Shown here piece after piece: positions 1 to 64,000 of a DNA stretch of 64,000 bases; position 1 is the stretch's first letter, and every line of letters starts with the position of its first letter. The notes under the pieces are model-generated. The model did no database searches, was not told where the DNA came from, and saw only the letters and a list, made by a program, of their open reading frames with translations. Source of the DNA: Bacteroidetes bacterium 2013_40CM_41_45 (lineage in GTDB: Bacteria > Bacteroidota > Bacteroidia > AKYH767-A > 2013-40CM-41-45); assembly GCA_002215675.1 (NCBI GenBank), contig NGFH01000009.1, positions 299,501-363,500 of the forward strand. Direction: 5' to 3'. The translations under genes and the position numbers were made by a program.

Positions 1-502
1 AAAAAGCAAAACCGAATCCTTTTGTCAGGTATATCGCTACGCCACAAATTCCGATGAGCAGATAAGGGCGTTTATTTTTCAGGAGCGAAACAAACCATAA
101 GTAAAATGTAAGTAAAAGTAAATCGGGAGTAGAAAACAAATACGCATAGCTCAAAACCAGTGGAACGCATGCGCTGCTTAGAGCAATGCGGATAAATTTT
201 CCGGAATTGCTCTGCTCGATAAAATAAAACAATAATTTAAGCGTAAAAAAACCAATGATGACTTGCAGAACCTTAAATGCAAATACAGGCTCACTGCCAA
301 GACGAATAAACGGAACAAGCAGCCATGAAATCAACGGACTCCAGAAACTATTTACTGCATCAGCAAAATTTCCCTCGGAATAATTTTTTGCTATAGTAAT
401 GTACTGCAACGTATCGGCAGAGTCGATATAATATTTCAGGGATGGATAAAGAAAAGCAGCAGAAAAAAAATAGAAGAGAAACAGAAAAATATTTTTATTC
501 AT
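1..502 (-). CDS. Multi-pass membrane glycosyltransferase-like protein (3' end outside window)
   Basis: An uninterrupted minus-strand reading frame runs from an ATG at 502 to the window edge, 167 codons without a stop. The protein begins MNKNIFLFLFYFFSAAF, a first membrane helix, followed by a loop with SADTLQYITIAKNY and then several more hydrophobic helices. This layout resembles GT-C fold (PMT/ArnT, GT39-like) membrane glycosyltransferases, which use lipid-linked sugars and carry acidic residues in the first large loop. That family call is inference from topology only. It lies 60 bases downstream of the Wzc-like gene on the same strand, so it probably belongs to the same surface polysaccharide locus, which continues off the left edge. 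An O-antigen-polymerase-like protein is an alternative. Confidence 0.7.
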   Translation of the reverse strand, partial: MNKNIFLFLFYFFSAAFLYPSLKYYIDSADTLQYITIAKNYSEGNFADAVNSFWSPLISWLLVPFIRLGSEPVFAFKVLQVIIGFFTLKLLFYFIEQSNSGKFIRIALSSACVPLVLSYAYLFSTPDLLLLTFYLWFVSLLKNKRPYLLIGICGVAIYLTKGFGFAF

Positions 503-562
503 CAAAGCCGGTAACTTCTATTACTGTTTTTAGCCGGATAATTCCGGTAATGAATAGGCGAC

Positions 563-2905
563 TTATACTTTTGATAAAATCCTGCCGGCAAAATTGCTCT
601 TTTTCTTTTCATCGTCATAGTAGCCGTAACCATAAGTGTGGCTCTTTCCGGCATCATTAAAAAGTATGCTAATATTTTTCAAAGCATCTTTCCGCTGGTA
701 TTCGTTCAGAACTTTGAGGTTTTCCTTACGTGAATAATTCTGGCGCAGGATAAAAATATTGATATCAGTGTGCTTCATCATTAGCAGCGCATCCGCAACT
801 ATTCCAATAGGAGGAGTGTCAATAATTACATAATCATACCGCTCCTTTAACATTGAAATGAGCATACCGCATTCAGGTTTTGAAATCAACTCTGCAGGAT
901 TGGGAGGCACCGGCCCGGATGAAATGAAATCCAGGCGCTCAATCATAGTGGTATGAATTATTTCTTCAATGCCCGTTTGTCCGCTTAGGTAAGTGCTTAC
1001 TCCTTTTTTATTATCGAAGCCAAAGTCAACATTAAGCTGCGACTTACGAAGGTCGAGCGCCACAATAATAACGCGGTTATTTTGCAAGGCAAGAACTGAA
1101 GCGAGATTAATAGCCGTAAATGATTTTCCTTCACCACCCACAGATGAAGTTATCAGGATGACATTATTTTTTTCATTCATTCCGAAAAATACCAGGTTGG
1201 TCCGGATGGAACGGAATGCTTCGGCTATAGACGATTTTGGTTTATGATGAACCACAAGCCGTCCTCTGCTTTCGCTCATATGCCCGACGATTCCCAGAAC
1301 GGGAATTTTAGTAAGTTTTTCAATTTCCTCACGGGAAGTAATTTTATTCTGTATAAAATCGAGCAATAGTATAGATACCGTTGGCAATGCAAGTCCAAGC
1401 AAGACGCAAATCAGCATTACAATTTTAAGTTTCGGTTGCACAGGAATATCGTTTGCGCTCGCCTCATCCAATACCTTATTGTCTGAAACTACAGTTGCGC
1501 GGGCGATACTTGTTTCAGCTTTCTTTTGCAAAAGGTACAGGTAAATATTCTGGTTCACATCAAAGCCGCGTTGAATGCCAAGCAGCTCACGCTCTACAGA
1601 AGGAATTTTCTTGATGCTTTCTTCGTATTGACCCAGCTCCTTGTTAATGCCTTTAAGATTCACGCTGACGCGGCTTCGGATATTGTTGATGTTTTCTACC
1701 AGCAAGCTTTTGGTTTCAGCTATCTGCGAGTCGATAATTCTTAGTGCGGGCGAGTTTTCTGTTGCTCCGTATGAAAGATTTTTACGTTTGCTCTGCAGTG
1801 TTTGTAGCTGCGTTATCAGTTGAACCAGCACCGGGTCGGGGGTTCCAATACTTGACGGTGAAAGATTCTCCGCATCTTTATTGGAAGAAACATAATCATA
1901 GAGATAATCGAGTGAACGCAAATCAATTTCTGCTTTCACCCGGTCATTATCAACTTCGTTGAGCCGTTCCAGGTAACCTTTTGATTCCTCGCTCAGGTTT
2001 ACAGTTTTATTACGCTCCTTAAACTGCTGTAAGTTGCTTTCAATATTATTGAGCTCCTTGCTGACATCGGAGAGCTGCGCGTCAACAAATTTAAGAGTGA
2101 GAGTGGCTACGGAAGATTTATCTCTTATATCGCGGTTGATATATTCTGACCCTACCGCATCGAGAAATTCTATTGCGCGTTGCTTTATATTGTCCCTGTA
2201 TGTAGCGCGGATAATGGACGCATCCTTATTGAGAGCCGCGACTCGAAGATTGTTTTTGATTCCGGTCATCAACTCTTCGGGAGAATGAATAATAAATTCA
2301 TACGCATTATATTCTTTTAATACGCCGGAGGAATCATTTTTTAAAATCTTTAAGATAAAATAAGGAGTAGAAATTTTTTCGTCAAAATGATGCCTGCCAT
2401 TATATTCATGATTGTTAGCTTCAGTTTCAATTTGCAAATCAAATGTCCCGTCACTCTGCATGTTCAGCTTGAAAGGGCTATCATAAAAATCACTATGAAT
2501 CCATTCGTATTCAACAGTGAAGGGTAAAGGTTTGAATAATGGTTTGCGGCTAAACGTATTTATACCGTAGTAGCTTACGTCCATTTTTATTTTTGAAGCG
2601 GCTTCAAAGAGAACCGAGCGTGACTGTAAAATTCCTATTTCAGAAGAGAGGTTCCTTGCAGGGCTGAAAAGATCAGCGTTAAGAAAATCTTCTATGTTGC
2701 CCGGTGTACCGTATTTGTTGTCCTTTATCAGTATGCTCGTTTCCGCTTCATAAATGGGATCCGAAAATTTCATGTAACCAAAACCGACAGCAATTAAGAT
2801 GACAAATGAGATAACATAATATTTCCAACGGCTGAAAAGTTTTAAAAACAAATGCCGGAGATTTATTTCTTCTCCATCCATATTTCGCTCTAATGCGTCC
2901 GACAT
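563..2905 (-). CDS. Wzc-like polysaccharide co-polymerase / BY-kinase (capsular exopolysaccharide family)
   Basis: This 780-residue protein combines a Wzz-type chain-length domain with a bacterial tyrosine kinase. A transmembrane helix near residues 30-48 and a second near 491-513 bracket a long periplasmic region with coiled-coil-like heptads. The cytoplasmic kinase has a Walker A motif (GGEGKS, about 590), a Walker A' (ALDLRKS, about 617) and a Walker B (IIDTPP, about 697). A tyrosine cluster (YGYGYY, about 758-765) is the usual autophosphorylation site. Members control export and chain length of capsule or exopolysaccharide with a Wza partner, which is encoded 14 bases upstream. The fused one-piece architecture is the usual Bacteroidota and proteobacterial form. 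A cognate phosphatase candidate lies about 7 kb away (9899-10360), but any link is only inferred. Confidence 0.93.
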   Translation of the reverse strand: MSDALERNMDGEEINLRHLFLKLFSRWKYYVISFVILIAVGFGYMKFSDPIYEAETSILIKDNKYGTPGNIEDFLNADLFSPARNLSSEIGILQSRSVLFEAASKIKMDVSYYGINTFSRKPLFKPLPFTVEYEWIHSDFYDSPFKLNMQSDGTFDLQIETEANNHEYNGRHHFDEKISTPYFILKILKNDSSGVLKEYNAYEFIIHSPEELMTGIKNNLRVAALNKDASIIRATYRDNIKQRAIEFLDAVGSEYINRDIRDKSSVATLTLKFVDAQLSDVSKELNNIESNLQQFKERNKTVNLSEESKGYLERLNEVDNDRVKAEIDLRSLDYLYDYVSSNKDAENLSPSSIGTPDPVLVQLITQLQTLQSKRKNLSYGATENSPALRIIDSQIAETKSLLVENINNIRSRVSVNLKGINKELGQYEESIKKIPSVERELLGIQRGFDVNQNIYLYLLQKKAETSIARATVVSDNKVLDEASANDIPVQPKLKIVMLICVLLGLALPTVSILLLDFIQNKITSREEIEKLTKIPVLGIVGHMSESRGRLVVHHKPKSSIAEAFRSIRTNLVFFGMNEKNNVILITSSVGGEGKSFTAINLASVLALQNNRVIIVALDLRKSQLNVDFGFDNKKGVSTYLSGQTGIEEIIHTTMIERLDFISSGPVPPNPAELISKPECGMLISMLKERYDYVIIDTPPIGIVADALLMMKHTDINIFILRQNYSRKENLKVLNEYQRKDALKNISILFNDAGKSHTYGYGYYDDEKKKSNFAGRILSKV

Positions 2906-2919
2906 GATTTTCTAAAAAA

Positions 2920-3678
2920 TTATTTTTTAGTAAGAATAAGTGTTAGTACAACAACCGCTGTTGTCAGCAATGAGGTAAGCAACGTAACGGCAGGGCTGAT
3001 ATTTTGCAGCGCTCTTCTTTTCAGCGGCTCCACATAAATAATATCGTTGGGGTATAGATAATAATTTTCGAGTGTCAGAGATTCCGCATGGGTCATATCA
3101 ATAGCAAGCACCTGGGGTGTTTTGGCATTACTGCGGATAATTTTGAGAGTGGTCCGGTTCCCGAAGGGTGAAATATCTCCGGCCAATCCGAGCGCTTCGG
3201 GAAGTGTAACGGTTTCGCTGTAGATATTAAATGTTCCCGGGCGGGCTACCTCGCCCAGCACCGTGATTTTGAAATTCAGCATCTTCACCGTCACCATCGG
3301 TTCATCCATAAACTTGAGCAGCTTTTTCTTAATGGCATCCGATGCTTCTGTCATGGTCATATTAACCACGCTTACTTCCCCGATAAGCGGCATCTCAAGG
3401 GTTCCCCGGTCGCTTACTGTATAACCTTTCTCATATGGCGAACGCGTATCGGACGATTGTTTATCCGAGACAATATTAAAATAAGGAAATGCTTCGGGGT
3501 TGATGGTAAAAACATTTACCATAAGAATATCGCCGGGAATAATTTTCAGCTTGAAATAATTTGCAGATGTGCTGTCATTAACTGCATTAAACTTTCCCTG
3601 GAAGTACACCAGTTTTTTCTGCGGCGTACAGGAGAAAAAAAGCATTACAATAAAAAAACAGCGCCCGACAATTTTCAT
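2920..3678 (-). CDS. Wza-like polysaccharide export outer-membrane lipoprotein
   Basis: The 252-residue protein starts with a lipoprotein signal (lipobox FFSC, Cys 17), so it should be anchored by acylation after export. A polysaccharide-export domain (GDILMVNVFTINPEAF region) is followed by one SLBB domain (KITVLGEVARPGTFNI). A hydrophobic C-terminal helix ends in LTLILTKK. It is shorter than E. coli Wza (about 380 residues) because it has a single SLBB repeat, as is common in Bacteroidota. It would form the export channel that works with the Wzc-like kinase 14 bases downstream. It follows the acyl-CoA dehydrogenase by 15 bases, so all three are probably co-transcribed. Confidence 0.92.
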   Translation of the reverse strand: MKIVGRCFFIVMLFFSCTPQKKLVYFQGKFNAVNDSTSANYFKLKIIPGDILMVNVFTINPEAFPYFNIVSDKQSSDTRSPYEKGYTVSDRGTLEMPLIGEVSVVNMTMTEASDAIKKKLLKFMDEPMVTVKMLNFKITVLGEVARPGTFNIYSETVTLPEALGLAGDISPFGNRTTLKIIRSNAKTPQVLAIDMTHAESLTLENYYLYPNDIIYVEPLKRRALQNISPAVTLLTSLLTTAVVVLTLILTKK

Positions 3679-3693
3679 CCCTCAAATATTAAA

Positions 3694-4842
3694 TTACAAT
3701 GCTGCATTAAGCACCTGTCTCGAAATAACAATTTTCTGAACTTCTGAAGTTCCCTCGTAAATCTGGGTGATTTTTGCGTCACGCATCATTCGTTCCACAT
3801 GATATTCTTTTACAAAACCATATCCGCCATGCACCTGGACCGCTTCGACTGAAACTTCCATGGCCACCTGAGAAGCAAATAGTTTTGCAATGGAACCGGC
3901 AAGCGTGTAATCAAGGTGCTGGTCTTTGAGCCATGCGGCTTTGAGACAAAGCAGGCGAGCCGCTTCAATTTCTGTCGCCATATCGGCAAGCTTAAACTGG
4001 ATGGCTTGGTGATTGCTGATTACCGTTCCGAATGCCTTACGTTCTTTTGAATATGCCAACGCAAGTTCATAAGCTCCCGATGCTATTCCAAGCGCTTGTG
4101 AAGCAATTCCGATTCTTCCGCCTGCAAGCGTTTTCATGGCGAACTTAAATCCGAAACCATCTTCGCCAATCCGGTTCGCCTTCGGCACTTTTACATCAGT
4201 GAACATGATGGAATGTGTATCAGAACCGCGTATGCCCAGCTTGTTTTCTTTCGGTCCTAATGAAAATCCTTCCCAATTCTTTTCTACTATGAAAGCATTA
4301 ATTCCCTTATGGCCTTTGCTTACGTCAGTTTGCGCCATCACCAGGTGAACCGCAGCCGTTCCACCATTTGTAATCCAGTTCTTGGTTCCGTTCAGCAAAT
4401 AATAATCCCCATTGTCAATAGCTGTTGTTCGCTGCGATGTAGCATCAGAACCCGCTTCGGGCTCCGACAAACAAAATGCACCAATGATTTCTCCTTTGGC
4501 AAGCGGAACAAGATATTTCTGTTTTTGTTCTTCGGTGCCGTAGGTTTCAAGTCCCCAGCAAACCAAAGAATTATTTACCGACATAATCACCGAGCATGAT
4601 GCATCTACCTTAGAAATTTCTTCCATGGCAAGCACATATGAAATGGTATCGAGCCCGCTGCCGCCATATTTTTCGTTCACCATCATTCCCAAAAAACCAA
4701 GCTCAGCCATGCGCTTTACCTGTTCGGCAGGAAACTTTTGCTTGTCATCGCGTTCAATCACGCCAGGTTTTAATTCATTCTGGGCAAAATCGCGCGCAGA
4801 TTTGCGTATGAGTTCGTGTTCTTCGTTAAGTTGAAAATCCAT
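3694..4842 (-). CDS. Acyl-CoA dehydrogenase, short-chain/butyryl type
   Basis: This 382-residue protein has the length and pattern of soluble FAD-dependent acyl-CoA dehydrogenases, which introduce the C2-C3 double bond in beta-oxidation and pass electrons to ETF. Visible landmarks are the FAD/substrate segment CLSEPEAGSDATS, the WITNGG motif, the arginine segment in KERKAFG, and the catalytic-base motif IYEGTSEVQ with Glu near residue 363. Nothing appears truncated. It is the first gene of an apparent operon with wza and wzc homologues and is divergent from anmK. Exact chain-length preference cannot be read from the sequence. Confidence 0.95.
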   Translation of the reverse strand: MDFQLNEEHELIRKSARDFAQNELKPGVIERDDKQKFPAEQVKRMAELGFLGMMVNEKYGGSGLDTISYVLAMEEISKVDASCSVIMSVNNSLVCWGLETYGTEEQKQKYLVPLAKGEIIGAFCLSEPEAGSDATSQRTTAIDNGDYYLLNGTKNWITNGGTAAVHLVMAQTDVSKGHKGINAFIVEKNWEGFSLGPKENKLGIRGSDTHSIMFTDVKVPKANRIGEDGFGFKFAMKTLAGGRIGIASQALGIASGAYELALAYSKERKAFGTVISNHQAIQFKLADMATEIEAARLLCLKAAWLKDQHLDYTLAGSIAKLFASQVAMEVSVEAVQVHGGYGFVKEYHVERMMRDAKITQIYEGTSEVQKIVISRQVLNAAL

Positions 4843-4858
4843 GTATGAAGGGGGTGGA

Positions 4859-4866
4859 CAAAACTA
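4859..4866 (-). promoter_or_regulatory. Candidate -7 box for the acyl-CoA dehydrogenase operon
   Basis: On the minus strand this reads TAGTTTTG, a full match to the Bacteroidota -7 consensus TAnnTTTG, 16 bases before the ATG at 4842. No convincing TTG at -33 was seen. Confidence 0.4.
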
Positions 4867-4997
4867 ATTTTTTTCAGATAACATTCTATCTCGGGCTCAT
4901 ATTTTGTTTTCAACTTTTATGAGGTTGATTTATAATTTTATTAAACGGTATGAATCATACTGTCATTCGTATATTCGTACAGGTTCGTAATCCAAAT

Positions 4998-6071
4998 ATG
5001 GAAAAATACCAGGGTGAATTCACAGTGGTCGGAATAATGTCGGGCTCATCGCTTGATGGGGTTGACCTGGCATTATGCCGCTTCATCAAAACGGGCAGCT
5101 GGTCCTTTTCAATGATTCGTTCCGGCATAATTCCCTATTCAACAGAGTGGAAGCAAAGACTTAAAGATGCGCCCTCTATGGCCGGGCAAGAATTAATACG
5201 TACTCACGCAGAATACGGGCATTACATGGGAACACTTGTTAAAAAGTTTGTTCAGCAGGGCAATGAGAGAATAGATTTTATTTCATCGCACGGACATACC
5301 GTTTTTCATCAGCCGGGAAAGGGATTTACGTTTCAGATTGGCGATGGAGCAGCGGTTGCCGCCGAAACGGCATTGCCTGTAGTGTGTGATTTCAGAACCA
5401 CTGATGTTGCATTAGGAGGACAAGGCGCTCCCTTGGTTCCTATGGGCGACAGGCTGCTTTTTGGCGAATATGATTTTTGTTTAAACATCGGGGGTATTGC
5501 CAACATCTCGACAGAAATAAATAATGAACGCATTGCGTATGATATTTGTCCTGCAAACCAGCTAGTCAATAGACTTGCTACAAGTCTTGGTTTTGAATAT
5601 GACAAAGACGGCGAGCTTGCGCGCAAGGGAAATTTAAATCACGACCTCCTCCAAAAACTAAATGACTTTTCTTATTACCGGAAAACATTTCCAAAGTCTT
5701 TGGGGAATGAAAACGTTTCAGAATATTTTTTTCCCATCCTTAACGAATCGCCATGCAGCATACAGGATAAACTGTGCACCTGCACCGAGCATATTGCCCA
5801 ACAGATTGCAGAAGCAATCAATGCCGAAGGCAGCCCCGTCAAAAGTGTTCTGGTGACCGGGGGCGGAGCGTTCAATAAATTTTTAATTGAATTGATTAAG
5901 GAAAAAACGCATCACAAAGTTATTCTTCCCGAGGCGGAAATCATAAAATTCAAAGAAGCAATTGTGTTTGCTTTTCTTGGTGTATTAAGAATGCGAAATG
6001 AAGTTAATGTATTAAAGTCCGTAACAGGCGCAAAACGCAACAGCATAAGCGGAGCCGTTTACTACCCGTAA
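4998..6071 (+). CDS. anmK: Anhydro-N-acetylmuramic acid kinase
   Basis: AnmK phosphorylates 1,6-anhydro-MurNAc to MurNAc-6-phosphate in peptidoglycan recycling. The N-terminal ATP-binding motif GIMSGSSLDGVDLA is diagnostic. Also present are SSHGHTVFHQP, QIGDGAAVA, the DFRTTDVALGGQGAPLVP block and the C-terminal VTGGGAFNKFL. The reading frame is open from an ATG at 4950. The ATG at 4998 (MEKYQGEFTVVGIMSGSS) is preferred because family members begin about a dozen residues before GIMSGSS. The protein is then 357 residues, normal for the family. A hairpin follows at 6076-6100. A GH3 enzyme of the same recycling pathway is encoded at the right end of the window. Confidence 0.96.
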   Translation: MEKYQGEFTVVGIMSGSSLDGVDLALCRFIKTGSWSFSMIRSGIIPYSTEWKQRLKDAPSMAGQELIRTHAEYGHYMGTLVKKFVQQGNERIDFISSHGHTVFHQPGKGFTFQIGDGAAVAAETALPVVCDFRTTDVALGGQGAPLVPMGDRLLFGEYDFCLNIGGIANISTEINNERIAYDICPANQLVNRLATSLGFEYDKDGELARKGNLNHDLLQKLNDFSYYRKTFPKSLGNENVSEYFFPILNESPCSIQDKLCTCTEHIAQQIAEAINAEGSPVKSVLVTGGGAFNKFLIELIKEKTHHKVILPEAEIIKFKEAIVFAFLGVLRMRNEVNVLKSVTGAKRNSISGAVYYP

Positions 6072-6075
6072 ATGC

Positions 6076-6100
6076 AAACGCCCCGTTTGCCAGGGCGTTT
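6076..6100. terminator. Hairpin between convergent anmK and the histone-like gene
   Basis: An 8-base perfect stem (AAACGCCC with GGGCGTTT) and a 9-base loop lie between two convergent genes. Neither strand has a strong T-run after the stem, so a shared terminator is plausible but not proved. Confidence 0.4.
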
Positions 6101-6124
6101 ACAGAATATCAATTCCGATAAAAA

Positions 6125-6526
6125 TTATTCTTCTTCCTCTTCTTCATCAGCAGAGGGTGCGGTATCAACCGAATCATCAAAACCACTGTATCCTGATTCA
6201 AGGGAAGACAGGTCTTCAATCGGCTCCATTCCGTCTTCAAGCGGGGGAGGCATAATTCTTTCGTCCATTATTGGCTCTGCCGGCGGCGGGGATTTCATCG
6301 CCGGAGAAGACGTTTGAGCAGACCGCACCGGCTTTACTGCTTTTGCTTTAACCACGCTCTTTTTTGCTGCCGGTTTTTTTGCAACTTTTTTCTTAGCCGC
6401 TGGCTTTTTCTTTGCAACTTTTTTCCTTGCAGCTTTTTTCTTCGCCTTGCTTTTTTTGCTCTTAGAAGAAGATGTTTTCTTTTTTGAGGATTTACTTTTT
6501 TTTAATTTCTTTTTTGTCTTTTTCAT
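6125..6526 (-). CDS. Histone H1-like lysine/alanine-rich protein with acidic tail
   Basis: The 133-residue product has an extremely basic first half of about 70 residues built from KKxAAKKK- and KKPAAKK-type repeats, like histone H1 tails and the chlamydial Hc2 family. It then turns proline- and methionine-rich and ends in a strongly acidic run (DEEEEEE). Proteins of this type bind DNA nonspecifically and are thought to compact the nucleoid. There is no signal peptide or membrane segment, so it should be cytoplasmic. The acidic tail is unusual for the bacterial H1-like group, which is usually basic throughout. Low complexity makes family assignment from composition alone unsafe. Confidence 0.75.
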   Translation of the reverse strand: MKKTKKKLKKSKSSKKKTSSSKSKKSKAKKKAARKKVAKKKPAAKKKVAKKPAAKKSVVKAKAVKPVRSAQTSSPAMKSPPPAEPIMDERIMPPPLEDGMEPIEDLSSLESGYSGFDDSVDTAPSADEEEEEE

Positions 6527-6706
6527 TGTTTCATAGATTTAAGACAATGCAATATTAATTTCACGAGTTTAAAATTACAAATTTACTTTTCACTTGTCAA
6601 AATTCTTAATTACTCCTGATATATGCAAGGACATCCAGGTACGAGCACCCCGTAAAAATACATCTATTCCTGTAGTTACGTATCTTCGCTTCCCTATATA
6701 ATTCCT

Positions 6707-7051
6707 ATGAAACGCCTTATACTTTTTGCTTTATTTACTGCTCCCTTCTGGGTAGCCGGGCAGGGAACCCCTCTAAAACCCTTGCCGGAGTTCACTTATA
6801 TAACCCCGCAAATGAATAAACATCAATTAGACAGTTTAATTGTGGCTCTTAACCCGTATGAGCTATCCCTGGGGTTTGACACAGTCGTTTATGACGAGCA
6901 CAAGATGATAAAAGAAGTGAACGGGTCACTGGACACGAAGAACGAATTTTTTCCATTGAGCACTACTAATTTCAAAGGCATTACTATTATAAGCAGGGGC
7001 GATACTATAGCTGTCATTATGGGATTGCTTCATCCTCCACTCAAAAAATAA
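6707..7051 (+). CDS. Small secreted protein of unknown function
   Basis: The 114-residue product starts with a clear Sec signal peptide (MKRLILFALFTAPFWVAG, cleavage likely soon after AG). A mature domain of about 95 residues follows, with no cysteines and no recognised motif. A near-consensus -7 box (TATCTTCG at 6681-6688) lies 18 bases upstream of the ATG. The gene stands alone, and its stop is 5 bases from the convergent TPR membrane protein gene. I do not recognise a family. It is probably real because of the signal peptide and the promoter-like box. Confidence 0.6.
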   Translation: MKRLILFALFTAPFWVAGQGTPLKPLPEFTYITPQMNKHQLDSLIVALNPYELSLGFDTVVYDEHKMIKEVNGSLDTKNEFFPLSTTNFKGITIISRGDTIAVIMGLLHPPLKK

Positions 7052-7056
7052 CACCC

Positions 7057-8997
7057 TCATTTTCTTCCGAGGCGTGCGGCTTTGTTAAGATAGGATTCAG
7101 CAAGGTCGGGGCGGTTCATACTGCGGTATGTGATTCCCAAAAAGTACAGTACATCCGCGTTATCCGGTTCATACTTGAGCGAATTAAGAAACGCATCAAT
7201 GGCTTTTTCATACTGTTTCATAGCGCCGTACGTGCTTCCAAGATTTCTCCATCCATCAGCATAGCGGGGATTAAGCGTTACCGCATGGGTATATAAATCG
7301 AGCGCTGTTTTGTAATCACCACGGTTAAAAAAATACATTCCGAAATTACTATAGTTCATGGCCATGGTTGTATTCAGTTGTAATGACTTATTATAAAGCT
7401 GAAATGCTATGGAGTCATTTCCCCTAAGCATATATGCCATCGCCATTTGTCCGTACGCATCGGCAAAGCCGGGGTAGAGGGTAACAGCGCGTTTATATTC
7501 TGCAATAGCGCTGTCTAGATAAAATATTTTTTGCTGTTTATCTTCTGTCTTCTTTGCTTTTTCTTTTTGAATTTCATTTCCGAGGAAGAAATGCATGCGG
7601 GCGCAGTCGGGCGTGTTCTGGGTGTCGGCTGCATATAGTGTAAGATATGTTTTCCAATCGGGGTTCCTGGTAACCGTGCGTATGCTGAAGGGAATAACAA
7701 AAATCAATGAGAGCAGAATAATTTTTTTATCCTGAATGGATTTTTTTATGGATAAAGAATCTTGGGGTGCTAAATTTACACCGGCTGCTTTAAGCAAAAC
7801 CCAGGCAAGTGCTAATGCAAATGCCAATACGCCCACATATACAAATCTTTCAGCAAAAGCCGAACCAATCAACACAAAAAGATTCGAATAAAGAGAAATA
7901 GAAATTAAAAAAAGCAAAGCGCTGAATGCTAAAATTTTTTTCTTTCTTAATCCTATAATTCCATACACAAGCAACCCCGCACAAACGAAAAACATAAGGA
8001 CAGCCCACGGATTATCCCAACCGTTAAGATTAAATTGCCTGTACGAGTAGTCAGAAGAAAGGGGGTGCGGATAAATAAGCATCAGGAAATATTTTCCAAG
8101 TATTTTGAATGCAGTTGCCCAGCGCTCGCCAACAGAATGAGCGCCCATGAGTACGTTGTCAATCATCGCGAATTTTTTCCCTCCTGTTAAATTACCAAGA
8201 ACATGCGCGCGCCATCCGAGATAAACCGCTGTGGGAATAAGAAGCCACAGCGAGGCAGTTAATATTTTACCGCGGGGAATATTTGTGAAAAAATAAATTG
8301 CAAGAGGAATAATCAGCAGCATAGTAATGGTTCCTTCTTTTGACAAGTAAGCAAGAAAGAAGCAAAACATAGCAAATAGAATCTGCTTGAATTTTTTCTG
8401 TTCAAGATAATCAAGAACCAGCTTTAGAGTGACGAGCGCAAAGAGAAAAGAAATAATTTCATCAATACTCTTAATGTTTGCGACCACCTCGGTGTGCAGA
8501 GGGTGGACGATAAAAAACAGCACAGCAATAAAAGGAAGTATAATATTATATGATTTCATCAGCCGCGCAAGCAGCATGAAAAGAAAATAAGCCGTTAGAG
8601 CGTATAGCGCTATATTAAGTAAGTGGCCGGGCAGAGGATTGTTCGGAAACATGGTCCACAATACTGCAAAAAGCGCAAGCGGTAATGGGCGATACAATTC
8701 ATCTTCGCTTACCCAATAGCCATAGCGGTAAGGCGTTGTGAAAATGGTGGGAATGCTTTTAGCTCCCTGTTTAACAACCCAGTTTTCTGTGATGGCCGAA
8801 GTATCGTCAAGATTAAAACCATGATTAATGGTATTGATGTAAAGGGCAACGGCAATTATGGCGAGCGCAACAGCTAGCTGCCGCTTCAATTTCAGCAGGG
8901 AAGAATCGGCGGAAAGACCTGCCGAAGCAATACTCTTGCCTTTGGCTTTCAGTTTTTCTTTATGGGAAAGTTTTTTGCCATTCATAATGGGACGCAA
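7057..8997 (-). CDS. TMTC-like multi-pass membrane protein with C-terminal TPR repeats
   Basis: The 646-residue protein has two parts. Residues about 35-430 hold roughly ten hydrophobic helices, with an early luminal-type loop INTINHGFNLDDTSAI whose DD pair is typical of GT-C fold sugar transferases such as TMTC/O-mannosyltransferases. Residues about 460-646 are tetratricopeptide repeats (for example KRAVTLYPGFADAYGQMAMAY and YADGWRNLGSTYGAMKQYEKA). Bacteroidota genomes often carry this architecture, but the substrate is unknown. The start could be the second Met (8985), since the first residues are only a basic tail. It is convergent with the small secreted protein gene. Confidence 0.8.
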   Translation of the reverse strand: MRPIMNGKKLSHKEKLKAKGKSIASAGLSADSSLLKLKRQLAVALAIIAVALYINTINHGFNLDDTSAITENWVVKQGAKSIPTIFTTPYRYGYWVSEDELYRPLPLALFAVLWTMFPNNPLPGHLLNIALYALTAYFLFMLLARLMKSYNIILPFIAVLFFIVHPLHTEVVANIKSIDEIISFLFALVTLKLVLDYLEQKKFKQILFAMFCFFLAYLSKEGTITMLLIIPLAIYFFTNIPRGKILTASLWLLIPTAVYLGWRAHVLGNLTGGKKFAMIDNVLMGAHSVGERWATAFKILGKYFLMLIYPHPLSSDYSYRQFNLNGWDNPWAVLMFFVCAGLLVYGIIGLRKKKILAFSALLFLISISLYSNLFVLIGSAFAERFVYVGVLAFALALAWVLLKAAGVNLAPQDSLSIKKSIQDKKIILLSLIFVIPFSIRTVTRNPDWKTYLTLYAADTQNTPDCARMHFFLGNEIQKEKAKKTEDKQQKIFYLDSAIAEYKRAVTLYPGFADAYGQMAMAYMLRGNDSIAFQLYNKSLQLNTTMAMNYSNFGMYFFNRGDYKTALDLYTHAVTLNPRYADGWRNLGSTYGAMKQYEKAIDAFLNSLKYEPDNADVLYFLGITYRSMNRPDLAESYLNKAARLGRK

Positions 8998-9037
8998 GAT
9001 AAAATGTTCTTATCTAAACTCAATACACTTGAAATTT

Positions 9038-9045
9038 TAACTTTG
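9038..9045 (+). promoter_or_regulatory. Candidate -7 box for tRNA-Lys
   Basis: TAACTTTG matches TAnnTTTG exactly and ends 13 bases before the tRNA 5' end at 9059. No clear -33 TTG was seen. Confidence 0.5.
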
Positions 9046-9058
9046 CCGACCTTAAAAA

Positions 9059-9131
9059 GTCTCCGTAGCTCAGATGGTAGAGCAACTGACTCTTAATCAG
9101 TGGGCCGTGGGTTCGATTCCCTCCGGGGACA
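9059..9131 (+). tRNA. tRNA-Lys (anticodon CTT)
   Basis: All cloverleaf parts are visible in 73 bases. The 7-bp acceptor stem is GTCTCCG with CGGGGAC (one G-T wobble). The D arm starts TAGCTCAGATGG. The anticodon stem is ACTGA/TCAGT around loop CTCTTAA, giving anticodon CTT (Lys, AAG codons). There is a 5-base variable loop, a T arm with TTCGATT, and discriminator A. One T-T mismatch sits in the T stem. CCA is not encoded, as is common in Bacteroidota. Confidence 0.97.
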
Positions 9132-9163
9132 CAAATAAATGCTTTTGCTTCTGTGCAAAGGAT

Positions 9164-9200
9164 TTCCCCTTCATGGGTAAGGGGTGAGTACGGGATAATT
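9164..9200. repeat. Intergenic element shared with 46936-46971
   Basis: A C-run then G-run segment (TTCCCCTTCATGGGTAAGG, continuing GGTGAGTACGGG) closely resembles the sequence at 46936-46971. It can fold into a short hairpin and lies between the tRNA and the stop of the methyltransferase gene. Confidence 0.5.
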
Positions 9201-9902
9201 TCACCTTCCCAGCAAAAACACAGCAGGCACCTTATGAATATCCGGCACGGATTTTTTCCATTCTGAAATAGATTTCGTTTTTATCATTTCATCTTTCCCT
9301 GTAATAGATGCAGCAATGCATAAAAGGGTTTCGGGTTTACATTCCTTCAAAATATCCTTCAGAAGATGAGAGTTGCGGTAAGGAGTTTCAATAAATATTT
9401 GGGTGTAATGGTCTTTCATTAATTGTTGCTCCAGCATTTTTATTTTACTGATTCGCCTTTCTTGTTCTTTGGGCAGGTAACCATGAAAAGTAAATTGTTG
9501 TCCATTTAGTCCGGATGCCATGAGCGCCATCAATATGGATGACATTCCACCAACAGGCTTCACCGTAATATTTCTATCGTGCGCCAGTAATACCAAATCA
9601 CTTCCCGGGTCAGCAACTGCGGGGAGTCCGGCTTCTGAAAGTAACCCTATATCTTTTCCTTCAAACAAAGGTTTCAGAAGTTCACTGATATTTTCAGGAG
9701 TGGTATGTTCATCCAGAACCTGGAAGTTTAACGAGTCAAATGACTTTTTTATCCCGGCAATTTTCAAAAAATGCCGCGCAGATTTTTCATTCTCAACAAC
9801 GTAATTTTCTGTTGAATTAATAATATCCGTGACAGCCTGCGGAATATTTTCAGGTGCATCATAATTGAGCAGGGTAGGGATAAGGAAAAGCGTTCCGGTC
9901 AT
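9201..9902 (-). CDS. RsmI-like SAM-dependent methyltransferase (tetrapyrrole methylase fold)
   Basis: The 233-residue protein belongs to the COG0313 group, whose best-known member RsmI 2'-O-methylates C1402 of 16S rRNA. The hallmark GLLSEAGLPAVADPGSDLV is the strongest marker; VKPVGGMSSILMALMASG and the FIETPYRN motif also fit. At 233 residues it lacks the C-terminal part of E. coli RsmI (286 residues). It may be the short Bacteroidota paralogue rather than RsmI itself, so no symbol is given. Its ATG overlaps the phosphatase stop by four bases (ATGA), implying translational coupling in a dnaA-phosphatase-methylase operon. Confidence 0.85.
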   Translation of the reverse strand: MTGTLFLIPTLLNYDAPENIPQAVTDIINSTENYVVENEKSARHFLKIAGIKKSFDSLNFQVLDEHTTPENISELLKPLFEGKDIGLLSEAGLPAVADPGSDLVLLAHDRNITVKPVGGMSSILMALMASGLNGQQFTFHGYLPKEQERRISKIKMLEQQLMKDHYTQIFIETPYRNSHLLKDILKECKPETLLCIAASITGKDEMIKTKSISEWKKSVPDIHKVPAVFLLGR

Positions 9903-10360
9903 TTAGGTCGAATTTTGTCAAGTATTTTTCTCCCGGCTTCTTCGAGCAAGGAGAATGCTTTTTCAAAGCCATCAGGGCTTCCATAATAAGGGTCAGGAAC
10001 AGACGTAAAAAAATATCCTCCCGCTTCCTCGAGAAACAATTTCACTTTTTCGCGGTCTGCCTGCGAAGGCGCAAGTGAAATCACATCCTCCAGGTTGCTG
10101 TCATCCATTACATAAATATGGTCAAAGATTTTGTAGTCCTCCTTGGTAAATGGCCTTGCGGTTAGTTTTGAAATATCTATTCCATGATTTGCAGCCACGT
10201 GAATAGCTCGCACATCGGGATGCTCACCGGCATGCCATGATGATGTTCCCGCAGAATCAATTTCGATATCGAGTTTTCTTTCTGCTGCAATTTTTCTCAT
10301 GATGCCCTCGGCAATAGGTGAGCGGCAAATGTTTCCGAGGCAAACGAGCAGTATTTTCAT
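9899..10360 (-). CDS. Low-molecular-weight protein tyrosine phosphatase
   Basis: This 153-residue cytoplasmic enzyme has the P-loop signature CLGNICRS (Cys 7, Arg 13; the C(X)5R nucleophile loop) right at the N-terminus. It also has the late general-acid motif DPYYG near residue 122. Family members dephosphorylate phosphotyrosine, including on BY-kinases such as the Wzc-like protein at the left of this window; that pairing is inferred. It overlaps the methyltransferase start by four bases. It is separated from dnaA by a strong terminator, so it probably has its own promoter. Confidence 0.93.
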   Translation of the reverse strand: MKILLVCLGNICRSPIAEGIMRKIAAERKLDIEIDSAGTSSWHAGEHPDVRAIHVAANHGIDISKLTARPFTKEDYKIFDHIYVMDDSNLEDVISLAPSQADREKVKLFLEEAGGYFFTSVPDPYYGSPDGFEKAFSLLEEAGRKILDKIRPK

Positions 10361-10368
10361 AAAGCAAA

Positions 10369-10406
10369 TAAAACAAAAAATCCCCTCCCGTTTTTGCGGG
10401 AAGGGA
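10369..10406 (-). terminator. Rho-independent terminator after dnaA
   Basis: On the minus strand a GC-rich hairpin (TCCCTTCCCG / CGGGAGGGGA around an AAAAA-containing loop) is followed by TTTTTTGTTTTATTT. It lies between the dnaA stop and the phosphatase start. Confidence 0.85.
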
Positions 10407-10432
10407 CGGTTTTCATGTTAGGTGTAAGGGTA

Positions 10433-11881
10433 TTATTGAGTGGTAATGGAAATTTTCTTATGAAGCTCCTGGACGCATTGCTTGAACTTTTTATCCGTGT
10501 CTATAAGGTTGTTCACCGTGCGGCACGCGTGCAAAACGGTGGCATGGTCTTTACCGCCACACTGGCTTCCTATAATTGACAGAGATGACTTGGTAAATGT
10601 CTTGGCAAAATACATTGCAAGTTGCCGCGCCTGAACAACTTCGCGCTTTCTCGTCTTCGATTTCAAAAGGTCGATGCCCATTTCAAAATAGTCGCACACA
10701 ATTTTCTGAATATAATCGATGGATATTTCGTGCGTGGTGTTGCGCACAAACTTGTCCACCATTTGTTTGGCAAGATCCAGCGTAATATCTTTTCTGTTCA
10801 GTGATGCTTGTGCAAGAATTGAAATCAAAGCGCCTTCAAGTTCGCGCACATTGGTCGTAATACTGTATGCAATGTACTCCACGATGTCTCTTGAAAGTTC
10901 AATACCGTCATTGTACATCTTCTTTTCAAGAATGGCAATGCGTGTTTCCAAATCGGGCGCCTGAAGGTCGGCAGAGAGCCCCCATTTAAAGCGCGACAGC
11001 AGCCGTTGTTCCATGTGCTGCAAATCAACAGGAGCTTTGTCACTGGTCAGCACAATCTGCTTTTGCATCTGGTGAAGATGATTGAAGATATGGAAGAATA
11101 CATCCTGTGTTTTTTCCTTACCGGCAAAAAACTGGATGTCGTCTATAATCAGTACATCAATCATCTGGTAAAACTGAACAAAGTCGTTGTGCGAATTATT
11201 TTTTACCGCGTCAATAAACTGGTTGGTGAATTTTTCGGAAGTAACGTACAACACAGTTTTGTTCTGATACTTGTTTTTCACCTCGATGCCGATGGCATGT
11301 GCAAGATGTGTTTTACCCAGGCCAACACCACCATATATAAGAAGCGGGTTGAATGAAGTGCCTCCCGGGTTACCGGATACTGCATAACCTGCAGAGCGGG
11401 CAAGACGATTGCATTCTCCTTCAATAAAATTTTCGAACGTAGCGCTCGCACTCAGCTGCGGGTCTATATTCATCTTCTTGAGGCCCGGAATAATAAACGG
11501 GTTGCGTATAGAAGTTGGAATATCAACGGGAATACTTACCGGTGCATTCTTCAGGTTATGTGCATTGCGTGCCGGAATTTTTATTGTGTACGGAGATGCA
11601 TTGCCGTTGGAATTCTCCATCATAATGCTGTACTCCAGCTTTCCATCGCGGCCCATTTGCTGCTTGATGGTTTTCTTCAGCAGCCCGATATAATGTTCTT
11701 CCAGCCACTCATAAAAAAACTGGCTGGGCACTTCAATGGTAAGAACATGACCGCTGAGTTTTACAGCGTGTATCGGTTCGAACCACGTCTTGAAGCTTTG
11801 CGGAGTAACATTATCTTTGATAAGCTGAAGGCATTTATTCCAAACAGTAACGTGAGTCTTCTCTGATTTGCGCTCGCTCAT
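10433..11881 (-). CDS. dnaA: Chromosomal replication initiator protein DnaA
   Basis: DnaA binds DnaA boxes at oriC and opens the origin. The AAA+ module shows Walker A GGVGLGKTH (about 183), Walker B VLIIDDIQFF (about 245) and sensor regions. The C-terminal helix-turn-helix carries the family signature GGKDHATVLHACRTV. The frame is open from 11965, but the extra 28 residues are hydrophobic and unlike the family. The ATG at 11881 (MSERKSEKTHVTVWNKC) fits the conserved domain I start and gives 482 residues. The operon order dnaA, phosphatase, methyltransferase recurs in Bacteroidota, although a terminator separates dnaA from the rest. Confidence 0.97.
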   Translation of the reverse strand: MSERKSEKTHVTVWNKCLQLIKDNVTPQSFKTWFEPIHAVKLSGHVLTIEVPSQFFYEWLEEHYIGLLKKTIKQQMGRDGKLEYSIMMENSNGNASPYTIKIPARNAHNLKNAPVSIPVDIPTSIRNPFIIPGLKKMNIDPQLSASATFENFIEGECNRLARSAGYAVSGNPGGTSFNPLLIYGGVGLGKTHLAHAIGIEVKNKYQNKTVLYVTSEKFTNQFIDAVKNNSHNDFVQFYQMIDVLIIDDIQFFAGKEKTQDVFFHIFNHLHQMQKQIVLTSDKAPVDLQHMEQRLLSRFKWGLSADLQAPDLETRIAILEKKMYNDGIELSRDIVEYIAYSITTNVRELEGALISILAQASLNRKDITLDLAKQMVDKFVRNTTHEISIDYIQKIVCDYFEMGIDLLKSKTRKREVVQARQLAMYFAKTFTKSSLSIIGSQCGGKDHATVLHACRTVNNLIDTDKKFKQCVQELHKKISITTQ

Positions 11882-12268
11882 GATTAAAATTGCAGTGTGT
11901 ATATTTAGAAAGATTTTTGAGTTCTGAAACAATTGAAAAAATAATTTCGGCATAAACGTCTGCAAATGTTTTTACAAATGCAAGAAAAAAATTTTTTTAT
12001 TTTTTCTTGACTTTATCAAAACTTTTAACTTTACTACGCACGCATGTTTTTTTGTTGTAGGAAACTTAAAAGTAATAAATTATCTTCACAATTTTGCACT
12101 GCATCATTTCTCTTTGGTCACACGTGCATCGCTTCGCCTTGCCGGCAGCGGATTTCATAGAGGGCTGCATAAAAACGTACGCACATGATGCACGGAGAAT
12201 CAAATGAATGTTAAAGATAACATTAAGTAATAATCCGCCTACTTTAGCATCGATATAAAATTAAAATT
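11882..12268. other. Divergent intergenic region between dnaA and thioesterase
   Basis: This 387-base, mostly AT-rich stretch must hold both promoters. No intact DnaA box (TTATCCACA or one-mismatch clusters) and no AT-rich 13-mer series were found, so an oriC here is not supported. A GC-richer patch at about 12120-12170 contains short GC-rich inverted segments. No RNA gene was recognised. Confidence 0.5.
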
Positions 12269-12673
12269 GTGTTTAGTTCGGAAATAAAAGTGCGTGTAAG
12301 ATATTCGGAAACGGACCGGATGGGTTATGTTTATTACGGCAATTACGCAACATATTTTGAAGTTGCCCGCGTGGAAGCGTTACGTGAACTTGGAATAACA
12401 TATAAAGAAATGGAGGACGATGGCATGCTCCTTCCCGTTTATCATTATGATGTTAAGTTCCATAAGCCATGCTATTATGACGATGAGCTTACCATTCGCA
12501 CAACCATACCCTCAATGCCCGAGGCGCGCATTGTGTTTCACTATGAGGTCTTCAATCAGAAAAATGAATTGGTAAATACGGCAAGCACTACTCTTGTTTT
12601 CATTGACAGAAAAACAAACAAGCCATGCCAGGCTCCTGATTTTGTTACAGGGAAGCTGAAGAAATATTTCTGA
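12269..12673 (+). CDS. Acyl-CoA thioesterase, hotdog fold (YbgC/4HBT family)
   Basis: The 134-residue product is a single hotdog domain. The active-site segment SETDRMGYVYYGNYATYFEVAR matches the 4HBT/YbgC pattern, with the acidic residue in the YSETDRMG turn and a following long helix. These enzymes hydrolyse short acyl-CoA or acyl-ACP thioesters. The start is a GTG at 12269. An in-frame stop lies shortly upstream with no ATG between them, so the GTG is well supported. The 3' end overlaps the convergent ribD gene by 29 bases. Confidence 0.9.
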   Translation: MFSSEIKVRVRYSETDRMGYVYYGNYATYFEVARVEALRELGITYKEMEDDGMLLPVYHYDVKFHKPCYYDDELTIRTTIPSMPEARIVFHYEVFNQKNELVNTASTTLVFIDRKTNKPCQAPDFVTGKLKKYF

Positions 12674-13706
12674 ATACAGCCAATTCGTCTCCTGCAATAT
12701 TCTCTTCAGAAATTTGACCGCCAGGTATACCGGGCGCTTTAATTCCTTCGACAAAATATTTATCTACTGTAAAAACTCTCGCTTCGTCCCACAAATTTTT
12801 TTCAATGAATGATTGAAGCAATTTAGCTCCGCCTTCTATAATCACAGATTGAATTTCTTTTGAATGAAGAATCTGAAGCATTTCAACAAGTGAATCATCA
12901 AAGTTGATTTTCACGAACTCAATATTATCTGCAATTTGATTTTTTGATTCATTAAATACAAGAGTTGTCGCATCGGTATTAAAAATATTCAGTGACGCAG
13001 GCACACGAAGTTTGCAGTCCATCAAAATTCGCAATGGATTTTTTCCATTCCAGTATCTCGCATTAAGGAGAGGGTTATCTGTTAAAGCTGTATTTGTTCC
13101 AATCATAATGGCCTGTTCTTCGCTTCTCCATTTATGCACCAGCTTGCGCGACCATTTATTGGTGAGCCATGTTTCCTTGCCTGAATTTTTTTCAGGTGCC
13201 ATGAAGCCATCTCTGCTTTGCGCATACTTTAATATAATGTATGGTCGATTTTTTGTGTGATATACGATAAAGCGCCTGTTAAGCTCTTCGGATTTTTTTT
13301 TAAGTACTCCCATTATCACGTTGCAACCGGAATCTGTCAGCGTCTTTGAGCCGTTGGATTTCACATTCTTATTCGGGTCGGCACAGCCAATAATAACTTC
13401 GCGAATTTTATAGCGGATGATTAATTCTGTACATGGTGGTGTTTTGCCCTTGTGATTGCAAGGCTCCAGGTTCACATAAAGAGTTGACTTGCTAAGCTCT
13501 GTAGCATCGTTTCCAGACCGGTTCAAAAATGAGTTGACAGCATTTACTTCAGCATGAGCCTTTCCATACTGCTGATGGAACCCTTCACCAATAATTCTTT
13601 CATCTTTTACCAGCACAGCTCCCACAAGAGGGTTGGGCGCAACATTACCCAGTCCGTTTGCTGCAAGTTCAATGCAGCGTTGCATGTATTTTTCGTGCTC
13701 TGTCAT
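12645..13706 (-). CDS. ribD: Bifunctional riboflavin biosynthesis protein RibD
   Basis: RibD deaminates and then reduces the pyrimidine intermediate of riboflavin synthesis. The N-terminal deaminase has the zinc-site motifs HAEVNAV (His 51, Glu 53) and EPCNHKGKTPPC (Cys 83, Cys 92). The C-terminal reductase domain begins near RPYIILKYAQSRDGF and includes the SVIIEGGAKLLQSF block. The frame is open from 13769, but the ATG at 13706 (MTEHEKYMQRCIELA) is the family-like start, giving 353 residues. No FMN riboswitch was recognised in the leader. It overlaps the convergent thioesterase gene by 29 bases. Confidence 0.95.
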   Translation of the reverse strand: MTEHEKYMQRCIELAANGLGNVAPNPLVGAVLVKDERIIGEGFHQQYGKAHAEVNAVNSFLNRSGNDATELSKSTLYVNLEPCNHKGKTPPCTELIIRYKIREVIIGCADPNKNVKSNGSKTLTDSGCNVIMGVLKKKSEELNRRFIVYHTKNRPYIILKYAQSRDGFMAPEKNSGKETWLTNKWSRKLVHKWRSEEQAIMIGTNTALTDNPLLNARYWNGKNPLRILMDCKLRVPASLNIFNTDATTLVFNESKNQIADNIEFVKINFDDSLVEMLQILHSKEIQSVIIEGGAKLLQSFIEKNLWDEARVFTVDKYFVEGIKAPGIPGGQISEENIAGDELAVFRNISSASL

Positions 13707-13866
13707 ATTTCCGTGGTCGCAAATGTAGGATGAAAGAGAAAAGCAGTCTTGCAACAAACCGTAACACAATAAATCACAATAGAATCCATAAAAGTCACAA
13801 CTTCATAAATCATTTTCATTTTGCAATCATAAAAACAGTTGTACTTTCACCCGCTGAAAATTTTCT

Positions 13867-13961
13867 TTTCCCGCACTTGCAGCGTCGAGCTTATTTAAAT
13901 AGCATGCATCTCGTCAGGTAAACATAGCATGTGGCTCCGCTGCAAGGTCGGGAAATTTTTT
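13867..13961 (+). ncRNA. Candidate structured small RNA (long hairpin)
   Basis: Bases 13867-13884 and 13938-13955 pair at 16 of 18 positions (core CTTGCAGCG with CGCTGCAAG, outer TTTCCCG with CGGGAAA, a 2x2 internal loop between). An inner GAGC/GCTC pair and a loop of about 45 bases lie inside, and six T residues follow directly on the + strand. No coding frame spans it. The shape (one long hairpin with internal loops and a T-tail) would suit a 6S-like or regulatory RNA, but I cannot assign a family. The motifs of tmRNA and RNase P RNA are absent. Confidence 0.4.
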
Positions 13962-14183
13962 GCCCTCTTTATTTTGATTTTAGATTCATAAATAAATGCC
14001 GGTACAGCATAATGCGCTCTGAACGCCTTTGTTTGCAGCCGGTCTGACAAGGTTAAAGAGTTTATTCGCCCTCAAAATCCCATCCTTTACATAATTTTTT
14101 TGGCAGGAAATACCCTTCTTAGGTACTTTCACCTTTGAGACGATAAGAAAACCTTACGGGGACGTACAATGCATATTGTACAT
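13962..14183 (+). ncRNA. Possible non-coding transcript ending at an orphan terminator
   Basis: No coding frame of useful size exists here; an 11-codon frame at about 14010 is the best. Possible local helices include TTCTTA/TAAGAA and GTACAAT/ATTGTAC (about 14163-14180). The argument for a transcript is indirect: a very strong + strand terminator follows at once, and no + strand gene lies within 1.5 kb upstream. The 11-base word GTACTTTCACC occurs both before the 13867 hairpin and inside this stretch. Confidence 0.3.
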
Positions 14184-14216
14184 AAACTCCGGCCTGCAGG
14201 CCGGAGTTTTATTTTT
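14184..14216 (+). terminator. Strong orphan rho-independent terminator
   Basis: A perfect 26-base palindrome (arms AAACTCCGGCCTG / CAGGCCGGAGTTT) is followed on the + strand by a T-rich tail (TTTTATTTTTT). It points away from ribD and towards ychF, both on the minus strand, so it serves neither in the expected direction. Confidence 0.8.
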
Positions 14217-14246
14217 TAGCTGCCTAAGAAAATTTTTTGCCGGCCG

Positions 14247-15347
14247 CTAAACGTTAAACCTGAAATAAATTACATCACCGTCCTGCACAACATATTCTTT
14301 TCCTTCAATGGAAAGTTTTCCTGCATCGCGGCAAGCAGCTTCAGAACCAAGCCGCACATAATCATTATACTTAATCACTTCTGCGCGGATAAATCCTTTT
14401 TCAAAATCGGTGTGAATAACTCCCGCTGCCTGGGGTGCCGTCATACCATTATGAATAGTCCAGGCATGAACTTCTTTTTCTCCGGCGGTGAAGAAAGTTA
14501 TCAGGTTAAGCAAGCGGTATGATTCCCGTATCAGCTTTGAAGTTCCCGGTTCGGTCAGGCCAATGTGACTTAAAAATTCTTTGCGGTCTTCTTCATTATC
14601 GAGCTGTGCAATTTCTGCTTCGGCAGCCGCGGCAATCAAAAGCACTCCTGCCTTTTCGCCTTTAACGGCTTCCTTAACCGCATCAGAATATTTGTTGCCG
14701 GTAAGAACAGATTTCTCATCCACGTTGCACACATACAAAACCGGTTTATCAGTGAGCAGAAAAAGGTCAGCGACAAAACGCTTGTCATCTTGAGCAACGG
14801 GAACCGAGCGTGCGGGCTTTCCCGATTCAAGATGTTTTTTGTAAACGTGAAGCACCTCAAGGCCTTTCTTTGCCTCCTTGTCAACACCTGCTTTTGCAAT
14901 AGCATTGAAGCGCTGGATTTTTTTTTCAACCGCTTCAAGGTCTTTCATTTCAAGTTCGAAATCAATCGTTTCTTTATCGCGCAGGGGATTTACCGAACCG
15001 TCAACATGCACAACATTATCATCTTCAAAGCAGCGAATCACATGCAGGATAGCATCGGTCTCGCGGATGTTTCCCAAAAACTGGTTGCCGAGTCCTTCGC
15101 CTTTGCTGGCTCCTTTCACCAATCCTGCAATGTCAACGATTTGAATAGTAGCTGGAACAATTTTCTGCGGATGTACTAACTCTGCAAGTTTGTTCAGGCG
15201 CTCATCAGGAACATTTATCATTCCTATATTGGGTTCTATTGTACAGAAAGGAAAATTAGCCGCCTGTGCCTTTGCATTACTAAGACAATTAAACAGTGTT
15301 GATTTGCCTACATTAGGCAGCCCAACAATACCACATTGCAAACCCAT
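14247..15347 (-). CDS. ychF: Redox-regulated ATPase YchF
   Basis: This 366-residue Obg-related P-loop protein has G1 GLPNVGKSTLFNCLS near the start, G3 DIAGLVKGASKGEGLGN, and the NVDE motif in place of NKxD, which marks ATP rather than GTP preference in YchF/OLA1. The C-terminal TGS domain begins around FTAGEKEVHAWTIHNG. It associates with ribosomes and the proteasome or peroxiredoxin pathway in other organisms. The length is typical. It is divergent from lon, with a degenerate heptamer array (15354-15388) just upstream of its ATG. Confidence 0.97.
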   Translation of the reverse strand: MGLQCGIVGLPNVGKSTLFNCLSNAKAQAANFPFCTIEPNIGMINVPDERLNKLAELVHPQKIVPATIQIVDIAGLVKGASKGEGLGNQFLGNIRETDAILHVIRCFEDDNVVHVDGSVNPLRDKETIDFELEMKDLEAVEKKIQRFNAIAKAGVDKEAKKGLEVLHVYKKHLESGKPARSVPVAQDDKRFVADLFLLTDKPVLYVCNVDEKSVLTGNKYSDAVKEAVKGEKAGVLLIAAAAEAEIAQLDNEEDRKEFLSHIGLTEPGTSKLIRESYRLLNLITFFTAGEKEVHAWTIHNGMTAPQAAGVIHTDFEKGFIRAEVIKYNDYVRLGSEAACRDAGKLSIEGKEYVVQDGDVIYFRFNV

Positions 15348-15353
15348 GCCTTA

Positions 15354-15388
15354 GAAATTGAAAATTGAGAATTAAGAATTAAAAATTG
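15354..15388. repeat. Degenerate 7-base tandem array, 5 units
   Basis: Units GAAATTG, AAAATTG, AGAATTA, AGAATTA, AAAATTG in exact 7-base register, starting 6 bases upstream of the ychF ATG. Confidence 0.7.
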
Positions 15389-15495
15389 GCGCGCAAAGAT
15401 ATACGGATTACTATGGCATAACTATTGACAATAGTAACTTCCGTTAAGTTTACAGACCTTTGCTGTCATATTGGCTTATTTAAAAATCGATTAGT

Positions 15496-17991
15496 ATGTT
15501 TCATAATGAAGAAGTAAAAATGCGGTTTCTGCCGCTGGAATTATCCACCCCGGGAGAAGAAGACACTGAGTTTATTCCCCTGATGACCAATGAAGAGGAG
15601 GATTCCATCCATTCAAAAAAAATTCCCGATGTGCTGCCGATTCTTCCATTGCGCAACACGGTTTTGTTTCCCGGTGTAGTAATTCCCATTACGGTAGGGC
15701 GCGATAAATCCATCCGGCTTATCCGCGATGCAAACAAAGGAGACAAGCTGATTGGAGTTGTCTCGCAAAAGGACATGAGCATTGAAGACCCTGCCATTAC
15801 CGACCTGAATAAAATAGGTACCATGGCGCAAATGCTCAAGATGCTGCGCATGCCCGACGGAAATACTACAGTGATTATCCAGGGAAAACGGAGATTTGAG
15901 ATTAAAGATGTGGTGCAATCGGTTCCGTATTTTAAGTGTACCGTTTCACCATTCGATGAAATTCGTCCTGACAAAAATGACAAGGAGTTTGCAGCGCTCA
16001 TTTCAGCTTTAAAAGATTTATCGCTTCAAATCATAAATCAATCTCCCAATATTCCCTCTGAAGCGGCATTCGCCATACGCAGCATAGAGAACCACTCTTT
16101 CCTCGTCAATTTCATTTCCTCCAATATGAATGCCGATGTCAACCTTAAACAACGGCTGTTGGAAATTGCGGACCTTAGGGAGAGAGCCAATCTTGTGCTG
16201 GAGCACCTGACCAAAGAGCTTCAGATGATTGAACTGAAAAATAAAATTCAAACCAAAGTACGCTCCGATATTGATAAGCAACAGAGAGAATATTTTCTGA
16301 GCCAGCAATTAAAAACCATCCAGGAAGAACTAGGTGGTAACACTCCCGAAAAAGAAGTTACCGCACTGCGCGAACGGGGCAAGCAGAAAAAATGGAGTAA
16401 GGAAGTTGCGGAAATTTTTGATAAAGAATGCGACCGCCTGAGCCGGCTTAACCCGGCATCTGCGGAACATTCAGTGCTTACAAGTTACCTCGAGTTGCTT
16501 CTTGATTTACCCTGGAATGAATTTACCAATGATAATTTCAACCTGAAGCGCGCTCAGAATATTCTTGACCGCGACCACTACGGATTAGAAAAAGTTAAAG
16601 CCCGCATACTTGAGTATTTGGCAGTACTTAAGCTGAAGCGCAATATGAAATCGCCCATCATGTGTTTGTATGGGCCTCCGGGAGTAGGAAAGACCTCCCT
16701 CGGAAAATCGGTGGCTGAAGCGCTGGGAAGAAAATATGTGCGTATGTCACTGGGTGGCCTGCACGATGAAGCGGAAATCCGCGGCCACCGCAAAACATAT
16801 ATAGGAGCTATGCCGGGAAGAATTATTCAGAACCTGCGCAAAGCCAAATCATCCAATCCTGTTTTTGTTTTAGATGAAATAGATAAGACGGGAAGAGATT
16901 TTCATGGAGACCCATCATCAGCTTTGTTGGAAGTTCTTGACCCCGAACAGAACAGCGCTTTCTACGATAACTACGTGGAAGTAGAATACGATTTATCCAA
17001 CGTACTTTTTATTGCAACGGCAAATTCGCTGAGCAACGTTCAGCCTGCATTGCTTGACCGTCTTGAAATCATAGAGATTACAGGTTACACGGTTGAAGAA
17101 AAAATACAGATTGCCATGAAGCATCTTGTACCCAAACAGCTTGAAGCGCATGGATTGAAAAAGCATCATTTCAAAGTTGATGAAAAAATTCTTGAGTTGA
17201 TGATTGAAAATTATACCCGCGAATCGGGAGTGCGTAACCTGGAAAAGAAAATTGCATCGCTGGTGAGAGGTATTGCCAAACATGTGGCCATGAGGGAAAA
17301 ACATAATCCGAAAATTAGCGAGGAAGATGTTATCCGTATACTGGGCGCTCCTGTTTTCCAGAAAGAAAAATACCAGGGCAATGATGTGCCGGGAGTAGTC
17401 ACCGGTCTTGCATGGACTCCGGTAGGCGGAGAAATTCTGTTTATCGAAACCAGTTTAAGCAAGGGCAAAGGAACGTTGACGCTTACCGGAAACTTAGGCG
17501 ATGTAATGAAAGAATCCGCCACCATTGCGCTTGCGTTTCTTAAAGCGCACAGCGGCTTGCTGAATGTTGATACAGAATCGTTCGGCCAGTGGGATATTCA
17601 CCTGCACGTGCCTGAAGGAGCAACACCCAAAGACGGGCCTTCGGCCGGTATTTCCATGATGACTTCGCTTGCTTCAGCTTTCACCAAAAGAAAAGTTAAA
17701 AAAGGAATTGCCATGACTGGTGAGATAACCTTGCGTGGAAACGTGCTTCCCGTTGGCGGTATCAAAGAAAAAATTCTTGCCGCTCGCAGGGCGGGCATTC
17801 ATGAAATAATTTTATGCAAACATAACCGCAAGGACATTGAAGAAATTAAAAAGGACTATGTAAAAGGCATGACCATTCATTACGTAGAGCAGATGACAGA
17901 AGTCCTTGAACTGGCTCTTACCGATGAGGTGGCAGATTTAAAGGACCTGCCCGTAGCGAGCAGGAAAAAAGGAGTAGAAATTATTCTTTGA
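15496..17991 (+). CDS. lon: ATP-dependent Lon protease
   Basis: Lon degrades misfolded and regulatory proteins in the cytoplasm. The 831-residue protein has the N-terminal LON substrate domain (from about residue 45, [18 protein letters not shown]), Walker [10 protein letters not shown] (about 393-401), Walker [10 protein letters not shown] (about 456-464), and a C-terminal serine protease domain. The catalytic dyad is Ser 716 (DGPSAG) and Lys 759 (GGIKEK). The frame starts at an ATG at 15496; a second ATG at 15520 is possible. It is slightly longer than E. coli Lon (784) mainly at both ends, as usual in Bacteroidota. Transcription is divergent from ychF. Confidence 0.98.
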
Positions 17992-18147
17992 GTCTCTTAC
18001 CGGGACAATTTAAGTCTGGCTTCAGATAAGAGATAGCTCCGGATTTACAGATAAATCTGTAAATCTGTAAAGATTTGCTATCTGTACCCAGCCATTTTAA
18101 GAGCTAAATTAGATTTAGGAATAATTTTCATTCTTCAGTTTTATTAA

Positions 18148-18155
18148 TACATTTG
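18148..18155 (+). promoter_or_regulatory. Candidate -7 box for rpsA
   Basis: TACATTTG fits TAnnTTTG and lies 46 bases before the rpsA ATG. No -33 TTG at 17-23 bases was found. Confidence 0.45.
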
Positions 18156-18201
18156 CGTCCCTTTTGACAAGAAAATTAGTTATTAACCCTTTAAAAATTG
18201 C

Positions 18202-20145
18202 ATGATAGTAACAGAAGAAATGCCAAATTCAGAGCAACCGCAAGTTGCTGAATCAACTCCACCTAAAAAACCTTATAATTTTGATTGGGATGCCGCTTCA
18301 AAAGCCGGCAGCGATTACAGTCCCGAAGAGCGTTCGCGCCTCGAAAACCTGTATAGTAACTCACTGACATCCATATCAGAAAATCAGATAATTGAAGGAA
18401 CAATTGTAGCCATATCAGATAAAGATGTGGTGGTGAATATTGGTTTCAAATCAGACGGTTTGATACCCTTTTCAGAATTCCGTCACCTGCCCGAAATGAA
18501 AGTGGGCGATAAGATTGAAGTGTTTGTAGAAAGCCAGGAAGACGTGAACGGGCAGTTGATTCTTTCACATAAAAGAGCGCGCGCCCAGAAATCATGGGAG
18601 CGTGTCAATAAATCATTGACCGATAATGAAGTTATCCAGGGATTTGTAAAGTGCCGCACTAAAGGCGGACTGATTGTAGACGTATTCGGTATCGAAGCAT
18701 TTTTGCCTGGCTCACAGATTGATGTAAAACCCATTCGTGATTATGATGTGTTTGTAGGCAAGACGATGGAGTTTAAAGTAGTGAAGATTAATAATGAGTT
18801 CAAGAATGTTGTGGTTTCGCATAAGATACTGATAGAGGAGGAGCTTGAGCAGCAGAAGTCAGAAATTATTTCCAAGCTTGAAAAAGGACAAGTGCTTGAA
18901 GGTACAGTTAAGAACATTACTTCATATGGAGTGTTTATGGATTTGGGAGGCGTTGACGGATTGCTTCATATCACCGACCTTTCGTGGGGAAGAATTTCTC
19001 ATCCGGAAGAGGTTGTAAAGCTCGATGAAAAAATCAACGTTGTAATTCTTGATTTCGATGACCAGAAAAAAAGAATTGCACTTGGGTTAAAGCAGCTTAC
19101 TCCGCATCCGTGGGCTACGCTCGATGAAAACCTGAAACCGGGCGATAAAATTAAAGGCAAAGTTGTGGTGCTCACCGATTACGGTGCATTTGTAGAGGTG
19201 GCTCCCGGCATTGAAGGATTGGTTCACGTTTCTGAAATGTCGTGGTCGCAGCATATGAGAAGCCCGCAGGACTTTATGAAAGTGGGCGACCAGATTGAAG
19301 CGGTAATTCTTACCCTTGACCGCGAAGAGCGCAAAATGTCTCTCGGCATCAAGCAGCTTACGCCTGACCCATGGTTGAACATCATGGAAAAATATCCTGT
19401 AGGTTCAAAACATAAAACCAAGGTACGCAACGTACAGAACTTCGGAGTATTTGTAGAACTGGAAGAAGGCATAGAGGGATTGGTTCACGTTTCTGACCTT
19501 ACATGGGGCAAAAAAGTGAAACACCCTTCAGAGTTTACTAAAGTCGGTGACGAAATGGAAGTGGTAGTTTTGGATGTGGATGCAGAACACCGCAGGATGA
19601 GTTTGGGCCACAAGCAACTCGAAGAAAATCCCTGGGATGTATTTGAAACTGTTTTTACTCTTGATTCAATTCATGAGGGAACCGTGCTTAAGGTAACTGA
19701 CAAAGGTGCCATCGTGGGATTGCAATATGGAATTGAAGCATTCGCTCCTTCCAAGCATATTATAAAAGAAGACAACACTACGCTGAAGGCCGATGAAAAG
19801 GCGCAGTTTAAAGTGATTGAATTCAGCAAAGAAAACCACCGTGTTGTTGTTTCACACTCGCGCCTGCACGAAGAAAAGCAAGCACAGACACGCGATGAAG
19901 AAGGGCAAAAAAGAAAGCACGATAGGGATGAAGGCAGCAGGGCAGTGAAGAAGATAAAAGAATCTATCGAGAAAACAACGCTTGGGGACCTTGATGTTTT
20001 ATCCAACCTGAAATCGGAAATGGAACAAACAGAAAAAAATGCTCCGGCCAAAGTAAAGAAGACGGAACCAAATAATTCGGCAGCGGCAGAAAGCCCGGAC
20101 GAGGAATCGGGCGCTTCTTCTGAAGATAAAAATGAAAGCAATTAA
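18202..20145 (+). CDS. rpsA: 30S ribosomal protein S1
   Basis: S1 recruits mRNA to the 30S subunit. The 647-residue protein has six S1 (OB-fold) repeats at about 59-125, 140-205, 226-295, 311-380, 396-466 and 483-550. The recurrent motif is VxNxTxYGVFMDLGGVDGLLH or EGIEGLVHVSDLTW. An N-terminal extension and a long charged C-terminal tail (about 555-647, rich in K, E and S) are normal for Bacteroidota S1. The start ATG at 18202 is used; a second ATG lies at codon 7. A strong terminator follows at 20151. Confidence 0.97.
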   Translation: MIVTEEMPNSEQPQVAESTPPKKPYNFDWDAASKAGSDYSPEERSRLENLYSNSLTSISENQIIEGTIVAISDKDVVVNIGFKSDGLIPFSEFRHLPEMKVGDKIEVFVESQEDVNGQLILSHKRARAQKSWERVNKSLTDNEVIQGFVKCRTKGGLIVDVFGIEAFLPGSQIDVKPIRDYDVFVGKTMEFKVVKINNEFKNVVVSHKILIEEELEQQKSEIISKLEKGQVLEGTVKNITSYGVFMDLGGVDGLLHITDLSWGRISHPEEVVKLDEKINVVILDFDDQKKRIALGLKQLTPHPWATLDENLKPGDKIKGKVVVLTDYGAFVEVAPGIEGLVHVSEMSWSQHMRSPQDFMKVGDQIEAVILTLDREERKMSLGIKQLTPDPWLNIMEKYPVGSKHKTKVRNVQNFGVFVELEEGIEGLVHVSDLTWGKKVKHPSEFTKVGDEMEVVVLDVDAEHRRMSLGHKQLEENPWDVFETVFTLDSIHEGTVLKVTDKGAIVGLQYGIEAFAPSKHIIKEDNTTLKADEKAQFKVIEFSKENHRVVVSHSRLHEEKQAQTRDEEGQKRKHDRDEGSRAVKKIKESIEKTTLGDLDVLSNLKSEMEQTEKNAPAKVKKTEPNNSAAAESPDEESGASSEDKNESN

Positions 20146-20150
20146 TGAAT

Positions 20151-20180
20151 CCCCCGTCAGCTGACGGGGGATTTTTTTTG
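20151..20180 (+). terminator. Rho-independent terminator after rpsA
   Basis: A perfect 10-bp stem, CCCCCGTCAG with CTGACGGGGG, is followed by ATTTTTTTT, five bases after the rpsA stop. Confidence 0.92.
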
Positions 20181-20209
20181 ACGGAATAAATTTGGAGAAT
20201 GTATCTTTG
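20177..20209 (+). promoter_or_regulatory. Candidate pyrR-pyrB promoter
   Basis: TTTG (20177-20180), a 21-base spacer, then TATCTTTG (20202-20209) match the Bacteroidota -33/-7 consensus at normal spacing. The -33 element overlaps the rpsA terminator tail. A leader of about 125 bases would follow. Confidence 0.55.
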
Positions 20210-20220
20210 ACAAGGTTACT

Positions 20221-20255
20221 AATAACTAATGATTACGAATGTTACGAATTACGAA
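20221..20255. repeat. Degenerate 7-base tandem array upstream of pyrR
   Basis: Units AATAACT, AATGATT, ACGAATG, TTACGAA, TTACGAA; further ACGAAT-like words follow. It lies in the presumed pyrR leader. Confidence 0.6.
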
Positions 20256-20340
20256 TACTGCAATATAAAAATGTGTGCCTAAATCTGATTCGTAATATTT
20301 GTTACCATTCGTTAATTAGCAAGCATAATAACTCAACAGG

Positions 20341-20886
20341 TTGAAAGAACTAGCGGATAAAAATATTTTCGGAATCACGCTGCAACGGCTGGCATACCAG
20401 CTTATAGAGGAGCATGACGATTTTTCAGACTCGGCATTAATCGGCTTGCAGCCACGCGGCATTTATCTTGCGCGCAGAATACGGGGAATACTTTCGGCCA
20501 TTCTTAAAAAAGATATTCAGCTTGGTGAACTGGACACAACTTTTTACCGCGATGATTTCCGGCACCATGAGCAGCCTATTATTCCCAGCGCCACGAATGT
20601 TGATTTCCTGATAGAAAATAAAAAAGTGATTTTGGTTGACGATGTGCTGTATACCGGAAGAACGATTCGTGCGGGGCTCGATGCCTTGCTTGCATTCGGA
20701 AGGCCTTCAAAAGTGGAATTGCTTGTTTTGGTTGACAGGCGCTACAGCCGCCAGGTTCCTGTTGAACCGGATTACGTAGGCATAGCGGTGGACACAATTG
20801 TTTCACAAAAAGTAAAAGTAAGCTGGAAAGAAACAGATGGAGAGGATGGCATTGTAATGATTTCAAATAAGGATAAGCATATATAA
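20341..20886 (+). CDS. pyrR: PyrR family bifunctional regulator / uracil phosphoribosyltransferase
   Basis: This 181-residue protein has the PRPP-binding signature VILVDDVLYTGRTIRAGLDA of type I phosphoribosyltransferases. It also has the PyrR-like start region and the LQPRGIYLARRI loop. In Firmicutes PyrR binds pyr mRNA and also converts uracil to UMP. In Bacteroidota the RNA-binding role is unproved, and no PyrR-binding loop was recognised in the leader. The start is TTG at 20341 with a purine-poor leader. pyrB follows 17 bases downstream, which confirms pyrimidine context. Confidence 0.93.
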   Translation: MKELADKNIFGITLQRLAYQLIEEHDDFSDSALIGLQPRGIYLARRIRGILSAILKKDIQLGELDTTFYRDDFRHHEQPIIPSATNVDFLIENKKVILVDDVLYTGRTIRAGLDALLAFGRPSKVELLVLVDRRYSRQVPVEPDYVGIAVDTIVSQKVKVSWKETDGEDGIVMISNKDKHI

Positions 20887-20903
20887 CGTATAACTTCCTT
20901 TAA

Positions 20904-21833
20904 ATGGAAAGTAAGCTAAGTGTAAATCACCTGCTCGGAATTAAAGACCTGAATGCTTCAGACATTGAATTAATTTTTACCACTGCCGATAATTTCAAAG
21001 AAGTTATCAATCGACCGATTAAAAAAGTTCCTTCGCTTCGTGACATTACCATTTCCAATTTATTTTTCGAAAGTTCCACCCGCACACGGCTTTCTTTTGA
21101 GCTTGCAGAAAAACGCCTGAGCGCTGACGTCATCAATTTTTCTGCTTCCGGTTCTTCGGTAAGCAAAGGCGAAACGCTTATTGACACTGTAAATAATATT
21201 CTCGCCATGAAAGTAGACATGGTGGTAATGCGCCATCCCAACCCCGGTGCGGCTGTGTTTCTTTCTAAACATATTAAAGCAAGAATTGTAAATGCAGGAG
21301 ACGGCACCAACGAGCATCCTACTCAGGCATTGCTCGATGCGTATTCCATCCGCGAAAAATTTGGTAAGGTAAAAGGAAAAAAAGTGGTCATTGTAGGAGA
21401 CATCATGCACTCACGCGTGGCGCTGTCCAATATTTTCTGCCTGCAAAAATTAGGAGCTGAAATCATGGTTTGCGGGCCGACCACCTTGATGCCGAAATAT
21501 ATTTCTCAGCTGGGAGTAAAAGTTGAACACAATCTTAAAAAAGCTCTCGAGTGGTGCGACATAGCCAATATGCTGCGCATACAACTCGAGCGTCAGGACA
21601 TACGGTACTTCCCTTCGTTGAGAGAATACATTATGCTTTATGGAGTCAACAAACAATTGCTTGATTCACTTTCAAAAAGAATCACCATCATGCACCCCGG
21701 GCCCATTAACCGCGGAGTTGAAATTACCAGCGATGTTGCCGACTCCGCTCAATCCATCATTCTTGAACAGGTAGAAAACGGTGTAGCTGTGCGTATGGCA
21801 GTGCTTTACCTGCTTGCAGGAGCGAAGAACTGA
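20904..21833 (+). CDS. pyrB: Aspartate carbamoyltransferase catalytic subunit
   Basis: The enzyme condenses carbamoyl phosphate and aspartate, the first committed step of UMP synthesis. The 309-residue protein has the carbamoyl-phosphate motif SSTRTRLSFE (about 53-62), the conserved HPTQALLD motif near 135 and MHPGPINRGVEI near 260, all diagnostic for PyrB. No regulatory chain (pyrI) gene follows, which fits the unregulated bacterial class. It is co-transcribed with pyrR (17-base gap). A short heptamer array begins just after its stop. Confidence 0.97.
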   Translation: MESKLSVNHLLGIKDLNASDIELIFTTADNFKEVINRPIKKVPSLRDITISNLFFESSTRTRLSFELAEKRLSADVINFSASGSSVSKGETLIDTVNNILAMKVDMVVMRHPNPGAAVFLSKHIKARIVNAGDGTNEHPTQALLDAYSIREKFGKVKGKKVVIVGDIMHSRVALSNIFCLQKLGAEIMVCGPTTLMPKYISQLGVKVEHNLKKALEWCDIANMLRIQLERQDIRYFPSLREYIMLYGVNKQLLDSLSKRITIMHPGPINRGVEITSDVADSAQSIILEQVENGVAVRMAVLYLLAGAKN

Positions 21834-21834
21834 A

Positions 21835-21855
21835 GTACGATTTACGGGTTACAAT
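21835..21855. repeat. Short 7-base tandem array (3 units)
   Basis: GTACGAT, TTACGGG, TTACAAT between the convergent pyrB and membrane-protein genes. Confidence 0.45.
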
Positions 21856-21857
21856 TT

Positions 21858-22370
21858 TTAGAAATACCTGACGATGCTCATTGCGATAGCGGCCAGGAAA
21901 ACAAACCCCGCCATTACGTTTGTTGTCTTAAACAATTTATTGCGCAGCTTCAGTAATTCCTGCTGTTGCTCGGCAGAGGGCGGAGTTCCTGACGCGGCAG
22001 CCGATGCGCCGATAGCAGCAATGCGGTTTACGGTTGGCAGATTAATGGCAAGCCCCAGGATAAATGCAATGAGTGCAAACGTTCCGCCGGTACTGATGAT
22101 GATGCCGTGCGGTGTGCCGAACCAATAAGACTGAAACCCGCCCGAGAGCTGATATATCAGCAGGATTCCGCCAAGGACGGTAAACACACCTGTTACCATC
22201 ATTACAATGGGAAGTTTATTGGTGCGCGAGAGCTGCTGCATGAATTTACCGCCATCAGGACCCAGCGCTTTTACGGTTGGAACTATAAACCAGGCGAGAT
22301 ACATGATAGAGCCCGCCCAAAAGATGGCGCTTACTATATGAATGAAACGGAGAAGAATCAGGTATTCCAT
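21858..22370 (-). CDS. Four-helix integral membrane protein (CopD/DUF2269-like)
   Basis: The 170-residue protein has four hydrophobic helices at about 5-27, 53-75, 88-112 and 150-169. The first contains RFIHIVSAIFWAGS; His plus the FWAGS turn is a pattern shared by CopD-like and DUF2269-like membrane proteins, some of which bind haem or copper. The loop between helices 3 and 4 is alanine- and proline-rich (AAASGTPPSAEQQQ). No partner gene is adjacent; it is convergent with pyrB and divergent from the glycosyltransferase gene. The function is unknown. Confidence 0.7.
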   Translation of the reverse strand: MEYLILLRFIHIVSAIFWAGSIMYLAWFIVPTVKALGPDGGKFMQQLSRTNKLPIVMMVTGVFTVLGGILLIYQLSGGFQSYWFGTPHGIIISTGGTFALIAFILGLAINLPTVNRIAAIGASAAASGTPPSAEQQQELLKLRNKLFKTTNVMAGFVFLAAIAMSIVRYF

Positions 22371-22515
22371 AGCGTTTGATTTTTGGTTTGTGTAAACGTA
22401 AATGTTTTTTTTAAATAAGCAAAAGCTTTATATGTTGCTTTTTTCTAAGCCAGGCGCTTTTTTTCAGATGAATACATGAGAAATTGGCAAAGAGCTATTC
22501 CTTGAAGCGAATAAT

Positions 22516-22523
22516 TATTTTTG
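22516..22523 (+). promoter_or_regulatory. Candidate -7 box for the GT4 gene
   Basis: TATTTTTG fits TAnnTTTG and lies 14 bases before the GTG at 22538. It falls inside the longer TTG-initiated frame, which argues for the internal start. Confidence 0.4.
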
Positions 22524-22537
22524 ACCAAAACATTTTT

Positions 22538-23662
22538 GTGGTTATAGCGGTTAACGCGAGGTTATTGCTCAAGGATAAGCTGGAAGGCATAGGCAGGTTT
22601 GCGCATGAAACGCTGAAAAGAATTACCGTAGCTCATCCAGAGCACGAATTTATTTTTCTGTTCGACCGCAAGTTTGACGAGGAATTTATTTATTCCTCTA
22701 ACATTAATCCTGTAATTATTTCACCGCCGGCACGGCACCCGTTGCTATGGTACTGGTGGTTCGAACATTCGCTGCCTAAATTTTTCAAAAATGTAAAGGC
22801 CGACCTTTTTCTTTCGCCTGACGGTTATCTTTCACTGAAAGCAAACGTCCGTTCGCTTCCTGTGATTCACGATATAAACTTCGAGCATTATCCTGATTCA
22901 CTTCCCTCAACCTTCAGCAGGTATTACCGATATTATTTTCCACGCTATGCACGCAAGGCAGCGCGTATTGCTACGGTGTCTGAATTTTCAAAAGGAGATA
23001 TAGCTTCAACCTATTCCATAAACCCTGAAAAGATTGATGTGGTTTATAATGGAGTAAGTGAGGGATTCATTCCCCTTGATGAAAAGTCCATTCAGCAAAC
23101 ACAAAATAAATATTCAGACGGAGTGCCTTACTTTCTTTTTACCAGTGCTATTCACGAGCGAAAAAATATTCAGAATCTTTTAAAGGCGTTTGATTTATTC
23201 CGCAACGGTGTAAGTGAGAATGTGAAACTGATTCTTGCCGGTAATAAAAAATGGTGGACAGCTTCTATGGAGCAGGTATATGCTTCGATGCAGCATAAAG
23301 ATGATGTTATTTTAACCGGGAGAATTTCTGACAATGAGTTGCAACAGCTTACAGGGTCTGCGTTAGCAATGGTTTATGTTTCCCTGTTTGAAGGGTTCGG
23401 AGTGCCGGTGCTTGAAGCCATGCGCTCCCATGTTCCTGTCATTGCTTCAGATACGACATCGCTTCCTGAAGTATGCGGAGACGCTGCCCTGCTGGTGGCG
23501 CCTGACTCGGTAAGCGCCATTGCCGAAGCCCTGCAGAAAATGTGGAGAGACCCGGCATTGCGTAAATCATTTATTGAAAAGGGGGTTCATCGCAGTGAGA
23601 ACTTTACCTGGAATAAGACGGCTGATTTGCTTTGGAAGAGTGTAGAAAAGGCAATGAAATAG
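22538..23662 (+). CDS. GT4-family glycosyltransferase (GT-B fold)
   Basis: The frame is open from a TTG at 22484, but homologous Bacteroidota proteins start at the first beta strand ([22 protein letters not shown]). The GTG at 22538 is therefore preferred, giving 374 residues. The C-terminal half has the GT4 nucleotide-sugar pocket: [17 protein letters not shown], then [10 protein letters not shown] (the EX7E-type motif), and [13 protein letters not shown]. It would add a sugar to a lipid-linked or surface glycan in the cytoplasm. No neighbouring polysaccharide genes are present, so the substrate is unknown. Confidence 0.9.
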
Positions 23663-23675
23663 TTAAAAAATGTTC

Positions 23676-23735
23676 ACCACGGAAGCACGGAGGCACAGGA
23701 AAATTTTTATCTCTGTGTCCCGGTGCCTCTGTGGT
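23676..23735. repeat. Imperfect inverted repeat downstream of the GT4 gene
   Basis: Arms ACCACGGAAGCACGG... and the complement of ...GGTGCCTCTGTGGT pair at about 18 of 25 positions around an AT-rich loop. Sequences of the type ACCACGGAGGCACGGAG are seen as dispersed repeats in many bacterial genomes. It may also act as a terminator. Confidence 0.55.
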
Positions 23736-23772
23736 AAGTCTTTTTTAGCATTAATTTTCTTTTTTTGAGGGC

Positions 23773-23802
23773 TTGGCAGTTATCAGGTATTGTATATATT
23801 TG
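23773..23802 (+). promoter_or_regulatory. rplS-rpmE2 promoter
   Basis: TTGG (23773-23776), an 18-base spacer and TATATTTG (23795-23802) form the best Bacteroidota promoter in the window. The rplS ATG lies about 80 bases downstream, beyond a heptamer array. Confidence 0.65.
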
Positions 23803-23841
23803 CCGTCCCGAAAAAAGCCGTTATATCAGCAATAATTAAAG

Positions 23842-23876
23842 CGTATAACGAAATAACTCATAACATATAACTCACT
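23842..23876. repeat. Degenerate 7-base tandem array, 5 units
   Basis: Units CGTATAA, CGAAATA, ACTCATA, ACATATA, ACTCACT, ending 7 bases before the rplS ATG, so it occupies the mRNA leader. Confidence 0.7.
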
Positions 23877-23883
23877 CTCGGTC

Positions 23884-24234
23884 ATGGATTTAGTGAAATT
23901 TGCAGAAGAAAAGCTGATAGAGCATAAAAAGTACCCTGATTTTAAAGCCGGTGACACTATTACTGTGCACTACCGGATTATAGAAGGTAACAAGGAACGT
24001 ATTCAGCAGTTCCAGGGAACGGTGCTGCAGCGCAAAGGTGCGGGGCTTCGCCAGACCTTTACGGTTCGTAAGATTTCTAATGGAGTAGGCGTGGAGCGTA
24101 TTTTTCCCCTGTACTCTCCAAAGATTGATAAGATTGAACTGGATAAAAGAGGTGTAGTTCGCAGGGCGCGTATTTACTACCTGCGCAAAACCGTTGGAAA
24201 GAAATCGCGTATCGAAGAAGAAGTAGAATCATAA
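23884..24234 (+). CDS. rplS: 50S ribosomal protein L19
   Basis: This 116-residue protein has the full L19 pattern: [13 protein letters not shown] near the N-terminus, the [14 protein letters not shown] block, and the C-terminal [20 protein letters not shown]19 sits at the 30S-50S interface. A clear promoter lies upstream and rpmE2 follows after 33 bases. In this window the L19 gene is not next to trmD/rimM, its partners in many other phyla. Confidence 0.98.
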
Positions 24235-24267
24235 TTTATTATTAAATTCAAGCATCCAAATTAAGTC

Positions 24268-24546
24268 ATGAAAAAAGAAATTCACCCTAAGGAATACCGC
24301 CTCGTTGTGTTTAAAGATATCTCTGTCGATTATGCTTTTCTTACCCGCTCGGCAGTGCAGACCAAAGAAACCATCAAGTGGACCGATGGAAAAGAATACC
24401 CGTTGGTGAAGCTTGAAATTTCTCACATGTCACACCCTTACTACACCGGTAAGATGAAGCTGATTGATACGGCAGGACGCGTTGATAAATTCAAGAGCCG
24501 CGCTGCAAAAAGTACCGCTGCTAAAAAGAAAGATAAAGACGCTTAA
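24268..24546 (+). CDS. rpmE2: 50S ribosomal protein L31, type B (zinc-independent)
   Basis: The 92-residue protein begins [17 protein letters not shown] and contains [21 protein letters not shown], the L31 type B signature. The CxxC zinc site of type A L31 is missing, and the extra internal segment of type B is present. The lysine- and alanine-rich tail is typical. It shares the rplS transcript and is followed by a strong terminator. Confidence 0.97.
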
Positions 24547-24565
24547 AGAATAATTTTTTTTTGCT

Positions 24566-24597
24566 CCCCTTCGGCTTTTTGACGAAGGGGTTTTTTA
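24566..24597 (+). terminator. Rho-independent terminator after rpmE2
   Basis: Stem CCCCTTCG with CGAAGGGG, loop GCTTTTTGA, then TTTTTTATTT. Confidence 0.9.
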
Positions 24598-24962
24598 TTT
24601 GATGCCGCTGCGTTCCGGTAATTGAAAACGTATTCCGTTTCCCCCATAATTTTCAGCAGAACTTAAATTACGCTTACATTCACTTACGTAAGGTTTTTTA
24701 AAAAAGTATTATAAAACTGCCTTTAAGCACTCAAAATAAAAAACATCAAACCGTTCCAACGGTTTCAGGCATTATGTTTTTCTGCTTGTGAAACACCCGT
24801 TTCCATAGGTATTCTGCCTTCTTTTATCCGCTAACACAGACCACTGTTGTGTGAAGTACCTGATGTAATATTTTATGTAAGAAATCTGCTCTGATTTTTT
24901 TAACAGGGCATGCCCATCTAAGTATAATTGCCCGTGAATGTTTCTGATTAAACTATACGGGT
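24598..24962. other. Intergenic region with a perfect 18-base palindrome
   Basis: About 365 bases without a coding frame. The only structured item seen is an 18-base perfect palindrome (AAACCGTTCCAACGGTTT, 24748-24765), a possible operator or small hairpin. No RNA family or clear promoter was recognised in front of the T9SS gene. Confidence 0.4.
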
Positions 24963-26405
24963 ATGCGATTAAAACTTAAGATTCAGCCGACTCCCAAAAT
25001 GAGGGAGAAACGAGCCACCAGGATTCTGGTGGCAAGTGCGGGGCTTTCCATCCTGTTCTTCTCGATTGCTTTTATTTATCTCAATCTTGGCAATGAAAAG
25101 AAGTCGCGTGCTACCGCTCCGTCTGCCAATCTTAACCAGGCCAGAAACGGAACAGATGCCGCTCCCACAAGTCCTGTTAGCTGGGTGAATGGAAATCTTG
25201 GCGGAAGCCAGGCGCATTATGTTGAAGGGATGTCCTCACCGTTTCAATGTATAATGACTGATTTGCCCATTGGCGCGCAGGTGACTTTGATTATCGGGTA
25301 TGATGTAACAAACAGCAGCAAGAACGCTTACGATTATCTCACTCATTACAACCACATTTTGCCGCACATGTTTGCATTACACAACACTCCTGAAACCATT
25401 GACCCTCTCGTTGGTACCGGCTTATCAGCCGGAACTGTTTTCACTACTTATCCGATTCCAGCACCTTCTTCGGCAGGTTCGCCTGTTGCCGGGCAACCAA
25501 CCGCCAGCTTTAATGCTTTAGCTTCAAGCGAAAAATTAATGACACTATTTAATGGAACTATTGATACCATATATTATGTTGTAGAAGGAAGCTTGGCTCT
25601 AGCCACATCTGAAACTCAAATTGCTGTTAAGTTTACACCATCTGCAGCTACTGCTGTTCTTGTATGGGGAGGGCATATAGGCAGCCGCGCTGATTGGGGA
25701 TATACAAGCGGCAGTCCTAATTCTGCCGGCAGTATAAGTGGTTCACCATTTCACATGCGTTTGAAAAGCTGGAGCTATGGCTCGCTGGGAAGCCAGGATC
25801 GCGGGCTTGCAGGAGGCGCTGTTTTGGGTCCGCCGGCACCGTTGCCGGTAACCATTATCAGCTTCAGCGGAATTGCAGTGCCCCATGGAATTCAGCTCAG
25901 CTGGAATACGGCTGAAGAAACGAACAACGACTATTTCACTCTTGAACGCTCCTCTGACGGAATCAATTACGAAGCCATTGATAACATTGATGGTTCAGGA
26001 AATACATCGCATACGGTTCAGTACACTTACGTGGATGAATCCCCCGACAATGGGGTTAATTACTATCGCCTAAGCCAAACTGATTTTGATGGTTCACAAA
26101 GAACCTTCGAACCGATAAGCGTTACCGGTGGCAAAGATGCTTCATCGCTTTCTGTCGTTAACGTTTACCCCAATCCGTTTAACGGAGATTTTCTTCTTAC
26201 CTATCACTCTGATGAAAAGACGACCACGGTTCTTGAAATACTGAATCCCGAGGGAAAGCGTGTGTATTCTGAAGCACTCAAGTCAGGTTCGGGAGTTAAT
26301 GTATACGACTTTAACAGCAAGATACAACTGTCTCACGGAATTTATTTTGTAGCTCTTTCGCAAGGAAAAAACAGAACGGAAGCAATAAGAATTGTAAAAA
26401 AATAA
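24963..26405 (+). CDS. T9SS-secreted protein with unknown N-terminal domain
   Basis: The 480-residue protein has an N-terminal hydrophobic segment (about 22-44, LVASAGLSILFFSIAFIYL). An unrecognised domain (about 60-290) follows, rich in G, S, T and P, with SWVNGNLGGSQAHYVEG. Next is a fibronectin-like module common before sorting domains (VTIISFSGIAVPHGIQLSWN... VNYYRLSQTDFDG). The C-terminal T9SS type A sorting domain has NVYPNPFNGDF and ends EAIRIVKK. It should be exported by Sec and then carried to the surface by T9SS. The long n-region before the hydrophobic segment is unusual. It has its own terminator. Confidence 0.85.
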   Translation: MRLKLKIQPTPKMREKRATRILVASAGLSILFFSIAFIYLNLGNEKKSRATAPSANLNQARNGTDAAPTSPVSWVNGNLGGSQAHYVEGMSSPFQCIMTDLPIGAQVTLIIGYDVTNSSKNAYDYLTHYNHILPHMFALHNTPETIDPLVGTGLSAGTVFTTYPIPAPSSAGSPVAGQPTASFNALASSEKLMTLFNGTIDTIYYVVEGSLALATSETQIAVKFTPSAATAVLVWGGHIGSRADWGYTSGSPNSAGSISGSPFHMRLKSWSYGSLGSQDRGLAGGAVLGPPAPLPVTIISFSGIAVPHGIQLSWNTAEETNNDYFTLERSSDGINYEAIDNIDGSGNTSHTVQYTYVDESPDNGVNYYRLSQTDFDGSQRTFEPISVTGGKDASSLSVVNVYPNPFNGDFLLTYHSDEKTTTVLEILNPEGKRVYSEALKSGSGVNVYDFNSKIQLSHGIYFVALSQGKNRTEAIRIVKK

Positions 26406-26423
26406 AACGATTAGCCCCCGTCT

Positions 26424-26462
26424 AAAAAACGTCCTCTGCATACATGGAGGGCGTTTTTTTAT
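26424..26462 (+). terminator. Terminator after the T9SS gene
   Basis: Stem ACGTCCTC / GGAGGGCGT flanked by an A-run and a T-run (GTTTTTTTAT). Confidence 0.8.
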
Positions 26463-26534
26463 ATTCATTAAGGATATGCTTTACTTTAACGAATGTCTTT
26501 TTGTTTCCTTCACATTGATGAGGCTGCCGTTTCA

Positions 26535-26542
26535 TATATTTG
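26535..26542 (+). promoter_or_regulatory. Candidate -7 box for the lipoprotein/propeller pair
   Basis: TATATTTG, with a TTGA at 26515-26518 (16-base spacer), 19 bases before the GTG start. Confidence 0.5.
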
Positions 26543-26561
26543 CTAAACTAAAAACCAAAGG

Positions 26562-26987
26562 GTGAAAAAAGTTTTACATCGGCATAAAACAATATTCTCT
26601 TTTATGTTTTTCTCCCTGATGGTGGGAATGACTTTTTATGCGTGCCAGAAAAAGGCGGAGATGCCCATTCCGGTTCATCCTAAAAAGGCAACGCTTGATG
26701 TGCAGGTGCTGCATCATTACTGGACGATTCCCAATATTGCGGTATACCTTAAAAAAAATGTGATAGATTTTCCCGGTAAGGATTCCACTTTGTACGACAC
26801 GTACCAGGTAACCAACCAGGCAGGAAATGTTGAGTTCAGGGATTTAGAGTATGGCAATTATTATTTATATGTAAAGGGATGGGACCCCGTATTTTATGCT
26901 ACGGTAATAGGATATAAGCCCGTGGTGATAAGCGATTCTTCTGCTGCCGGCGGAATTATTGACGACAGAGTTTTTGTAAGCGAATAA
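26562..26987 (+). CDS. Small lipoprotein with carboxypeptidase-regulatory/Ig-like fold (predicted)
   Basis: The 141-residue product starts at a GTG and has a lipoprotein signal with lipobox YAC (Cys about 28). The mature part (ATLDVQVLHHYWTIPNIAVYL ... NVEFRDLEYGNYYLYVKGWDP) has the alternating beta pattern of small Ig-like or transthyretin-like domains that bind or present a partner. That fold is inference. It is 20 bases upstream of the propeller lipoprotein gene, and the two probably form an operon on the outer face of a membrane. Confidence 0.65.
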   Translation: MKKVLHRHKTIFSFMFFSLMVGMTFYACQKKAEMPIPVHPKKATLDVQVLHHYWTIPNIAVYLKKNVIDFPGKDSTLYDTYQVTNQAGNVEFRDLEYGNYYLYVKGWDPVFYATVIGYKPVVISDSSAAGGIIDDRVFVSE

Positions 26988-27007
26988 TCATAATCATCTT
27001 TCTGTCT

Positions 27008-28567
27008 GTGAAAAAATTTTACCGGTTCATATTCATTCTCACTGCGCTTTCTTATCTGCAATCGTGCCGCTACGATAAACTAGATGTTGCAACAACATCT
27101 GGACTTGCCGGCTATCCTGATGACGTGGGAAAAATTGTTCTGACACGCTGTGCCGTCAGTGGCTGTCATACAGCAAACGATTACCAGCTTGCAAGCGGAC
27201 TTGACCTTAGCTCATGGAATGCAATGTTTCGCGGAGCGCGCAATGGCAGTCCTGTGGTGCCTTTCGCTGCCAAATACAGTTTCCTCTGTTACTTCATTAA
27301 TTCATATTCAGATTTGGGAGTCACTAATATTAGCATAGGAAACACCATGCCGCCTGCTCCGGCCGCGGTGCTTTCTCATGATGACGTGCAAAAAATTCAA
27401 ACCTGGATAAACACCGGGGCACCGGATAAAGACGGCAATTTTAAATTCCCTGACAGCCCTGCCCGCAAAAAAATTTATGTTGCCAACTCCGGGTGCGATG
27501 AGGTGGCTGTGATTGATGCGGCAAGCAGGCAAATCATGCGCTATGTAAGCGTTGGACACGATGCCTCCGTTACCGAGCAACCGCATCAAATCAGGATTTC
27601 TCCCGATGGAAATTTCTGGTATGTAGTTTTCCGTAACGGGCCGTTTCTTCAAAAATATAGCACCCTGGATGATTCGTTTATAAGCGAGGTCAACATCGGT
27701 TTCGGCTCGTGGAATTCGGTGGTTATTACTCCCGATGGCAACCATGCTTTCATCACCGACTTCAATCCCGCCCCTCAGGGACGACTTGCTCATGTGAATC
27801 TGCAAACTATGACGGTAAATTATTATTCTCCTATGGACAGTCCGCACGGAGCGTATTTTATGCAAACACAAAACGTTCTGTACGTAACAGCTCAGCTCGG
27901 AAACTTTATCTACAAGTTTGATTTTTCTACCGACCCGAATTATACTTTCCTTGACAACCCTGCAAAGATTACCATGCAGCCAGGAGCGCTGGTAACAACT
28001 AATTCTTCTTTCGACCCGCACGAAGTGATTTTTACTCCCGATGAATCTAAATATTTTGTTACCTGTCAAAAATCTAATGAGGTCAGAATATTCAAATTCA
28101 ACGCTGTGAATGACACTTTGATTGATTCAATTGCTGTGGGAGGATTTCCGCAGGAAATGGTGCTTGCTCCTGCTCATCATTATCTGTTAATTACTTGCCA
28201 GGAAGACAGCACCTCTTCACAGGTTCAGCCCGGCCTTGAAAAAGGCTCCGTCTTTGTGTACAATTATCAACTTGGACAATTAGTTCCTATCAACAATACC
28301 AATACACTTGGCTTAACGCGCGTGTACCAGCCGCACGGCATTGCCGTAGACGAAACAAGCGGAATGGCATTTGTCGCAAGCTTAAATTACAGTACCACTG
28401 GCCCGGCACCGCATCACCCCGGTGGTTGCGGTGGTAGGAACGGTTTTTTGACCGCCATTGATTTAAACACCTTAGAATATGTTAACTTTTTTGTCCCCGA
28501 TTTACTGTTCACATATGTCTACAAAAGCGAACTGCTTTCTTTTCCGTACTCGGTGATGGCGAAGTAA
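27008..28567 (+). CDS. Lipoprotein with cytochrome c-like CX4CH domain and YncE-type beta-propeller
   Basis: The 519-residue protein begins at a GTG and has a lipoprotein signal (lipobox LQSC, about residue 20). A small domain (about 35-140) contains CAVSGCH, a C-X4-C-H variant of the haem c site, plus a methionine-containing stretch NTMPPAPA that could supply the distal ligand. The rest is a YncE/surface-layer-like propeller of about seven blades with repeats such as KKIYVANSGCDEVAVIDAAS. The combination suggests a surface redox or metal-related protein; whether haem is really attached is unknown. It pairs with the small lipoprotein gene upstream. Confidence 0.75.
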   Translation: MKKFYRFIFILTALSYLQSCRYDKLDVATTSGLAGYPDDVGKIVLTRCAVSGCHTANDYQLASGLDLSSWNAMFRGARNGSPVVPFAAKYSFLCYFINSYSDLGVTNISIGNTMPPAPAAVLSHDDVQKIQTWINTGAPDKDGNFKFPDSPARKKIYVANSGCDEVAVIDAASRQIMRYVSVGHDASVTEQPHQIRISPDGNFWYVVFRNGPFLQKYSTLDDSFISEVNIGFGSWNSVVITPDGNHAFITDFNPAPQGRLAHVNLQTMTVNYYSPMDSPHGAYFMQTQNVLYVTAQLGNFIYKFDFSTDPNYTFLDNPAKITMQPGALVTTNSSFDPHEVIFTPDESKYFVTCQKSNEVRIFKFNAVNDTLIDSIAVGGFPQEMVLAPAHHYLLITCQEDSTSSQVQPGLEKGSVFVYNYQLGQLVPINNTNTLGLTRVYQPHGIAVDETSGMAFVASLNYSTTGPAPHHPGGCGGRNGFLTAIDLNTLEYVNFFVPDLLFTYVYKSELLSFPYSVMAK

Positions 28568-28570
28568 TCC

Positions 28571-28602
28571 AATTTGAGAATTTGAGAATTAGCTGATTTG
28601 AA
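28571..28602. repeat. Short 8-base tandem array
   Basis: AATTTGAG twice, then AATTAGCT and GATTTGAA, directly after the propeller gene stop. Confidence 0.45.
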
Positions 28603-28649
28603 AATTTTCGGTGCGGCTTTCTCAAAGCCGGCTCTTATTTTTCTTTTGT

Positions 28650-28657
28650 TATTTTTG
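28650..28657 (+). promoter_or_regulatory. Candidate -7 box for the aminotransferase gene
   Basis: TATTTTTG, 17 bases before the ATG at 28675. Confidence 0.45.
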
Positions 28658-28674
28658 AAAGAAATATTTCAGCT

Positions 28675-29967
28675 ATGATTTCAACCCGGAGAGATTTCAT
28701 CCGCCATGCAGCTGTTCTTACTGCTGGTGCAACAGCAATACCTGCTCTTTCGTTTGCTGACATTGACTCCATCGAAGATGCGTCAAAAAAAATTGAAGCT
28801 CTTTCTCCGCTCGATGCGGCCGCGGAAGAGGATTTCTGGTTTACTGTTCAGCAGGCATTCACCGTTTCGCCCAACATCATTAACCTGAATAACGGGGGAG
28901 TGAGTCCGCAGCCAAAAATTGTGCAGGATGCATTGGACCGTTATAACCGCATAGCCAATGAAGGCCCGGCGTATTATATGTGGAAAGTATTGGGCGATGC
29001 ACGTGAAAATGTGCGCAGGCAATTGGCGGAACTCGGAGGCGTTTCACCTGATGAAGTTGCCATCAATAGGAATTCTTCCGAAGGATTGGAAACAGTTATT
29101 CTTGGGTTGAATTTAAAAGAGGGAGATGAAGTTCTCACTACCACGCAGGATTATCCGAACATGATGAGTGCGCTGCATCAAAGAGAACTCAGAGAGAAAA
29201 TTAAAGTTGTTAAAATAAAAATTCCTGTTCCGTGTGAAGACCCGCAGGAAATTGTGAAGCGCTTTCGCGAAGCAATCACACCCAAAACAAAAGCCATATT
29301 AATGTGCCAGGTTATTAATCTTACCGGGCAGATACTTCCCGTGCGTGGAGTTGCAGATATGGCTCATGAAAAAGGTATAGAAGTGATTTGCGATGGCGCG
29401 CATGCTTTTGCGCATCTCGATTTTAAAATCCCTGACTTGCACTGTGACTATTATGCCACCAGCTTGCACAAATGGCTGTCTGCACCTTTTGGCAGCGGGA
29501 TGTTGTGGGTAAAAAAAGAAAAAATAAAAGACCTTTGGACTCTTCTTGCTGACCCTAATCCGCAGAGTGAAAACATACGTAAGTTTGAAACCCTTGGTAC
29601 ACGGTCATTTCCCATTGAGCTTGGCATCGGTACGGCAATAAATTTTCACAACGGTATCGGTGCAAAGAGAAAAGAAGAGCGCTTGCGCTACCTGAAAAAT
29701 TACTGGGCTGAAAAAGTGGTAAAAATTCCTAAAGTGAAACTGAATACATCATTGAAAAAAGAATTTAGTTGTGCACTCTGTAATTTCACCATTGAAGGAT
29801 GGGAACCCGCAGTTCTCCAGGAAAAACTTTTTAACGATTATAAAATTTTCACCACACCTATAACGCACGATGAATTCAAAGGCATACGCATTACGCCACA
29901 CGTTTACACTACGCTGAATGATTTGAATTATTTTGTAAGTGCTGTAGAAAAGATAGCGAAAGGATAA
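28675..29967 (+). CDS. Tat-exported class V aminotransferase (isopenicillin N epimerase-like)
   Basis: The 430-residue protein has a twin-arginine-type leader (TRRDFIRHAAVLTAGATAIP), so export in folded form with its cofactor is expected. The catalytic body is a fold type I PLP enzyme of class V. It has ICDGAHAFAHLDF (the PLP-binding Asp) and ATSLHKWLSAPFGSGML, whose Lys should form the Schiff base. The closest named type is isopenicillin N epimerase/cysteine desulfurase-like, but the substrate is unknown. It is convergent with paaC: its stop is directly adjacent to the paaC stop. Confidence 0.88.
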   Translation: MISTRRDFIRHAAVLTAGATAIPALSFADIDSIEDASKKIEALSPLDAAAEEDFWFTVQQAFTVSPNIINLNNGGVSPQPKIVQDALDRYNRIANEGPAYYMWKVLGDARENVRRQLAELGGVSPDEVAINRNSSEGLETVILGLNLKEGDEVLTTTQDYPNMMSALHQRELREKIKVVKIKIPVPCEDPQEIVKRFREAITPKTKAILMCQVINLTGQILPVRGVADMAHEKGIEVICDGAHAFAHLDFKIPDLHCDYYATSLHKWLSAPFGSGMLWVKKEKIKDLWTLLADPNPQSENIRKFETLGTRSFPIELGIGTAINFHNGIGAKRKEERLRYLKNYWAEKVVKIPKVKLNTSLKKEFSCALCNFTIEGWEPAVLQEKLFNDYKIFTTPITHDEFKGIRITPHVYTTLNDLNYFVSAVEKIAKG

Positions 29968-30735
29968 TTACCATTTCGCATCGGGATACATTCTCGGCAG
30001 CACCTGCATCTCCGCAAGTATATACCCGAGATGTTCTGTGTGAATCCCCTTCCGGCTGCCGCTTTGCATAAAAACATTCTGCGGAGGAACTTCAAGGGTT
30101 GCTTCCTTGAAAACTTCCTTGACTTTATTTTCCCACAAGGGAAATATTTTTTTCACGTCAACAGCAATTCCCGCTTTGATTAATTCCGCGCCAACATCAT
30201 CCATCTCAAACATTTCACCGGTGTACGTCCATAGTTCATTAATGGCATTCACCATCCGCTGATGACTTTCCTGCGTTCCATCACCGAGACGAATTACCAT
30301 GCCGCTGCAATGACGAAGATGATATGTAATTTCTTTCAATGATTTCTCTGCGAAAGCAGATAACGTTTTGTCTTTACTGTTCTTTAGCTCTGAATATAAA
30401 AAGAAAGTGTACACGCTATATAAAAACTGCCGCATAATTGTTTGCCCGTAATCGCCATTTGGTTGTTCAACCAGCAGCAAATTTCTGTATTCGCGTTCGT
30501 CACGATGATATGCAAGTGCGTCTTCGTCTCTGCCTTTTCCTTCTACTTCTCCCGCATAGGTCAAAATAATCCTCGACTGCCCCAGCAAATCGAGAGCGAT
30601 ATTTGCAAGCGCAATGTCTTCCTCAAGGATTGGTCCATGCCCGCACCACTCGCTTAGGCGGTGTCCCAAAATTAAATTGGTATCTCCGAGGCGAAGGCAA
30701 TAATCTCTTAATGCATTTTTATTCACGGAGGCCAT
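29968..30735 (-). CDS. paaC: 1,2-phenylacetyl-CoA epoxidase subunit PaaC
   Basis: This 255-residue ferritin-like protein is the structural partner of the PaaA catalytic subunit in the ring-epoxidising complex of phenylacetate degradation. The N-terminal block LSEWCGHGPILEEDIALANIALDLLGQ and the following LAYHRDEREYRNLLL are family signatures. The C-terminal PQNVFMQSGSRKGIHTEHLGYILAEMQ also fits. It is the last gene of the local paa cluster. A heptamer array (30743-30777) lies between it and the four-helix-bundle gene. Confidence 0.95.
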   Translation of the reverse strand: MASVNKNALRDYCLRLGDTNLILGHRLSEWCGHGPILEEDIALANIALDLLGQSRIILTYAGEVEGKGRDEDALAYHRDEREYRNLLLVEQPNGDYGQTIMRQFLYSVYTFFLYSELKNSKDKTLSAFAEKSLKEITYHLRHCSGMVIRLGDGTQESHQRMVNAINELWTYTGEMFEMDDVGAELIKAGIAVDVKKIFPLWENKVKEVFKEATLEVPPQNVFMQSGSRKGIHTEHLGYILAEMQVLPRMYPDAKW

Positions 30736-30742
30736 ATAGAGT

Positions 30743-30777
30743 AATTACCAAATAACAAATGTCAATTATCAATTAAT
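30743..30777. repeat. Degenerate 7-base tandem array, 5 units
   Basis: Units AATTACC, AAATAAC, AAATGTC, AATTATC, AATTAAT, immediately upstream of the paaC ATG. Confidence 0.7.
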
Positions 30778-30801
30778 TTTCACAAAGAAAATTTCAAAAA
30801 T

Positions 30802-31233
30802 CTATTTCGTCTTTGCTTCGTTTTTCCGGACAATGGAATTAAATATTAAAACCAATTCACGCGCTTCATTAATGAGTAATGAACGTTCGGTTTCGGCAAA
30901 AGCATTTTCTCCTACATCTAAAAGCCGAAGCCAGTACCTGCTTTCTTTGGATTCTTTTCTACATATTTTCAAGCGATACAAGAAGTCCTTCGGGCTAATT
31001 GCCTCGTTAGCTTCAATATAATTTGCTCCCACAGAGCCGGAAGAATTAGCAAGCTGTGCGCTGTCTTCAACATTAGAAATACTTTTTGGCAATAGCTTGA
31101 GCACCGCTCTGACTCTTTTTGCAAATTGAAAAGTCCGTTCTTCTAAATCATAAATGATTTTTTCACCCTCAAACGATGCGATTACCAACTCATCAAAAGC
31201 CGCATATTCCTTAAAAGTAGGTTCAGTGTTCAT
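30802..31233 (-). CDS. Four-helix-bundle protein (23S rRNA intervening-sequence protein family)
   Basis: The 143-residue product has the pattern of the four-helix-bundle/IVP family: RTFQFAKRVRAVLKLLPKS in helix 1-2, QLANSSGSVGANYIEANEA at the conserved turn, and the KESRYWLRLL helix. Members were first seen inside 23S rRNA intervening sequences and are frequent as free-standing genes in Bacteroidota; no molecular function is established. Here it sits between paaB (50-base gap) and paaC (66-base gap) on the same strand, so it is probably co-transcribed. No 23S rRNA is present in the window. It could be a recent insertion into the operon. Confidence 0.88.
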   Translation of the reverse strand: MNTEPTFKEYAAFDELVIASFEGEKIIYDLEERTFQFAKRVRAVLKLLPKSISNVEDSAQLANSSGSVGANYIEANEAISPKDFLYRLKICRKESKESRYWLRLLDVGENAFAETERSLLINEARELVLIFNSIVRKNEAKTK

Positions 31234-31283
31234 ATTATTTTCGACTATATTTTAATTGATAATCGGAATTTGATTTTTGATAA

Positions 31284-31571
31284 TTAAAATTTCACCCCTG
31301 GTGTTTTGTAAAAATTAGGGTGACGATAAATCTTATCATTGGCCGGGTCAAAAAACGCACCGACATCTTCGGGCGTACTGGAAGTAATCTGCTCTGAAGG
31401 AACCACCCAGATACAGGTTGCTTCATTTCTGCGGGAGTATACATCGCGTGCATTCTGCAACGCCATTTCCTTATCGGGAGCATGAACGCTTCCTGCATGC
31501 TCAAACGGTTCGCCTGCTTTCTTTTGAGTGAAGACCTCCCAAAGCGGCCACTGCGTGTTTTTATCACTCAT
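31284..31571 (-). CDS. paaB: 1,2-phenylacetyl-CoA epoxidase subunit PaaB
   Basis: The 95-residue protein has the PaaB pattern WPLWEVFTQKKAGEPFEHAGSVHAPD followed by MALQNARDVYSRRNEATCIWVV. PaaB bridges PaaAC units in the epoxidase complex. It follows paaA by 3 bases and precedes the four-helix-bundle gene. The length is normal (about 95). Confidence 0.95.
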   Translation of the reverse strand: MSDKNTQWPLWEVFTQKKAGEPFEHAGSVHAPDKEMALQNARDVYSRRNEATCIWVVPSEQITSSTPEDVGAFFDPANDKIYRHPNFYKTPGVKF

Positions 31572-31574
31572 AAT

Positions 31575-32516
31575 TTATGCAGCAATTTTTTTCTCTTTCT
31601 TTTCGCGGTGTGCTTCTGCCGCTTCGCGTACCCATTTCCCTCTTTCATCTGCATCGCGCCTTGCTTTCATGCGCTCACGGTTGCAGGGGCCGTTGCCTTT
31701 TACCACGTTCCAGAATTCTTCCCAGTTCACTTCTCCAAAATCGTAATGCTTGGTTTCAGGATTCAACTTTAATTTATCATCAGGAATTTTGATGCCGATA
31801 TTTTCCGCCTGCGGAACAGAACGGTCAATAAAACGCTGGCGCAGTTCATCGTTGGTATGAAGCTTTACTCTCCAGCGCATCAGCTCGGCAGTATTGGGTG
31901 AATCCTTGTCAGAGGGACCTAGCATCATTACCGAAGGCCACCACCAGCGGTTTACAGCATCCTGCGCCATATTTTTCTGTGCTTCATTTCCTCTCATTAG
32001 TGTGGCAAGAATTTCGTAACCCTGCTTATGATGAAAGTTTTCCTCTTTGCATATCCTCACCATAGCTCGTGCATAAGGGCCGTAAGAACATTTTGCAAGC
32101 GCAGTCTGGTTTACGATAGCTGCACCGTCAACCAGCCAACCGATAGCGCCCATGTCAGCCCAGGTAAGAGTAGGGTAATTGAAGATGGAAGAATATTTTG
32201 CTTTGCCCGAAAGAAGCTCTCCGACAATTTCCTCGCGCGAAACGCCAAGCGTTTCTGTTCCGCTGTAAATGTAGAGACCGTGTCCTGCTTCGTCCTGAAC
32301 TTTGGCAAGCAGAACAACTTTTCTCCTCAGGCTCGGGGCGCGGGTAATCCAGTTTCCTTCGGGCAGCATGCCAACAATTTCCGAGTGTGCGTGCTGGCTC
32401 ATCATGCGGATTAATTGCTTGCGGTAGCGTTCCGGCATCCAGTCCTTCGGTTCAATCACTTCACCGTGGTCAATGCGTTCCTGGAATTTTTTTTCAAGTT
32501 CAGCTGTATTTTCCAT
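31575..32516 (-). CDS. paaA: 1,2-phenylacetyl-CoA epoxidase catalytic subunit PaaA
   Basis: PaaA is the diiron monooxygenase that epoxidises phenylacetyl-CoA with O2. Ferritin-like helices supply ExxH iron ligands, seen in [13 protein letters not shown] and [13 protein letters not shown]. The tail is lysine-rich. The frame opens at 32552, but the ATG at 32516 ([19 protein letters not shown]) is the family-like start, giving 313 residues. The order paaA-paaB-(IVP)-paaC is seen; paaD and paaE, which supply cluster assembly and the reductase, are missing locally and must be elsewhere if the pathway works. Confidence 0.95.
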
Positions 32517-32625
32517 TTGATAATTTAATTGATGTGGCAGTAAAGAAAGCAAATTTACGAAGGAAAGGGGGATTATTAGTGATGAATTATTTCCGGCAGA
32601 ATATCTGCGTTAATCCAGTAAGTTT

Positions 32626-32633
32626 TAGATTTG
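32626..32633 (+). promoter_or_regulatory. Candidate -7 box for the PaiB-like gene
   Basis: TAGATTTG fits TAnnTTTG, 82 bases before the ATG; no -33 element seen. Confidence 0.3.
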
Positions 32634-32715
32634 TAGCGTATATTTAAATGTTATCAGCGATTTTACGCTCCGTATAAACAGTCTGCAAATATCAAGCAGT
32701 CAACTCTAACAAACT

Positions 32716-33360
32716 ATGTACGACCTCCCGTATCACAAAGAAAAAAATGAAAAGGTAATTAAAGAGTTTATTGGGAAATATCCATTTGCTTTTTTATTGG
32801 GATGCGATGCAGAAAACAAACCCGTTGCTACACAGGTGCCAGTTTTCATTGAAGAAAAGGATGGCAAAAAAATATTAAGGGGGCATATCATGAAAAATAC
32901 CGACCATCATAAAGCTTTCCTGTATAACGAGAATGTGCTTGTGGTTTTCACAGGGCATCACACCTATGTAAGCGGCACATGGTATAGTAATCCTCATACA
33001 CCTTCCACCTGGAACTATATGAGCGTTCATGCGAAAGGCATTATCCGGTTTCTGGATGATGCTGCATTAGTAGAAGCACTCCGAATGACTACACTTCATT
33101 TTGAAAACAATAATCAACAGTCCACCACCATTTATGATAACCTTTCATCAGAGTACACACAAAAATTAATGATGGCAATTGTGGCTTTTGAAATTGAAGT
33201 AAAAGAAATGGACACTGTTTTCAAATTAAGCCAGGACAGAGATGCTAAAAGCTATGAAAATATAAAAGTTCGGCTCAAAGAACAAGGTGAAGCAGGACAA
33301 GTGATTGCTGCCGAGATGGAAAAAAGAACTAAGGAAATATTTCCAGATGCTAAGGAATAG
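32716..33360 (+). CDS. PaiB-like FMN-binding split-barrel protein
   Basis: The 214-residue protein matches the PaiB family (FMN-binding negative transcriptional regulator): YPFAFLLGCDAENKPVATQVP, the LRGHIMKNTDHHKAF block, and FTGHHTYVSGTWYSNPHTPSTWNY. The split-barrel fold binds FMN. In Bacillus PaiB affects sporulation and protease genes, but many homologues are probably flavin enzymes, so a regulatory role is not assumed. It is divergent from paaA and convergent with the mutase gene. Confidence 0.88.
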   Translation: MYDLPYHKEKNEKVIKEFIGKYPFAFLLGCDAENKPVATQVPVFIEEKDGKKILRGHIMKNTDHHKAFLYNENVLVVFTGHHTYVSGTWYSNPHTPSTWNYMSVHAKGIIRFLDDAALVEALRMTTLHFENNNQQSTTIYDNLSSEYTQKLMMAIVAFEIEVKEMDTVFKLSQDRDAKSYENIKVRLKEQGEAGQVIAAEMEKRTKEIFPDAKE

Positions 33361-33469
33361 GATTGCTAACTTTGAACGACACGAATTCTAATGAACAGCA
33401 AAACGGCTGATAACATCAGGATTAAAAGAAATCCGTCAATGGACGGACAAGTAAAAAAGAAGGGCTTTG

Positions 33470-33508
33470 TTCCCTGTCTGCCAGCAGGTGCCGGGAATAT
33501 TTTTTTTA
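33470..33508 (+). terminator. Probable terminator after the PaiB-like gene
   Basis: TTCCC pairs with GGGAA, with an inner CTG/CAG pairing, followed by eight T residues that run into the end of the mutase gene. Confidence 0.55.
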
Positions 33509-35077
33509 TCTGTATTCTCCAAAAACATTTTTCATCGCCTGTGAGATTTCTCCAAGCGTGGCATAAGATTCCACGGCATTGAGAATGGCAGGCATCAGGT
33601 TTTTGTTTTCTTTTGCGCACGTTTCAATTTCAGCTAAAGCAGAAGAAGCTTTTTGAGCATCTCTTTCCTGCTTAACCTTTTTAATTTTTTCTTTCTGAAT
33701 TTTTGCTGCAGATTCATCCACACTAAAAACCTGCCGCTGGTTTTCTTCTTTAATGACATAATCATTAACGCCAACAATAATCCGCTCTTTCTTTTCCACC
33801 TGCTGTTGGTGGCGGTAGGATGAGTTTGCAATTTCTTTCTGAATATATCCTTGTTCAATAGCGCTGACGGCTCCACCCATCTTATCTATTTTCTCTATAA
33901 TTTCTTTCGCCTTTTTTTCTAATTCATCAGTGAGCGATTCAACATAATACGAACCACCTAGAGGGTCAGCTGTGTCCGGTGCACCACTTTCTTGAGCAAT
34001 AATTTGCTGTGTGCGCACTGCAACTCTTGCAGCTTCTTCCGAAGGAAGTCCTAAAGCTTCGTCATAACCATTAGTATGTAATGATTGTGTTCCGCCCAGC
34101 ACAGCAGACAAGGCTTGTATTGCAACGCGCACTACGTTGTTAAGCGGCTGTTGTGCAGTAAGTGTAGAGCCGCCTGTTTGTGTATGGAAACGCAGCATCT
34201 GTGCGCGTTCATCCGTTGCGCCAAAGTCTTTCATAATCTGAGCCCACATTTTTCGCCCCGCCCTGAACTTGGCAACTTCCTGGAACAGGTTATTATGAGC
34301 ATTAAAAAAGAACGAGAGCCGCTTTCCAAAAACATTTATGTCGAGTCCTTTTTCCAAAGCAGCTTTCACGTATGCTTTCCCGTTCGAGAGAGTGAATGCA
34401 AGTTCCTGTGCCGCGGTAGCTCCCGCCTCGCGGATATGGTAGCCTGAAATAGAAATTGTATTCCATTTCGGGACTTCCCTGATGCAGTATTCAAAAATAT
34501 CAGTAATGATTCTCATGGATGGCTTTGGAGGATAGATGTATGTTCCTCTTGCCGCATACTCTTTAAGGATATCATTCTGAACGGTGCCTGAAATATTTTT
34601 CAAATCACATCCCTGCTTTTTTGCAATTGCAATGTACATCGCAAGCAGGATAGATGCTGTTGCGTTGATAGTCATTGAAGTGGTAATGCTGTCGAGGCGA
34701 ATGCCGTCAAAAAGAATTTCCATATCACGCAGCGTATCTATAGCAACGCCCGCTTTACCCACTTCACCTTCCGCAAGCTCATGGTCTGAATCATAACCCA
34801 TCTGCGTGGGTAAATCAAAAGCAACCGAAAGGCCGGTGGTGCCATGCTTCAATAAATAATGGTAACGTTTGTTTGATTCTTCTGCACTGGAGAAACCCGC
34901 ATACTGACGCATCGTCCAGAGTTTGCCGCGATACATGTCGGGCTGAATGCCGCGGGTAAAAGGAAACTCTCCCGGTGCTTCTCTCTCCGGAGCAGGAGCG
35001 GTATAAACAGGTTTTATTTCTACACCACTGTCGGTGGTTAAAGGTTTGAGGTTTGCAGTTTGAGGTTTGGGGTCCAT
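33506..35077 (-). CDS. Methylmalonyl-CoA mutase-type acyl-CoA mutase, catalytic (large) subunit
   Basis: The enzyme rearranges methylmalonyl-CoA and succinyl-CoA with adenosylcobalamin. The TIM-barrel domain starts at [27 protein letters not shown] and the Arg in [13 protein letters not shown] are the positions associated with methylmalonyl- rather than isobutyryl-CoA preference. The B12-binding domain (DxHxxG) is absent, so this is a stand-alone large subunit needing a partner gene, not in the window. The start is uncertain: ATG codons at 35077 and 35092 and a TTG at 35122 are in frame. The first residues of any version are encoded by heptamer repeats (35044-35071). Confidence 0.88.
35044..35071. 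repeat. 7-base tandem array encoding the mutase N-terminus
   Basis: Units GTTTGAG, GTTTGCA, GTTTGAG, GTTTGGG on the + strand. On the minus strand they are translated as KPQTANLKP, just after the Met at 35077. Confidence 0.75.
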
Positions 35078-35090
35078 GTCTAACCTATTC

Positions 35091-35118
35091 ATAGTACATA
35101 ATACATCGTACTTTGTAC
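35091..35118. repeat. Degenerate 7-base tandem array, 4 units
   Basis: ATAGTAC, ATAATAC, ATCGTAC, TTTGTAC, between the mutase gene and the membrane-protein gene upstream of it. Confidence 0.7.
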
Positions 35119-35661
35119 TCAAATTAATTTACCGGCTTCAGCTCTTAAAATGTTCAAGGCGCTTTCAGAAGGAACCGTTCCCGACTTTGAAATCAGTTCA
35201 TAAATGCTTCTGCTTAATTCAATGCCGTTAGATGAATCAGGAGTTTTGTCATACGCATTATGGATGAGATGAATGGTTTCCTCTTTTGCGTTACGTACAC
35301 TTTGCCATGCATCGGCAGTAACGTAAATCTGCTGCGAAACATTGTGTTCAAACTCAGAGTTAATGGCATTAACAAGATCTGACCGCAGCCTTGCCGCACT
35401 CATGCCATGGGTAAGTGTGCGGGGTAAGAGAGAAATGGGAGAAATGCGCTCAAGAAAAATACACAGCCGCTCGTATGCCTGCAGTTTTAACGGCACCAGT
35501 GTTTTATGCGCTTCCTTCCGTGCTTCTGTCATACGAATGTTTGCGTCACGGTCAAGGAAACGTTTGGTCACAAAAAACATTGCCATCATAACAATAAAGG
35601 CAGGAAGAATATACATCAGCACATCGGTAAGAGCCATTTGCGGTTTGATTTTATTTTTCAA
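35119..35661 (-). CDS. Uncharacterised single-pass membrane protein
   Basis: The 180-residue product has one transmembrane helix near residues 14-31 ([18 protein letters not shown]) and a long, mostly helical cytoplasmic part, with the block [22 protein letters not shown] recall similar proteins only as uncharacterised Bacteroidota families. The gene lies directly upstream of the mutase gene on the same strand, separated only by a heptamer array, so co-transcription is likely. A link to CoA metabolism is not supported by any motif. Confidence 0.7.
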
Positions 35662-35683
35662 ATATCTGAATAATTTCAGAGTT

Positions 35684-35718
35684 ATGAATTATGAATTATG
35701 AGTTACCAGTTAACAATT
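35684..35718. repeat. Degenerate 7-base tandem array, 5 units
   Basis: ATGAATT, ATGAATT, ATGAGTT, ACCAGTT, AACAATT, just upstream (minus-strand sense) of the 35661 start. Confidence 0.7.
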
Positions 35719-35799
35719 ATAAAAACGCAATCCGTAATTCGTATATGGGTATAGATTCCCTGTCTTCCTGCAGGCAGGGTTATTCGTAACATAAAAAAG

Positions 35800-35894
35800 G
35801 GGTAAGCTTACTGCATCGCACCGCTCAACCATTTATCCTTGCTTCATTCCTGACCTGGGGAAGTTCACGGGAGCTGGTCGTACAGGGCTTACCC
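35800..35894 (-). ncRNA. ffs: Signal recognition particle RNA (4.5S-type)
   Basis: On the minus strand, ends GGGTAAGC (35894-35887) and GCTTACCC (35807-35800) close a long rod. The conserved tip reads CAGGTCAGGAATGAAGCAAGG: a GGAA tetraloop closed by TCA/TGA, with the CAGG and AGCA internal-loop strands that bind Ffh. Further rod helices include GCTC/GAGC. A T-run (TTTTTT) directly follows the closing stem on the minus strand and should terminate transcription. A near -7 box (TATTTTCG, 35909-35902) ends 7 bases before the 5' end. The RNA works with Ffh and FtsY in membrane protein targeting. Confidence 0.9.
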
Positions 35895-35922
35895 TTGCGG
35901 GCGAAAATACTTATTCTTATCA

Positions 35923-35950
35923 GTCGGGAGTCAGGAGTTCGGAGTAGGGA
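35923..35950. repeat. Degenerate 7-base tandem array, 4 units
   Basis: GTCGGGA, GTCAGGA, GTTCGGA, GTAGGGA. Confidence 0.75.
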
Positions 35951-35979
35951 GAAAATTTTTTAATTTTTCTGTCTTCAAA

Positions 35980-36007
35980 CCCCTTACTCCCAACTCCCTA
36001 CTATTAT
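35980..36007. repeat. Degenerate 7-base tandem array, inverted relative to 35923
   Basis: CCCCTTA, CTCCCAA, CTCCCTA, CTATTAT. The words are complementary to those at 35923-35950, so the two arrays can pair. The last unit runs up to the candidate promoter of the next gene. Confidence 0.65.
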
Positions 36008-36008
36008 T

Positions 36009-36016
36009 TACATTTG
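36009..36016 (+). promoter_or_regulatory. Candidate -7 box for the DUF4199 gene
   Basis: TACATTTG, 17 bases before the ATG at 36034. Confidence 0.45.
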
Positions 36017-36033
36017 CCTCAAAACCTTTTCGT

Positions 36034-36585
36034 ATGGAAAATAATCTGACCAGGCATTTTATCCGCTTCGGAATAATTTACGCGCTTATTCAAATCATCA
36101 TTACCGTGGCATCTTACATGGCGGGCGTAAATTTCATTGCGTCAAACATGATTTTGTTCAGTGTTTTAATGCTGCTGCTTACGGTGGGCTATACTACTTA
36201 TTCAATTATTCAATTCAGAAAAAGCGCAGGCGGATTCATGACACTGAAGGAAGGATTTATGGTTACCTTTTTTACACTTGCTGTTGGAGGATTAATCACA
36301 ACTGCCTTTACTATAATTCTTTACAACTTTATTGATAAGGAATATCCTCAGCTTCTTGCCGAGAAGAGTATCCAAAAGACTGCCGAAATGATGGAAAGTT
36401 TCGGCGCATCGCAAGATGATATTGATAAAGCCATGGAGAAAACAGGTGACGTTGCAGAGCGGTTTACCGTCTTCGGCCAGATACGCGGGTATTTATACGG
36501 CTTGATTTTTTATGCCATTTATTCCGTGATTCTTGGCGCAATCTTCAAACGCACCAAACCGCCATTTGAAGAGCAGGTTAGTTAG
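36034..36585 (+). CDS. DUF4199 family membrane protein
   Basis: The 183-residue protein has four membrane helices (about 12-30, 38-60, 78-100 and 150-172). The DUF4199 pattern GGFMTLKEGFMVTFFTLAVGGLI lies in the middle, followed by a helical loop EMMESFGASQDDIDKAMEKTG. The function is unknown. In many Bacteroidota this gene precedes a GT2 glycosyltransferase, exactly as here, suggesting a shared membrane process. Confidence 0.88.
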   Translation: MENNLTRHFIRFGIIYALIQIIITVASYMAGVNFIASNMILFSVLMLLLTVGYTTYSIIQFRKSAGGFMTLKEGFMVTFFTLAVGGLITTAFTIILYNFIDKEYPQLLAEKSIQKTAEMMESFGASQDDIDKAMEKTGDVAERFTVFGQIRGYLYGLIFYAIYSVILGAIFKRTKPPFEEQVS

Positions 36586-36590
36586 GCATT

Positions 36591-36646
36591 GATAATTGAT
36601 AATTGATAATTGATAATTGATAATTAGTCATTAGTCATAGTCATTA
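36591..36646. repeat. 7-base tandem arrays: GATAATT x5, then AGTCATT-type x3
   Basis: Five perfect GATAATT copies (36591-36625) are followed by AGTCATT, AGTCATA, GTCATTA. The array fills the gap between the DUF4199 gene and the GTG start of the GT2 gene at 36647. Confidence 0.9.
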
Positions 36647-37588
36647 GTGAACCTCTCAGTCATAATCCCCGTCTACAACGAAAACGAATCGCTGCGCGAG
36701 CTGGCCGACTGGATTACAGGTATCGTTAACCGCGAGCGTCTTACATATGAAATAATTTTTGTGGATGACGGAAGCAATGACGGTTCCTGGAACGAGATTC
36801 AGAAAATTGCCTCAGAAAATACCAATGTAAAAGGAATACGCTTCAGGAGAAATTACGGAAAGTCTGCCGCGCTTAATTCGGGTTTTGCTGAAAGTACGGG
36901 TGATGTGGTAATTACCATGGATGCCGATTTGCAGGATAGTCCCGATGAAATTCCCGCGCTGTATAAAATGATTACCGCAGATGGATACGATTTGGTTTCA
37001 GGATGGAAGAAAAAAAGGCGCGACCCGCTTTCAAAAAAAATACCTAGCAGATTTTTTAACTGGACCACACGCCAGGTGTCAGGAATAAAAAACCTTCACG
37101 ATTTTAACTGCGGATTAAAGGCATACCGCAGTGATGTGGTCAAGAGCATTGAAGTGTATGGCGAAATGCACCGCTACATTCCGGTGATTGCACACAAAGC
37201 AGGCTTTTTGAAAATAGGGGAGAAGCCGGTAGAACACTATCCGCGCAAGTATGGAGTAACTAAATTCGGCTTTGAAAGATTTCTTACCGGGTTCCTCGAT
37301 TTGGTTTCCATCGTGTTTGTAACCCGCTTTGGAAAAAAGCCCATGCACCTGTTTGGATTCCTCGGCACACTATTTTTCCTGTGCGGATTTATTATCGCTG
37401 CTTCCCTTGCGTATGGAAAATTTGTCCATCTCGAATATCGCATGACTGAACGCCCGCTTTTCTATTTCGGCTTGCTGGCTATGATATTGGGCACCCAGCT
37501 CTTTGTTGCCGGCTTTTTGGGCGAGCTAATTTCGCGCAATTCTAATGACAGGAACCATTACCTGATTGAGAAGAAGGTTAATCTCTGA
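36647..37588 (+). CDS. GT2 glycosyltransferase with C-terminal membrane helices (GtrB/DPM1-like)
   Basis: The 313-residue protein starts at a GTG right after the heptamer array. It has a GT-A catalytic domain with SVIIPVYNENESL, FVDDGSNDGSW, the DxD-containing MDADLQDSPDEIP, and the DFNCGLKAYR block. Two C-terminal helices follow (about 225-255 and 268-292). Proteins of this kind transfer a sugar from a nucleotide to polyprenyl phosphate on the cytoplasmic face. It pairs with the upstream DUF4199 gene. Confidence 0.93.
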   Translation: MNLSVIIPVYNENESLRELADWITGIVNRERLTYEIIFVDDGSNDGSWNEIQKIASENTNVKGIRFRRNYGKSAALNSGFAESTGDVVITMDADLQDSPDEIPALYKMITADGYDLVSGWKKKRRDPLSKKIPSRFFNWTTRQVSGIKNLHDFNCGLKAYRSDVVKSIEVYGEMHRYIPVIAHKAGFLKIGEKPVEHYPRKYGVTKFGFERFLTGFLDLVSIVFVTRFGKKPMHLFGFLGTLFFLCGFIIAASLAYGKFVHLEYRMTERPLFYFGLLAMILGTQLFVAGFLGELISRNSNDRNHYLIEKKVNL

Positions 37589-37880
37589 AATTAGGTTCTT
37601 ATAACGAAACCATACGAATTTGCGAATTTTGTATGGTGGCATTAGTAAATTCGTAAATATTCGATGTTCGTACAAAAATAAAGCCCTTTTTTTAATCATT
37701 TTTAGGGTTCTTTATTCCGCCAAATAGGGTGAGCCATTAACCCTGTACCCCCAGTCATTCACCAAATTAAAATAGCGTTTTTTCGCATAAAATGATAAAT
37801 TTGGGTCATAAACATTCCCGGAGTATTATCAATTAAGAAAGGTGAACCTATGCTAAGTAAGCCGGGAGAAAGCGAAAAAG
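37589..37880. other. Intergenic region before the glucosaminidase-like gene
   Basis: About 290 bases. It holds degenerate ACGAATTT-type words (37613-37675), a T-rich stretch (37688-37712), and a TAAATTTG box (37796-37803) about 80 bases before the next ATG. No RNA gene recognised. Confidence 0.4.
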
Positions 37881-38546
37881 ATGAAAAAGACAATATGTTG
37901 CAATACCAATCATTACCTGCAGAACGAAACCTCGGTTATCTGTATAAACGAGGGGTGCTCAAAATACCTTATCCATACCACCCTGGTAAAACAAAACAGG
38001 ACCAAACGGTTTCTTACTGCAATGTGGCTACTCGCATTCCTTGTCGTATTTACTTCTAATGATTTCTCCAATATAAATTCAGCATCTGTAAACAATCATC
38101 AGAAGGAAATGCTGGTAAAGCTTCGTCCGCTGCTAAGCGTTGAATCGCTGCGCAATGAAATTGAAGAACTCCAGTTGGTTTGCCCCGGTGAAGCGTATGC
38201 ACAAATGATGCTTGAATCAGGAAATCTCTCATCGTTCCTTACCAGGCGCGCCAACAACATGCTTGGAATGCGTTTTCCGTTCCGCAGAACCACTACTGCA
38301 AGCGGGTTGTACCTTCCTGAAAAAGATACCATTATTTATGGTAATTCCCTATCGCTGAAAAAGTATGCGAAGCAGAACAACTATGCCGTATATGCCACTT
38401 GGCAGGATGCCGTAAAAGATTATAAGTTCTGGCAGGACGAATATTTCCGCCTGGGCGAACGTTACCTTCAGTTCTTAGGAAATATTTATGCCGAGGACTC
38501 AAGTTACAGTGCTAAAATCCGTACCGTAATGAAACGTGGCAGTTAA
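37881..38546 (+). CDS. Membrane-anchored glucosaminidase-like protein with Cys-rich N-terminus
   Basis: The 221-residue protein has a cytoplasmic N-terminus with four cysteines (ICCNTNHYL ... VICINEGCSKY), then a single membrane helix (about 43-59, FLTAMWLLAFLVVFTS), then an extracytoplasmic domain. That domain carries the glucosaminidase (Flg_new/LytG-like) pattern CPGEAYAQMMLESGNLSSF, whose Glu could be catalytic, and NNMLGMRFPFRR. Such enzymes cut peptidoglycan glycan strands. The Cys-rich head looks like a degenerate zinc ribbon, which is unusual for a wall hydrolase; the spacing does not make a canonical CxxC pair set. Confidence 0.75.
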   Translation: MKKTICCNTNHYLQNETSVICINEGCSKYLIHTTLVKQNRTKRFLTAMWLLAFLVVFTSNDFSNINSASVNNHQKEMLVKLRPLLSVESLRNEIEELQLVCPGEAYAQMMLESGNLSSFLTRRANNMLGMRFPFRRTTTASGLYLPEKDTIIYGNSLSLKKYAKQNNYAVYATWQDAVKDYKFWQDEYFRLGERYLQFLGNIYAEDSSYSAKIRTVMKRGS

Positions 38547-38548
38547 AT

Positions 38549-38600
38549 AGTTCAATAGTTAAGTACGATAAACTTTTGAACCCTTGAACTTCTGAACTTC
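38549..38600. repeat. 8-base tandem array downstream of the glucosaminidase-like gene
   Basis: ATAGTTCA, ATAGTTAA, then TTGAACCC, TTGAACTT, CTGAACTT. The period is 8 rather than 7. Confidence 0.5.
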
Positions 38601-38608
38601 TATATAAA

Positions 38609-40183
38609 TTATTGCTTAACTAATTTTTTAATGACAGTCTCTTTTAAAGTTTTAATCCGGATAAAATAAATTCCAGCACTCCATCTATGGGCATCTATAT
38701 GAATCTTCTGTTGTTGGTTATCACCTGTTTGATTTTGATTATAAATCTTTTCTCCAAGAGAAGAATAAACTTCAAAGCTCTCAATCGTAAACCCTGAATC
38801 GTAAATCGTAATTTGATTTGTTGCCGGGTTTGGATAAATGGAAATCAAATCGTCATCTGCAATGAACTCGTTTTCACCCACGGTAAAACAAAGAGAAGTT
38901 TCTGTCAGGGTTGGAGAAGTAAATGAAAGCGATGATGCGGCAACATTTGTCAAAGACGAATCAATAACATTAATTGAAGTTGCCGTTAAAGTATAGGCAG
39001 TCATCAGGAAGGCGGGAAGGCTTTCATTGCAGCCGCTGCTGCCGTTAGTATCGGTCTTTATAACGTATGCGCTTTGACCGTTGCCAAAACTTAACGAACT
39101 ACATGCAAGCACATATCCGCTGTTGGTCGACTGAATAACCTGGCTTGCCTGGTCATTGCCAATACCACCATATTCCTTGCTCCATTCGGGGGCACCTGAA
39201 GAATCGGTTTTAATAAGAAATGCTCCGTAGTCGGCAGAAAAACTGTTGGTGCGCCCGCAGAGAGCATAACCTCCATCAGAAGTGGAAGCAAGTCCGACGC
39301 AATTGTCATCGCTGGTTCCGGGGCCCGAATAGGAGTTAGACCATACCGGTGTTCCGTTCGGGCTGAGTTTTGCAAGCCATGCATTGACGGGAGACAACTG
39401 TGACGAAACTCCGGCAATCATATAATTGCCTGACGGCTGTACTATAATGCCGTTTATCCAATGGTCATTGGAACCGCCATACGTATTTGCCCATTGCACA
39501 TTGCCGCTCGCATCAGTTTTAATTGCAAGCGCAGCGCTGTTTACACCATTAAAATTCTCTCCTCCAATAATGTATCCTCCATCACTGGTCTGGGCAACAG
39601 AGTAACCATAGTCGTCATCAGAACCAACCGAATAGCTATGCACCCACTGAATGTTGCCGGAGCCGTCCAATTTTAAAAGGCACGCATTGTCGTTGGTGGC
39701 TACACCGCCATTCTGGAGCCCTACAGCTGCATATCCGCCATCAGAGGTCGGGATTATATCATTACCACTGTCGCCATTCACAGAACCGCATGTTCTTTGC
39801 CAGCTAATGATGCCGATGTTATTGGTTTTAAAAATCCAAATGTCTCCCAGCCCGTTACCGGAGCTTTCAGTCAATCCAACAGCAACATATCCGCCATCAG
39901 GGGTTTGCCTTACCATATATACCCGGTCCCATCCGGTGCCGCCATAAGTTCTCGTCCACTGAATCGTGCCATACGCATCGGTCTTGGTAAGATACGCATC
40001 ATAGCTGCCGGCACCAAAGCTGTTGGTTTCTCCGCCAAGTATGTAGCCACCATCAGTAGTTTGCGCTACAGACCAGCAGTAATCGGTTCCTGCACCGCCA
40101 TACGTTTTTTGGAATCGAATTAACTGCGCGCTAAGTGTAGATGTCATTGTGAGCGCAATAAAAAGTGTAGTAATTTGTTTCAT
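38609..40183 (-). CDS. T9SS-secreted beta-propeller protein
   Basis: The frame opens at 40285, but the ATG at 40183 (MKQITTLFIALTMTSTLSAQ) provides the signal peptide, giving 524 residues. The body is about eight repeats of the type TYGGTGWDRVYMVRQTPDGGYVA followed by KTDxxGxxxW, which form propeller blades. The C-terminal type A sorting domain has SIYPNPATNQITIYDSG and ends VIKKLVKQ. It is a surface or secreted protein of unknown ligand. It is the last gene of a four-gene minus-strand run of exported proteins. Confidence 0.88.
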   Translation of the reverse strand: MKQITTLFIALTMTSTLSAQLIRFQKTYGGAGTDYCWSVAQTTDGGYILGGETNSFGAGSYDAYLTKTDAYGTIQWTRTYGGTGWDRVYMVRQTPDGGYVAVGLTESSGNGLGDIWIFKTNNIGIISWQRTCGSVNGDSGNDIIPTSDGGYAAVGLQNGGVATNDNACLLKLDGSGNIQWVHSYSVGSDDDYGYSVAQTSDGGYIIGGENFNGVNSAALAIKTDASGNVQWANTYGGSNDHWINGIIVQPSGNYMIAGVSSQLSPVNAWLAKLSPNGTPVWSNSYSGPGTSDDNCVGLASTSDGGYALCGRTNSFSADYGAFLIKTDSSGAPEWSKEYGGIGNDQASQVIQSTNSGYVLACSSLSFGNGQSAYVIKTDTNGSSGCNESLPAFLMTAYTLTATSINVIDSSLTNVAASSLSFTSPTLTETSLCFTVGENEFIADDDLISIYPNPATNQITIYDSGFTIESFEVYSSLGEKIYNQNQTGDNQQQKIHIDAHRWSAGIYFIRIKTLKETVIKKLVKQ

Positions 40184-40196
40184 GATAGTAGTGATT

Positions 40197-41102
40197 TTAT
40201 TGTTTAATAAATTTTTTAGTAATAATTCCGTTTTCTGTTCCAATGCGGGCGAAATAAATTCCGGGTGCAAGCCAAGAAATATCAACGCGAAGCCCCTCTC
40301 CCTTGGGAGTGGGATTTAGGGTGAGCCGTTTCTCTCCTAGCATATTATAAATTTCAATTACCTCAATTTTCCATTTTCCATTATCCATTATCAATTCACC
40401 GGAACCGGGATTGGGGAAGAGGGATATTTCAAAGTCGCGCGAATGCTCGTTAAAGCCCTCACAAATATTCGGAAATACATGAATGTCATCAATCATCCAT
40501 CCTTCTTTATTTGAATTTATTGAATCACTTTGGAAGGTAAATCTGAATAACAGGGAATCTATTGGAAAAGGAAAACCGCAGAGCATGAAATCATATTGCA
40601 CGAATTGCCATCCGTTTGACGAGCCACTAAAGGCAGGTATACCGCCTGTAATTGTATCGGTTGCTGAATACGAGTTAATAGCTGACTGAAGAAAAGGAAA
40701 GTTGATGATATTCTGCCACGTCACGCCGTCGAGAGACAATTCAATGAAACATCCGTCATGTAATGAATCTGTATCATATTTATGAGTAAAGTCAACCATT
40801 AAATATATTGCGTTCCAGGAATTAAAAACCATTGCATTGGTGACCGTTACTATAAAAGACGAACGATTATTTACAGGGTAAGGATTTAACGTATCGGTAA
40901 CAATAACATTAGGAGCAGAATAAGCGCTATCAAAAATTATTTTCTGCGGAGGCCCCGTTTGCCAGATATTACCTGCCAGGGATGTATCTATTCTCCAGGG
41001 CAGCGATGTAGAAGTATCGAAATCGGCAGTATAATACCCTTGTGAAAATGCAGGCGCATTAACAAAGGCAGCAAAAAATAAAACACACAGAAATTTTTTC
41101 AT
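40197..41102 (-). CDS. T9SS-secreted protein with a jelly-roll/MAM-like region (predicted)
   Basis: Signal peptide MKKFLCVLFFAAFVNAPAFSQ from the ATG at 41102 (the frame opens at 41120). The 301-residue product has a beta-rich N-terminal domain (TADFDTSTSLPWRIDTSLAGN ... KEGWMIDDIHVFPN). The last strand motif is common in extracellular adhesion-type beta sandwiches. A type A sorting domain (SLFPNPGSGELIMDNG ... IITKKFIKQ) closes the protein. It lies 13 bases upstream of the propeller gene and is probably co-transcribed. Confidence 0.82.
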   Translation of the reverse strand: MKKFLCVLFFAAFVNAPAFSQGYYTADFDTSTSLPWRIDTSLAGNIWQTGPPQKIIFDSAYSAPNVIVTDTLNPYPVNNRSSFIVTVTNAMVFNSWNAIYLMVDFTHKYDTDSLHDGCFIELSLDGVTWQNIINFPFLQSAINSYSATDTITGGIPAFSGSSNGWQFVQYDFMLCGFPFPIDSLLFRFTFQSDSINSNKEGWMIDDIHVFPNICEGFNEHSRDFEISLFPNPGSGELIMDNGKWKIEVIEIYNMLGEKRLTLNPTPKGEGLRVDISWLAPGIYFARIGTENGIITKKFIKQ

Positions 41103-41198
41103 GGCGAAAAAAATCGTCATTCAAAAGTAACTATAAAAAAAATTAACTCCAATTCACCCTTTTCCCCGGAGAAAAAGAGAGGGTAAATAAAAAATTAT

Positions 41199-41870
41199 TT
41201 ATCTCGGAACAATGGTAAAGTAGAGGGAAACTTTGGCAGAATCAGTAGAATTATTAAATGTTTTATCGAGGCGGCCATTAACAATTTCCAAATCACTTAT
41301 GTTGAAATATAGTGTAGTATAGGTATGCCCCACAAAATCATTTTCAGAAAAACGATAATAAAAAGAATAATTATTGTCATAGATTATATCATCCGGGAGT
41401 GTTACGGTAAAAGGCAACTGCGAAGCGCTGCTGAGAGATGCATCGTTATTATATTCCATTTGATAAGAAGAAGTATAACGAGAAAGGAACACATGCTTCG
41501 GATAATTAACAGTTCCATTTAAATGGTTGTAAATAATTTTAGTTAATGTACTATGACCAATTATAATAGTTCTTGTGTTTGTGCTGGTGACTCCATCCGA
41601 ATTACTTATTGTTAACTTAACAGTATACTGCCCAATTTGATTAAAGTGATGAGACGGGCTTTGATCGGAAGAAGAATGCCCGTCACCAAAATCCCATGAA
41701 GAAGTGCTGTAATTATTAGAGCAATTGGTAAAAATAAAATAATGAGTTGGGTCAGTGGTGGCGGTTTTGTCAACAAGAAAACATGCCGAAGGGGCAGGGT
41801 GCTCTTCGTTCTTTGAACAGCATGAAAAAAATACGGCGGCAAAGATTGTCAGGTAAACAATGTCTTTCAT
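41199..41870 (-). CDS. PKD-domain lipoprotein
   Basis: The 223-residue product has a lipoprotein signal (FFSCCSK; lipobox Cys 17 or 18), then one PKD domain (about 40-105) with SSWDFGDGHSSSDQSPSHHF and GQYTVKLTISNSDG, the classical WDFGDG strand. A second beta domain follows without a recognised family. Its motif suggests protein or glycan binding at the cell surface. It lacks a T9SS sorting domain, unlike its neighbours. Confidence 0.82.
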   Translation of the reverse strand: MKDIVYLTIFAAVFFSCCSKNEEHPAPSACFLVDKTATTDPTHYFIFTNCSNNYSTSSWDFGDGHSSSDQSPSHHFNQIGQYTVKLTISNSDGVTSTNTRTIIIGHSTLTKIIYNHLNGTVNYPKHVFLSRYTSSYQMEYNNDASLSSASQLPFTVTLPDDIIYDNNYSFYYRFSENDFVGHTYTTLYFNISDLEIVNGRLDKTFNNSTDSAKVSLYFTIVPR

Positions 41871-41902
41871 GGTAAAATTTTCGTCTAAGATATTGAATAC
41901 TC

Positions 41903-43552
41903 TTACTGCCGCACAATCTTCCTGTACAGAACTTTTTGCGTGGTTGTAAAGCGCAGTATGTACACTCCTTTTGACTGCAATACAGAGTTAGATATGCTTA
42001 AACTCTGATAATATCTATCTGAAGAATTTTGTTTATCGAAAACTTTTTTACCGGCAGCATCAAAAATTTCTATCCGGGCGTTGCCGGCCTGAGTGGCATA
42101 AAACGTCACGGTGCACGATGTTGTAAACGGATTGGGATACACACTTAGAATAACATCTTCCGGGGGCGTTTCATTTCCGTTAAGTAAAATCCAGGCAAGC
42201 CGCATATCGGGAATTCCGTAACCGTACAATGTATCGGGATTCAGATAGCGGTCAGCACTTTGTTCAATGGCATGTAGTATTTGCATATTGCTGAAAGAAG
42301 GGCGCGCCTGCCATAGGCAAGCGGCAGTGCCCGCCATGATAGGGCTTGCAAAAGAAGTTCCACTGCCATAGCCGAAAACTCCGTTATCGAAAGCAAGGTA
42401 TGCGTTAAGTCCCTGCGCACATACATTGGGTTTCACTCTTCCGTCAAAAGAAGGTCCGTGAGAACTCTGGGCATAAATCACTTTCAGCGAGTCGACACCA
42501 CCTACTGTAAGCACACTGTCTCCGTCAGCCGGAGCGCCAATATAATTCCATGGCCCGCCGCCCGAGTTGCCCGCACTGTTCACCACCAATATTCCCTTAG
42601 ACGCGGCAATGTCTGCAGCAATGGTGATAACAGCACTGTCGCCATTCATGTCAGCGTAGGTATGATTGTACAGCGGGTCATCAAACGTAGTATATCCAAG
42701 CGAGGTATTAAAAACATCCGCGCCGGCACTGTCAGCATATTCAGCCCCGCAAGCCCAATTGTATTCTTCAATAATATATTCGGTGGCTGCATCTTCGGTG
42801 CGCAGCAAAATATATTCTGCATCAGGAGCAGTGCCAATCATATAACCCGGCAAATGAGCAGCCATGCATGAAAGCACGGCTGTGCCATGAAAGTGATGTC
42901 CATAAACATTGCTGTCGCCTTGCACAAAATCATGCGTGGCAAGAATCCTGTTGTCAGCAATCAGGTCCTGGAATACTGGAATAGTATTTGCGTTATTAAA
43001 GCCGGCATCCATTACGGCAATTAACATTCCTTTTCCTCTGTATCCAAGACTGTGCAGGAAATCACCGTTAAGCATTTGCAGCTGATGAAGCGCCGGCCCG
43101 TATTCACCGGCTGATTCAGTCGCAAGCATTTTTTCTGCCGCCAGTTCTTCCATCTTATCTGTGAAAACAAATTTTTCTTTCGATACCGTGTTTCTTTTAG
43201 GCAAACTTTTAACGCCTGAAACAAACGGAAGCGTTTCAACAGAGTTCAATACATTGGTATCGGTGGTTTGAATAATCACACCGTTGAGCCATTTGCTTTT
43301 GTTCAGCACGGTTGCACCGTGAGCAATAACGCTGTCGATATAAGCCGGCGTTACCGGCAAATCCTGGGGGGTAATGCTTATACCCTGCGCATTGCGCCTG
43401 TTGATAGCCCGCTGGGATAGAAAAGCAAGAGGGGAAGAAACAGAGTAGGGGTTATTATTCTTATCCGTGAACCTGACAAAATATTTACCCGGGGCAATCT
43501 GTGCGATGCTTAACAGGGGAATAAAAAAAAACAGAGTGATAATCCCTCTCAT
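41903..43552 (-). CDS. T9SS-secreted subtilisin-like (S8) serine protease
   Basis: The 549-residue protein has a signal peptide (MRGIITLFFFIPLLSIAQ). An N-terminal pro-region (about 25-150) precedes the S8 catalytic domain. Triad: Asp in LIAVMDAGFNNA (about 179), His in HFHGTAVLSC (about 222), and Ser in GTSFASPIMAG (about 398). A type A sorting domain closes it (SVYPNPFTTSC ... VLYRKIVRQ). It should act on proteins outside the cell. Its ATG directly abuts the stop of the upstream lipoprotein gene. Confidence 0.95.
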   Translation of the reverse strand: MRGIITLFFFIPLLSIAQIAPGKYFVRFTDKNNNPYSVSSPLAFLSQRAINRRNAQGISITPQDLPVTPAYIDSVIAHGATVLNKSKWLNGVIIQTTDTNVLNSVETLPFVSGVKSLPKRNTVSKEKFVFTDKMEELAAEKMLATESAGEYGPALHQLQMLNGDFLHSLGYRGKGMLIAVMDAGFNNANTIPVFQDLIADNRILATHDFVQGDSNVYGHHFHGTAVLSCMAAHLPGYMIGTAPDAEYILLRTEDAATEYIIEEYNWACGAEYADSAGADVFNTSLGYTTFDDPLYNHTYADMNGDSAVITIAADIAASKGILVVNSAGNSGGGPWNYIGAPADGDSVLTVGGVDSLKVIYAQSSHGPSFDGRVKPNVCAQGLNAYLAFDNGVFGYGSGTSFASPIMAGTAACLWQARPSFSNMQILHAIEQSADRYLNPDTLYGYGIPDMRLAWILLNGNETPPEDVILSVYPNPFTTSCTVTFYATQAGNARIEIFDAAGKKVFDKQNSSDRYYQSLSISNSVLQSKGVYILRFTTTQKVLYRKIVRQ

Positions 43553-44344
43553 TTAGTGTGGAATTGGAACCGAAGCATTATGCAACCCATGTGCGGCAAT
43601 GGAGTAAAAATATTTTGCGCCTGTCGTGTCGCTGAAATTCTGAATATCCAAATCATAATATTCTTTGTAAATCATTCCAACATGGTTGGCAAAAATTTCT
43701 TTACCGTTTTTACGCTCAATCGCATTGGGCAATGGCCCCCGCAGTACAATCAATGTCGAATCAAAATAAAATGTGCCGATAGAATATTGAACATGGACAT
43801 CATCATATCCATATATATCTTCTCCAAAAAAGTTGTACGCGTTGCCGTTCCATGTTGTATTCAGGTTGATAGGAAATCCGAGCTTCACATAGCGCACGTT
43901 GTTTTCCACACGTTCATATCGTGCAAGAGTAAGAGTGGAATTCCATACATTAACTTCCGGCTGCCACGGAGCACTGGCCGAGTTCCTTTTAAAACGCTGG
44001 AGTCGTTGCGTAGGCCTGCCCTGGTTATCGATGTAAGTGGAGTCAATCCGCTCCAGGATTTGGAATGTGAAACGGGTTGCCGGCGGTGTGGTGAAAACAG
44101 AATAATATGTTGAGTCCACATCGTAAAGAATCCACCTGCCCGTATCAATAGGTGCATATTGGTAGGCGGGGCCTGCCGTACGAATTACTTCATCTTTTTT
44201 GCAAGAGGATAGAAAGAGGAATAAGATTAACCCAACTAAAAAGTATTGATTTCGGATTTCGGATTTCGGATTTCGGATTAAACCGCAATTTAAAATTCGC
44301 ATTTCGAAATTACTTATATCTGTCATAAGTTTTTTATTACTCAT
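43553..44344 (-). CDS. Uncharacterised lipoprotein with repeat-derived N-terminus
   Basis: The 263-residue frame contains a lipoprotein signal (LVGLILFLFLSSC) after an unusually long, basic n-region. Possible starts are ATGs at 44344, 44326 and 44302. There is no start between 44302 and the hydrophobic segment, so the heptamer repeat (44248-44275) must be translated, giving NPKSEIRNQ. The mature part is beta-rich (DTGRWILYDVDSTYYSVFT). I recognise no family. It sits between mnmA (3-base gap) and the S8 protease (no gap), so all are probably one transcript. Confidence 0.75.
   Translation of the reverse strand: MSNKKLMTDISNFEMRILNCGLIRNPKSEIRNQYFLVGLILFLFLSSCKKDEVIRTAGPAYQYAPIDTGRWILYDVDSTYYSVFTTPPATRFTFQILERIDSTYIDNQGRPTQRLQRFKRNSASAPWQPEVNVWNSTLTLARYERVENNVRYVKLGFPINLNTTWNGNAYNFFGEDIYGYDDVHVQYSIGTFYFDSTLIVLRGPLPNAIERKNGKEIFANHVGMIYKEYYDLDIQNFSDTTGAKYFYSIAAHGLHNASVPIPH
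44248..44275. repeat. 7-base tandem array: GATTTCG x4 (perfect)
   Basis: Four identical units in coding sequence of the lipoprotein, on the opposite strand. Confidence 0.9.
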
Positions 44345-44347
44345 GCT

Positions 44348-45436
44348 TCAAGATTTCTCTATAAATCCTCCACCAATCACATCATCGCTTTCATAGAAGA
44401 CAGCGCTTTGCCCGGGTGCCGCTGCTTTTGCCGCCTGATGAAATGTAACTTTCATCTTGCTTCCATGCTGTTCAAGAATGCTTGGCTTGCCGGGGTCTTT
44501 GTAGCGGATTCGTGTAACGGCTTTGGTCGGCTCTTGTAACGATGGATATTTAACTAAGTTAATATCCCTGACCCAAATTTCATGACGTTCCAGTTCAGCT
44601 TCTGTTCCCAACACCACAGTATTGGTTTCGGGATGTATTTCCGTCACGTACAGAGGATGCCCTACCGCAACTTCCAGCCCCTTACGCTGACCTATGGTAT
44701 AAAAAGGATAACCTTTATGCTTACCAAGTACGTTACCGCTGCGGTTCACAAAAAATCCGCCCGAAAGCTTTTCCGTTTCAGGAAGTTTCCTTTTCAGGAA
44801 GGAGCGGTAATCGTTATCGGGGATGAAACATATTTCGTAGCTCTCGCTCTTCTTGGCCAAATCAATGAAACCCATATCAATCGCCATTCTTTTTATTTCT
44901 GTCTTCTTGAAATTACCAATGGGAAACATGGTTCGCTTCAAACATTCCTGCGCAACTCCCCACAAAACATAGCTTTGGTCTTTAGTGTTGTCAAGCCCTT
45001 TTGAAATTACGTAGCGGTTATTTTCTTCCCTGATGTTGGCATAATGACCTGTAGCAATAAATTCACATTCCAGCATGTCGGCACGTTTAAGCAATGCTTC
45101 CCACTTAATGTGCGTATTGCATTTTACACATGGATTCGGAGTTCTGCCGGCAAGATATTCGCCTACGAAATCATCAATCACGTGCTCTACAAATTCACCG
45201 CGTATGTCAAGAATGTAATGAGGAAATCCTTTGGATACAGCAATGCTCCGTGCATCGTTAATAGAATCGAGAGAGCAACACCCCGTCTCTTTTTTTCCCC
45301 CGCCCGATGAAACATAATCCCACGTCTTCATAGTAATCCCAACCACTTCGTACCCTTGTTCATGCAGCAATACGGAAGTAACGGAGCTGTCAATGCCTCC
45401 GCTCATGGCTACTAATACCCGTCCGTGCTTGCTCAT
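44348..45436 (-). CDS. mnmA: tRNA-specific 2-thiouridylase MnmA
   Basis: MnmA thiolates U34 of tRNA Lys, Glu and Gln. The PP-loop AMSGGIDSSVTSVLL is at the N-terminus. The two catalytic cysteines are in RTPNPCVKCN and SYEICFIPD. GHYANIREENNRYVI and TIGQRKGLEV also fit. The frame opens at 45499, but the first 21 residues come from heptamer repeats; the ATG at 45436 (MSKHGRVLVAMSGG) is the family start, giving 362 residues. Confidence 0.96.
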   Translation of the reverse strand: MSKHGRVLVAMSGGIDSSVTSVLLHEQGYEVVGITMKTWDYVSSGGGKKETGCCSLDSINDARSIAVSKGFPHYILDIRGEFVEHVIDDFVGEYLAGRTPNPCVKCNTHIKWEALLKRADMLECEFIATGHYANIREENNRYVISKGLDNTKDQSYVLWGVAQECLKRTMFPIGNFKKTEIKRMAIDMGFIDLAKKSESYEICFIPDNDYRSFLKRKLPETEKLSGGFFVNRSGNVLGKHKGYPFYTIGQRKGLEVAVGHPLYVTEIHPETNTVVLGTEAELERHEIWVRDINLVKYPSLQEPTKAVTRIRYKDPGKPSILEQHGSKMKVTFHQAAKAAAPGQSAVFYESDDVIGGGFIEKS

Positions 45437-45440
45437 CGTA

Positions 45441-45468
45441 GTTTGAGGTTTGGGATTTGAAGTTCGGT
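45441..45468. repeat. Degenerate 7-base tandem array, 4 units
   Basis: GTTTGAG, GTTTGGG, ATTTGAA, GTTCGGT, starting 4 bases upstream of the mnmA ATG. It shares the 15-mer AGTTTGAGGTTTGGG with the array at 35044-35071. Confidence 0.75.
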
Positions 45469-45474
45469 TTTCAG

Positions 45475-45502
45475 CCAATGACCGATGACTAATGACCAAT
45501 GA
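45475..45502. repeat. Degenerate 7-base tandem array, 4 units
   Basis: CCAATGA, CCGATGA, CTAATGA, CCAATGA. Confidence 0.8.
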
Positions 45503-45519
45503 CTATTTTAAACGCAAAG

Positions 45520-46242
45520 TTACTGCTTTCCCTCGGGTTTAGGTGGAGGGACGAGATTGCTGTTTTTGTAAAATTCATCAGCATCCTTGCTTCCGTCGGG
45601 TTTAAAAACATTCCAGGCACCCTGTTTTAGCCCGTTAATATATTTCCCTTTCATCCATATAGTTCCCTCCGGATGATAGATAATGGTCATGCCATCCAGT
45701 TCATCGTTCTTGTAATTGGATGAGAATTTCATTTTACCACTCTCAAAGTATTCTTTTATAGGTCCGTGCTTTTTACCGTTCTTCCAGGTAAGCTCTCTTA
45801 AAATGTTTCCGTTTTCGTAATAGTTAACCCACGCCCCTTCATTCACACCGTTGATATAATATTCAATGGAAATATTTTTTTCATCCTCGTTAAAGTAATA
45901 CCACATGCTGTCCTTTTTCTGCTCGTTGTATTTTCCCCTTGCGCTTACTCTTCCATTTTCATGATACATAATGGCATCGCTGCTTAAAGAATTTTTCCTG
46001 AACGTTAATTGCGATAAAAGTTTCCCGCCGGGAAAATACGTTTTGAAAACTCCTACCGGGTTGCCGTCTTTAAAATATCTTTCAGAGAGAAGAGTATCGT
46101 TCTCATAATATCTTTTCCACGCACCCTGTTTCAATCCTTTTGCGTCCCGCCTGTTCATGGTGTCGCCTTTGTGCACCACGTATGTCTGCGCATCGGCAAA
46201 AACAAAGCCGAGCAGGAAAATGATTACATGAAATATTTTCAT
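45520..46242 (-). CDS. Secreted MORN-repeat protein (MORN_2/YwqK family)
   Basis: From the ATG at 46242 (MKIFHVIIFLLGFVFADAQ) the protein has a signal peptide and 240 residues. The frame opens at 46323. The mature part is seven or so MORN-like hairpins with the pattern GxxxGxWxxYYENGxxxxxxxYKNxxxxG (for example KKHGPIKEYFESGKMKFSSNY). The label 'YwqK antitoxin' in databases is a family name. The signal peptide argues against a cytoplasmic antitoxin role here, and no toxin gene is adjacent. Confidence 0.85.
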   Translation of the reverse strand: MKIFHVIIFLLGFVFADAQTYVVHKGDTMNRRDAKGLKQGAWKRYYENDTLLSERYFKDGNPVGVFKTYFPGGKLLSQLTFRKNSLSSDAIMYHENGRVSARGKYNEQKKDSMWYYFNEDEKNISIEYYINGVNEGAWVNYYENGNILRELTWKNGKKHGPIKEYFESGKMKFSSNYKNDELDGMTIIYHPEGTIWMKGKYINGLKQGAWNVFKPDGSKDADEFYKNSNLVPPPKPEGKQ

Positions 46243-46466
46243 ACAAAATTTAATGCCGAAAATAGTGTTATTGCCGTGTCTTGCGGATGAAGTCACCGGT
46301 ATGATATTCACAGGGGTTTCCACTTGTATTTTCAGGAATGCTGCTGTTTACCGGTAGTATCTTTTCCTCCGTGTCATGAGCCGTTGGCGTAAGAATAAAC
46401 GGAGTTCGTATAATTTTTTTTTCTCTTATTGCATTTGTAATTATTTTGCACTCCGTTTATCCGGGA

Positions 46467-46838
46467 ATGAAAAGAGGATTGCTGATTTCTGTTACAGGGC
46501 TGGGTATAGTCCTCGTGAACCTGTTGGTGGGATTGATATATCCCACTTATAATGTTTTCAATAACATATTGGTAAGCTTTTCAATTCTTTCAACCACCAT
46601 TATGTTTTACCTGATTTTTTCTCACCACAAAGTAACCACTTTCCCTTTTGCGCTTGCGGTGATTTTTGGTTTATCGGGGCTCGCTAAACTGGGCCTCTCC
46701 ATCATTTCCGGCGACCACTGGAGAAACAATATGCTGGTTTTGCTCATTATGGTAATTACCGTGGTGGAGGCAACCATCATCATGCTGATATACGTGTTCT
46801 GGAAAAACCGGAAAAAGCTGAACGGGAATCACAAGTGA
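46467..46838 (+). CDS. Small four-helix membrane protein, unknown function
   Basis: From the ATG at 46467 the protein has 123 residues and four hydrophobic helices (about 5-22, 29-47, 57-76, 87-110) with short loops and a basic tail. A TTG-initiated longer frame starts at 46446. No motif or partner was recognised; it is divergent from the MORN-repeat gene. Confidence 0.6.
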   Translation: MKRGLLISVTGLGIVLVNLLVGLIYPTYNVFNNILVSFSILSTTIMFYLIFSHHKVTTFPFALAVIFGLSGLAKLGLSIISGDHWRNNMLVLLIMVITVVEATIIMLIYVFWKNRKKLNGNHK

Positions 46839-46935
46839 CGTGGTCAAAGTACCACAGCCATCTCGAAAATATTTTTTTCCATCGCAACCCTCTGACTCCC
46901 TAAAGGGAGAACCGCTTTCTCTTGCAGCGGGTAGA

Positions 46936-46971
46936 TTCCCCTTTAGGGGTAAGGGGTAAGTGCGGGGAATT
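46936..46971. repeat. Intergenic element shared with 9164-9200
   Basis: TTCCCCTTTAGGGGTAAGG followed by GGTAAGTGCGGGGAATT; a C-run/G-run hairpin-forming element nearly the same as the one after tRNA-Lys. It lies downstream of metK. Confidence 0.55.
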
Positions 46972-47022
46972 AAAAGAGCTGAAAATATTTTTGAGATAAG
47001 TACTCAAAAAGCAAAAATAAGT

Positions 47023-48336
47023 TTAGAGCGCTACGCTCATTTCTTTTTCTTTCTTCCCGGCTCCGAATGCCTTACGGATTTTATCAACATAGTCGAGCTT
47101 TTCCCATGTAAATGTTTCATAGGTTTTTCCGTGCAGCAATTTTGTGCCGGGCTGTCGTCCCACATGTCCGTAGGAAGCTGTTTCAAAAAAAATAGGGTTA
47201 CGCAAACCAAGACGTTTTACGATGGCAGCAGGGCGCATGTCAAAAATTTCTTTTACCCGGGTTGAAATTTCACCGTCCGTTAAAAGCTTGCCGTTTCTGT
47301 CTCTCACTTTGCAAGTGCCATAGGTATTGACATAAACGCCAACGGGTTCAGCAACACCGATAGCATAAGCTACCTGCACCAGCACTTCATCTGCAATACC
47401 GGCAGCCACAAGATTTTTCGCGATGTGCCGTGTGGCATATGCAGCAGAGCGGTCAACCTTGGATGAATCTTTTCCTGAAAACGCTCCACCGCCGTGCGCG
47501 CCTCTTCCACCATACGTATCTACAATAATTTTTCTTCCCGTTAGTCCCGTGTCACCGTGCGGGCCGCCAATTACAAATTTACCTGTGGGGTTAACGTGGT
47601 ATTTAATATCCTTTCCGAAAAGTTTTTTAATGCGGGCTGGCAACGTACTAATTACGCGCGGCATCAAAATTGTCTTTACATCATCAGCAATTTTTCCAAG
47701 CATTTCGCTATCGGCCTTTGCAATTTCATCGGGCAAATTACTTTTTGGTTTTACAAAATCATCGTGCTGGGTAGAGACAACAATGGTATCAATCCGCAAC
47801 GGATTATGATGGTCGTCATACTCCACGGTAACCTGCGACTTTGAATCCGGGCGCAGGTATTTCATCTGCTTTCCCTCTTTACGGAGGGCTGAAAGTTCCT
47901 GAAGGATGCGGTGCGCAATTTCTATGGATAGCGGCATGTAGTTATCTGTTTCGCGGCATGCATAACCGAACATCATTCCCTGGTCTCCGGCTCCCTGCTC
48001 TTCCGTTTTTCCACGCACAACCCCTCTGCGTATATCCTCACTTTGCTCGTGAATCACATTTATGACTCCACAGGAATATGCATCGAATTTGTATTCTGAT
48101 TTTGTATAACCGATTCGCTCAATTACCTGGCGAACGATTTTCTGCAGGTCAACATAGCTCTTGGTTTTTATTTCCCCGCCCACCACAGCAAGCCCTGTGG
48201 TGACAAAAGTTTCGCAGGCAACCTTGGCATCAGGGTCGCTGGCAAGCATAGCATCGAGCACGGCATCAGAAATCTGGTCGGCAACTTTATCGGGATGGCC
48301 TTCGGAAACGGATTCGGAAGTGAATAGATAAGACAT
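47023..48336 (-). CDS. metK: S-adenosylmethionine synthetase
   Basis: MetK makes SAM from methionine and ATP. The signatures [18 protein letters not shown] (N-terminus), [13 protein letters not shown] (ATP site) and [19 protein letters not shown] (active-site loop) are intact. At 437 residues it is longer than E. coli MetK (384), with an insertion after the [16 protein letters not shown] region and a basic C-terminal tail, as is usual in Bacteroidota. It stands alone; no SAM riboswitch was recognised in the leader. Confidence 0.98.
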
Positions 48337-48406
48337 TTGATTTTAGATAGTTAAATAGATTAGGTTGATGAAGAAGATTAAGTTTTGGGAGATTAAAAAC
48401 TGCCGC

Positions 48407-48414
48407 CAAAGGTA
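48407..48414 (-). promoter_or_regulatory. Candidate -7 box for metK
   Basis: TACCTTTG on the minus strand, 70 bases before the metK ATG; no clear -33 TTG. Confidence 0.4.
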
Positions 48415-48444
48415 ATCATCATTCCATATTCCGCGAAAAGGAAT

Positions 48445-49356
48445 TTATGAGGAACGGGTTAATTCCCTGAAGATTTCTTCGATATTCTGACCCGACTTCT
48501 GCATGGACAATACCGATACGTTCTTTTCAACAGCAAACCGGAACACATCGCTTCGTATATCGGTTTCCTGCTTGGAGAGGATTTTCCATGTATTGCCCGA
48601 TACATTCTCAACAGACGAAACTCCACGGATTTGTTCCAGGTCAGCCCGCAATACCGGCGCGGCAAACTCCACCATAATGATGTTTCCCGCGCGGGATTTT
48701 TGGCGAAGCAAGGTGGTGGAATCATCGGCTACAATTTTTCCTTTGTTAACGATGATTACCCTGCTGCAAACCGCTTCCACTTCCTGCATGATATGCGTAG
48801 AAAGAATCACCGTCTTCTCTTTGCCGATTTGTTTCAGCAGCGCACGGATTTCAGAGAGCTGGTTAGGGTCAAGCCCGGAAGTTGGCTCATCAAGAATAAG
48901 AACTTCAGGATTGTGAATAAGCGCCTGCGCAAGCCCCACTCTTTGCCTGTATCCTTTACTGAGCGCGCCTATTTTCTTTTTCTGTTCATCGCCAAGCCCT
49001 ACTGTAGCAATCATCTCGTCCACCTTTTGTTTATCGTTGTTGATGTGATAAATTCCGCAGATAAATGAAAGATATTCCTTCACATACATATCGGTATACA
49101 TGGGATTATTTTCAGGAAGGTAACCCACTCTTTTCCTTACTTCCAGCGGCTGCTCGGTTACATCATACCCGCACACCTTTGCGTTTCCCAATGTTTGCGG
49201 AATAAAGCAAGTAAGAATTCTCATCATAGTTGATTTACCTGCTCCGTTGGGGCCAAGAAACCCGACCACTTCCCCGGCCTTTACTTCAAAGCTCACATCA
49301 TCCAGCGCCTTTTGAGTGCCGTACAACTTGGTAATGTTTTCTACTTTAACTGACAT
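48445..49356 (-). CDS. gldA: Gliding-motility ABC transporter ATP-binding protein GldA
   Basis: The frame opens at 49518, but the ATG at 49356 (MSVKVENITKLYGTQKAL) is right, giving 303 residues as in GldA of Flavobacterium. Walker A GPNGAGKST, the Q-loop GYLPENNPMY, the signature LSKGYRQRVGLAQAL and Walker B VLILDEPTSGLD are all present. A C-terminal substrate-control domain follows. GldA works with GldF and GldG in an ABC exporter needed for gliding in some members of the phylum; gldF and gldG are not in the window. Confidence 0.9.
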   Translation of the reverse strand: MSVKVENITKLYGTQKALDDVSFEVKAGEVVGFLGPNGAGKSTMMRILTCFIPQTLGNAKVCGYDVTEQPLEVRKRVGYLPENNPMYTDMYVKEYLSFICGIYHINNDKQKVDEMIATVGLGDEQKKKIGALSKGYRQRVGLAQALIHNPEVLILDEPTSGLDPNQLSEIRALLKQIGKEKTVILSTHIMQEVEAVCSRVIIVNKGKIVADDSTTLLRQKSRAGNIIMVEFAAPVLRADLEQIRGVSSVENVSGNTWKILSKQETDIRSDVFRFAVEKNVSVLSMQKSGQNIEEIFRELTRSS

Positions 49357-49362
49357 GACGGA

Positions 49363-49370
49363 CAAAACTA
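49363..49370 (-). promoter_or_regulatory. Candidate -7 box for gldA
   Basis: TAGTTTTG on the minus strand ends 6 bases before the ATG, so the transcript may be nearly leaderless. Confidence 0.4.
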
Positions 49371-49389
49371 AATTATATTTTCGTTCGCT

Positions 49390-50652
49390 GTGATAAAGAA
49401 CATTTTGGGCAAATACTTTTTTTTCTTCTGCATAGCGGCAGGAATTTTTCTGCGCCTTAACTGGAACAGCGATATGGAGTGGAAAGCGGACGAACAGTGG
49501 ACATATGAAAAGGCGCATGAGACAGCAGTTTCCGGTACATTTCCGGCCGCCGGAATGCAGAGCGGGGGAGGGATTGTAAACCCGGGGCTGAGCTTAGGAA
49601 TCTTTGCATTGATTGCCTCATTCACCCACGACCCGCTTGCCATGAACAGGGTTGTTCAGTTAATGAATATCACGGCTATTCTTTGCTTCATGTGGTTTGC
49701 ATTGACAAAAATAAAATCACAGGAAAGGCGGGTTTGGCTGTATGGAATTGCTCTTGCTTCAGTAAGTCCACTCGCAGTTTTGTTTGCCCGGAAAATATGG
49801 GCGCAGGATTTACTTCCATTCTTTTCTTTCTTAATTCTGCTCGAAAATTATTACAGGCGTAAAGGATGGGGCGCATTTTTATGGGGACTCTGCGGAGCGC
49901 TTATCGGGCAGATTCATATGAGCGGTTTCTTTTTTGCAGCAGGAATTTTTGTATTTACGTTACTGCATGACCGCTACAATAAAATAAAATTCAACTGGCT
50001 GCCGTGGATTGCCGGTTCGCTTTTAGGAAGCATCCCCATTATGCTTTGGCTTCTGTATATACTAGAGCATCCGCAGTTTACGCGTTTTAATATTCTGCAT
50101 CTGCTGCAATTTAATTTTTACCTCTACTGGTTTCTTGATGCGCTCGGTCTCAATATCATGTATTCTATGAGAAAGGAATTCTGGGAATTTATAAAAGAGC
50201 CAATAATTTTTGGAATACCATTTTACCTTATTGCCGCAGCACATTTATTTCTAGTTGCAGCAGGGATTTTTATGCTAAAAAAGATTGGCGGTTATGCAAA
50301 AACATTTTATTTAAACCTGAAGCAAAAAACATTTTCTAGTTTTCTGTTCGCGAATATTTCGGTAACAAAGTTTTACCTTCTGGCTATTCTGCTGGGGCTG
50401 GGAGTATTTATGAACTTCAGCGGATTCACCGTTCATCCGCATTATTTAATATGCGCCTTTCCTTTTGTATATATTTTTCTTGCTAAAATATTTCAGGATA
50501 AGGAGAGGCTGCTTAAAGGAATAATCATCGCTCAACTATTTATCACTATTATGTTCCAGGTTTATGTGCACCGCCAGAATGGGATAAAAAACGGTGATTA
50601 CGGAATTACTTACAAAGAGCAAATGAGCACTTCAAAATCAATAAATCAATAA
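49390..50652 (+). CDS. GT39/ArnT-like membrane glycosyltransferase (predicted)
   Basis: The 420-residue protein starts at a GTG and has about ten hydrophobic helices. The first loop contains WNSDMEWKADEQWTYEKA, with acidic residues placed as in GT-C transferases (catalytic Asp/Glu of loop 1). There is no soluble C-terminal domain. It shares this design with the partial gene at 1-502. The donor and acceptor are unknown. It is divergent from gldA. Confidence 0.75.
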   Translation: MIKNILGKYFFFFCIAAGIFLRLNWNSDMEWKADEQWTYEKAHETAVSGTFPAAGMQSGGGIVNPGLSLGIFALIASFTHDPLAMNRVVQLMNITAILCFMWFALTKIKSQERRVWLYGIALASVSPLAVLFARKIWAQDLLPFFSFLILLENYYRRKGWGAFLWGLCGALIGQIHMSGFFFAAGIFVFTLLHDRYNKIKFNWLPWIAGSLLGSIPIMLWLLYILEHPQFTRFNILHLLQFNFYLYWFLDALGLNIMYSMRKEFWEFIKEPIIFGIPFYLIAAAHLFLVAAGIFMLKKIGGYAKTFYLNLKQKTFSSFLFANISVTKFYLLAILLGLGVFMNFSGFTVHPHYLICAFPFVYIFLAKIFQDKERLLKGIIIAQLFITIMFQVYVHRQNGIKNGDYGITYKEQMSTSKSINQ

Positions 50653-50668
50653 ATCAATAAATCAATAA
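50641..50668. repeat. 8-base tandem array ATAAATCA x3 plus partial
   Basis: It spans the last codons and stop of the membrane glycosyltransferase gene, so the C-terminal SINQ is repeat-encoded. Confidence 0.75.
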
Positions 50669-50670
50669 TT

Positions 50671-51081
50671 TTATTCCATTCCTGCAAGTTCCATAATTAC
50701 CTTATACTCCTCCGGCTTTACAGGCATTACTGACAAACGCCCGATTTTAAGGAGCAGCATATTTTTCAAGCGCTTGTCTGCCTTTATTTTTTCGAGCGAC
50801 ACGGAGCTTTTCAACGGCTTGTGAACTTTAATATCAACCGCTGACCAGATATCTTCCTTAGCCGTAGGGTCTGTGTAATGTTCGCGGACTACTTCAGCAA
50901 TACCTACCACGCCATCCGGTGTATTGCTATGATAGAAAAGTGCGAGGTCACCATTTTTCATTCCGCGCAAATGGTTACGTGCGGCATAGTTGCGCACTCC
51001 GTCCCAGCGGGTGGTGCCGTCGGCTAGAAATTCTTTCCATCCGTACGTTTCAGGGTCTGATTTAATGAGCCAGTAATTCAT
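50671..51081 (-). CDS. EVE-domain protein
   Basis: From the ATG at 51081 (MNYWLIKSDPETYGWKEF) the protein has 136 residues, a single EVE (PUA-like) domain. NYWLIKSDP, WDGVRNYAARNHL and GDLALFYHSN are signatures. EVE domains bind modified bases in DNA or RNA. A longer frame from 51162 overlaps holA and is not supported. It is the gene after holA on the minus strand. Confidence 0.92.
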   Translation of the reverse strand: MNYWLIKSDPETYGWKEFLADGTTRWDGVRNYAARNHLRGMKNGDLALFYHSNTPDGVVGIAEVVREHYTDPTAKEDIWSAVDIKVHKPLKSSVSLEKIKADKRLKNMLLLKIGRLSVMPVKPEEYKVIMELAGME

Positions 51082-51100
51082 TTTGGTTTGAGGTTGAAAA

Positions 51101-52126
51101 CTAATGGAGGATTTTAAAAACGAGTTCACGCAGAAGTTCTCCATCTTCGGCATTGCTGTCAACGCCTTTTGATTTTAAATCATACTGGTGAAGGTCGGAA
51201 ATAATCAAGTGAACTTTTTCGCGTGGATATTTTTTTGCAGCATTCATATATTCGTCAGCAAAATATGGATTGATGCCCAAAGAAGAAGCAACCGATGCCC
51301 TGGTTTTTTCTTTCAGAGAATGATAAACAAGAATTTTTGAGAAGTATGAAAACAACGTTCCAAGCGTAACTACCAGCGGATTGTTTCTGGGATTTGAGGC
51401 GAAGTATGAAATGATACGGTTGGCTTTCAGCACATCTTTATTTCCAAGTGCGTTTTGCAATTCAAAATTATTGTAGTCCTTGCTTACACCGATATACATT
51501 TCGATGTGCGCATCTGTAATTTCTGCTCCTGCATTTACGTTCAGCATCAGCTTTTCAAGTTCGTTGCTTATTAAAGTCAAATCATTTCCTAAAAATTCAG
51601 ACAGCATCACTGCAGTGCGAGGGTTAATCTTATACTTTCTTCCATGAATATAATCCGTAATCCAGTCGGGAATTTTATTGTCATATAGTTTCTTTGATTC
51701 AAAAAGAACAGAATTTTTCTCAATGGCTTTTGCAAGCTTCGTCCGCTTATCAATGGTTTTATACTTATGACAAAGCACAAGTACCGTTGATGGAACGGGA
51801 TTAACGATATAATCCATCAAAATATCTTTTTCCTTTTCTGCTTCGCTTTTTGGAATAAGGTTTTTTAAGTCCTGCGCTTCGCGCACAATTACCACCTGGC
51901 GTTTTGCCATCATCGGAAAGCGTCTTGCCATGGCAAGAAGTGCCCGCTTCTCAGTATCTTTTCCATAAAGCACATGCAGGTTAAATGCTTTCTCGCTTTC
52001 ATCAAGTGCATGCTCCTGTATGTAGGACGAAATCTTATCAATGTAATAAGATTCATCTCCGTGCAAAAAATAGACAGGAGCATATTTACCTGCTTTAAGG
52101 TCGGAAATTATTTGGCTGAAGGTCAT
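51101..52126 (-). CDS. holA: DNA polymerase III subunit delta (HolA)
   Basis: The 341-residue protein has the delta-subunit start YFLHGDESYYIDKISSYI, where residues bind the beta clamp, and the AAA+-like body with VVIVREAQDLKNL. A C-terminal collar domain (NNFELQNALGNKDVLKANRIISYF) completes it. It loads the sliding clamp with gamma/tau and delta'. A heptamer array (52129-52163) sits just before its ATG. The EVE gene begins 20 bases downstream. Confidence 0.93.
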   Translation of the reverse strand: MTFSQIISDLKAGKYAPVYFLHGDESYYIDKISSYIQEHALDESEKAFNLHVLYGKDTEKRALLAMARRFPMMAKRQVVIVREAQDLKNLIPKSEAEKEKDILMDYIVNPVPSTVLVLCHKYKTIDKRTKLAKAIEKNSVLFESKKLYDNKIPDWITDYIHGRKYKINPRTAVMLSEFLGNDLTLISNELEKLMLNVNAGAEITDAHIEMYIGVSKDYNNFELQNALGNKDVLKANRIISYFASNPRNNPLVVTLGTLFSYFSKILVYHSLKEKTRASVASSLGINPYFADEYMNAAKKYPREKVHLIISDLHQYDLKSKGVDSNAEDGELLRELVFKILH

Positions 52127-52128
52127 GG

Positions 52129-52163
52129 ATGATGTACGATGTACAAGTTACGATATACGATTT
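52129..52163. repeat. Degenerate 7-base tandem array, 5 units
   Basis: ATGATGT, ACGATGT, ACAAGTT, ACGATAT, ACGATTT, starting 3 bases upstream of the holA ATG. Confidence 0.8.
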
Positions 52164-52184
52164 TGATAGGAGGATATTTAAAGG

Positions 52185-52192
52185 CAAAAGTA
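52185..52192 (-). promoter_or_regulatory. Candidate -7 box for holA
   Basis: TACTTTTG on the minus strand, 58 bases before the holA ATG; the heptamer array would lie in the leader. Confidence 0.4.
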
Positions 52193-52256
52193 ATGAATGC
52201 TTCAACTTCCTTTATCACGATGATTGAAAGTCCTGACGCCTGCTGACAGGTTTAAT

Positions 52257-52293
52257 TAAAAAAATAGTGCCGGATGAAAAGAACACCCGGCAC
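52257..52293 (-). terminator. Terminator after the GloVer-repeat gene
   Basis: GTGCCGG pairs with CCGGCAC, followed on the minus strand by ATTTTTTTAAT. Confidence 0.8.
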
Positions 52294-52314
52294 CATGGAA
52301 TGATATCTACAAAA

Positions 52315-53712
52315 TTATTTAGAGAGAACGATTTTCTGGGCAACCACTCTCTCATCCGTTTTAAGTTGAATAAGATAAATGCCTGCGGGATACAGGGATA
52401 AATTAAATTCTGATTTCAGGTTTCTGATTTCGGATTGAAAAATATTTTTCCCAACCGCATCATACATAATTAACTCCGCATGCTCTTTAAACTTCGGGTT
52501 TTGAACTATTAAATGTTGCGAAGCAGCATCAACATAGATTGCAAGCGGTGAAGCGCTGGCGGAAGTCATTCCTTCTGCTATTGATAAATCCGCTTGCTGA
52601 ATATCACTTTGCGGACCAGTACCTGAAGTCGCATCAAAATCTATTAATTTGGTGTAAACGTTGGTTGCAATATCGTAACTGAAAGCGACACCCAAACTGT
52701 TTGCTCCTCCAGCATTAGTCGTTCCAAACAGTTTACCATTAGTCGCCTGCGTTAAACCTCGCTGAGGATGAGAGCCATTGGATCCGTCAAAATTATAAAT
52801 CACCGAATACTGCGAGGCGGAAATATCATAGCTGAAAATAACACCATAAGGACCTGTTCCTCCCTGGTTGGCCATTCCATATAATTTTCCGTTTGATGCC
52901 TGTATTAAGCCACTATAAGGAGTACTGCCCTGTGCGCCATTAAAATCATGCAGGTTGGTATAAACATTTGCCGACACATCATAGCTGAAGATAACGCCCA
53001 CATTATTAGCTCCGCCAGTATAAGTGGTTCCATATAATTTGCCATCGGTGGCTTGTATTAAATTTTCCATATAAGGATTTGCCCCATGACTGGAGCTAAA
53101 ACTATACAGAATAGAATAAACTTGTGTTGTTAAATCATAGCGGAAAATAAAACCCTGGGAATTTACCCCTCCACTGTATGAAACTCCATAAAGTTTTCCA
53201 TCCAATGCCTGCATTAAACCTCCATAATAATATGCGCTTGATTGATTCAGTAAAGTATAAGCATGCGTGTTGGGGTCGAATTTATAAATGATTCCATTTT
53301 GCTGATGCCCGTATAAGTTTCCATCGGGCAATCTAATCAACCCGCCTTGTGAGGGCTCGCCAATAGGGGCGTTGCAATAAAAATCATAAACATCTGTGCA
53401 TGTGCCGGCAAGGGGGTCATATTCATAAAGCGTGCAGCTATCGGAACATCCACCCAAAAAAGTTACGCCATAAATTTTTCCGTTCGATGCCTGCGCTATT
53501 TTTCCCCAGGGCCATAATCCCTCAGCCATAACGAATGAATGAACAGCATGCAGATTACTGCCGTCCAGATCTGCCTGGAAGATAGTTCCTCCGTTTGCAG
53601 GTCCTCCCTGGGAGCAGGTTCCAAAAAGGACAGGGGTTTGGGCTGATGAGAAATTAATTCCGGCAACAGCCAGGAGAAAATTAAGAATGAGAAGTGAAGT
53701 AATTTTTTTCAT
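52315..53712 (-). CDS. T9SS-secreted GloVer-repeat (propeller) protein
   Basis: From the ATG at 53712 (MKKITSLLILNFLLAVAG) the protein has a signal peptide and 465 residues. It carries about eight tandem repeats of the type LIQASNGKLYGMANQGG ... GVIFSYDISASQYSVIYNF, the 'choice-of-anchor tandem repeat GloVer' pattern that forms propeller blades. The C-terminal sorting module (IYVDAASQHLIVQNP ... VVAQKIVLSK) lacks the usual YPNP words and is a divergent sorting domain. The ligand is unknown. Confidence 0.87.
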   Translation of the reverse strand: MKKITSLLILNFLLAVAGINFSSAQTPVLFGTCSQGGPANGGTIFQADLDGSNLHAVHSFVMAEGLWPWGKIAQASNGKIYGVTFLGGCSDSCTLYEYDPLAGTCTDVYDFYCNAPIGEPSQGGLIRLPDGNLYGHQQNGIIYKFDPNTHAYTLLNQSSAYYYGGLMQALDGKLYGVSYSGGVNSQGFIFRYDLTTQVYSILYSFSSSHGANPYMENLIQATDGKLYGTTYTGGANNVGVIFSYDVSANVYTNLHDFNGAQGSTPYSGLIQASNGKLYGMANQGGTGPYGVIFSYDISASQYSVIYNFDGSNGSHPQRGLTQATNGKLFGTTNAGGANSLGVAFSYDIATNVYTKLIDFDATSGTGPQSDIQQADLSIAEGMTSASASPLAIYVDAASQHLIVQNPKFKEHAELIMYDAVGKNIFQSEIRNLKSEFNLSLYPAGIYLIQLKTDERVVAQKIVLSK

Positions 53713-53890
53713 GAGATCTTGTTTTTTTATTGTCAAGCATACAGCAAATATAACTTTAATTTTAATAAGCAATTTGTTCAGTTGATAAAAATTGCCAACG
53801 GAACCAAAATGGAAGCGAGCCCTTCAGACCGAGACGTAGAAAGAGCGGAGGTGACTGACTCTGTCAGTAGGCGGACAAGTCCAAAAAAAT

Positions 53891-54661
53891 TTAAAACCTG
53901 AGATGTTTTACTGTAAGCCCGTTATTAATTAATTCGTTCAGCGAATCAATTCCAATGCGCAAATGCGTTGAAAGAAAACGTGAGGTTACGCTTTTATCAC
54001 TTGCTTCAGTCTTCACTCCCTCGGGAATCATGGGCTGGTCTGAAACCAGCAGGAGAGCGCCACTCGGAATTTTGTTGGCAAAACCGGTAATGAAAATAGT
54101 CGCTGTCTCCATATCAATCCCCATGCATCGTATGCGCTGCAGGTATTCTTTGAAATCACTGTCATGTTCCCACACCCTGCGGTTGGTAGAATAAATTGTT
54201 CCGGTCCAGTAATCTTTTTTGTAATTGCGAATCGTTGTCGACACGGCCTTCTGCAACGAAAATGCCGGCAGCGCAGGAACCTCGGGAGGAAAATAATCAT
54301 TGGATGTTCCCTCGCCCCGAATGGCGGCAATGGGTAGAATCAGGTCTCCGAGCTTATTTTTCTTTTTCAGCCCGCCGCATTTTCCCAGGAACAAACATGC
54401 TTTGGGAGCGATAGCGGAAAGCAAATCCATAACTGTAGCTGCATTGGGGCTGCCCATTCCGAAATGAATGATAGTAATTCCTTTGGCTGTGGCATTGGGC
54501 ATGGGCTTGCCCTTGCCCTTTACTTTTACGCTATGCAGCGAGGCAAACATCTCCACATAATTCTGAAAGTTAGTAAGCAAAATATATTTCCCGAAACTTT
54601 CCAGGGGAGTCCCGGTGTAGCGGGGAAGCCAGTTATTTACGATTTCTTTTTTGGTGTTCAC
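53891..54661 (-). CDS. AMP nucleosidase
   Basis: The enzyme hydrolyses AMP to adenine and ribose-5-phosphate. The short Bacteroidota form is recognised by the start TKKEIVNNWLPRYTGTP, FGKYILLTNFQNYV, the nucleoside-phosphorylase-fold glycine segment LFLGKCGGLKKKNKLGDLI, and IDMETATIF with the active-site Glu. The frame opens at 54718, but those residues are encoded by hairpin DNA. The GTG at 54661 (VNTKKEIV) fits the family start and gives 256 residues. Divergent from the ABC-F gene. Confidence 0.93.
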   Translation of the reverse strand: MNTKKEIVNNWLPRYTGTPLESFGKYILLTNFQNYVEMFASLHSVKVKGKGKPMPNATAKGITIIHFGMGSPNAATVMDLLSAIAPKACLFLGKCGGLKKKNKLGDLILPIAAIRGEGTSNDYFPPEVPALPAFSLQKAVSTTIRNYKKDYWTGTIYSTNRRVWEHDSDFKEYLQRIRCMGIDMETATIFITGFANKIPSGALLLVSDQPMIPEGVKTEASDKSVTSRFLSTHLRIGIDSLNELINNGLTVKHLRF

Positions 54662-54674
54662 TGCGGGTTTTTGA

Positions 54675-54719
54675 ATCCTGACGCTTACGGTCAGGATGCT
54701 GACATTTATCGTCAGCATC
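54675..54719. repeat. Two tandem hairpins between AMP nucleosidase and ABC-F genes
   Basis: Stem ATCCTGAC/GTCAGGAT (7-base loop) is followed, sharing three bases, by stem GATGCTGAC/GTCAGCATC (7-base loop). The second also contains CTGAC/GTCAG. Related stem words recur at 58360-58385. Confidence 0.7.
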
Positions 54720-54720
54720 T

Positions 54721-54780
54721 GGCAAAGATGAAAATAATCATTGAATCTATAAACCTAACGCTACTTATTTCATCTTTGCC
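54721..54780. promoter_or_regulatory. Divergent promoter region with a 13-base inverted repeat
   Basis: GGCAAAGATGAAA (54721-54733) and TTTCATCTTTGCC (54768-54780) are perfect inverted copies 34 bases apart. Each contains CATCTTTG, one base off TAnnTTTG, facing outwards to the AMP nucleosidase gene and the ABC-F gene. The + strand box ends about 5 bases before the ABC-F ATG. Confidence 0.55.
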
Positions 54781-54782
54781 GA

Positions 54783-56690
54783 ATGTTATCGCTTAACAAA
54801 ATAAGTTTTGAATTCGGAGGAAGGTATCTATATGAAGATGCAAGCTGGCAAATTAACCCCGGTGATAAGGCGGGATTGATAGGAGCCAATGGAAGCGGTA
54901 AATCCACGCTGCTTCGGATTATCAATGGAGAATATTCAACTGAAAGCGGAAACATCACCAAGCTAAGAAATCTGTCCATCGGTTTTCTTAACCAGGATTT
55001 GCTTTCGTACGACAGCGAAAAAAATATTCTGGATGTCGCCCTGGAAGCATTTGAAAAACAACTGCGGCTTCACGAGGAAATTGAAAAGATTCTTTCACGG
55101 CTGGAGCATGAGCATAATGATGAACTCCTTCACCAGCTTCATGACAAACAGGTTTTGTATGAATCGTTGGATGGATATACTATTCAACATAAAGCCGAAG
55201 AACTTTTAGAGGGATTAGGATTCACCACTGCCGACCTAAGACGGCCGCTTAGTGAATTTTCGGGAGGATGGAGAATGCGTGTGATGCTTGCAAAGATTAT
55301 GCTGCAGCGTCCCGATGTTCTCATGCTCGATGAACCCACCAATCACCTTGATTTACCTTCCATTCAGTGGATTGAAAAATACCTGAGGGAATACACGGGA
55401 ACCATTATTCTTGTCTCGCACGACCGGTATTTTTTGGACCGTGTTGTGAATAAAATCGTAGAAATCGCCAACCGGAAGATTACCGTTTACCCGGGCAATT
55501 TTTCGTTCTATGAAAAAGAAAAAACGCTGCGCGATTCATTACAGCAATCGCGTTTCGAAAACCAACAGGATTATATTAAGTCGCAGGAAAAGCTCATTGA
55601 CCGCTTCCGGTACAAAGCATCCAAGGCGCGGTTTGCACAGTCGAGAATTAAAATGCTGGATAAGCTGGAGCGTGTTGAAGAAGTGGCTTCTTCGGGACCC
55701 GTCATCAATATCAAATTTGACATAGCTCAGCAGCCCGGAAAGGTTATTTCAAAAATTTATATACGTGAAAAAAGCTACGATACACTTCGCATTTTCGGAA
55801 GTACCGAAGCGCAGATTCACCGTGGAGATAAAATTGCATTGATTGGAGCAAACGGAAAAGGTAAGTCAACATTGCTGCGGATGCTTAACGGAACAGAACC
55901 TTTTGAAGGAAGAATTCAGGACGGTTATAACGTAACCAAATCCTTTTATGCGCAGCACCAGCTTGAAGCGCTGAACCTTGACAAAAATCTCATCGAAGAA
56001 TTGCAGGATTTTGCGCCCGAGGAAAAGACATCCAACCTGCGGGCGTTACTGGGCGCTTTTCTTTTTTCAGGTGATGATATCCAGAAAAAAATAAAAGTGC
56101 TTTCAGGAGGAGAAAAAGCACGTATGGCTTTAGCGAAACTTATTCTCAGCAAGGCGAATTTCCTGATCCTGGATGAACCAACGAATCATCTAGACTTTCA
56201 ATCAGTAAACATACTGATACAAGTGCTGCAGGAATTTAAAGGGACTTTTATTCTTGTTTCGCACGATAGGTTTTTCATTTCTAAAATAGCAAATAAGATA
56301 TGGTGGATTGAAGACCATGCGATGAAGGAATACCCAGGAACGTATGAAGAGTATGAATATTCAAAGCAACCACAAATGGTTGAAACAACACAGAAAAAAA
56401 CAATTCCCAAAGTTCAATTAAAGGAATCAAAGCCTGAAAAGAAACCTCATGCCGAAGAGCAGAAGAAAAAAAAGAAACTCACCGTTCAGTTTCAGAAGTT
56501 GGAGGAAAAAATCGCTGCTTTAAAATCTGAAAAAGAAAAATCAGAGACACAATTATCGCTACCCGAAATTTATAGTGACCAAAAGGCATTTCAGCAGGCG
56601 CTGTCGCAGTTCAATACAATTGAAAAAGAACTGAAGAAGACGACTGAAGAATGGGAAAAAATTTTTGAAGAGTTGGAAGGTGCAGACTAA
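54783..56690 (+). CDS. ABC-F family ATPase (Uup/EttA-like)
   Basis: The 635-residue protein has two ABC domains and no membrane segment. Domain 1: Walker A GANGSGKST (about 34-42), signature FSGGWRMRVMLAK, Walker B VLMLDEPTNHLD. Domain 2: Walker A GANGKGKST, signature LSGGEKARMALAK, Walker B FLILDEPTNHLD. The inter-domain linker (about 240-300) and a C-terminal Lys/Glu-rich coiled coil (about 545-635) are typical of translation-factor ABC-F proteins, some of which protect ribosomes from antibiotics. Its stop overlaps the next convergent gene by 4 bases. Confidence 0.95.
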   Translation: MLSLNKISFEFGGRYLYEDASWQINPGDKAGLIGANGSGKSTLLRIINGEYSTESGNITKLRNLSIGFLNQDLLSYDSEKNILDVALEAFEKQLRLHEEIEKILSRLEHEHNDELLHQLHDKQVLYESLDGYTIQHKAEELLEGLGFTTADLRRPLSEFSGGWRMRVMLAKIMLQRPDVLMLDEPTNHLDLPSIQWIEKYLREYTGTIILVSHDRYFLDRVVNKIVEIANRKITVYPGNFSFYEKEKTLRDSLQQSRFENQQDYIKSQEKLIDRFRYKASKARFAQSRIKMLDKLERVEEVASSGPVINIKFDIAQQPGKVISKIYIREKSYDTLRIFGSTEAQIHRGDKIALIGANGKGKSTLLRMLNGTEPFEGRIQDGYNVTKSFYAQHQLEALNLDKNLIEELQDFAPEEKTSNLRALLGAFLFSGDDIQKKIKVLSGGEKARMALAKLILSKANFLILDEPTNHLDFQSVNILIQVLQEFKGTFILVSHDRFFISKIANKIWWIEDHAMKEYPGTYEEYEYSKQPQMVETTQKKTIPKVQLKESKPEKKPHAEEQKKKKKLTVQFQKLEEKIAALKSEKEKSETQLSLPEIYSDQKAFQQALSQFNTIEKELKKTTEEWEKIFEELEGAD

Positions 56691-58273
56691 TACCCGCTCA
56701 CAAGCCGTAACGTCTTGGAAAAATTATCCTTGCTGATTCTGCAAAAGAAAGCAGACGAAGCATAGTCGCTCAGATTTACCGTAACCGTTTTTTTCTGTCC
56801 CGCATTAACATTCGAATTAAAGACAATGGCTATTAATTTTCCGCTGCTGTCAAACAATTCAAGTTTCACATTGCCTTTTGTCCGAACTGAAAATTCAAGA
56901 TTTATTTTTCCGTCAGAAGGATTCGGATATGCAATAAAATCTGAAATATCACTGCTCAGTTTTATTTCAGGCACCGACACCGTCATATCAATATAAACTG
57001 CAAATACTCTTGTGCTAGCTGTACTTGATTCAGGCGCTGTTGAACTGATGTTGCGTGCAGGACTGCTGATGCCGCTTATAATGTAACCCACCTTGGTAAC
57101 TCCACTCAGCGCATTCAGGTTAATGATGCGGCTGTGGTATGTGCTGATTGCCGGCAGCGGAATAAATAAAGCATTGGAACCATAGAAGCCCGGCATAGTG
57201 ATGGGCAAAAGATATTCGGTCATGGTGCCATCGGCAGCACGCGTAACCCTGCTAATCGTTTTTACAAACGGCACCAGCGTATCGAGCGTCTGCGCCTGGG
57301 TAGCGGAATCAATATAATACAAGCTCATACCTCCGAAGAAAATACTGTGCATCGTATTGTTCAGTGAATCATACACCGGCATCACCGCCGACTCGTAATT
57401 ATTAAGATTCTGAGTAAAGTTATTGTTGACAGTGAAAAGCATCGGCTTTATATCAACGCTGTTTACAAACGGTTCGGTGATGCCATAGCGAAACACTCCC
57501 GAGAAAGCAGTGAACCCGAATTGCCCGTCAGGAAAAATCTGCGGCACAAGATTATAATCTCTGCGATGAAAGTTTGCCGTATCAACAGATTGTTGAAAGT
57601 TGGTGATGGAAATATTGATACCGTCATCGTTAATCCGAAACGTGCGCACGGCATTGCTGTAGCGCTGGTCATTCAAATTATCCACCTGGTGATAAGAGCC
57701 GTTGAAGCGATGCCCGAAAACGAGGTAATATGTTGAATCCATTTTTTCAAGATGTGCGCCTGCAATGGCGAGGTTGGTGTCAGTGATTTGCCGGAAATAA
57801 GTATTAACGACTCCGCCGGCCATCACAGCATTCATCAAACCGTTCACATCAATGGCAGTCAGGGTAGGGAAGGTGATAAAATCATTGATGCTGGTTTTCC
57901 AACCGTACCCTCCAGCCATATAGAGTGTATTTCCATCCTGGTAATATTCCATATTGGTTGAAGTGATGGGTTCGCGGATACTGTCGGGTAAAGTTATTGT
58001 TGAAGCGGCCCAGTTTGTGTTTGCAACAGGGTCGACAACTGTAATCGTATCGTTGGCGTACATGGTTTCAAAAGCAAAAGGGGTGAGGAAACCATGCAGC
58101 CCGTTTTTTCGTCCGCCTATAAAAAGCCATTTGTCGTTGCTCTGTGCAAATGCAAACGAGTGAATGCCCGGCATAGCTGTAATGGGCTCATCAGCAATAG
58201 TTACTGCAAATGGCTGCTGTGCGCTGGCAAGAAGTGAAAAAGAAAGACAGAGTATTACGAGGAGAAATTTCAC
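56687..58273 (-). CDS. T9SS-secreted protein, unknown large domain
   Basis: The 528-residue protein has a signal peptide (MKFLLVILCLSFSLLASAQQ) and a large N-terminal domain with kelch- or propeller-like segments (YMAGGYGWKTSINDFITFP; IFFGGMSLYYIDS). A type A sorting domain follows (IAYPNPSDGKINLEF ... FSKTLRLVSGY). The end lacks the basic residues seen in the other cargo proteins. No enzyme motif was seen. It is convergent with the ABC-F gene (4-base overlap). Confidence 0.83.
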   Translation of the reverse strand: MKFLLVILCLSFSLLASAQQPFAVTIADEPITAMPGIHSFAFAQSNDKWLFIGGRKNGLHGFLTPFAFETMYANDTITVVDPVANTNWAASTITLPDSIREPITSTNMEYYQDGNTLYMAGGYGWKTSINDFITFPTLTAIDVNGLMNAVMAGGVVNTYFRQITDTNLAIAGAHLEKMDSTYYLVFGHRFNGSYHQVDNLNDQRYSNAVRTFRINDDGINISITNFQQSVDTANFHRRDYNLVPQIFPDGQFGFTAFSGVFRYGITEPFVNSVDIKPMLFTVNNNFTQNLNNYESAVMPVYDSLNNTMHSIFFGGMSLYYIDSATQAQTLDTLVPFVKTISRVTRAADGTMTEYLLPITMPGFYGSNALFIPLPAISTYHSRIINLNALSGVTKVGYIISGISSPARNISSTAPESSTASTRVFAVYIDMTVSVPEIKLSSDISDFIAYPNPSDGKINLEFSVRTKGNVKLELFDSSGKLIAIVFNSNVNAGQKKTVTVNLSDYASSAFFCRISKDNFSKTLRLVSGY

Positions 58274-58359
58274 TTTAATAAATGGAAATAATTATATGTT
58301 GTAAGTTATTGTCTGTGGTGTCAGGTCCTTCGACTTTGCACTTTCATTTGCTCGTTTTC

Positions 58360-58385
58360 ACTGTCAGGACGGAAGTCCTGACAGT
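58360..58385. repeat. Perfect 11-bp hairpin with GGAA loop
   Basis: Arms ACTGTCAGGAC and GTCCTGACAGT. The same CAGGA/TCCTG words occur in the hairpin at 54675-54697, suggesting a dispersed palindromic element. Confidence 0.65.
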
Positions 58386-58532
58386 ACAGCAAAGAAAGAC
58401 GGATTATTATGAGAAGAAATATTTCACCGCTGATATGCGTTGCAATATTTTTGGTTTGCAGAATGTTTGTTACTTGCATACAGTATCGTGACTTCCACAA
58501 CTCTTCTTTTTTAAATTGCATTTAATCTTAGT

Positions 58533-58542
58533 GTTATGCGCA
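58533..58542. repeat. Left copy of 10-base inverted repeat bracketing one gene
   Basis: GTTATGCGCA; perfect inverted partner at 59329-59338. Confidence 0.6.
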
Positions 58543-58603
58543 TCACCACTCTCCGCGCCACGAAGCGATACAGTTGCAAGTTCGCACGCACTTTGTTTAA
58601 ACT

Positions 58604-59212
58604 TTACATTGAGAAGTTAAGGTTTGTTGGTTCTGCATTTTGAATAGAAGGCGCTTTGTATTCATACTCTCCAACTTCCAACTTGTCTAATACTTTGTCT
58701 GAACTGCTTGCAACTTCTATTTTCAAATTGTCAAACCACATTTGTCCTGTTCCATTTAGCAGTCCACCAAATGCAATGTTCTTTGTATCCGAAGGAACAT
58801 CTAAAACGATTTCACATTTTGTCCAATCGCTATTTCCTCTCATATATCTGTTCTTCATATTCTCAAGAGAATATTTTGTTGGTTGGTCAATGCGTATCCA
58901 AAGTGCAGACCAACTTGTAACATCTTTCGTTTTAATATACCCTGAAAGTTTAATTTTCTTTCCAAGATACTTACTCGGATTAAAACTTTGCCCAAGAGAA
59001 GCAAAACCATCCATGCCTCCAATGTCTTCGGCAATTGATTTAATTGTTGCAGCATTGATTCCATTTTGTCCTGCGCCTTTGTCAATGCCTGCATCGTATT
59101 TTTCAGGAGCGTCACCTTTTTTCACCCAACCGTTGGGAACAGTGAATGATACAAGTGTTACTGTCATCGCAATGAGTAACACACTTACTAAAACTTTCAT
59201 AGTTGCTTTCAT
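58604..59212 (-). CDS. Secreted beta-sandwich (galactose-binding-like) protein in a cassette-like block
   Basis: The 202-residue product has a signal peptide or anchor (MKVLVSVLLIAMTVTLVSFTV from the second Met). A single beta-sandwich follows (KYLGKKIKLSGYIKTKDVTSW ... CEIVLDVPSDTKNIAFGG ... GTGQMWFDNLKIEV), similar in pattern to carbohydrate-binding or DUF-type galactose-binding domains sometimes appended to regulators. No catalytic motif was seen. The gene is bracketed by inverted repeats at 58533 and 59329. Its codon use looks more AT-rich than that of its neighbours, which could mean transfer, though this is only a by-eye impression. Confidence 0.7.
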   Translation of the reverse strand: MKATMKVLVSVLLIAMTVTLVSFTVPNGWVKKGDAPEKYDAGIDKGAGQNGINAATIKSIAEDIGGMDGFASLGQSFNPSKYLGKKIKLSGYIKTKDVTSWSALWIRIDQPTKYSLENMKNRYMRGNSDWTKCEIVLDVPSDTKNIAFGGLLNGTGQMWFDNLKIEVASSSDKVLDKLEVGEYEYKAPSIQNAEPTNLNFSM

Positions 59213-59328
59213 TGTAATTTATTTTTTGATTGTTGCTTACTCTATTCGGTTTTCAGCATCTCCGTTTATTTAGTTTTTCAAAGTTAATTTCTTGGACACA
59301 CTTTCAAGTTGGTAGCCCCCCAAACGGT

Positions 59329-59338
59329 TGCGCATAAC
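59329..59338. repeat. Right copy of 10-base inverted repeat
   Basis: TGCGCATAAC, the exact reverse complement of the copy at 58533-58542. Confidence 0.6.
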
Positions 59339-59371
59339 ATTTAAATATACGCAGTGAACCTACCAATACTC

Positions 59372-59392
59372 GCATATAACATATAACTTATA
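59372..59392. repeat. Short 7-base tandem array (3 units)
   Basis: GCATATA, ACATATA, ACTTATA, next to the cassette-like block's right edge. Confidence 0.55.
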
Positions 59393-59420
59393 ACGCCTGC
59401 CTGCCCTAAGCAGGAATAAT

Positions 59421-61340
59421 TTATTTCTGGACAATCACTTTAAACACTGAATGCGCCCGTTCCGTTTTCATAAATAAGAAATAAACTCCTTCAGAAGCGC
59501 CGGACAGATTTACAAGAATATTTTTCTTTCCTCTTTCCGCTTCAATATTTTTTTCATAAATAGTTCTACCTAATGCATCGGTTACAAGCATTGTAAATTT
59601 TGTATATCGGAAAAGAGCAAACTCAACATTAAACTCTGCATGATTGGGATTTGGATAAACAGAAACGTTGCCGAACTCATTTTCCCCGATGCCTGTACAT
59701 ACATCAACCGTTACATACTGCGTATCGGTAAGGATGCAGCCCGATGCATTATAATAACAATTTGAAATGGTATCAGCGAGAGTGTAAACGACTGCATGGA
59801 CACCTAAACCTGCTGCATTCGGGTCAAACATATTGCCGCTCATGCCCGGCCCGCTGAATATTCCGCCCGCAGGGATACCGGTTAATGCAACCGCCGGCGC
59901 TGTGTCACAATAAAGTGAATCGAGTCCGAGGATAGACGCATTGGTAAAAATATGAACGGTATTTGATGAAGCTGTACAATTGCCATTTGAAACTTGAACA
60001 TATATTGAGTCGCCATTGCTAAAGCTCGATAAGCCGTAAGACTGACCAGTCGATACAAGAGCAACATTATGATACCATTGATATGTAAGCCCCGTTCCGT
60101 AAATAGCATTAAACGTCATGGCGCTGCCGGTACAGTTAATAAGGGTGTCACGGGAATTTATGTAAGCTGTGGGAGCGCAACCCGTATCGTGTACACGGTA
60201 AATACGCCCGGATGCAACGCCTGCCAGGTAAAGTTCTCCGTAAATATCTTCTCCCCACGAGCTATAGTTACTGTTAATCTGCGTAGTTGCTTGTGAAAGT
60301 TGTGAAGTGGTCCATCCACCGCTGCCATTAGGAACGGTTGCCCATATTCTTCCCTGGCAATAGTCGGTGAACAAATACTTTCCAAAAAGCCCTCCTTCCT
60401 GTCCACCGCGATATACATACCCGCCGGTTATTGAACAACCAAGGGAATGCGGGTAAGCTGTTACAGGAAACACATAAGATGACGCCGGCAAACATCCCGT
60501 TGTATTGTAGGTGGAATCTCCCTCATAACATCTCCACCCGTAATCTTCTCCTCCCAAACTGCACCGTGATTGAAAATCGATTTCTTCATACGCATTCTGA
60601 CCTACATCTCCAATCCAGAAATCTCCTGTCATCCGGTCGAAACTGCAGCGCCACGGATTGCGCACACCATATGCCCATATTTCGTCACGGCCGGCAGTAG
60701 GTCCATAAAAAGGATTGGTGGGAGGACTGGAATAATAGGGAGGATTAGGATTGTTCACATCAATTCTGAGAATCTTGGCGAGCAGCGAATCAATGTCTTG
60801 CCCGTTGTTCTGAGGGTCACCGCCGCTGCCACCGTCTCCCATGCTAATGTACAGATACCCGTCAGGGCCAAACACCAGGTTGCCGCCATTATGATTTGTA
60901 AAGGGCTGGTAAATGGTCAGGAGAATCTGTTCACTGTTTGTTAAAGCTGTATCAGCAAAAGAACTTACCTGGTAGCGGGCAATTACCGTGTTGTTGCTTG
61001 TATTTGTATAATCAACATAAAAATAACCGTTGTTTGCATAGTCAGGATGAAAGGCAAGGCCGAGCAGCCCCCGCTCATCATTTACGGTTGTTACATTAGA
61101 AACCCTGCTGTATATATCAAGAAACGGAGTAGCATTCACGGCTCCGGTCAACCGGTTAACAATTTTTATTCTTCCTCTTTTTTCATTAATAAATAACCTG
61201 TTATCGCCGGGAACTTTAGTGTTTTGAATGCATGTAGGCATTAGCAATCCTGCGCACAACGTATCAATCCTGATGACCTGCGAAAAAGTTGTCTTAGATG
61301 CGATGAGTGAAACCAACAGAAGCGGAATAAGTTTTTTCAT
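59421..61340 (-). CDS. T9SS-secreted PQQ-dependent sugar dehydrogenase-like protein
   Basis: The 639-residue protein has a signal peptide (MKKLIPLLLVSLIASKTTFS). A soluble glucose/sorbosone dehydrogenase propeller follows (RGLLGLAFHPDYANNGYFYV, GPDGYLYISMGDGGSGGDP, GVRNPWRCSFDRMTGDFWIGDVGQ). An extension with Ig-like segments and a type A sorting domain (SVYPNPNHAEFNVE ... SVFKVIVQK) complete it. The family oxidises aldose sugars with PQQ in the periplasm or outside the cell. Catalytic His and Arg residues could not be checked without alignment. Confidence 0.9.
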   Translation of the reverse strand: MKKLIPLLLVSLIASKTTFSQVIRIDTLCAGLLMPTCIQNTKVPGDNRLFINEKRGRIKIVNRLTGAVNATPFLDIYSRVSNVTTVNDERGLLGLAFHPDYANNGYFYVDYTNTSNNTVIARYQVSSFADTALTNSEQILLTIYQPFTNHNGGNLVFGPDGYLYISMGDGGSGGDPQNNGQDIDSLLAKILRIDVNNPNPPYYSSPPTNPFYGPTAGRDEIWAYGVRNPWRCSFDRMTGDFWIGDVGQNAYEEIDFQSRCSLGGEDYGWRCYEGDSTYNTTGCLPASSYVFPVTAYPHSLGCSITGGYVYRGGQEGGLFGKYLFTDYCQGRIWATVPNGSGGWTTSQLSQATTQINSNYSSWGEDIYGELYLAGVASGRIYRVHDTGCAPTAYINSRDTLINCTGSAMTFNAIYGTGLTYQWYHNVALVSTGQSYGLSSFSNGDSIYVQVSNGNCTASSNTVHIFTNASILGLDSLYCDTAPAVALTGIPAGGIFSGPGMSGNMFDPNAAGLGVHAVVYTLADTISNCYYNASGCILTDTQYVTVDVCTGIGENEFGNVSVYPNPNHAEFNVEFALFRYTKFTMLVTDALGRTIYEKNIEAERGKKNILVNLSGASEGVYFLFMKTERAHSVFKVIVQK

Positions 61341-61477
61341 GAGATTCGTTTTGAGGTTTCAAAAGTAAGAAAAAGGGTGGTAGACGGGGAATAGGGAGAT
61401 ATATGCTCAAACTTTTATGTTGATAAATGTAATTTTCATACTGAATATTAAAATTGCGGCAGAAGATATTTGCAGAA

Positions 61478-64000
61478 ATGATATTCCTGAAGCGCATGAC
61501 AAGATTTTTAGCAGTCTCTTTTTTCTTTTCATTCTTTACTGCGTCTCTTTATGCACAAGAGAAGCCACCGTTTTATACATATCCTGCGTCTGTTTGGGCA
61601 GATTCTATTCTGTCAAAAATTTCTCTGGATGAAAAAATAGGCCAGCTTTTTATGGCTGCCGCATGGTCGGATAAGGACACGGTTCACACTAACCGCATCC
61701 GCGAACAAATCATAAACAATCATATCGGGGGATTGATTTTTTTCCAGGGCGGCCCTGTGCGCCAGGCACTTCTTACCAATGAATACCAGCGGTTGTCGCG
61801 GGTTCCGCTACTCATAGGCATGGATGCGGAATGGGGGCTTGCCATGCGAATCGACAGTACCATTCGTTTCCCAAGGCAAATGACAGTGTCTGCAGCAGGA
61901 CTTAATTCTTACATCTACAATATGGGTTCAGAGATTGCACGCCAGTGCCAGCGGCTTGGCGTTCATATAAATTTTGCTCCTGTTGCAGATATCAACAACA
62001 ATCCCCTGAACCCGATTATAGGCAGCCGCGCTTTTGCAGATGATGCTGCTTCAGTCACCAACAAATCACTGCTGTATATGAAGGCGCTGCAGAACCACCA
62101 CGTTCTTGCCTGCGCAAAACATTTCCCGGGCCATGGTGATACGGATACGGATTCACACCTGTCGCTGCCCGTAATCCGTAAAACATTTTCGCAGCTCGAT
62201 ACACTGGAACTTATTCCATTCAGGAAATTAATTTCCGAGGGCGTGGCAAGCATTATGGTGGCGCACCTTTTTATGCCTGCCATTGATTCGTCAGAAAATA
62301 CAGCATCTACATTATCAAATAAAATCGTAACGGGGATATTAAAAGATACTCTGAAGTTTGGAGGATTGATATTCACCGATGCGCTGAACATGAAGGGAGT
62401 TTCTTCTTATAATGTTCCGGGCGAACTTGAAGTGAAAGCATTGCTTGCAGGTAACGATGTTCTCCTTTATTCTGAAAATGTACCTGCTGCTGTTGAAGCG
62501 ATAAAAAAAGCAATCGAAGAAAAAAAAATCAGCGAGGAGGAAATCACCGGGAGGGTAAAAAAAATACTGCTGGCGAAATACTGGGCGGGCCTCAGCGAAT
62601 GCCAGTTGGTTGACACCACCAATCTTTACCGCGACCTGAATACTCCCGAAGCATTATTGCTAAGCCGTAAAATTTATGAGTCGGCTGTAACGGTATTGAA
62701 AAACAAAGAAGAAATTCTCCCTCTTCAAAACCTCGATACGCTTTCCATTGCATCGGTGATGATGGGAGATTCCATCAACAATGCATTTGATGCTCAGCTG
62801 AAGCTCTATGCGCCTGTGAAAAGCTATACGTCATCATCCAATGCTACGAAAGAGTATTTTGATTTTTTACTTGGCTCGTTCGAACCGTATAACCTGGTCA
62901 TTATCGGGCTACACAAAGTGATGATGAATGCGGCAAAGGGTTATGGCATCGGCAAGGATGAAGCTGATTTTATTTCGACTCTTGCTAAAAATAAAAAAGT
63001 TATTCTCTGTGTTTTTGGTAACCCCTATTCAATCACAAGACTTGAGAATATTGAATCACTTGAGGCTCTTATTCTTGCATACGAGGACATGCCTTTAATG
63101 CACGAACTTGCTGCGCAGGCAATTTTCGGAGGTGAAGTGCCCGGAGGAAAGCTTCCTGTGCAGGTAAGCAGTGAATTTCCCAAGGGAGCGCACACCGGTT
63201 TTACATTCTTAAAGCCGCTGCGATTAAAATATTCTTTGCCCGAAGATGCGGGAATGCAAAGCGCAAAACTTTCGCAGGTTGATTCGATTGTTACAGCGGC
63301 AATTAAAGCAAAAGCATTCCCCGGCTGTCGCGTGCTTGCCGCCCGAAACGGGATTGTTTTTTACAATAAGTCATTCGGGTATTTTACATACGATTCACTG
63401 GAGAAAGTAAACAATAGCACCCTGTACGATGTGGCATCGGTAACAAAGGTTGCTGCTACTGCGCTTGCTGTGATGTCGTTGTATGAATCAAAAAAAATAG
63501 ACCTCGATAAACCGCTGTCTCTCTATCTTCCTTCGCTGAAGAATTCGAACAAAAAAAACATGATTGTTCGCGATGTGCTGGCGCACCAGGCAGGTTTGAA
63601 AGCATGGGAACCCTTCTGGAAAAAGACGATGAAGGATGATATCCCCAACCCATCTATTTATCAAAATGTTCAGTCGAAAAAATATTCTGTGCAGGTAGCG
63701 CAGGATTTATTTATGCGAAATGATTATAAGGACTCACTTAACAAATGGCTGCTTGAAACGCCTCTCGGTGAACGGGGTAAATATGTGTACAGCGATTTTG
63801 GCCCCATCCTTATGAAGCAGGTGGTGGAAAGATTAACCCGCACACGCTTCGATTCTCTTGTGTACAAAAAATTTTACCGGTCGCTGGGCTTAACTGCTTC
63901 TTTTCTTCCATTGGAAGAATATGATTCTACTTCGATTGCTCCTACAGAAAATGATACTGCTTACCGCAAGCAAATTATCCGCGGCTATGTGCACGACCCG
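61478..64000 (+). CDS. NagZ-type GH3 beta-N-acetylglucosaminidase fused to an SxxK (class C beta-lactamase-like) hydrolase; 3' end outside window
   Basis: An open frame of 841 codons runs from the ATG at 61478 to the window edge. A signal peptide (MTRFLAVSFFFSFFTASLYAQ from the second Met, 61496) precedes a GH3 domain. It has the NagZ signature KHFPGHGDTDTDSH (Lys 214 to His 227), whose Asp-His pair is the general acid/base of NagZ, and the nucleophile Asp 301 in FTDALNMKGV. A second, C-terminal domain starts about residue 590 and has an SxxK motif (Ser 654 to Lys 657, ASVTKV) and YSDFG, as in class C beta-lactamases, esterases and D-Ala-D-Ala peptidases. The fusion is known in Bacteroidota. 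GlcNAc-anhMurNAc cleavage would feed AnmK. Confidence 0.92.
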   Translation, partial: MIFLKRMTRFLAVSFFFSFFTASLYAQEKPPFYTYPASVWADSILSKISLDEKIGQLFMAAAWSDKDTVHTNRIREQIINNHIGGLIFFQGGPVRQALLTNEYQRLSRVPLLIGMDAEWGLAMRIDSTIRFPRQMTVSAAGLNSYIYNMGSEIARQCQRLGVHINFAPVADINNNPLNPIIGSRAFADDAASVTNKSLLYMKALQNHHVLACAKHFPGHGDTDTDSHLSLPVIRKTFSQLDTLELIPFRKLISEGVASIMVAHLFMPAIDSSENTASTLSNKIVTGILKDTLKFGGLIFTDALNMKGVSSYNVPGELEVKALLAGNDVLLYSENVPAAVEAIKKAIEEKKISEEEITGRVKKILLAKYWAGLSECQLVDTTNLYRDLNTPEALLLSRKIYESAVTVLKNKEEILPLQNLDTLSIASVMMGDSINNAFDAQLKLYAPVKSYTSSSNATKEYFDFLLGSFEPYNLVIIGLHKVMMNAAKGYGIGKDEADFISTLAKNKKVILCVFGNPYSITRLENIESLEALILAYEDMPLMHELAAQAIFGGEVPGGKLPVQVSSEFPKGAHTGFTFLKPLRLKYSLPEDAGMQSAKLSQVDSIVTAAIKAKAFPGCRVLAARNGIVFYNKSFGYFTYDSLEKVNNSTLYDVASVTKVAATALAVMSLYESKKIDLDKPLSLYLPSLKNSNKKNMIVRDVLAHQAGLKAWEPFWKKTMKDDIPNPSIYQNVQSKKYSVQVAQDLFMRNDYKDSLNKWLLETPLGERGKYVYSDFGPILMKQVVERLTRTRFDSLVYKKFYRSLGLTASFLPLEEYDSTSIAPTENDTAYRKQIIRGYVHDP

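Follow-up and report, generated by a model that had tools for sequence, protein, structure and literature searches.

Period-7 tandem arrays with many words under one anchor, strand and pairing rule at gene borders of a Bacteroidota genome

The window (the whole stretch of DNA that was analysed, 64,000 nucleotides) carries short tandem arrays around many of its genes. The original prediction, made from the letters alone, had described a period-7 family with changing, drifting words, many of them close to gene edges, and this description was borne out. All 19 coordinates that it listed, 16 of period 7 and three of period 8, were tested against shuffles of the surrounding 400 bases; 15 of the 16 period-7 arrays beat the shuffles (local p 0.003-0.013), the array at 21835 being too weak to count, and the three period-8 relatives stood as well (p 0.003-0.007). 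The features are given below with the strand that reads RTT ("no strand" where none is given).

15355-15387, no strand: AAATTGA/GAATTAA array of period 7 in the YchF-Lon gap, with the start edge of YchF 7 bp away (lag-7 score 18.5, local p 0.003; flanks by Pfam)
20242-20256, no strand: short AATTACG array that follows the gene for the S1-domain protein (score 8, local p 0.013; lag 9 also scores 8)
21836-21852, plus: weak ATTTACG stretch that follows the gene of the aspartate/ornithine carbamoyltransferase family (score 5, local p 0.066, not significant)
23853-23871, minus: ATAACNN array before ORF 23884-24234 (score 7, local p 0.003)
28571-28590, no strand: period-8 array AATTTGAG (score 12, local p 0.003)
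30743-30775, no strand: AATTATC/AAATAAC array with the PaaA_PaaC-family gene 7 bp away (score 11, local p 0.003; Pfam)
35036-35073, plus: GTTTGAG array, the left one of two neighbours whose arms are not complementary (score 13.5; pair score 4; fold z +0.86)
35090-35119, no strand: CATNGTA array, right partner of 35036-35073, no clear RTT polarity (score 10.5)
35679-35719, plus: ATTATGA/GTTAACA array flanking the small SRP RNA gene on the left (score 19; Rfam)
35796-35901, gene on the minus strand: small SRP RNA (Rfam)
35922-35951, no strand: GGGAGTN array that forms the left arm of a convergent hairpin, fitting the Xanthomonas consensus GGGANTN and not RTT (score 10.5; fold z -4.28 with 35986-36002)
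35986-36002, no strand: ACTCCCN, right arm of that hairpin (score 7.5, local p 0.003; fold)
36588-36636, no strand: ATTGATA five times, then ATTAGTC, filling the gap between the DUF4199 and family-2 glycosyltransferase genes (score 34.5; Pfam)
38541-38560, no strand: period-8 array AGTTAAAT (score 9.5, local p 0.007)
44248-44279, plus: ATTTCGG array, left hairpin arm, within the 5' portion of the called ORF 43553-44344 (score 25; fold z -3.41 with 44283-44311)
44283-44311, minus: mixed-unit right arm of that hairpin, with ATTTTAA and ATTGCGG on the minus strand (fold; unit comparison)
45441-45459, plus: GTTTGAG array within the opening codons of the called MnmA-type (tRNA_Me_trans) ORF (score 7, local p 0.007)
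45475-45503, minus: CCAATGA array, convergent with 45441-45459, arms differing in word (score 12; fold z -0.20)
50635-50668, no strand: period-8 array AAATCAAT spanning the 3' end of ORF 49390-50652 (score 26, local p 0.003)
52125-52161, no strand: GATGTAC/GATATAC array where the DNA polymerase III delta gene (51101-52126, minus) begins (score 10, local p 0.003; Pfam)
59373-59394, minus: CATATAA array with the stop end of ORF 59421-61340 (minus) 26 bp away (score 12.5)

The interval 35.7-35.95 kb had been treated as a gap and holds the small SRP RNA gene. The Pfam domain of the MnmA-type ORF begins at residue 27, so that the array at its called start probably lies in the leader. Over the whole window, nine local segments reached a score of at least 11 at lag 7. 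None of 20 dinucleotide shuffles contained such a segment, and lags 4-6 and 8-12 gave 0 to 3 of them. The autocorrelation of gaps at lag 7 relative to shuffled gaps, on which the claim of a period had been staked, gave a z of 5.4 and left that claim standing; z was between -1.2 and 0.5 at lags 5 and 8-10, and was raised at lag 4 (4.1) and lag 6 (2.2) too.

In 1.26 Mb of the same genome, 104 period-7 arrays were found in comparison to 0 in dinucleotide-shuffled sequence, and each other period from 3 to 20 gave 0 to 12 arrays, the harmonic 14 excepted. The statement that the arrays fill gene gaps holds for the 73 of 104 that are mostly intergenic but not for the remaining 31, many of which lie inside type IX sorting domains. 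Rfam at gathering scores returned no family matching the arrays. In gaps of 80-150 bp (n=24), edge hugging was 83% in comparison to 33%, and a comparison of the array ends for growth direction showed no clear difference. Six orthologous gaps differed in length (own minus relative) by +40, +20, -66, +40, +14 and +23 bp, the arrays measuring 23-38 bp, and array-free gaps gave medians of -31, -2 and -1; the differences are insertion-like, from six gaps only, which are too few. Four features that are described below formed no part of the original prediction: the pairing of convergent arrays, the strand rule, the vocabulary that recurs and the sites in sorting domains.

The word does vary from array to array, as had been said, but its choice is not free, with RTT readable on one strand in 102 of the 104 arrays in comparison to 80 expected; nearly all words have the form RTTNNNN on one strand. 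RTT was the top-ranked three-letter anchor by ratio (46 five-unit chains in comparison to 0 in shuffled sequence), and its five-unit chains numbered 0 to 3 at periods 5, 6, 8, 9 and 10. The change per position from R on was.03,.04,.01,.13,.09,.20 and.42 in an unconditioned fit, the seventh base drifting most, and this profile beat five column-permuted controls by 121-136 log units. The RTT strand was oriented from the gene edge into the gap in 51 arrays and in the opposite direction in 11 (n=62). With gene starts called mechanically and the arms of a pair counted apart, so that the counts are not independent, the coding strand read AAY upstream of starts in 29 cases versus 5, and RTT after stops in 22 versus 6. 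Local base skew was rejected as the cause of this polarity, array-free edges showing a weak skew whose sign is reversed at convergent gaps.

One reading of these biases is that the arrays are functional binding sites, selected by an RNA- or DNA-binding protein with seven-base steps which contacts RTT (or AAY), such as a Csp/S1-like protein on leaders or a factor that recognises the stem-loops of gene borders. The near-invariant three-base anchor with its free N4 (one count took in RTT-keeping units only) and both coding-strand biases agree with it, as do the 14 of 17 '++' pairs that end 3-17 bp upstream of a called start. We nevertheless regard it as unlikely, since arrays also occur inside sorting domains, the array vocabulary differs between genera, the starts were called mechanically, and G009, a genome of the same family, has no array of score at least 12 in 540 kb and G001, G003 and G010 have 1-6 chains, which argues against an essential regulon.

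Adjacent arrays form 32 pairs, which converge in all 25 unambiguous cases, 4 of these in sorting domains, and the G+T skew of the 32 pairs was '+-' in 24 and '-+' in 0. Convergent neighbours mostly have a common word; intergenic arms of one pair matched at 14.4 and those of different pairs at 10.8 (n=25, permutation p 0.0005), and hairpin folding gave z < -3 in 19 of 25 pairs. Two pairs in the window (35036/35090 and 45441/45475) have arms that do not pair. The two arrays of a pair are separated by other sequence with a median of 22.5 bp, and 22 of 26 pairs lie between co-directional genes in comparison to a background of 62% (p 0.024). A border stem-loop role is possible, and it would explain why the arrays hug start and stop codons.

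Three arrays of the window that were missing from the original list lie in type IX sorting domains:

38797-38811, minus: short AATCGTA array at site 1 (score 8, local p 0.003; PF18962 match C2:338118-338339, window 38618-38839)
40363-40396, plus: ATTTTCC/ATTATCC array at site 1 (score 19.5; PF18962 match C2:339706-339921)
52408-52436, plus: ATTTCAG/ATTTCGG array at site 2 of a weak sorting domain (score 9.5; Por_Secre_tail 26.8 bits)

Of 63 sorting domains examined, 17 contain an array, and these are no longer than the other sorting domains. The array at 40363 is the one of the 17 that lies in the window, that at 38797 falling below the threshold used for the count and the domain around that at 52408 lying just under the family cut-off of 27 and so outside the 63. 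Sorting-domain pairs had an arm match of 5.0 in comparison to 8.0 across pairs (n=6); they were rejected as hairpins, and coding needs are the better explanation of the polarity that they show. In the relatives G004, G006 and G008, 0 of 27 usable sorting domains (the best 30 of 450 scored, minus 3 not readable in frame) had an array inside, and sorting-domain arrays were thus dismissed as a family trait. With these sites the same process, or its products, has entered the protein code at two tolerated places.

The commonest words in the census of 104 arrays were GTTATAN, ATTGGTC, ATTTCGG and ATTTACG, none of which has a G-run of three. Array pairs with an identical word numbered 217 in comparison to 21 expected, which indicates a genome-specific vocabulary at unrelated loci. 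This word reuse, ten times expectation, together with the convergent polarity and the weak, reversed skew at array-free edges, makes it highly improbable that the arrays come from plain local slippage of gene-edge sequence with neither dispersal nor function, even though one array in G022 begins on the stop codon itself and heptamers are the most abundant long-repeat class in most genomes rich in them, for which polymerase geometry has been blamed (Mrazek 2007, via PMC4679880 and PMC4692102).

With regard to copying between loci, runs of mixed units common to loci of this genome numbered 10 in comparison to 6.7 for shuffled units (three units) and 1 in comparison to 0.7 (four units), and block copying of arms between its own loci was set aside as a result, the common unit order being not clearly above chance. 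One ordered arm, ATTTCGG-ATTGCGA-ATTTTAA-ATTGCGG at C2:215824, is nevertheless identical letter for letter in genome G002 and has related copies at further own loci; the mixed arm at 44283-44311 is related to such arms in both genomes, and G022 and G027, which are 92.7% identical in the Lon region, also have recurring ordered mixed arrays. These copies are what would be expected if the arrays were small mobile palindromic elements of REP or MITE kind, with heptad-built arms moved by a transposase in trans, and a Y1 transposase gene is found 146 bp from a short array (16 bp) in G042 and 2-3 kb from arrays in G008. We consider such elements unlikely. Unlike the case of REP elements of RAYT transposases, in which the repeats flank the transposase gene, the one Y1_Tnp match of this genome has an internal stop and no array within 3 kb; the unit order, which dispersed REP copies conserve, is not clearly above chance here overall, with the one mixed-unit arm recurring across genera; no fixed ends or target duplication were seen; and Y1 transposase was rejected as the cause of array load (p 0.08, not significant; the array-rich G056 lacks it).

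Many bacteria have an excess of heptamers for which there is no accepted reason. The STRR heptamers of filamentous cyanobacteria, reportedly described by Mazel et al. in 1990, resemble the present arrays in being tandem heptamers with several words per genome. They had been proposed as relatives, and the kinship in kind holds, but the nearest relative is the convergent GGGAATC arrays of Xanthomonas and not STRR. Rehm et al. (2015, PMC4692102), who also mention three tandem heptanucleotides in Calothrix, describe GGGAATC or (GGGANTN)n arrays in Xanthomonas campestris and X. axonopodis, mostly of four units and intergenic, with 70 and 75 cases in which arrays on opposite strands converge and with length and sequence differing between close species, and consider a G-quadruplex. 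The two systems share period 7, a mainly intergenic location, a conserved core with variable positions and convergent pairs on opposite strands, and the RTT strand here takes the place of the G-rich strand there (coding after genes, non-coding upstream). They differ in phylum, in the sorting domains that are also hit here, and in that one G-rich word there is replaced here by dozens of words under the RTT rule; GGGANTN is not the rule, a single window pair (35922-35951 with 35986-36002) fitting it. Most words, such as GTTATAC and ATTTACG, have no G-run, which makes a G-quadruplex unlikely as a common reason, and the many words under one rule likewise argue against it as a general explanation.

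The original prediction knew of no account of such repeats for Bacteroidota, which was too strong. Table 2 of Huang and Mrazek (2014, PMC4060949) has the heptamer repeated three times (7n3) as the sole 4-11 nt class non-zero for Bacteroidetes (0.75, 34 genera), a count that the passages on it give apart from any grammar, pairing or location. MacGregor (2015, PMC4679880) reports TAACTGA repeats in Beggiatoaceae, some Cyanobacteria and five Bacteroidetes, with other heptamers in the TAACTGA gaps of two of these, Gramella forsetii and Aequorivita sublithincola, and with gaps that are shorter and lack obvious repeats in close relatives. As described there, these repeats are like ours in period, in intergenic position mostly just upstream of starts and in one orientation (AAC corresponding to the AAY strand), and unlike ours in being one word, related heptamers being seldom repeated in the main genome of that study; the passages on TAACTGA contain no convergent rule. 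TAACTGA itself appeared as one rotation (AACTGAT) among the 104 arrays.

Heptamer arrays are thus already known, and what is new here is many words under one anchor, strand and pairing rule, which separates the rule from any single sequence. The reading that we favour, at about even confidence, is that these are intergenic heptameric simple-sequence arrays of the Xanthomonas kind in a many-word form, arising by slippage, hairpin template exchange and some dispersal. Units would be gained by 7-nt slippage or re-annealing of the nascent strand, and the likeness of arms within a gap would be upheld by template exchange in the hairpin. Words may travel between loci by occasional copying followed by local re-expansion, for which ordered mixed-unit copies exist, and arrays would persist where the protein code permits, which leaves gene borders and two tolerant stretches within sorting domains. 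Stem-loops at these borders, most of them flanked by genes of the same direction, might play a mild role at the RNA level, which is the least certain step. Several observations stand against this reading: slippage from a local seed alone cannot yield a recurrent vocabulary, yet block copying was not seen in this genome; the polarity rule has no proven cause and is broken by 11 of 62 arrays; in genome G008 the fitted anchor profile differs and neighbours run in the same direction (10 of 21); the arms in sorting domains and in two window pairs do not pair; and sorting-domain arrays are absent from the 27 domains of three relatives. The many-word rule makes the origin of the arrays testable by strain comparison, and the variety of words under one rule can help to show how repeats of this kind come about.

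A broader reading, which we consider quite unlikely, would be a word-independent array-building process in Bacteroidota (and Xanthomonas), in which one machinery with a genome-specific vocabulary, an RTT (R-Y-T) anchor and convergent arms at gene borders would work by repeated re-annealing of a three-base AAY end (the first base copied being the most error-prone), with other arrays supplying the words in trans and with coding loops of sorting domains overwritten at unchanged length.

A dedicated enzyme had been among the suggestions, but four candidate families (Y1 transposase, RVT_1, IMS/DinB and Ku) were each missing from at least one of 16 array-rich genomes, and none of them is required. 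An enzyme of telomerase-like or end-joining type that adds seven-base steps at 3' ends would give the observed polarity, RTT running 5' to 3' into the gap from both sides, and Ku, present in 7 of 61 genomes, was associated with a median of 65 in comparison to 5 chains per Mb (p 0.0034 before correction for four tests). Such an enzyme is nevertheless very unlikely. The geometry of telomerase-like addition at breaks does not fit because the other sequence in a pair sits between the arrays and not outside them; Ku is absent from 11 of the 16 rich genomes and confounded with genome size, which array load tracks (rho 0.73); and reverse transcriptase, with RVT_1 in 18 of 61 genomes (25 in comparison to 6 chains per Mb, p 0.057) and in 9 of the 16 rich ones, has no match in the genome under study. 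The error-prone polymerase IMS/DinB was rejected as well, occurring in rich and poor genomes alike (p 0.60) and being absent from the rich G019 and G039 (both 92% complete). Relatives within one family range from more than 1000 anchor chains down to one, and those with and without arrays form a natural contrast. Among the named genomes (24 loci), the single lag-7 segment of score at least 12 was found in Mediterranea massiliensis.

When the individual arrays of the original prediction were rescored by scanning lags locally (+1 per match, -1.5 per mismatch), 15 of the sixteen arrays listed with period 7 exceeded shuffles of their own 400-base surroundings, while the one at 21835 was unconvincing (p 0.066); the three relatives listed with period 8 all stood up against local shuffles. 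Nine segments of the whole window scored at least 11 at lag 7 in comparison to none in twenty shuffles, and the lag-7 autocorrelation of the gene gaps, which had been proposed as a check, was well above that of shuffled sequence (z 5.4), with lag 4 also high (z 4.1). The window is located at G000:C2:299501-363500 in the own genome of 3.38 Mb, of which the scan extended over 760,000 bases from contig 1 and 503,500 from contig 2 (5,000 of these N). The results showed 104 period-7 arrays scoring at least 12 in comparison to 0 after dinucleotide shuffling, and the remaining periods from 3 to 20 yielded 0 to 12 arrays, except for the harmonic 14 with 50; period 21 yielded 15. The approximately 5,000 bases of N (G000:C2:232501-237500, own genome) lie about 1.2 kb past a 16S rRNA gene. 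A tandem repeat of 15 bases at window 6374-6442 (TTTCTTTGCAACTTT, 4.4 copies) bears no relation to the heptamers. One seemingly empty gap, flanked by a heptamer array on both sides, is occupied by an RNA gene:

Window 35796-35901, minus strand, small SRP RNA gene (RF04183, 91 bits)

The consensus word of 102 of the 104 arrays contained RTT on one strand, in comparison to an expectation of 80 when letters were shuffled within each word. When three-letter anchors built from A, C, G, T, R and Y were scanned without preselection, RTT had the highest ratio, with 46 period-7 chains of five and 0 after shuffling, and with 0 to 3 such chains at periods 5, 6, 8, 9 and 10. Less strict anchors, RTY among them, gave more chains than RTT, yet these were present after shuffling too. 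A profile fitted without presupposing any anchor gave the word R T T W K W N and exceeded five column-permuted control sets by 121 to 136 log units. Because the best anchor in G008, a genome of the same family (G+C 0.52), was the looser RYT and its fitted profile was different, RTT in its strict form does not apply to every genome.

The arrays also follow a rule of orientation. Among 32 neighbouring arrays at most 120 bp apart, polarity was clear on both sides in 25, all of which (25/25) were convergent, with the RTT strand running inwards, and 4 of these 25 pairs lie in type IX sorting domains. Based on G+T skew alone, 24 of the 32 pairs were '+-' and 0 were '-+', and for G008 the 21 pairs comprised 8 '+-', 0 '-+', 4 '++' and 6 '--'. 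Border arrays taken singly mostly obeyed this rule too, and pointed '>' in 29 cases versus '<' in 5 when closer to the left gene, and '<' in 22 versus '>' in 6 when closer to the right gene. By gene edge, with the two arms of a pair entered separately, RTT was on the coding strand past stops in 22 versus 6 cases and on the non-coding strand ahead of starts in 29 versus 5. Arrays were located within 12 bp of a gene edge in 83% of cases for gaps of 80-150 bp (33% expected, n=24) and in 40% for gaps of 150-300 bp (16% expected, n=20). Array-free gene edges had a weak skew, with its sign reversed at convergent gaps. Intergenic arms of the same pair had a word match of 14.4, those of different pairs one of 10.8 (n=25, p 0.0005 by permutation), and the fold z was below -3 in 19 of 25 intergenic pairs; in the window, two pairs fold, 35922/35986 (z -4.28) and 44248/44283 (z -3.41), and two do not, those at 45441 and 35036. 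On their inward side, 4 of the 30 intergenic single arrays showed a faint chain of opposite direction (expectation 0.2), and none showed one of the same direction. Flanking genes were co-directional for 22 of 26 pairs in comparison to a background of 62% (p 0.024), while single arrays had no such preference (26/43).

Convergence and the strand rule are the same as in the GGGAATC heptamers of Xanthomonas, for which Rehm et al. 2015 (PMC4692102) give 70 and 75 convergent cases, consider G-quadruplexes and find no regulatory role. Unlike GGGAATC, most words here have no G-run, and the common architecture therefore needs another reason. In MacGregor 2015 (PMC4679880), TAACTGA heptamers are situated upstream of starts, and two Bacteroidetes carry other heptamers beside TAACTGA, with the same gaps shorter and repeat-free in close relatives; heptamer excess in Bacteroidetes is tabulated by Huang and Mrazek 2014 (PMC4060949). 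A literature search by title and abstract, with subscription journals mostly outside it, returned no paper on many-word convergent heptamers in Bacteroidota or on heptamers in type IX sorting domains, a silence which is no proof of absence.

Array pairs with an identical word numbered 217 in comparison to 21 expected from column composition (maximum 40 in 2,000 permutations), and 37 in comparison to 4 in G008. Unit order common to own loci was not clearly above chance, with the exception of a mixed arm at own C2:215824 (ATTTCGG, ATTGCGA, ATTTTAA, ATTGCGG), which is letter-identical in G002, a genome of another genus, and of which related copies lie elsewhere in the own genome, one of them near 44.3 kb in the window. 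Since words recur and unit order is mostly not shared, words probably travel between loci and most arrays are probably rebuilt locally. Ordered mixed-unit arrays also recur several times in another compared genome (G022:C1:68116-70615; L272, L274, L276, L278, L280, L282), with ATT or GTT at 7-base spacing in units such as GTTTTAC, ATTTTAC, ATTCACA, ATTGCAT, ATTCTAA and ATTTTTC, and similar ones at G027:C145:9338-9403.

Of the arrays assigned to coding sequence, many are situated 88-105 or 150-189 bases upstream of the stop of their own gene, in C-terminal sorting domains of type IX secretion (PF18962), of which this genome has at least 150 in 3.4 Mb (248 candidates, 150 scored). Among the 63 domains on the scanned stretches, of 150 listed, 17 held a period-7 array scoring at least 9 in comparison to at most 1 for each control lag (4-6, 8-12); the window contributes one of these (array 40363), and its weaker cases 38797 and 52408 are not counted. 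The distance to strand two was 23.1 residues with an array (13 domains) and 24.5 without (48 measurable of 50), and the second stretch was 29.1 residues with (9 domains) and 30.2 without (51 of 54). Array-bearing domains are thus no longer than others, which suggests that the arrays replaced earlier sequence. The two arms within one sorting domain are not complementary, so polarity there would rather fit coding needs, a strand being encoded by T-rich codons and a polar loop by A/C-rich ones. No array was found inside the 27 usable top-scoring sorting domains of G004, G006 and G008.

Change between neighbouring units, per position of R T T W K W N, was.03.04.01.13.09.20.42, peaking at the base beside the anchor. 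Such a profile would be expected if a three-base AAY end re-annealed and the first base then copied were error-prone, but a binding site built around a strong core would produce a similar one. Belief and doubt are about evenly balanced for the favoured reading, a composite origin, in which units would be gained by slippage in seven-base steps, hairpin template exchange would hold both arms alike, there would be some dispersal, and gene borders would tolerate them or make mild use of them at the RNA level. An array of ATTAAGG at L258:2663-2707 (G022) begins on a TAA stop, held in its first unit; the gene ending there, named by eye, is pyruvate dehydrogenase E1-like. Four candidate families were searched in 61 genomes, and none of them was present in all 16 genomes that had at least 100 chains. 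RVT_1 had no match in the own genome, and its link to chain load over the 61 genomes gave p 0.057; IMS was common and unrelated to chain load, and Y1_Tnp had no significant link. Ku, present in 7 of 61 genomes, accompanied a load of 65 versus 5 chains per Mb (p 0.0034 before correction) and was absent from 11 of the 16 array-rich genomes. The own genome has one:

G000:C2:22994-23533, minus strand, Ku gene

Chains of five RTT anchors were present in 59 of the 61 genomes, this one included, totalling 6,930 in comparison to 2,932 for the reversed pattern, where overlapping matches in long arrays enter repeatedly, and were above the control in 49 genomes and below it in 8. The load ranged from 0 to 1,410 per genome, with one genus spanning 2 (G001) to 1,030 (G008), and increased with genome size (rho 0.73). 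In G009, of the same family, 540,000 bases held no period-7 array scoring at least 12. A lone heptamer array of AGCTACG type was observed in Mediterranea massiliensis (Bacteroidales) at L130:14781-14810.

Follow-up and report, generated by a model that had tools for sequence, protein, structure and literature searches.

What is the short block of DNA that an exact inverted repeat sets off in this Bacteroidota contig, and how did it come to lie between two chromosomal genes? In the window (the whole stretch of 64,000 nucleotides analysed here), the 10-mer GTTATGCGCA at 58533-58542 (+) returns as its inverse TGCGCATAAC at 59329-59338. An earlier note, made from the sequence alone, had described a perfect 10-base inverted repeat bounding 806 bases with only one gene; sequence and coordinates proved exact, and the block (58533..59338) holds a single plausible gene, of 202 aa on the minus strand. 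Among the origins that the note had offered, a cassette relic is the one best supported, by comparative evidence. We conclude that the block is very probably an integron-type gene cassette, consisting of one gene with its own leader and the R''/L'' half of its attC site, that was inserted at an attI-like site. It would no longer be mobile, having lost the L'/R' half of attC in a genome that holds no intact cognate integrase. The features are collected in the table.

Table. Features of the cassette and its surroundings (positions in the window).
Feature	Position	Strand	Basis
Gene-cassette body, 806 nt, with R' at its start (59338) and R'' at its end (58533)	58533..59338	-	R'/R'' complementary over 10 nt; locus empty in four relatives
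R' core GTTATGCGCA, cassette start	59329..59338	-	Repeat match; comparison of start with own R''
R'' core TGCGCATAAC of the cassette's own attC	58533..58542	-	Repeat match
Surviving attC half, R'' + spacer + L'' arm (TGCGCATAAC ACTAAGATTAAATGCAATTTAAAAAAGAAG)	58503..58542	-	28/33 identical to arm of complete sites
Cassette gene, 202 aa, putative signal peptide and predicted jelly-roll (carbohydrate-binding-module-like) domain	58604..59212	-	ORF, structure model, structure search
DUF805b RNA motif (RF02914), 5' UTR, 34.9 bits (gathering 35.6)	59234..59266	-	Rfam
Cassette 5' leader beyond R' (...AACTTGAAA...CAAGAAAT), common to other cassettes	59277..59328	-	z 9.0 to C11 cassette, 7.8 to nzgw146
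Putative attI-like site abutting cassette start (GCGAGTATTGGTAGGTTCACTGCGTATATTTAAAT), 35 nt	59339..59373	-	Similarity to other attI sites
Left neighbour, glucose/sorbosone dehydrogenase-type protein with T9SS tail; chromosomal, outside cassette	59421..61340	-	
Right neighbour, 528-aa protein with T9SS tail; chromosomal, next to the left neighbour's homologue in relatives	56687..58273	-	

The inverted repeat alone is not above chance. Perfect 10-mer pairs of the form GTTR.../...YAAC no more than 3 kb apart number 3 in the window, and first-order Markov simulations of it yielded 3.8 on average (range 0-8); about four such pairs are thus expected in a window of this make-up, and the case therefore rests on comparative evidence. 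The 10-mer GTTATGCGCA has 7 exact copies in the 3.38-Mb genome, and the present pair is the sole one to bracket a short block. With 7 copies and no second bracketing pair, the exact 10-mer was rejected as a genome-wide signature; it is unpaired elsewhere because the R'/R'' pair differs between cassettes.

This variation is itself informative. We assembled by hand 12 cassettes with both ends known, from the window's own genome and seven others, and scored seven bases beyond GTT in each. The cassette start agrees with the cassette's own R'' at 79 of the 84 variable positions (10/10 in the window), while permuted pairings of starts and R'' gave a mean of 45 and a maximum of 72, and none of 100,000 reached 79. 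R' and R'' are complementary over 10 nt in the window cassette and most of the 11 others; in the own-genome cassette at C1:447 kb only 5 of 10 end bases agree. The end sequences differ among cassettes (GTTATGCGCA, GTTAGCCGCA, GTTATCAGCA, GTTGTAGCAC, GTTGGCGGTA and others). Because the bases vary between cassettes, the agreement is a co-variation and not a fixed end sequence. The repeat is inverted because integration would split the attC stem arms R'' and R' to the end and the start of the cassette. The bounds had been likened to integron core sites, and cores of the R'/R'' type they are; however, they belong to the start and the own R'' of the same cassette, which accounts for their inversion, and not to two neighbouring attC sites.

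In gene direction the left bound opens the block (GTTATGCGCAACC...) and the right bound closes it (...GATGCGCATAAC), to be followed by ACTAAGATTAAATGCAATTTAAAAAAGAAG. The latter, taken with the R'' end, is identical at 28 of 33 positions to an arm found elsewhere in the same genome, AACATTAAGATTAAAAGAAATAAAAAAAAGAAG (score 23, against at most 19 in 2000 shuffles). The latter arm makes up one half of a complete hairpin with attC architecture at two places, C1:618.8 kb and C1:428.9 kb, in the order R'' (GCGGATAAC), unpaired spacer, long L'' arm, variable loop, complementary L' arm, spacer and R' (GTTATGCG); a third complete hairpin, a short one, lies at C6:293.8 kb. Full-length attC hairpins of the window type measure 135-185 nt. 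The resemblance of TTAGTGTTATGCG to the end of an attC site, also remarked in the earlier note, is real, this being the reverse of R''-spacer. Inner attC sites are indeed absent inside the block, as had been observed, but an attC arm lies just outside the right-hand 10-mer and complete sites occur elsewhere in the genome. Among 84,980 genomes searched, the L'-R' arm pattern matched 33 contigs, with the whole site in about 20, nearly all from Bacteroidota; among them are MAGs labelled Chryseobacterium or Chitinophaga and an isolate, Thermoflexibacter ruber.

Bottom-strand DNA folding of five complete attC sites gave z values of -4.3, -7.0, -2.9, -11.7 and -4.7, whereas the window attC stretch does not fold (z +0.8). 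The L'/R' half was not found within 700 nt downstream of the cassette. A complete hairpin (R''-L''-VTS-L'-R') thus ends related cassettes but not this one, and as only R''-spacer-L'' is left, we regard the window cassette as a relic and not as active. An Rfam scan of the window returned no attC-like family; a Yersinia sRNA match at 58349-58548 fell far under its cut-off and was taken as chance.

The locus is empty in relatives. Homologues of the two flanking genes (45-52% identical) are adjacent, at most about 50 nt apart and without a cassette, in G004, G005 and G009, which belong to the same family as the window genome, and in G044; in the window they lie 1,147 nt apart with the cassette between them. 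No target-site duplication is visible at the block bounds. The boundary and the empty locus together would place the crossover between G 59338 and T 59337. The earlier note had held that the cassette idea would suffer if the 10-mer paired nowhere else and a relative kept the gene in place without the repeats. The 10-mer does pair nowhere else; the relatives, however, lack both the block and the gene at this locus, which argues for presence or absence of a cassette and not for a gene that lost its repeats.

A junction of the same kind can be seen changing partners. The contigs concerned, from G035, G026 and G016 (UBA6661, SZAS-1 and WAS_Bin_1 in public records), are 100% identical over a stretch of 7-8 kb that takes in one cassette with its attC. 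Beyond it they share no similarity; the switch falls exactly at CTTCG|TTA, where each contig enters an unrelated cassette. Recombination at attC leaves just such a junction. Shared plasmids or mis-binning could account for the 7-8 kb of identity, but not for the position of the break. The G|TT junction is thus observed directly in these three genomes.

The cassette gene, which has the same orientation as the array, matches no Pfam family. A structure model (alignment of 15 relatives; pLDDT 85.8, pTM 0.80) comprises an N-terminal hydrophobic helix, by inspection a signal peptide, and a beta-sandwich. The model finds its best PDB matches among carbohydrate-binding modules, namely 4d0q, which binds hyaluronan (target TM 0.65), CBM22 and CBM16. 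The model suggests that the product is likely a secreted sugar-binding protein. Relatives of the gene occur in 26 of 199 genomes. In G171, G095 and G114, homologues 51-52% identical lie within cassettes whose flanking att sites differ in sequence type; elsewhere, and so in most relatives, the homologues are ordinary, non-cassette genes.

Upstream of the gene, the leader beyond R' resembles that of two other cassettes strongly (table) and that of four more weakly (z 1.9-3.1). Beyond R', unrelated cassette genes share a conserved leader some 50 nt long (GCAAY..TTGGGCGACA.TGCTAACTTGAAACT..TGCAAGAAATGA), at cassette starts in L038, L041, L040, L117, L095 and L108 and in the window at 59277-59338; it is possibly a promoter or 5' UTR. 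We know of no canonical cassettes with such a leader. The 35 nt before the cassette start bear a moderate similarity to three sites, namely the attI that follows the integrase of G044 (z 5.9), the C11 site of the window's own genome (z 4.1) and that of Umea1 L095 (z 4.1), and show no resemblance to several other attI sites compared. We read them as a diverged attI-like site, although capture of the window cassette at a secondary site is possible.

Which enzyme moved these cassettes? The absence of an integrase from the window, already noted, extends to the whole genome: an IntI search found nothing over the TIGR02249 cut-off, with XerC/D-type matches and one remnant only, and no member of the Bacteroidota IntI-like recombinase family was present at E <= 1e-75. 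The remnant, at C6:390 kb, comprises 57 residues from the C-terminus of an integrase and shares 82% identity with that of G044; after it come an attI site ending GAGGATAATAGATG|TTATAGGC and then a cassette, and a near-identical attI stands in front of the C1:617.6-kb array. In 149 relatives, too, no match exceeded the TIGR02249 cut-off, and an IntI-like recombinase was present in 78 of them. By reading the sequence past each stop codon we found attI behind the relatives' integrases, mostly as a G|TT junction with a cassette-like start some 30-180 nt past the stop; two contigs terminate on that junction. A contig start lies within 700 nt on the 3' side of the recombinase gene in 11/34, versus 1/44 on the 5' side (Fisher p 0.0003), which fits with variable, repeated arrays following the recombinase. 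Thus attI adjoins an integrase gene in relatives and at the C6 remnant, and the window has an attI-like site with no integrase. A first scan found no window-type attC motifs beside the relatives' integrases, since those integrases use other attC sequences.

Complete modules of integrase, attI, cassette and attC were found in Chitinophagaceae nzgw146 (L117), Umea1 bin-0169 (L095), G093, G134 and plasmid NZ_CP041688.1. L117 and L095 are the 2 of the 33 attC contigs in which a tyrosine recombinase lies directly upstream of same-orientation cassettes. G093 and G134 each hold a whole first cassette with matching R'/R'', and the plasmid, a complete one from Chryseobacterium sp. SNU WT5, carries the recombinase, attI and an array that includes gene-less units. 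Such a unit at L209 13154-13365, with three further copies in one array, consists of R' GTTGGGAAAAATCG, about nine bases, R'' CGATTTTTCCCAAC and a complete attC. The first cassette of the nzgw146 array (L117 4405-6924) encodes an 839-aa protein that by eye resembles an ATPase/DUF3883-type defence gene. On a third contig, L093, an IS91-type element and a XerC/IntI-like recombinase (2468-4807) lie directly beside a window-type attC; the recombinase of this element belongs elsewhere. IS91-type transposase genes adjoin XerC/IntI-like recombinase genes in L093, L144, L212 and L213.

Is this recombinase IntI? The IntI-specific additional domain is held to be essential for attC recombination. It has been named a defining character of integron integrases (PMC9668308). 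The Bacteroidota recombinases reach 178-224 bits with TIGR02249, whose cut-off is 265, and 208-224 bits with the XerA-like NF040815 (cut-off 220). They align to IntI4 (2A3V) in two blocks with the middle segment missing, so that IntI4 residues 181-248 are almost without counterpart, and the first catalytic arginine lies 88-94 residues (mostly 89-90) from HxLRH, versus 131 in IntI1. Judged from these alignments, they are tyrosine recombinases without the IntI-specific domain. In a tree, from which we read no placement of IntI1, L124 (G044), L117, L143 (G035), L138 (G005) and L095 form a group that holds both integrases found with window-type attC (L117, L095) and the closest relative of the remnant (L124). 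An E. coli integrase intended as second IntI reference (L211) is a shortened IntI1 copy and was left out as evidence.

We propose the following model. The attC of an excised cassette circle would fold as a single-stranded hairpin; folding would be required for recombination, and the complete attC sites have the bottom-strand potential for it. The Bacteroidota tyrosine recombinase may recognise the folded attC and join it to attI with crossover at G|TT, catalysing cassette recombination despite its lack of the IntI-specific domain. Crossover would split attC, R' passing to the cassette start and R'' staying at the cassette end, so that the two stem arms are seen as an inverted repeat around the gene. 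The window cassette probably entered by this route.

Other explanations of the block deserve consideration. Coincidence, with an ordinary chromosomal gene happening to lie between two inverted copies of a 10-mer, agrees with the four or so comparable pairs that simulation predicts per window and with the ordinary, non-cassette nature of most homologues in relatives. We nevertheless find it very improbable, given that the right-hand 10-mer runs on into a 33-nt arm whose attC type occurs throughout the phylum, the left-hand one is followed by a leader common to other cassettes and lies against an attI-like site, and the locus is empty in relatives. No more credible is a transposon, or a MITE-like unit, bounded by short terminal inverted repeats: inverted ends, one gene and insertion between two adjacent genes would suit it, but a fixed-end transposase would not give ends that vary from unit to unit yet match within each unit, consecutive array units share one hairpin, and there is neither a visible target-site duplication nor a transposase.

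A greater, though still small, probability attaches to an ordinary cassette moved by a transiently acquired canonical IntI, the neighbouring Bacteroidota recombinase being incidental. The attC architecture and the G|TT crossover are as in canonical integrons; there are reports of integrons from Bacteroidota (PMC8618304, PMC9668308), and attC sites of widely differing origin are substrates of canonical IntI (PMC9668308). Weighing against it, none of the 149 relatives has a match over the TIGR02249 cut-off while 78 have the IntI-like recombinase, this recombinase lies directly upstream of attI and a first cassette in at least five independent loci, and the group of L124, L117, L143, L138 and L095 unites the integrases of window-type attC with the closest relative of the remnant. 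Our preferred reading remains an integron-type cassette of a Bacteroidota system, which is spread through the phylum and seems to use an integrase without the part thought to define integron integrases. We cautiously favour the broader view that Bacteroidota have their own common integron class, whose integrase lacks the IntI-specific domain and recognises attC otherwise, which IntI-requiring tools miss, and of which the window block is a stranded cassette.

About half of the 149 surveyed relatives carry the IntI-like recombinase, and a GTT junction with a cassette-like start lies behind most of the loci read. Should the recombinase act on attC despite lacking the IntI-specific domain, the essential role of that domain would be open to direct test, and in Bacteroidota, a phylum important in guts, soils and water, a large route of gene exchange would have gone unnoticed. 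Integrons are regarded as rare in this phylum. They are listed for it (PMC8618304, PMC9668308), with complete ones described as very rare: IntegronFinder 2.0 reported first only In0 elements and then one complete integron, in Salinibacter (PMC9024848). In the openly searchable literature, as distinct from subscription papers and preprints, we found no description of this Bacteroidota integron variant.

Likenesses to known systems are extensive. With integron cassettes and with CALIN/SALIN, that is, attC-bearing cassettes with no or a distant integrase, the Bacteroidota cassettes share the single-gene unit, the R' start and own R'', an attC-type hairpin, the G|TT crossover, one orientation per array and the occurrence of lone cassettes away from an integrase. 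Unlike integron cassettes, several have a conserved 5' leader beyond R', their attC arms are A/T-rich with long L stems, the associated integrase is without the IntI-specific domain, and the window cassette has lost half its attC. Chromosomal integrons (VchIntIA/IntI4, PDB 2A3V; IntI1) likewise have a tyrosine recombinase, attI and then a cassette array, whereas many of the Bacteroidota integrases carry an extra N-terminal domain. The Chryseobacterium plasmid copy bears in RefSeq the name of the XerA-like NF040815, 'site-specific tyrosine recombinase/integron integrase', but that family name is silent on the attI/attC modules found here beside the gene. Among 'integron-like' simple tyrosine recombinases the insertion is described as not fully conserved by Smyshlyaev et al. 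2021 (PMC8138268), in passages that tie no cassettes or att sites to the insertion-less members.

The window cassette also carries a DUF805b motif, which recurs at other cassettes of its genome. It was not found in nine further attC loci, and we therefore rejected it as a general element of the cassette system. About 14 well-scoring DUF805/DUF805b motifs occur in the own genome, at C1:40-95 kb, C2:270 kb, C10:48-57 kb and C11:11-17 kb (L008-L023). DUF805 motifs at C11:14-17 kb and C1:428/619 kb lie inside cassettes and many others outside. The DUF805/DUF805b sequences resemble a small H-type pseudoknot, with GCC/GGC or GCT/AGC as second stem, and clustered ACTAGGGTTTTCCCTAG repeats adjoin the DUF805 motifs in L009, L015, L022 and L023 (C11, C1:76 kb, C1:94 kb and C8).
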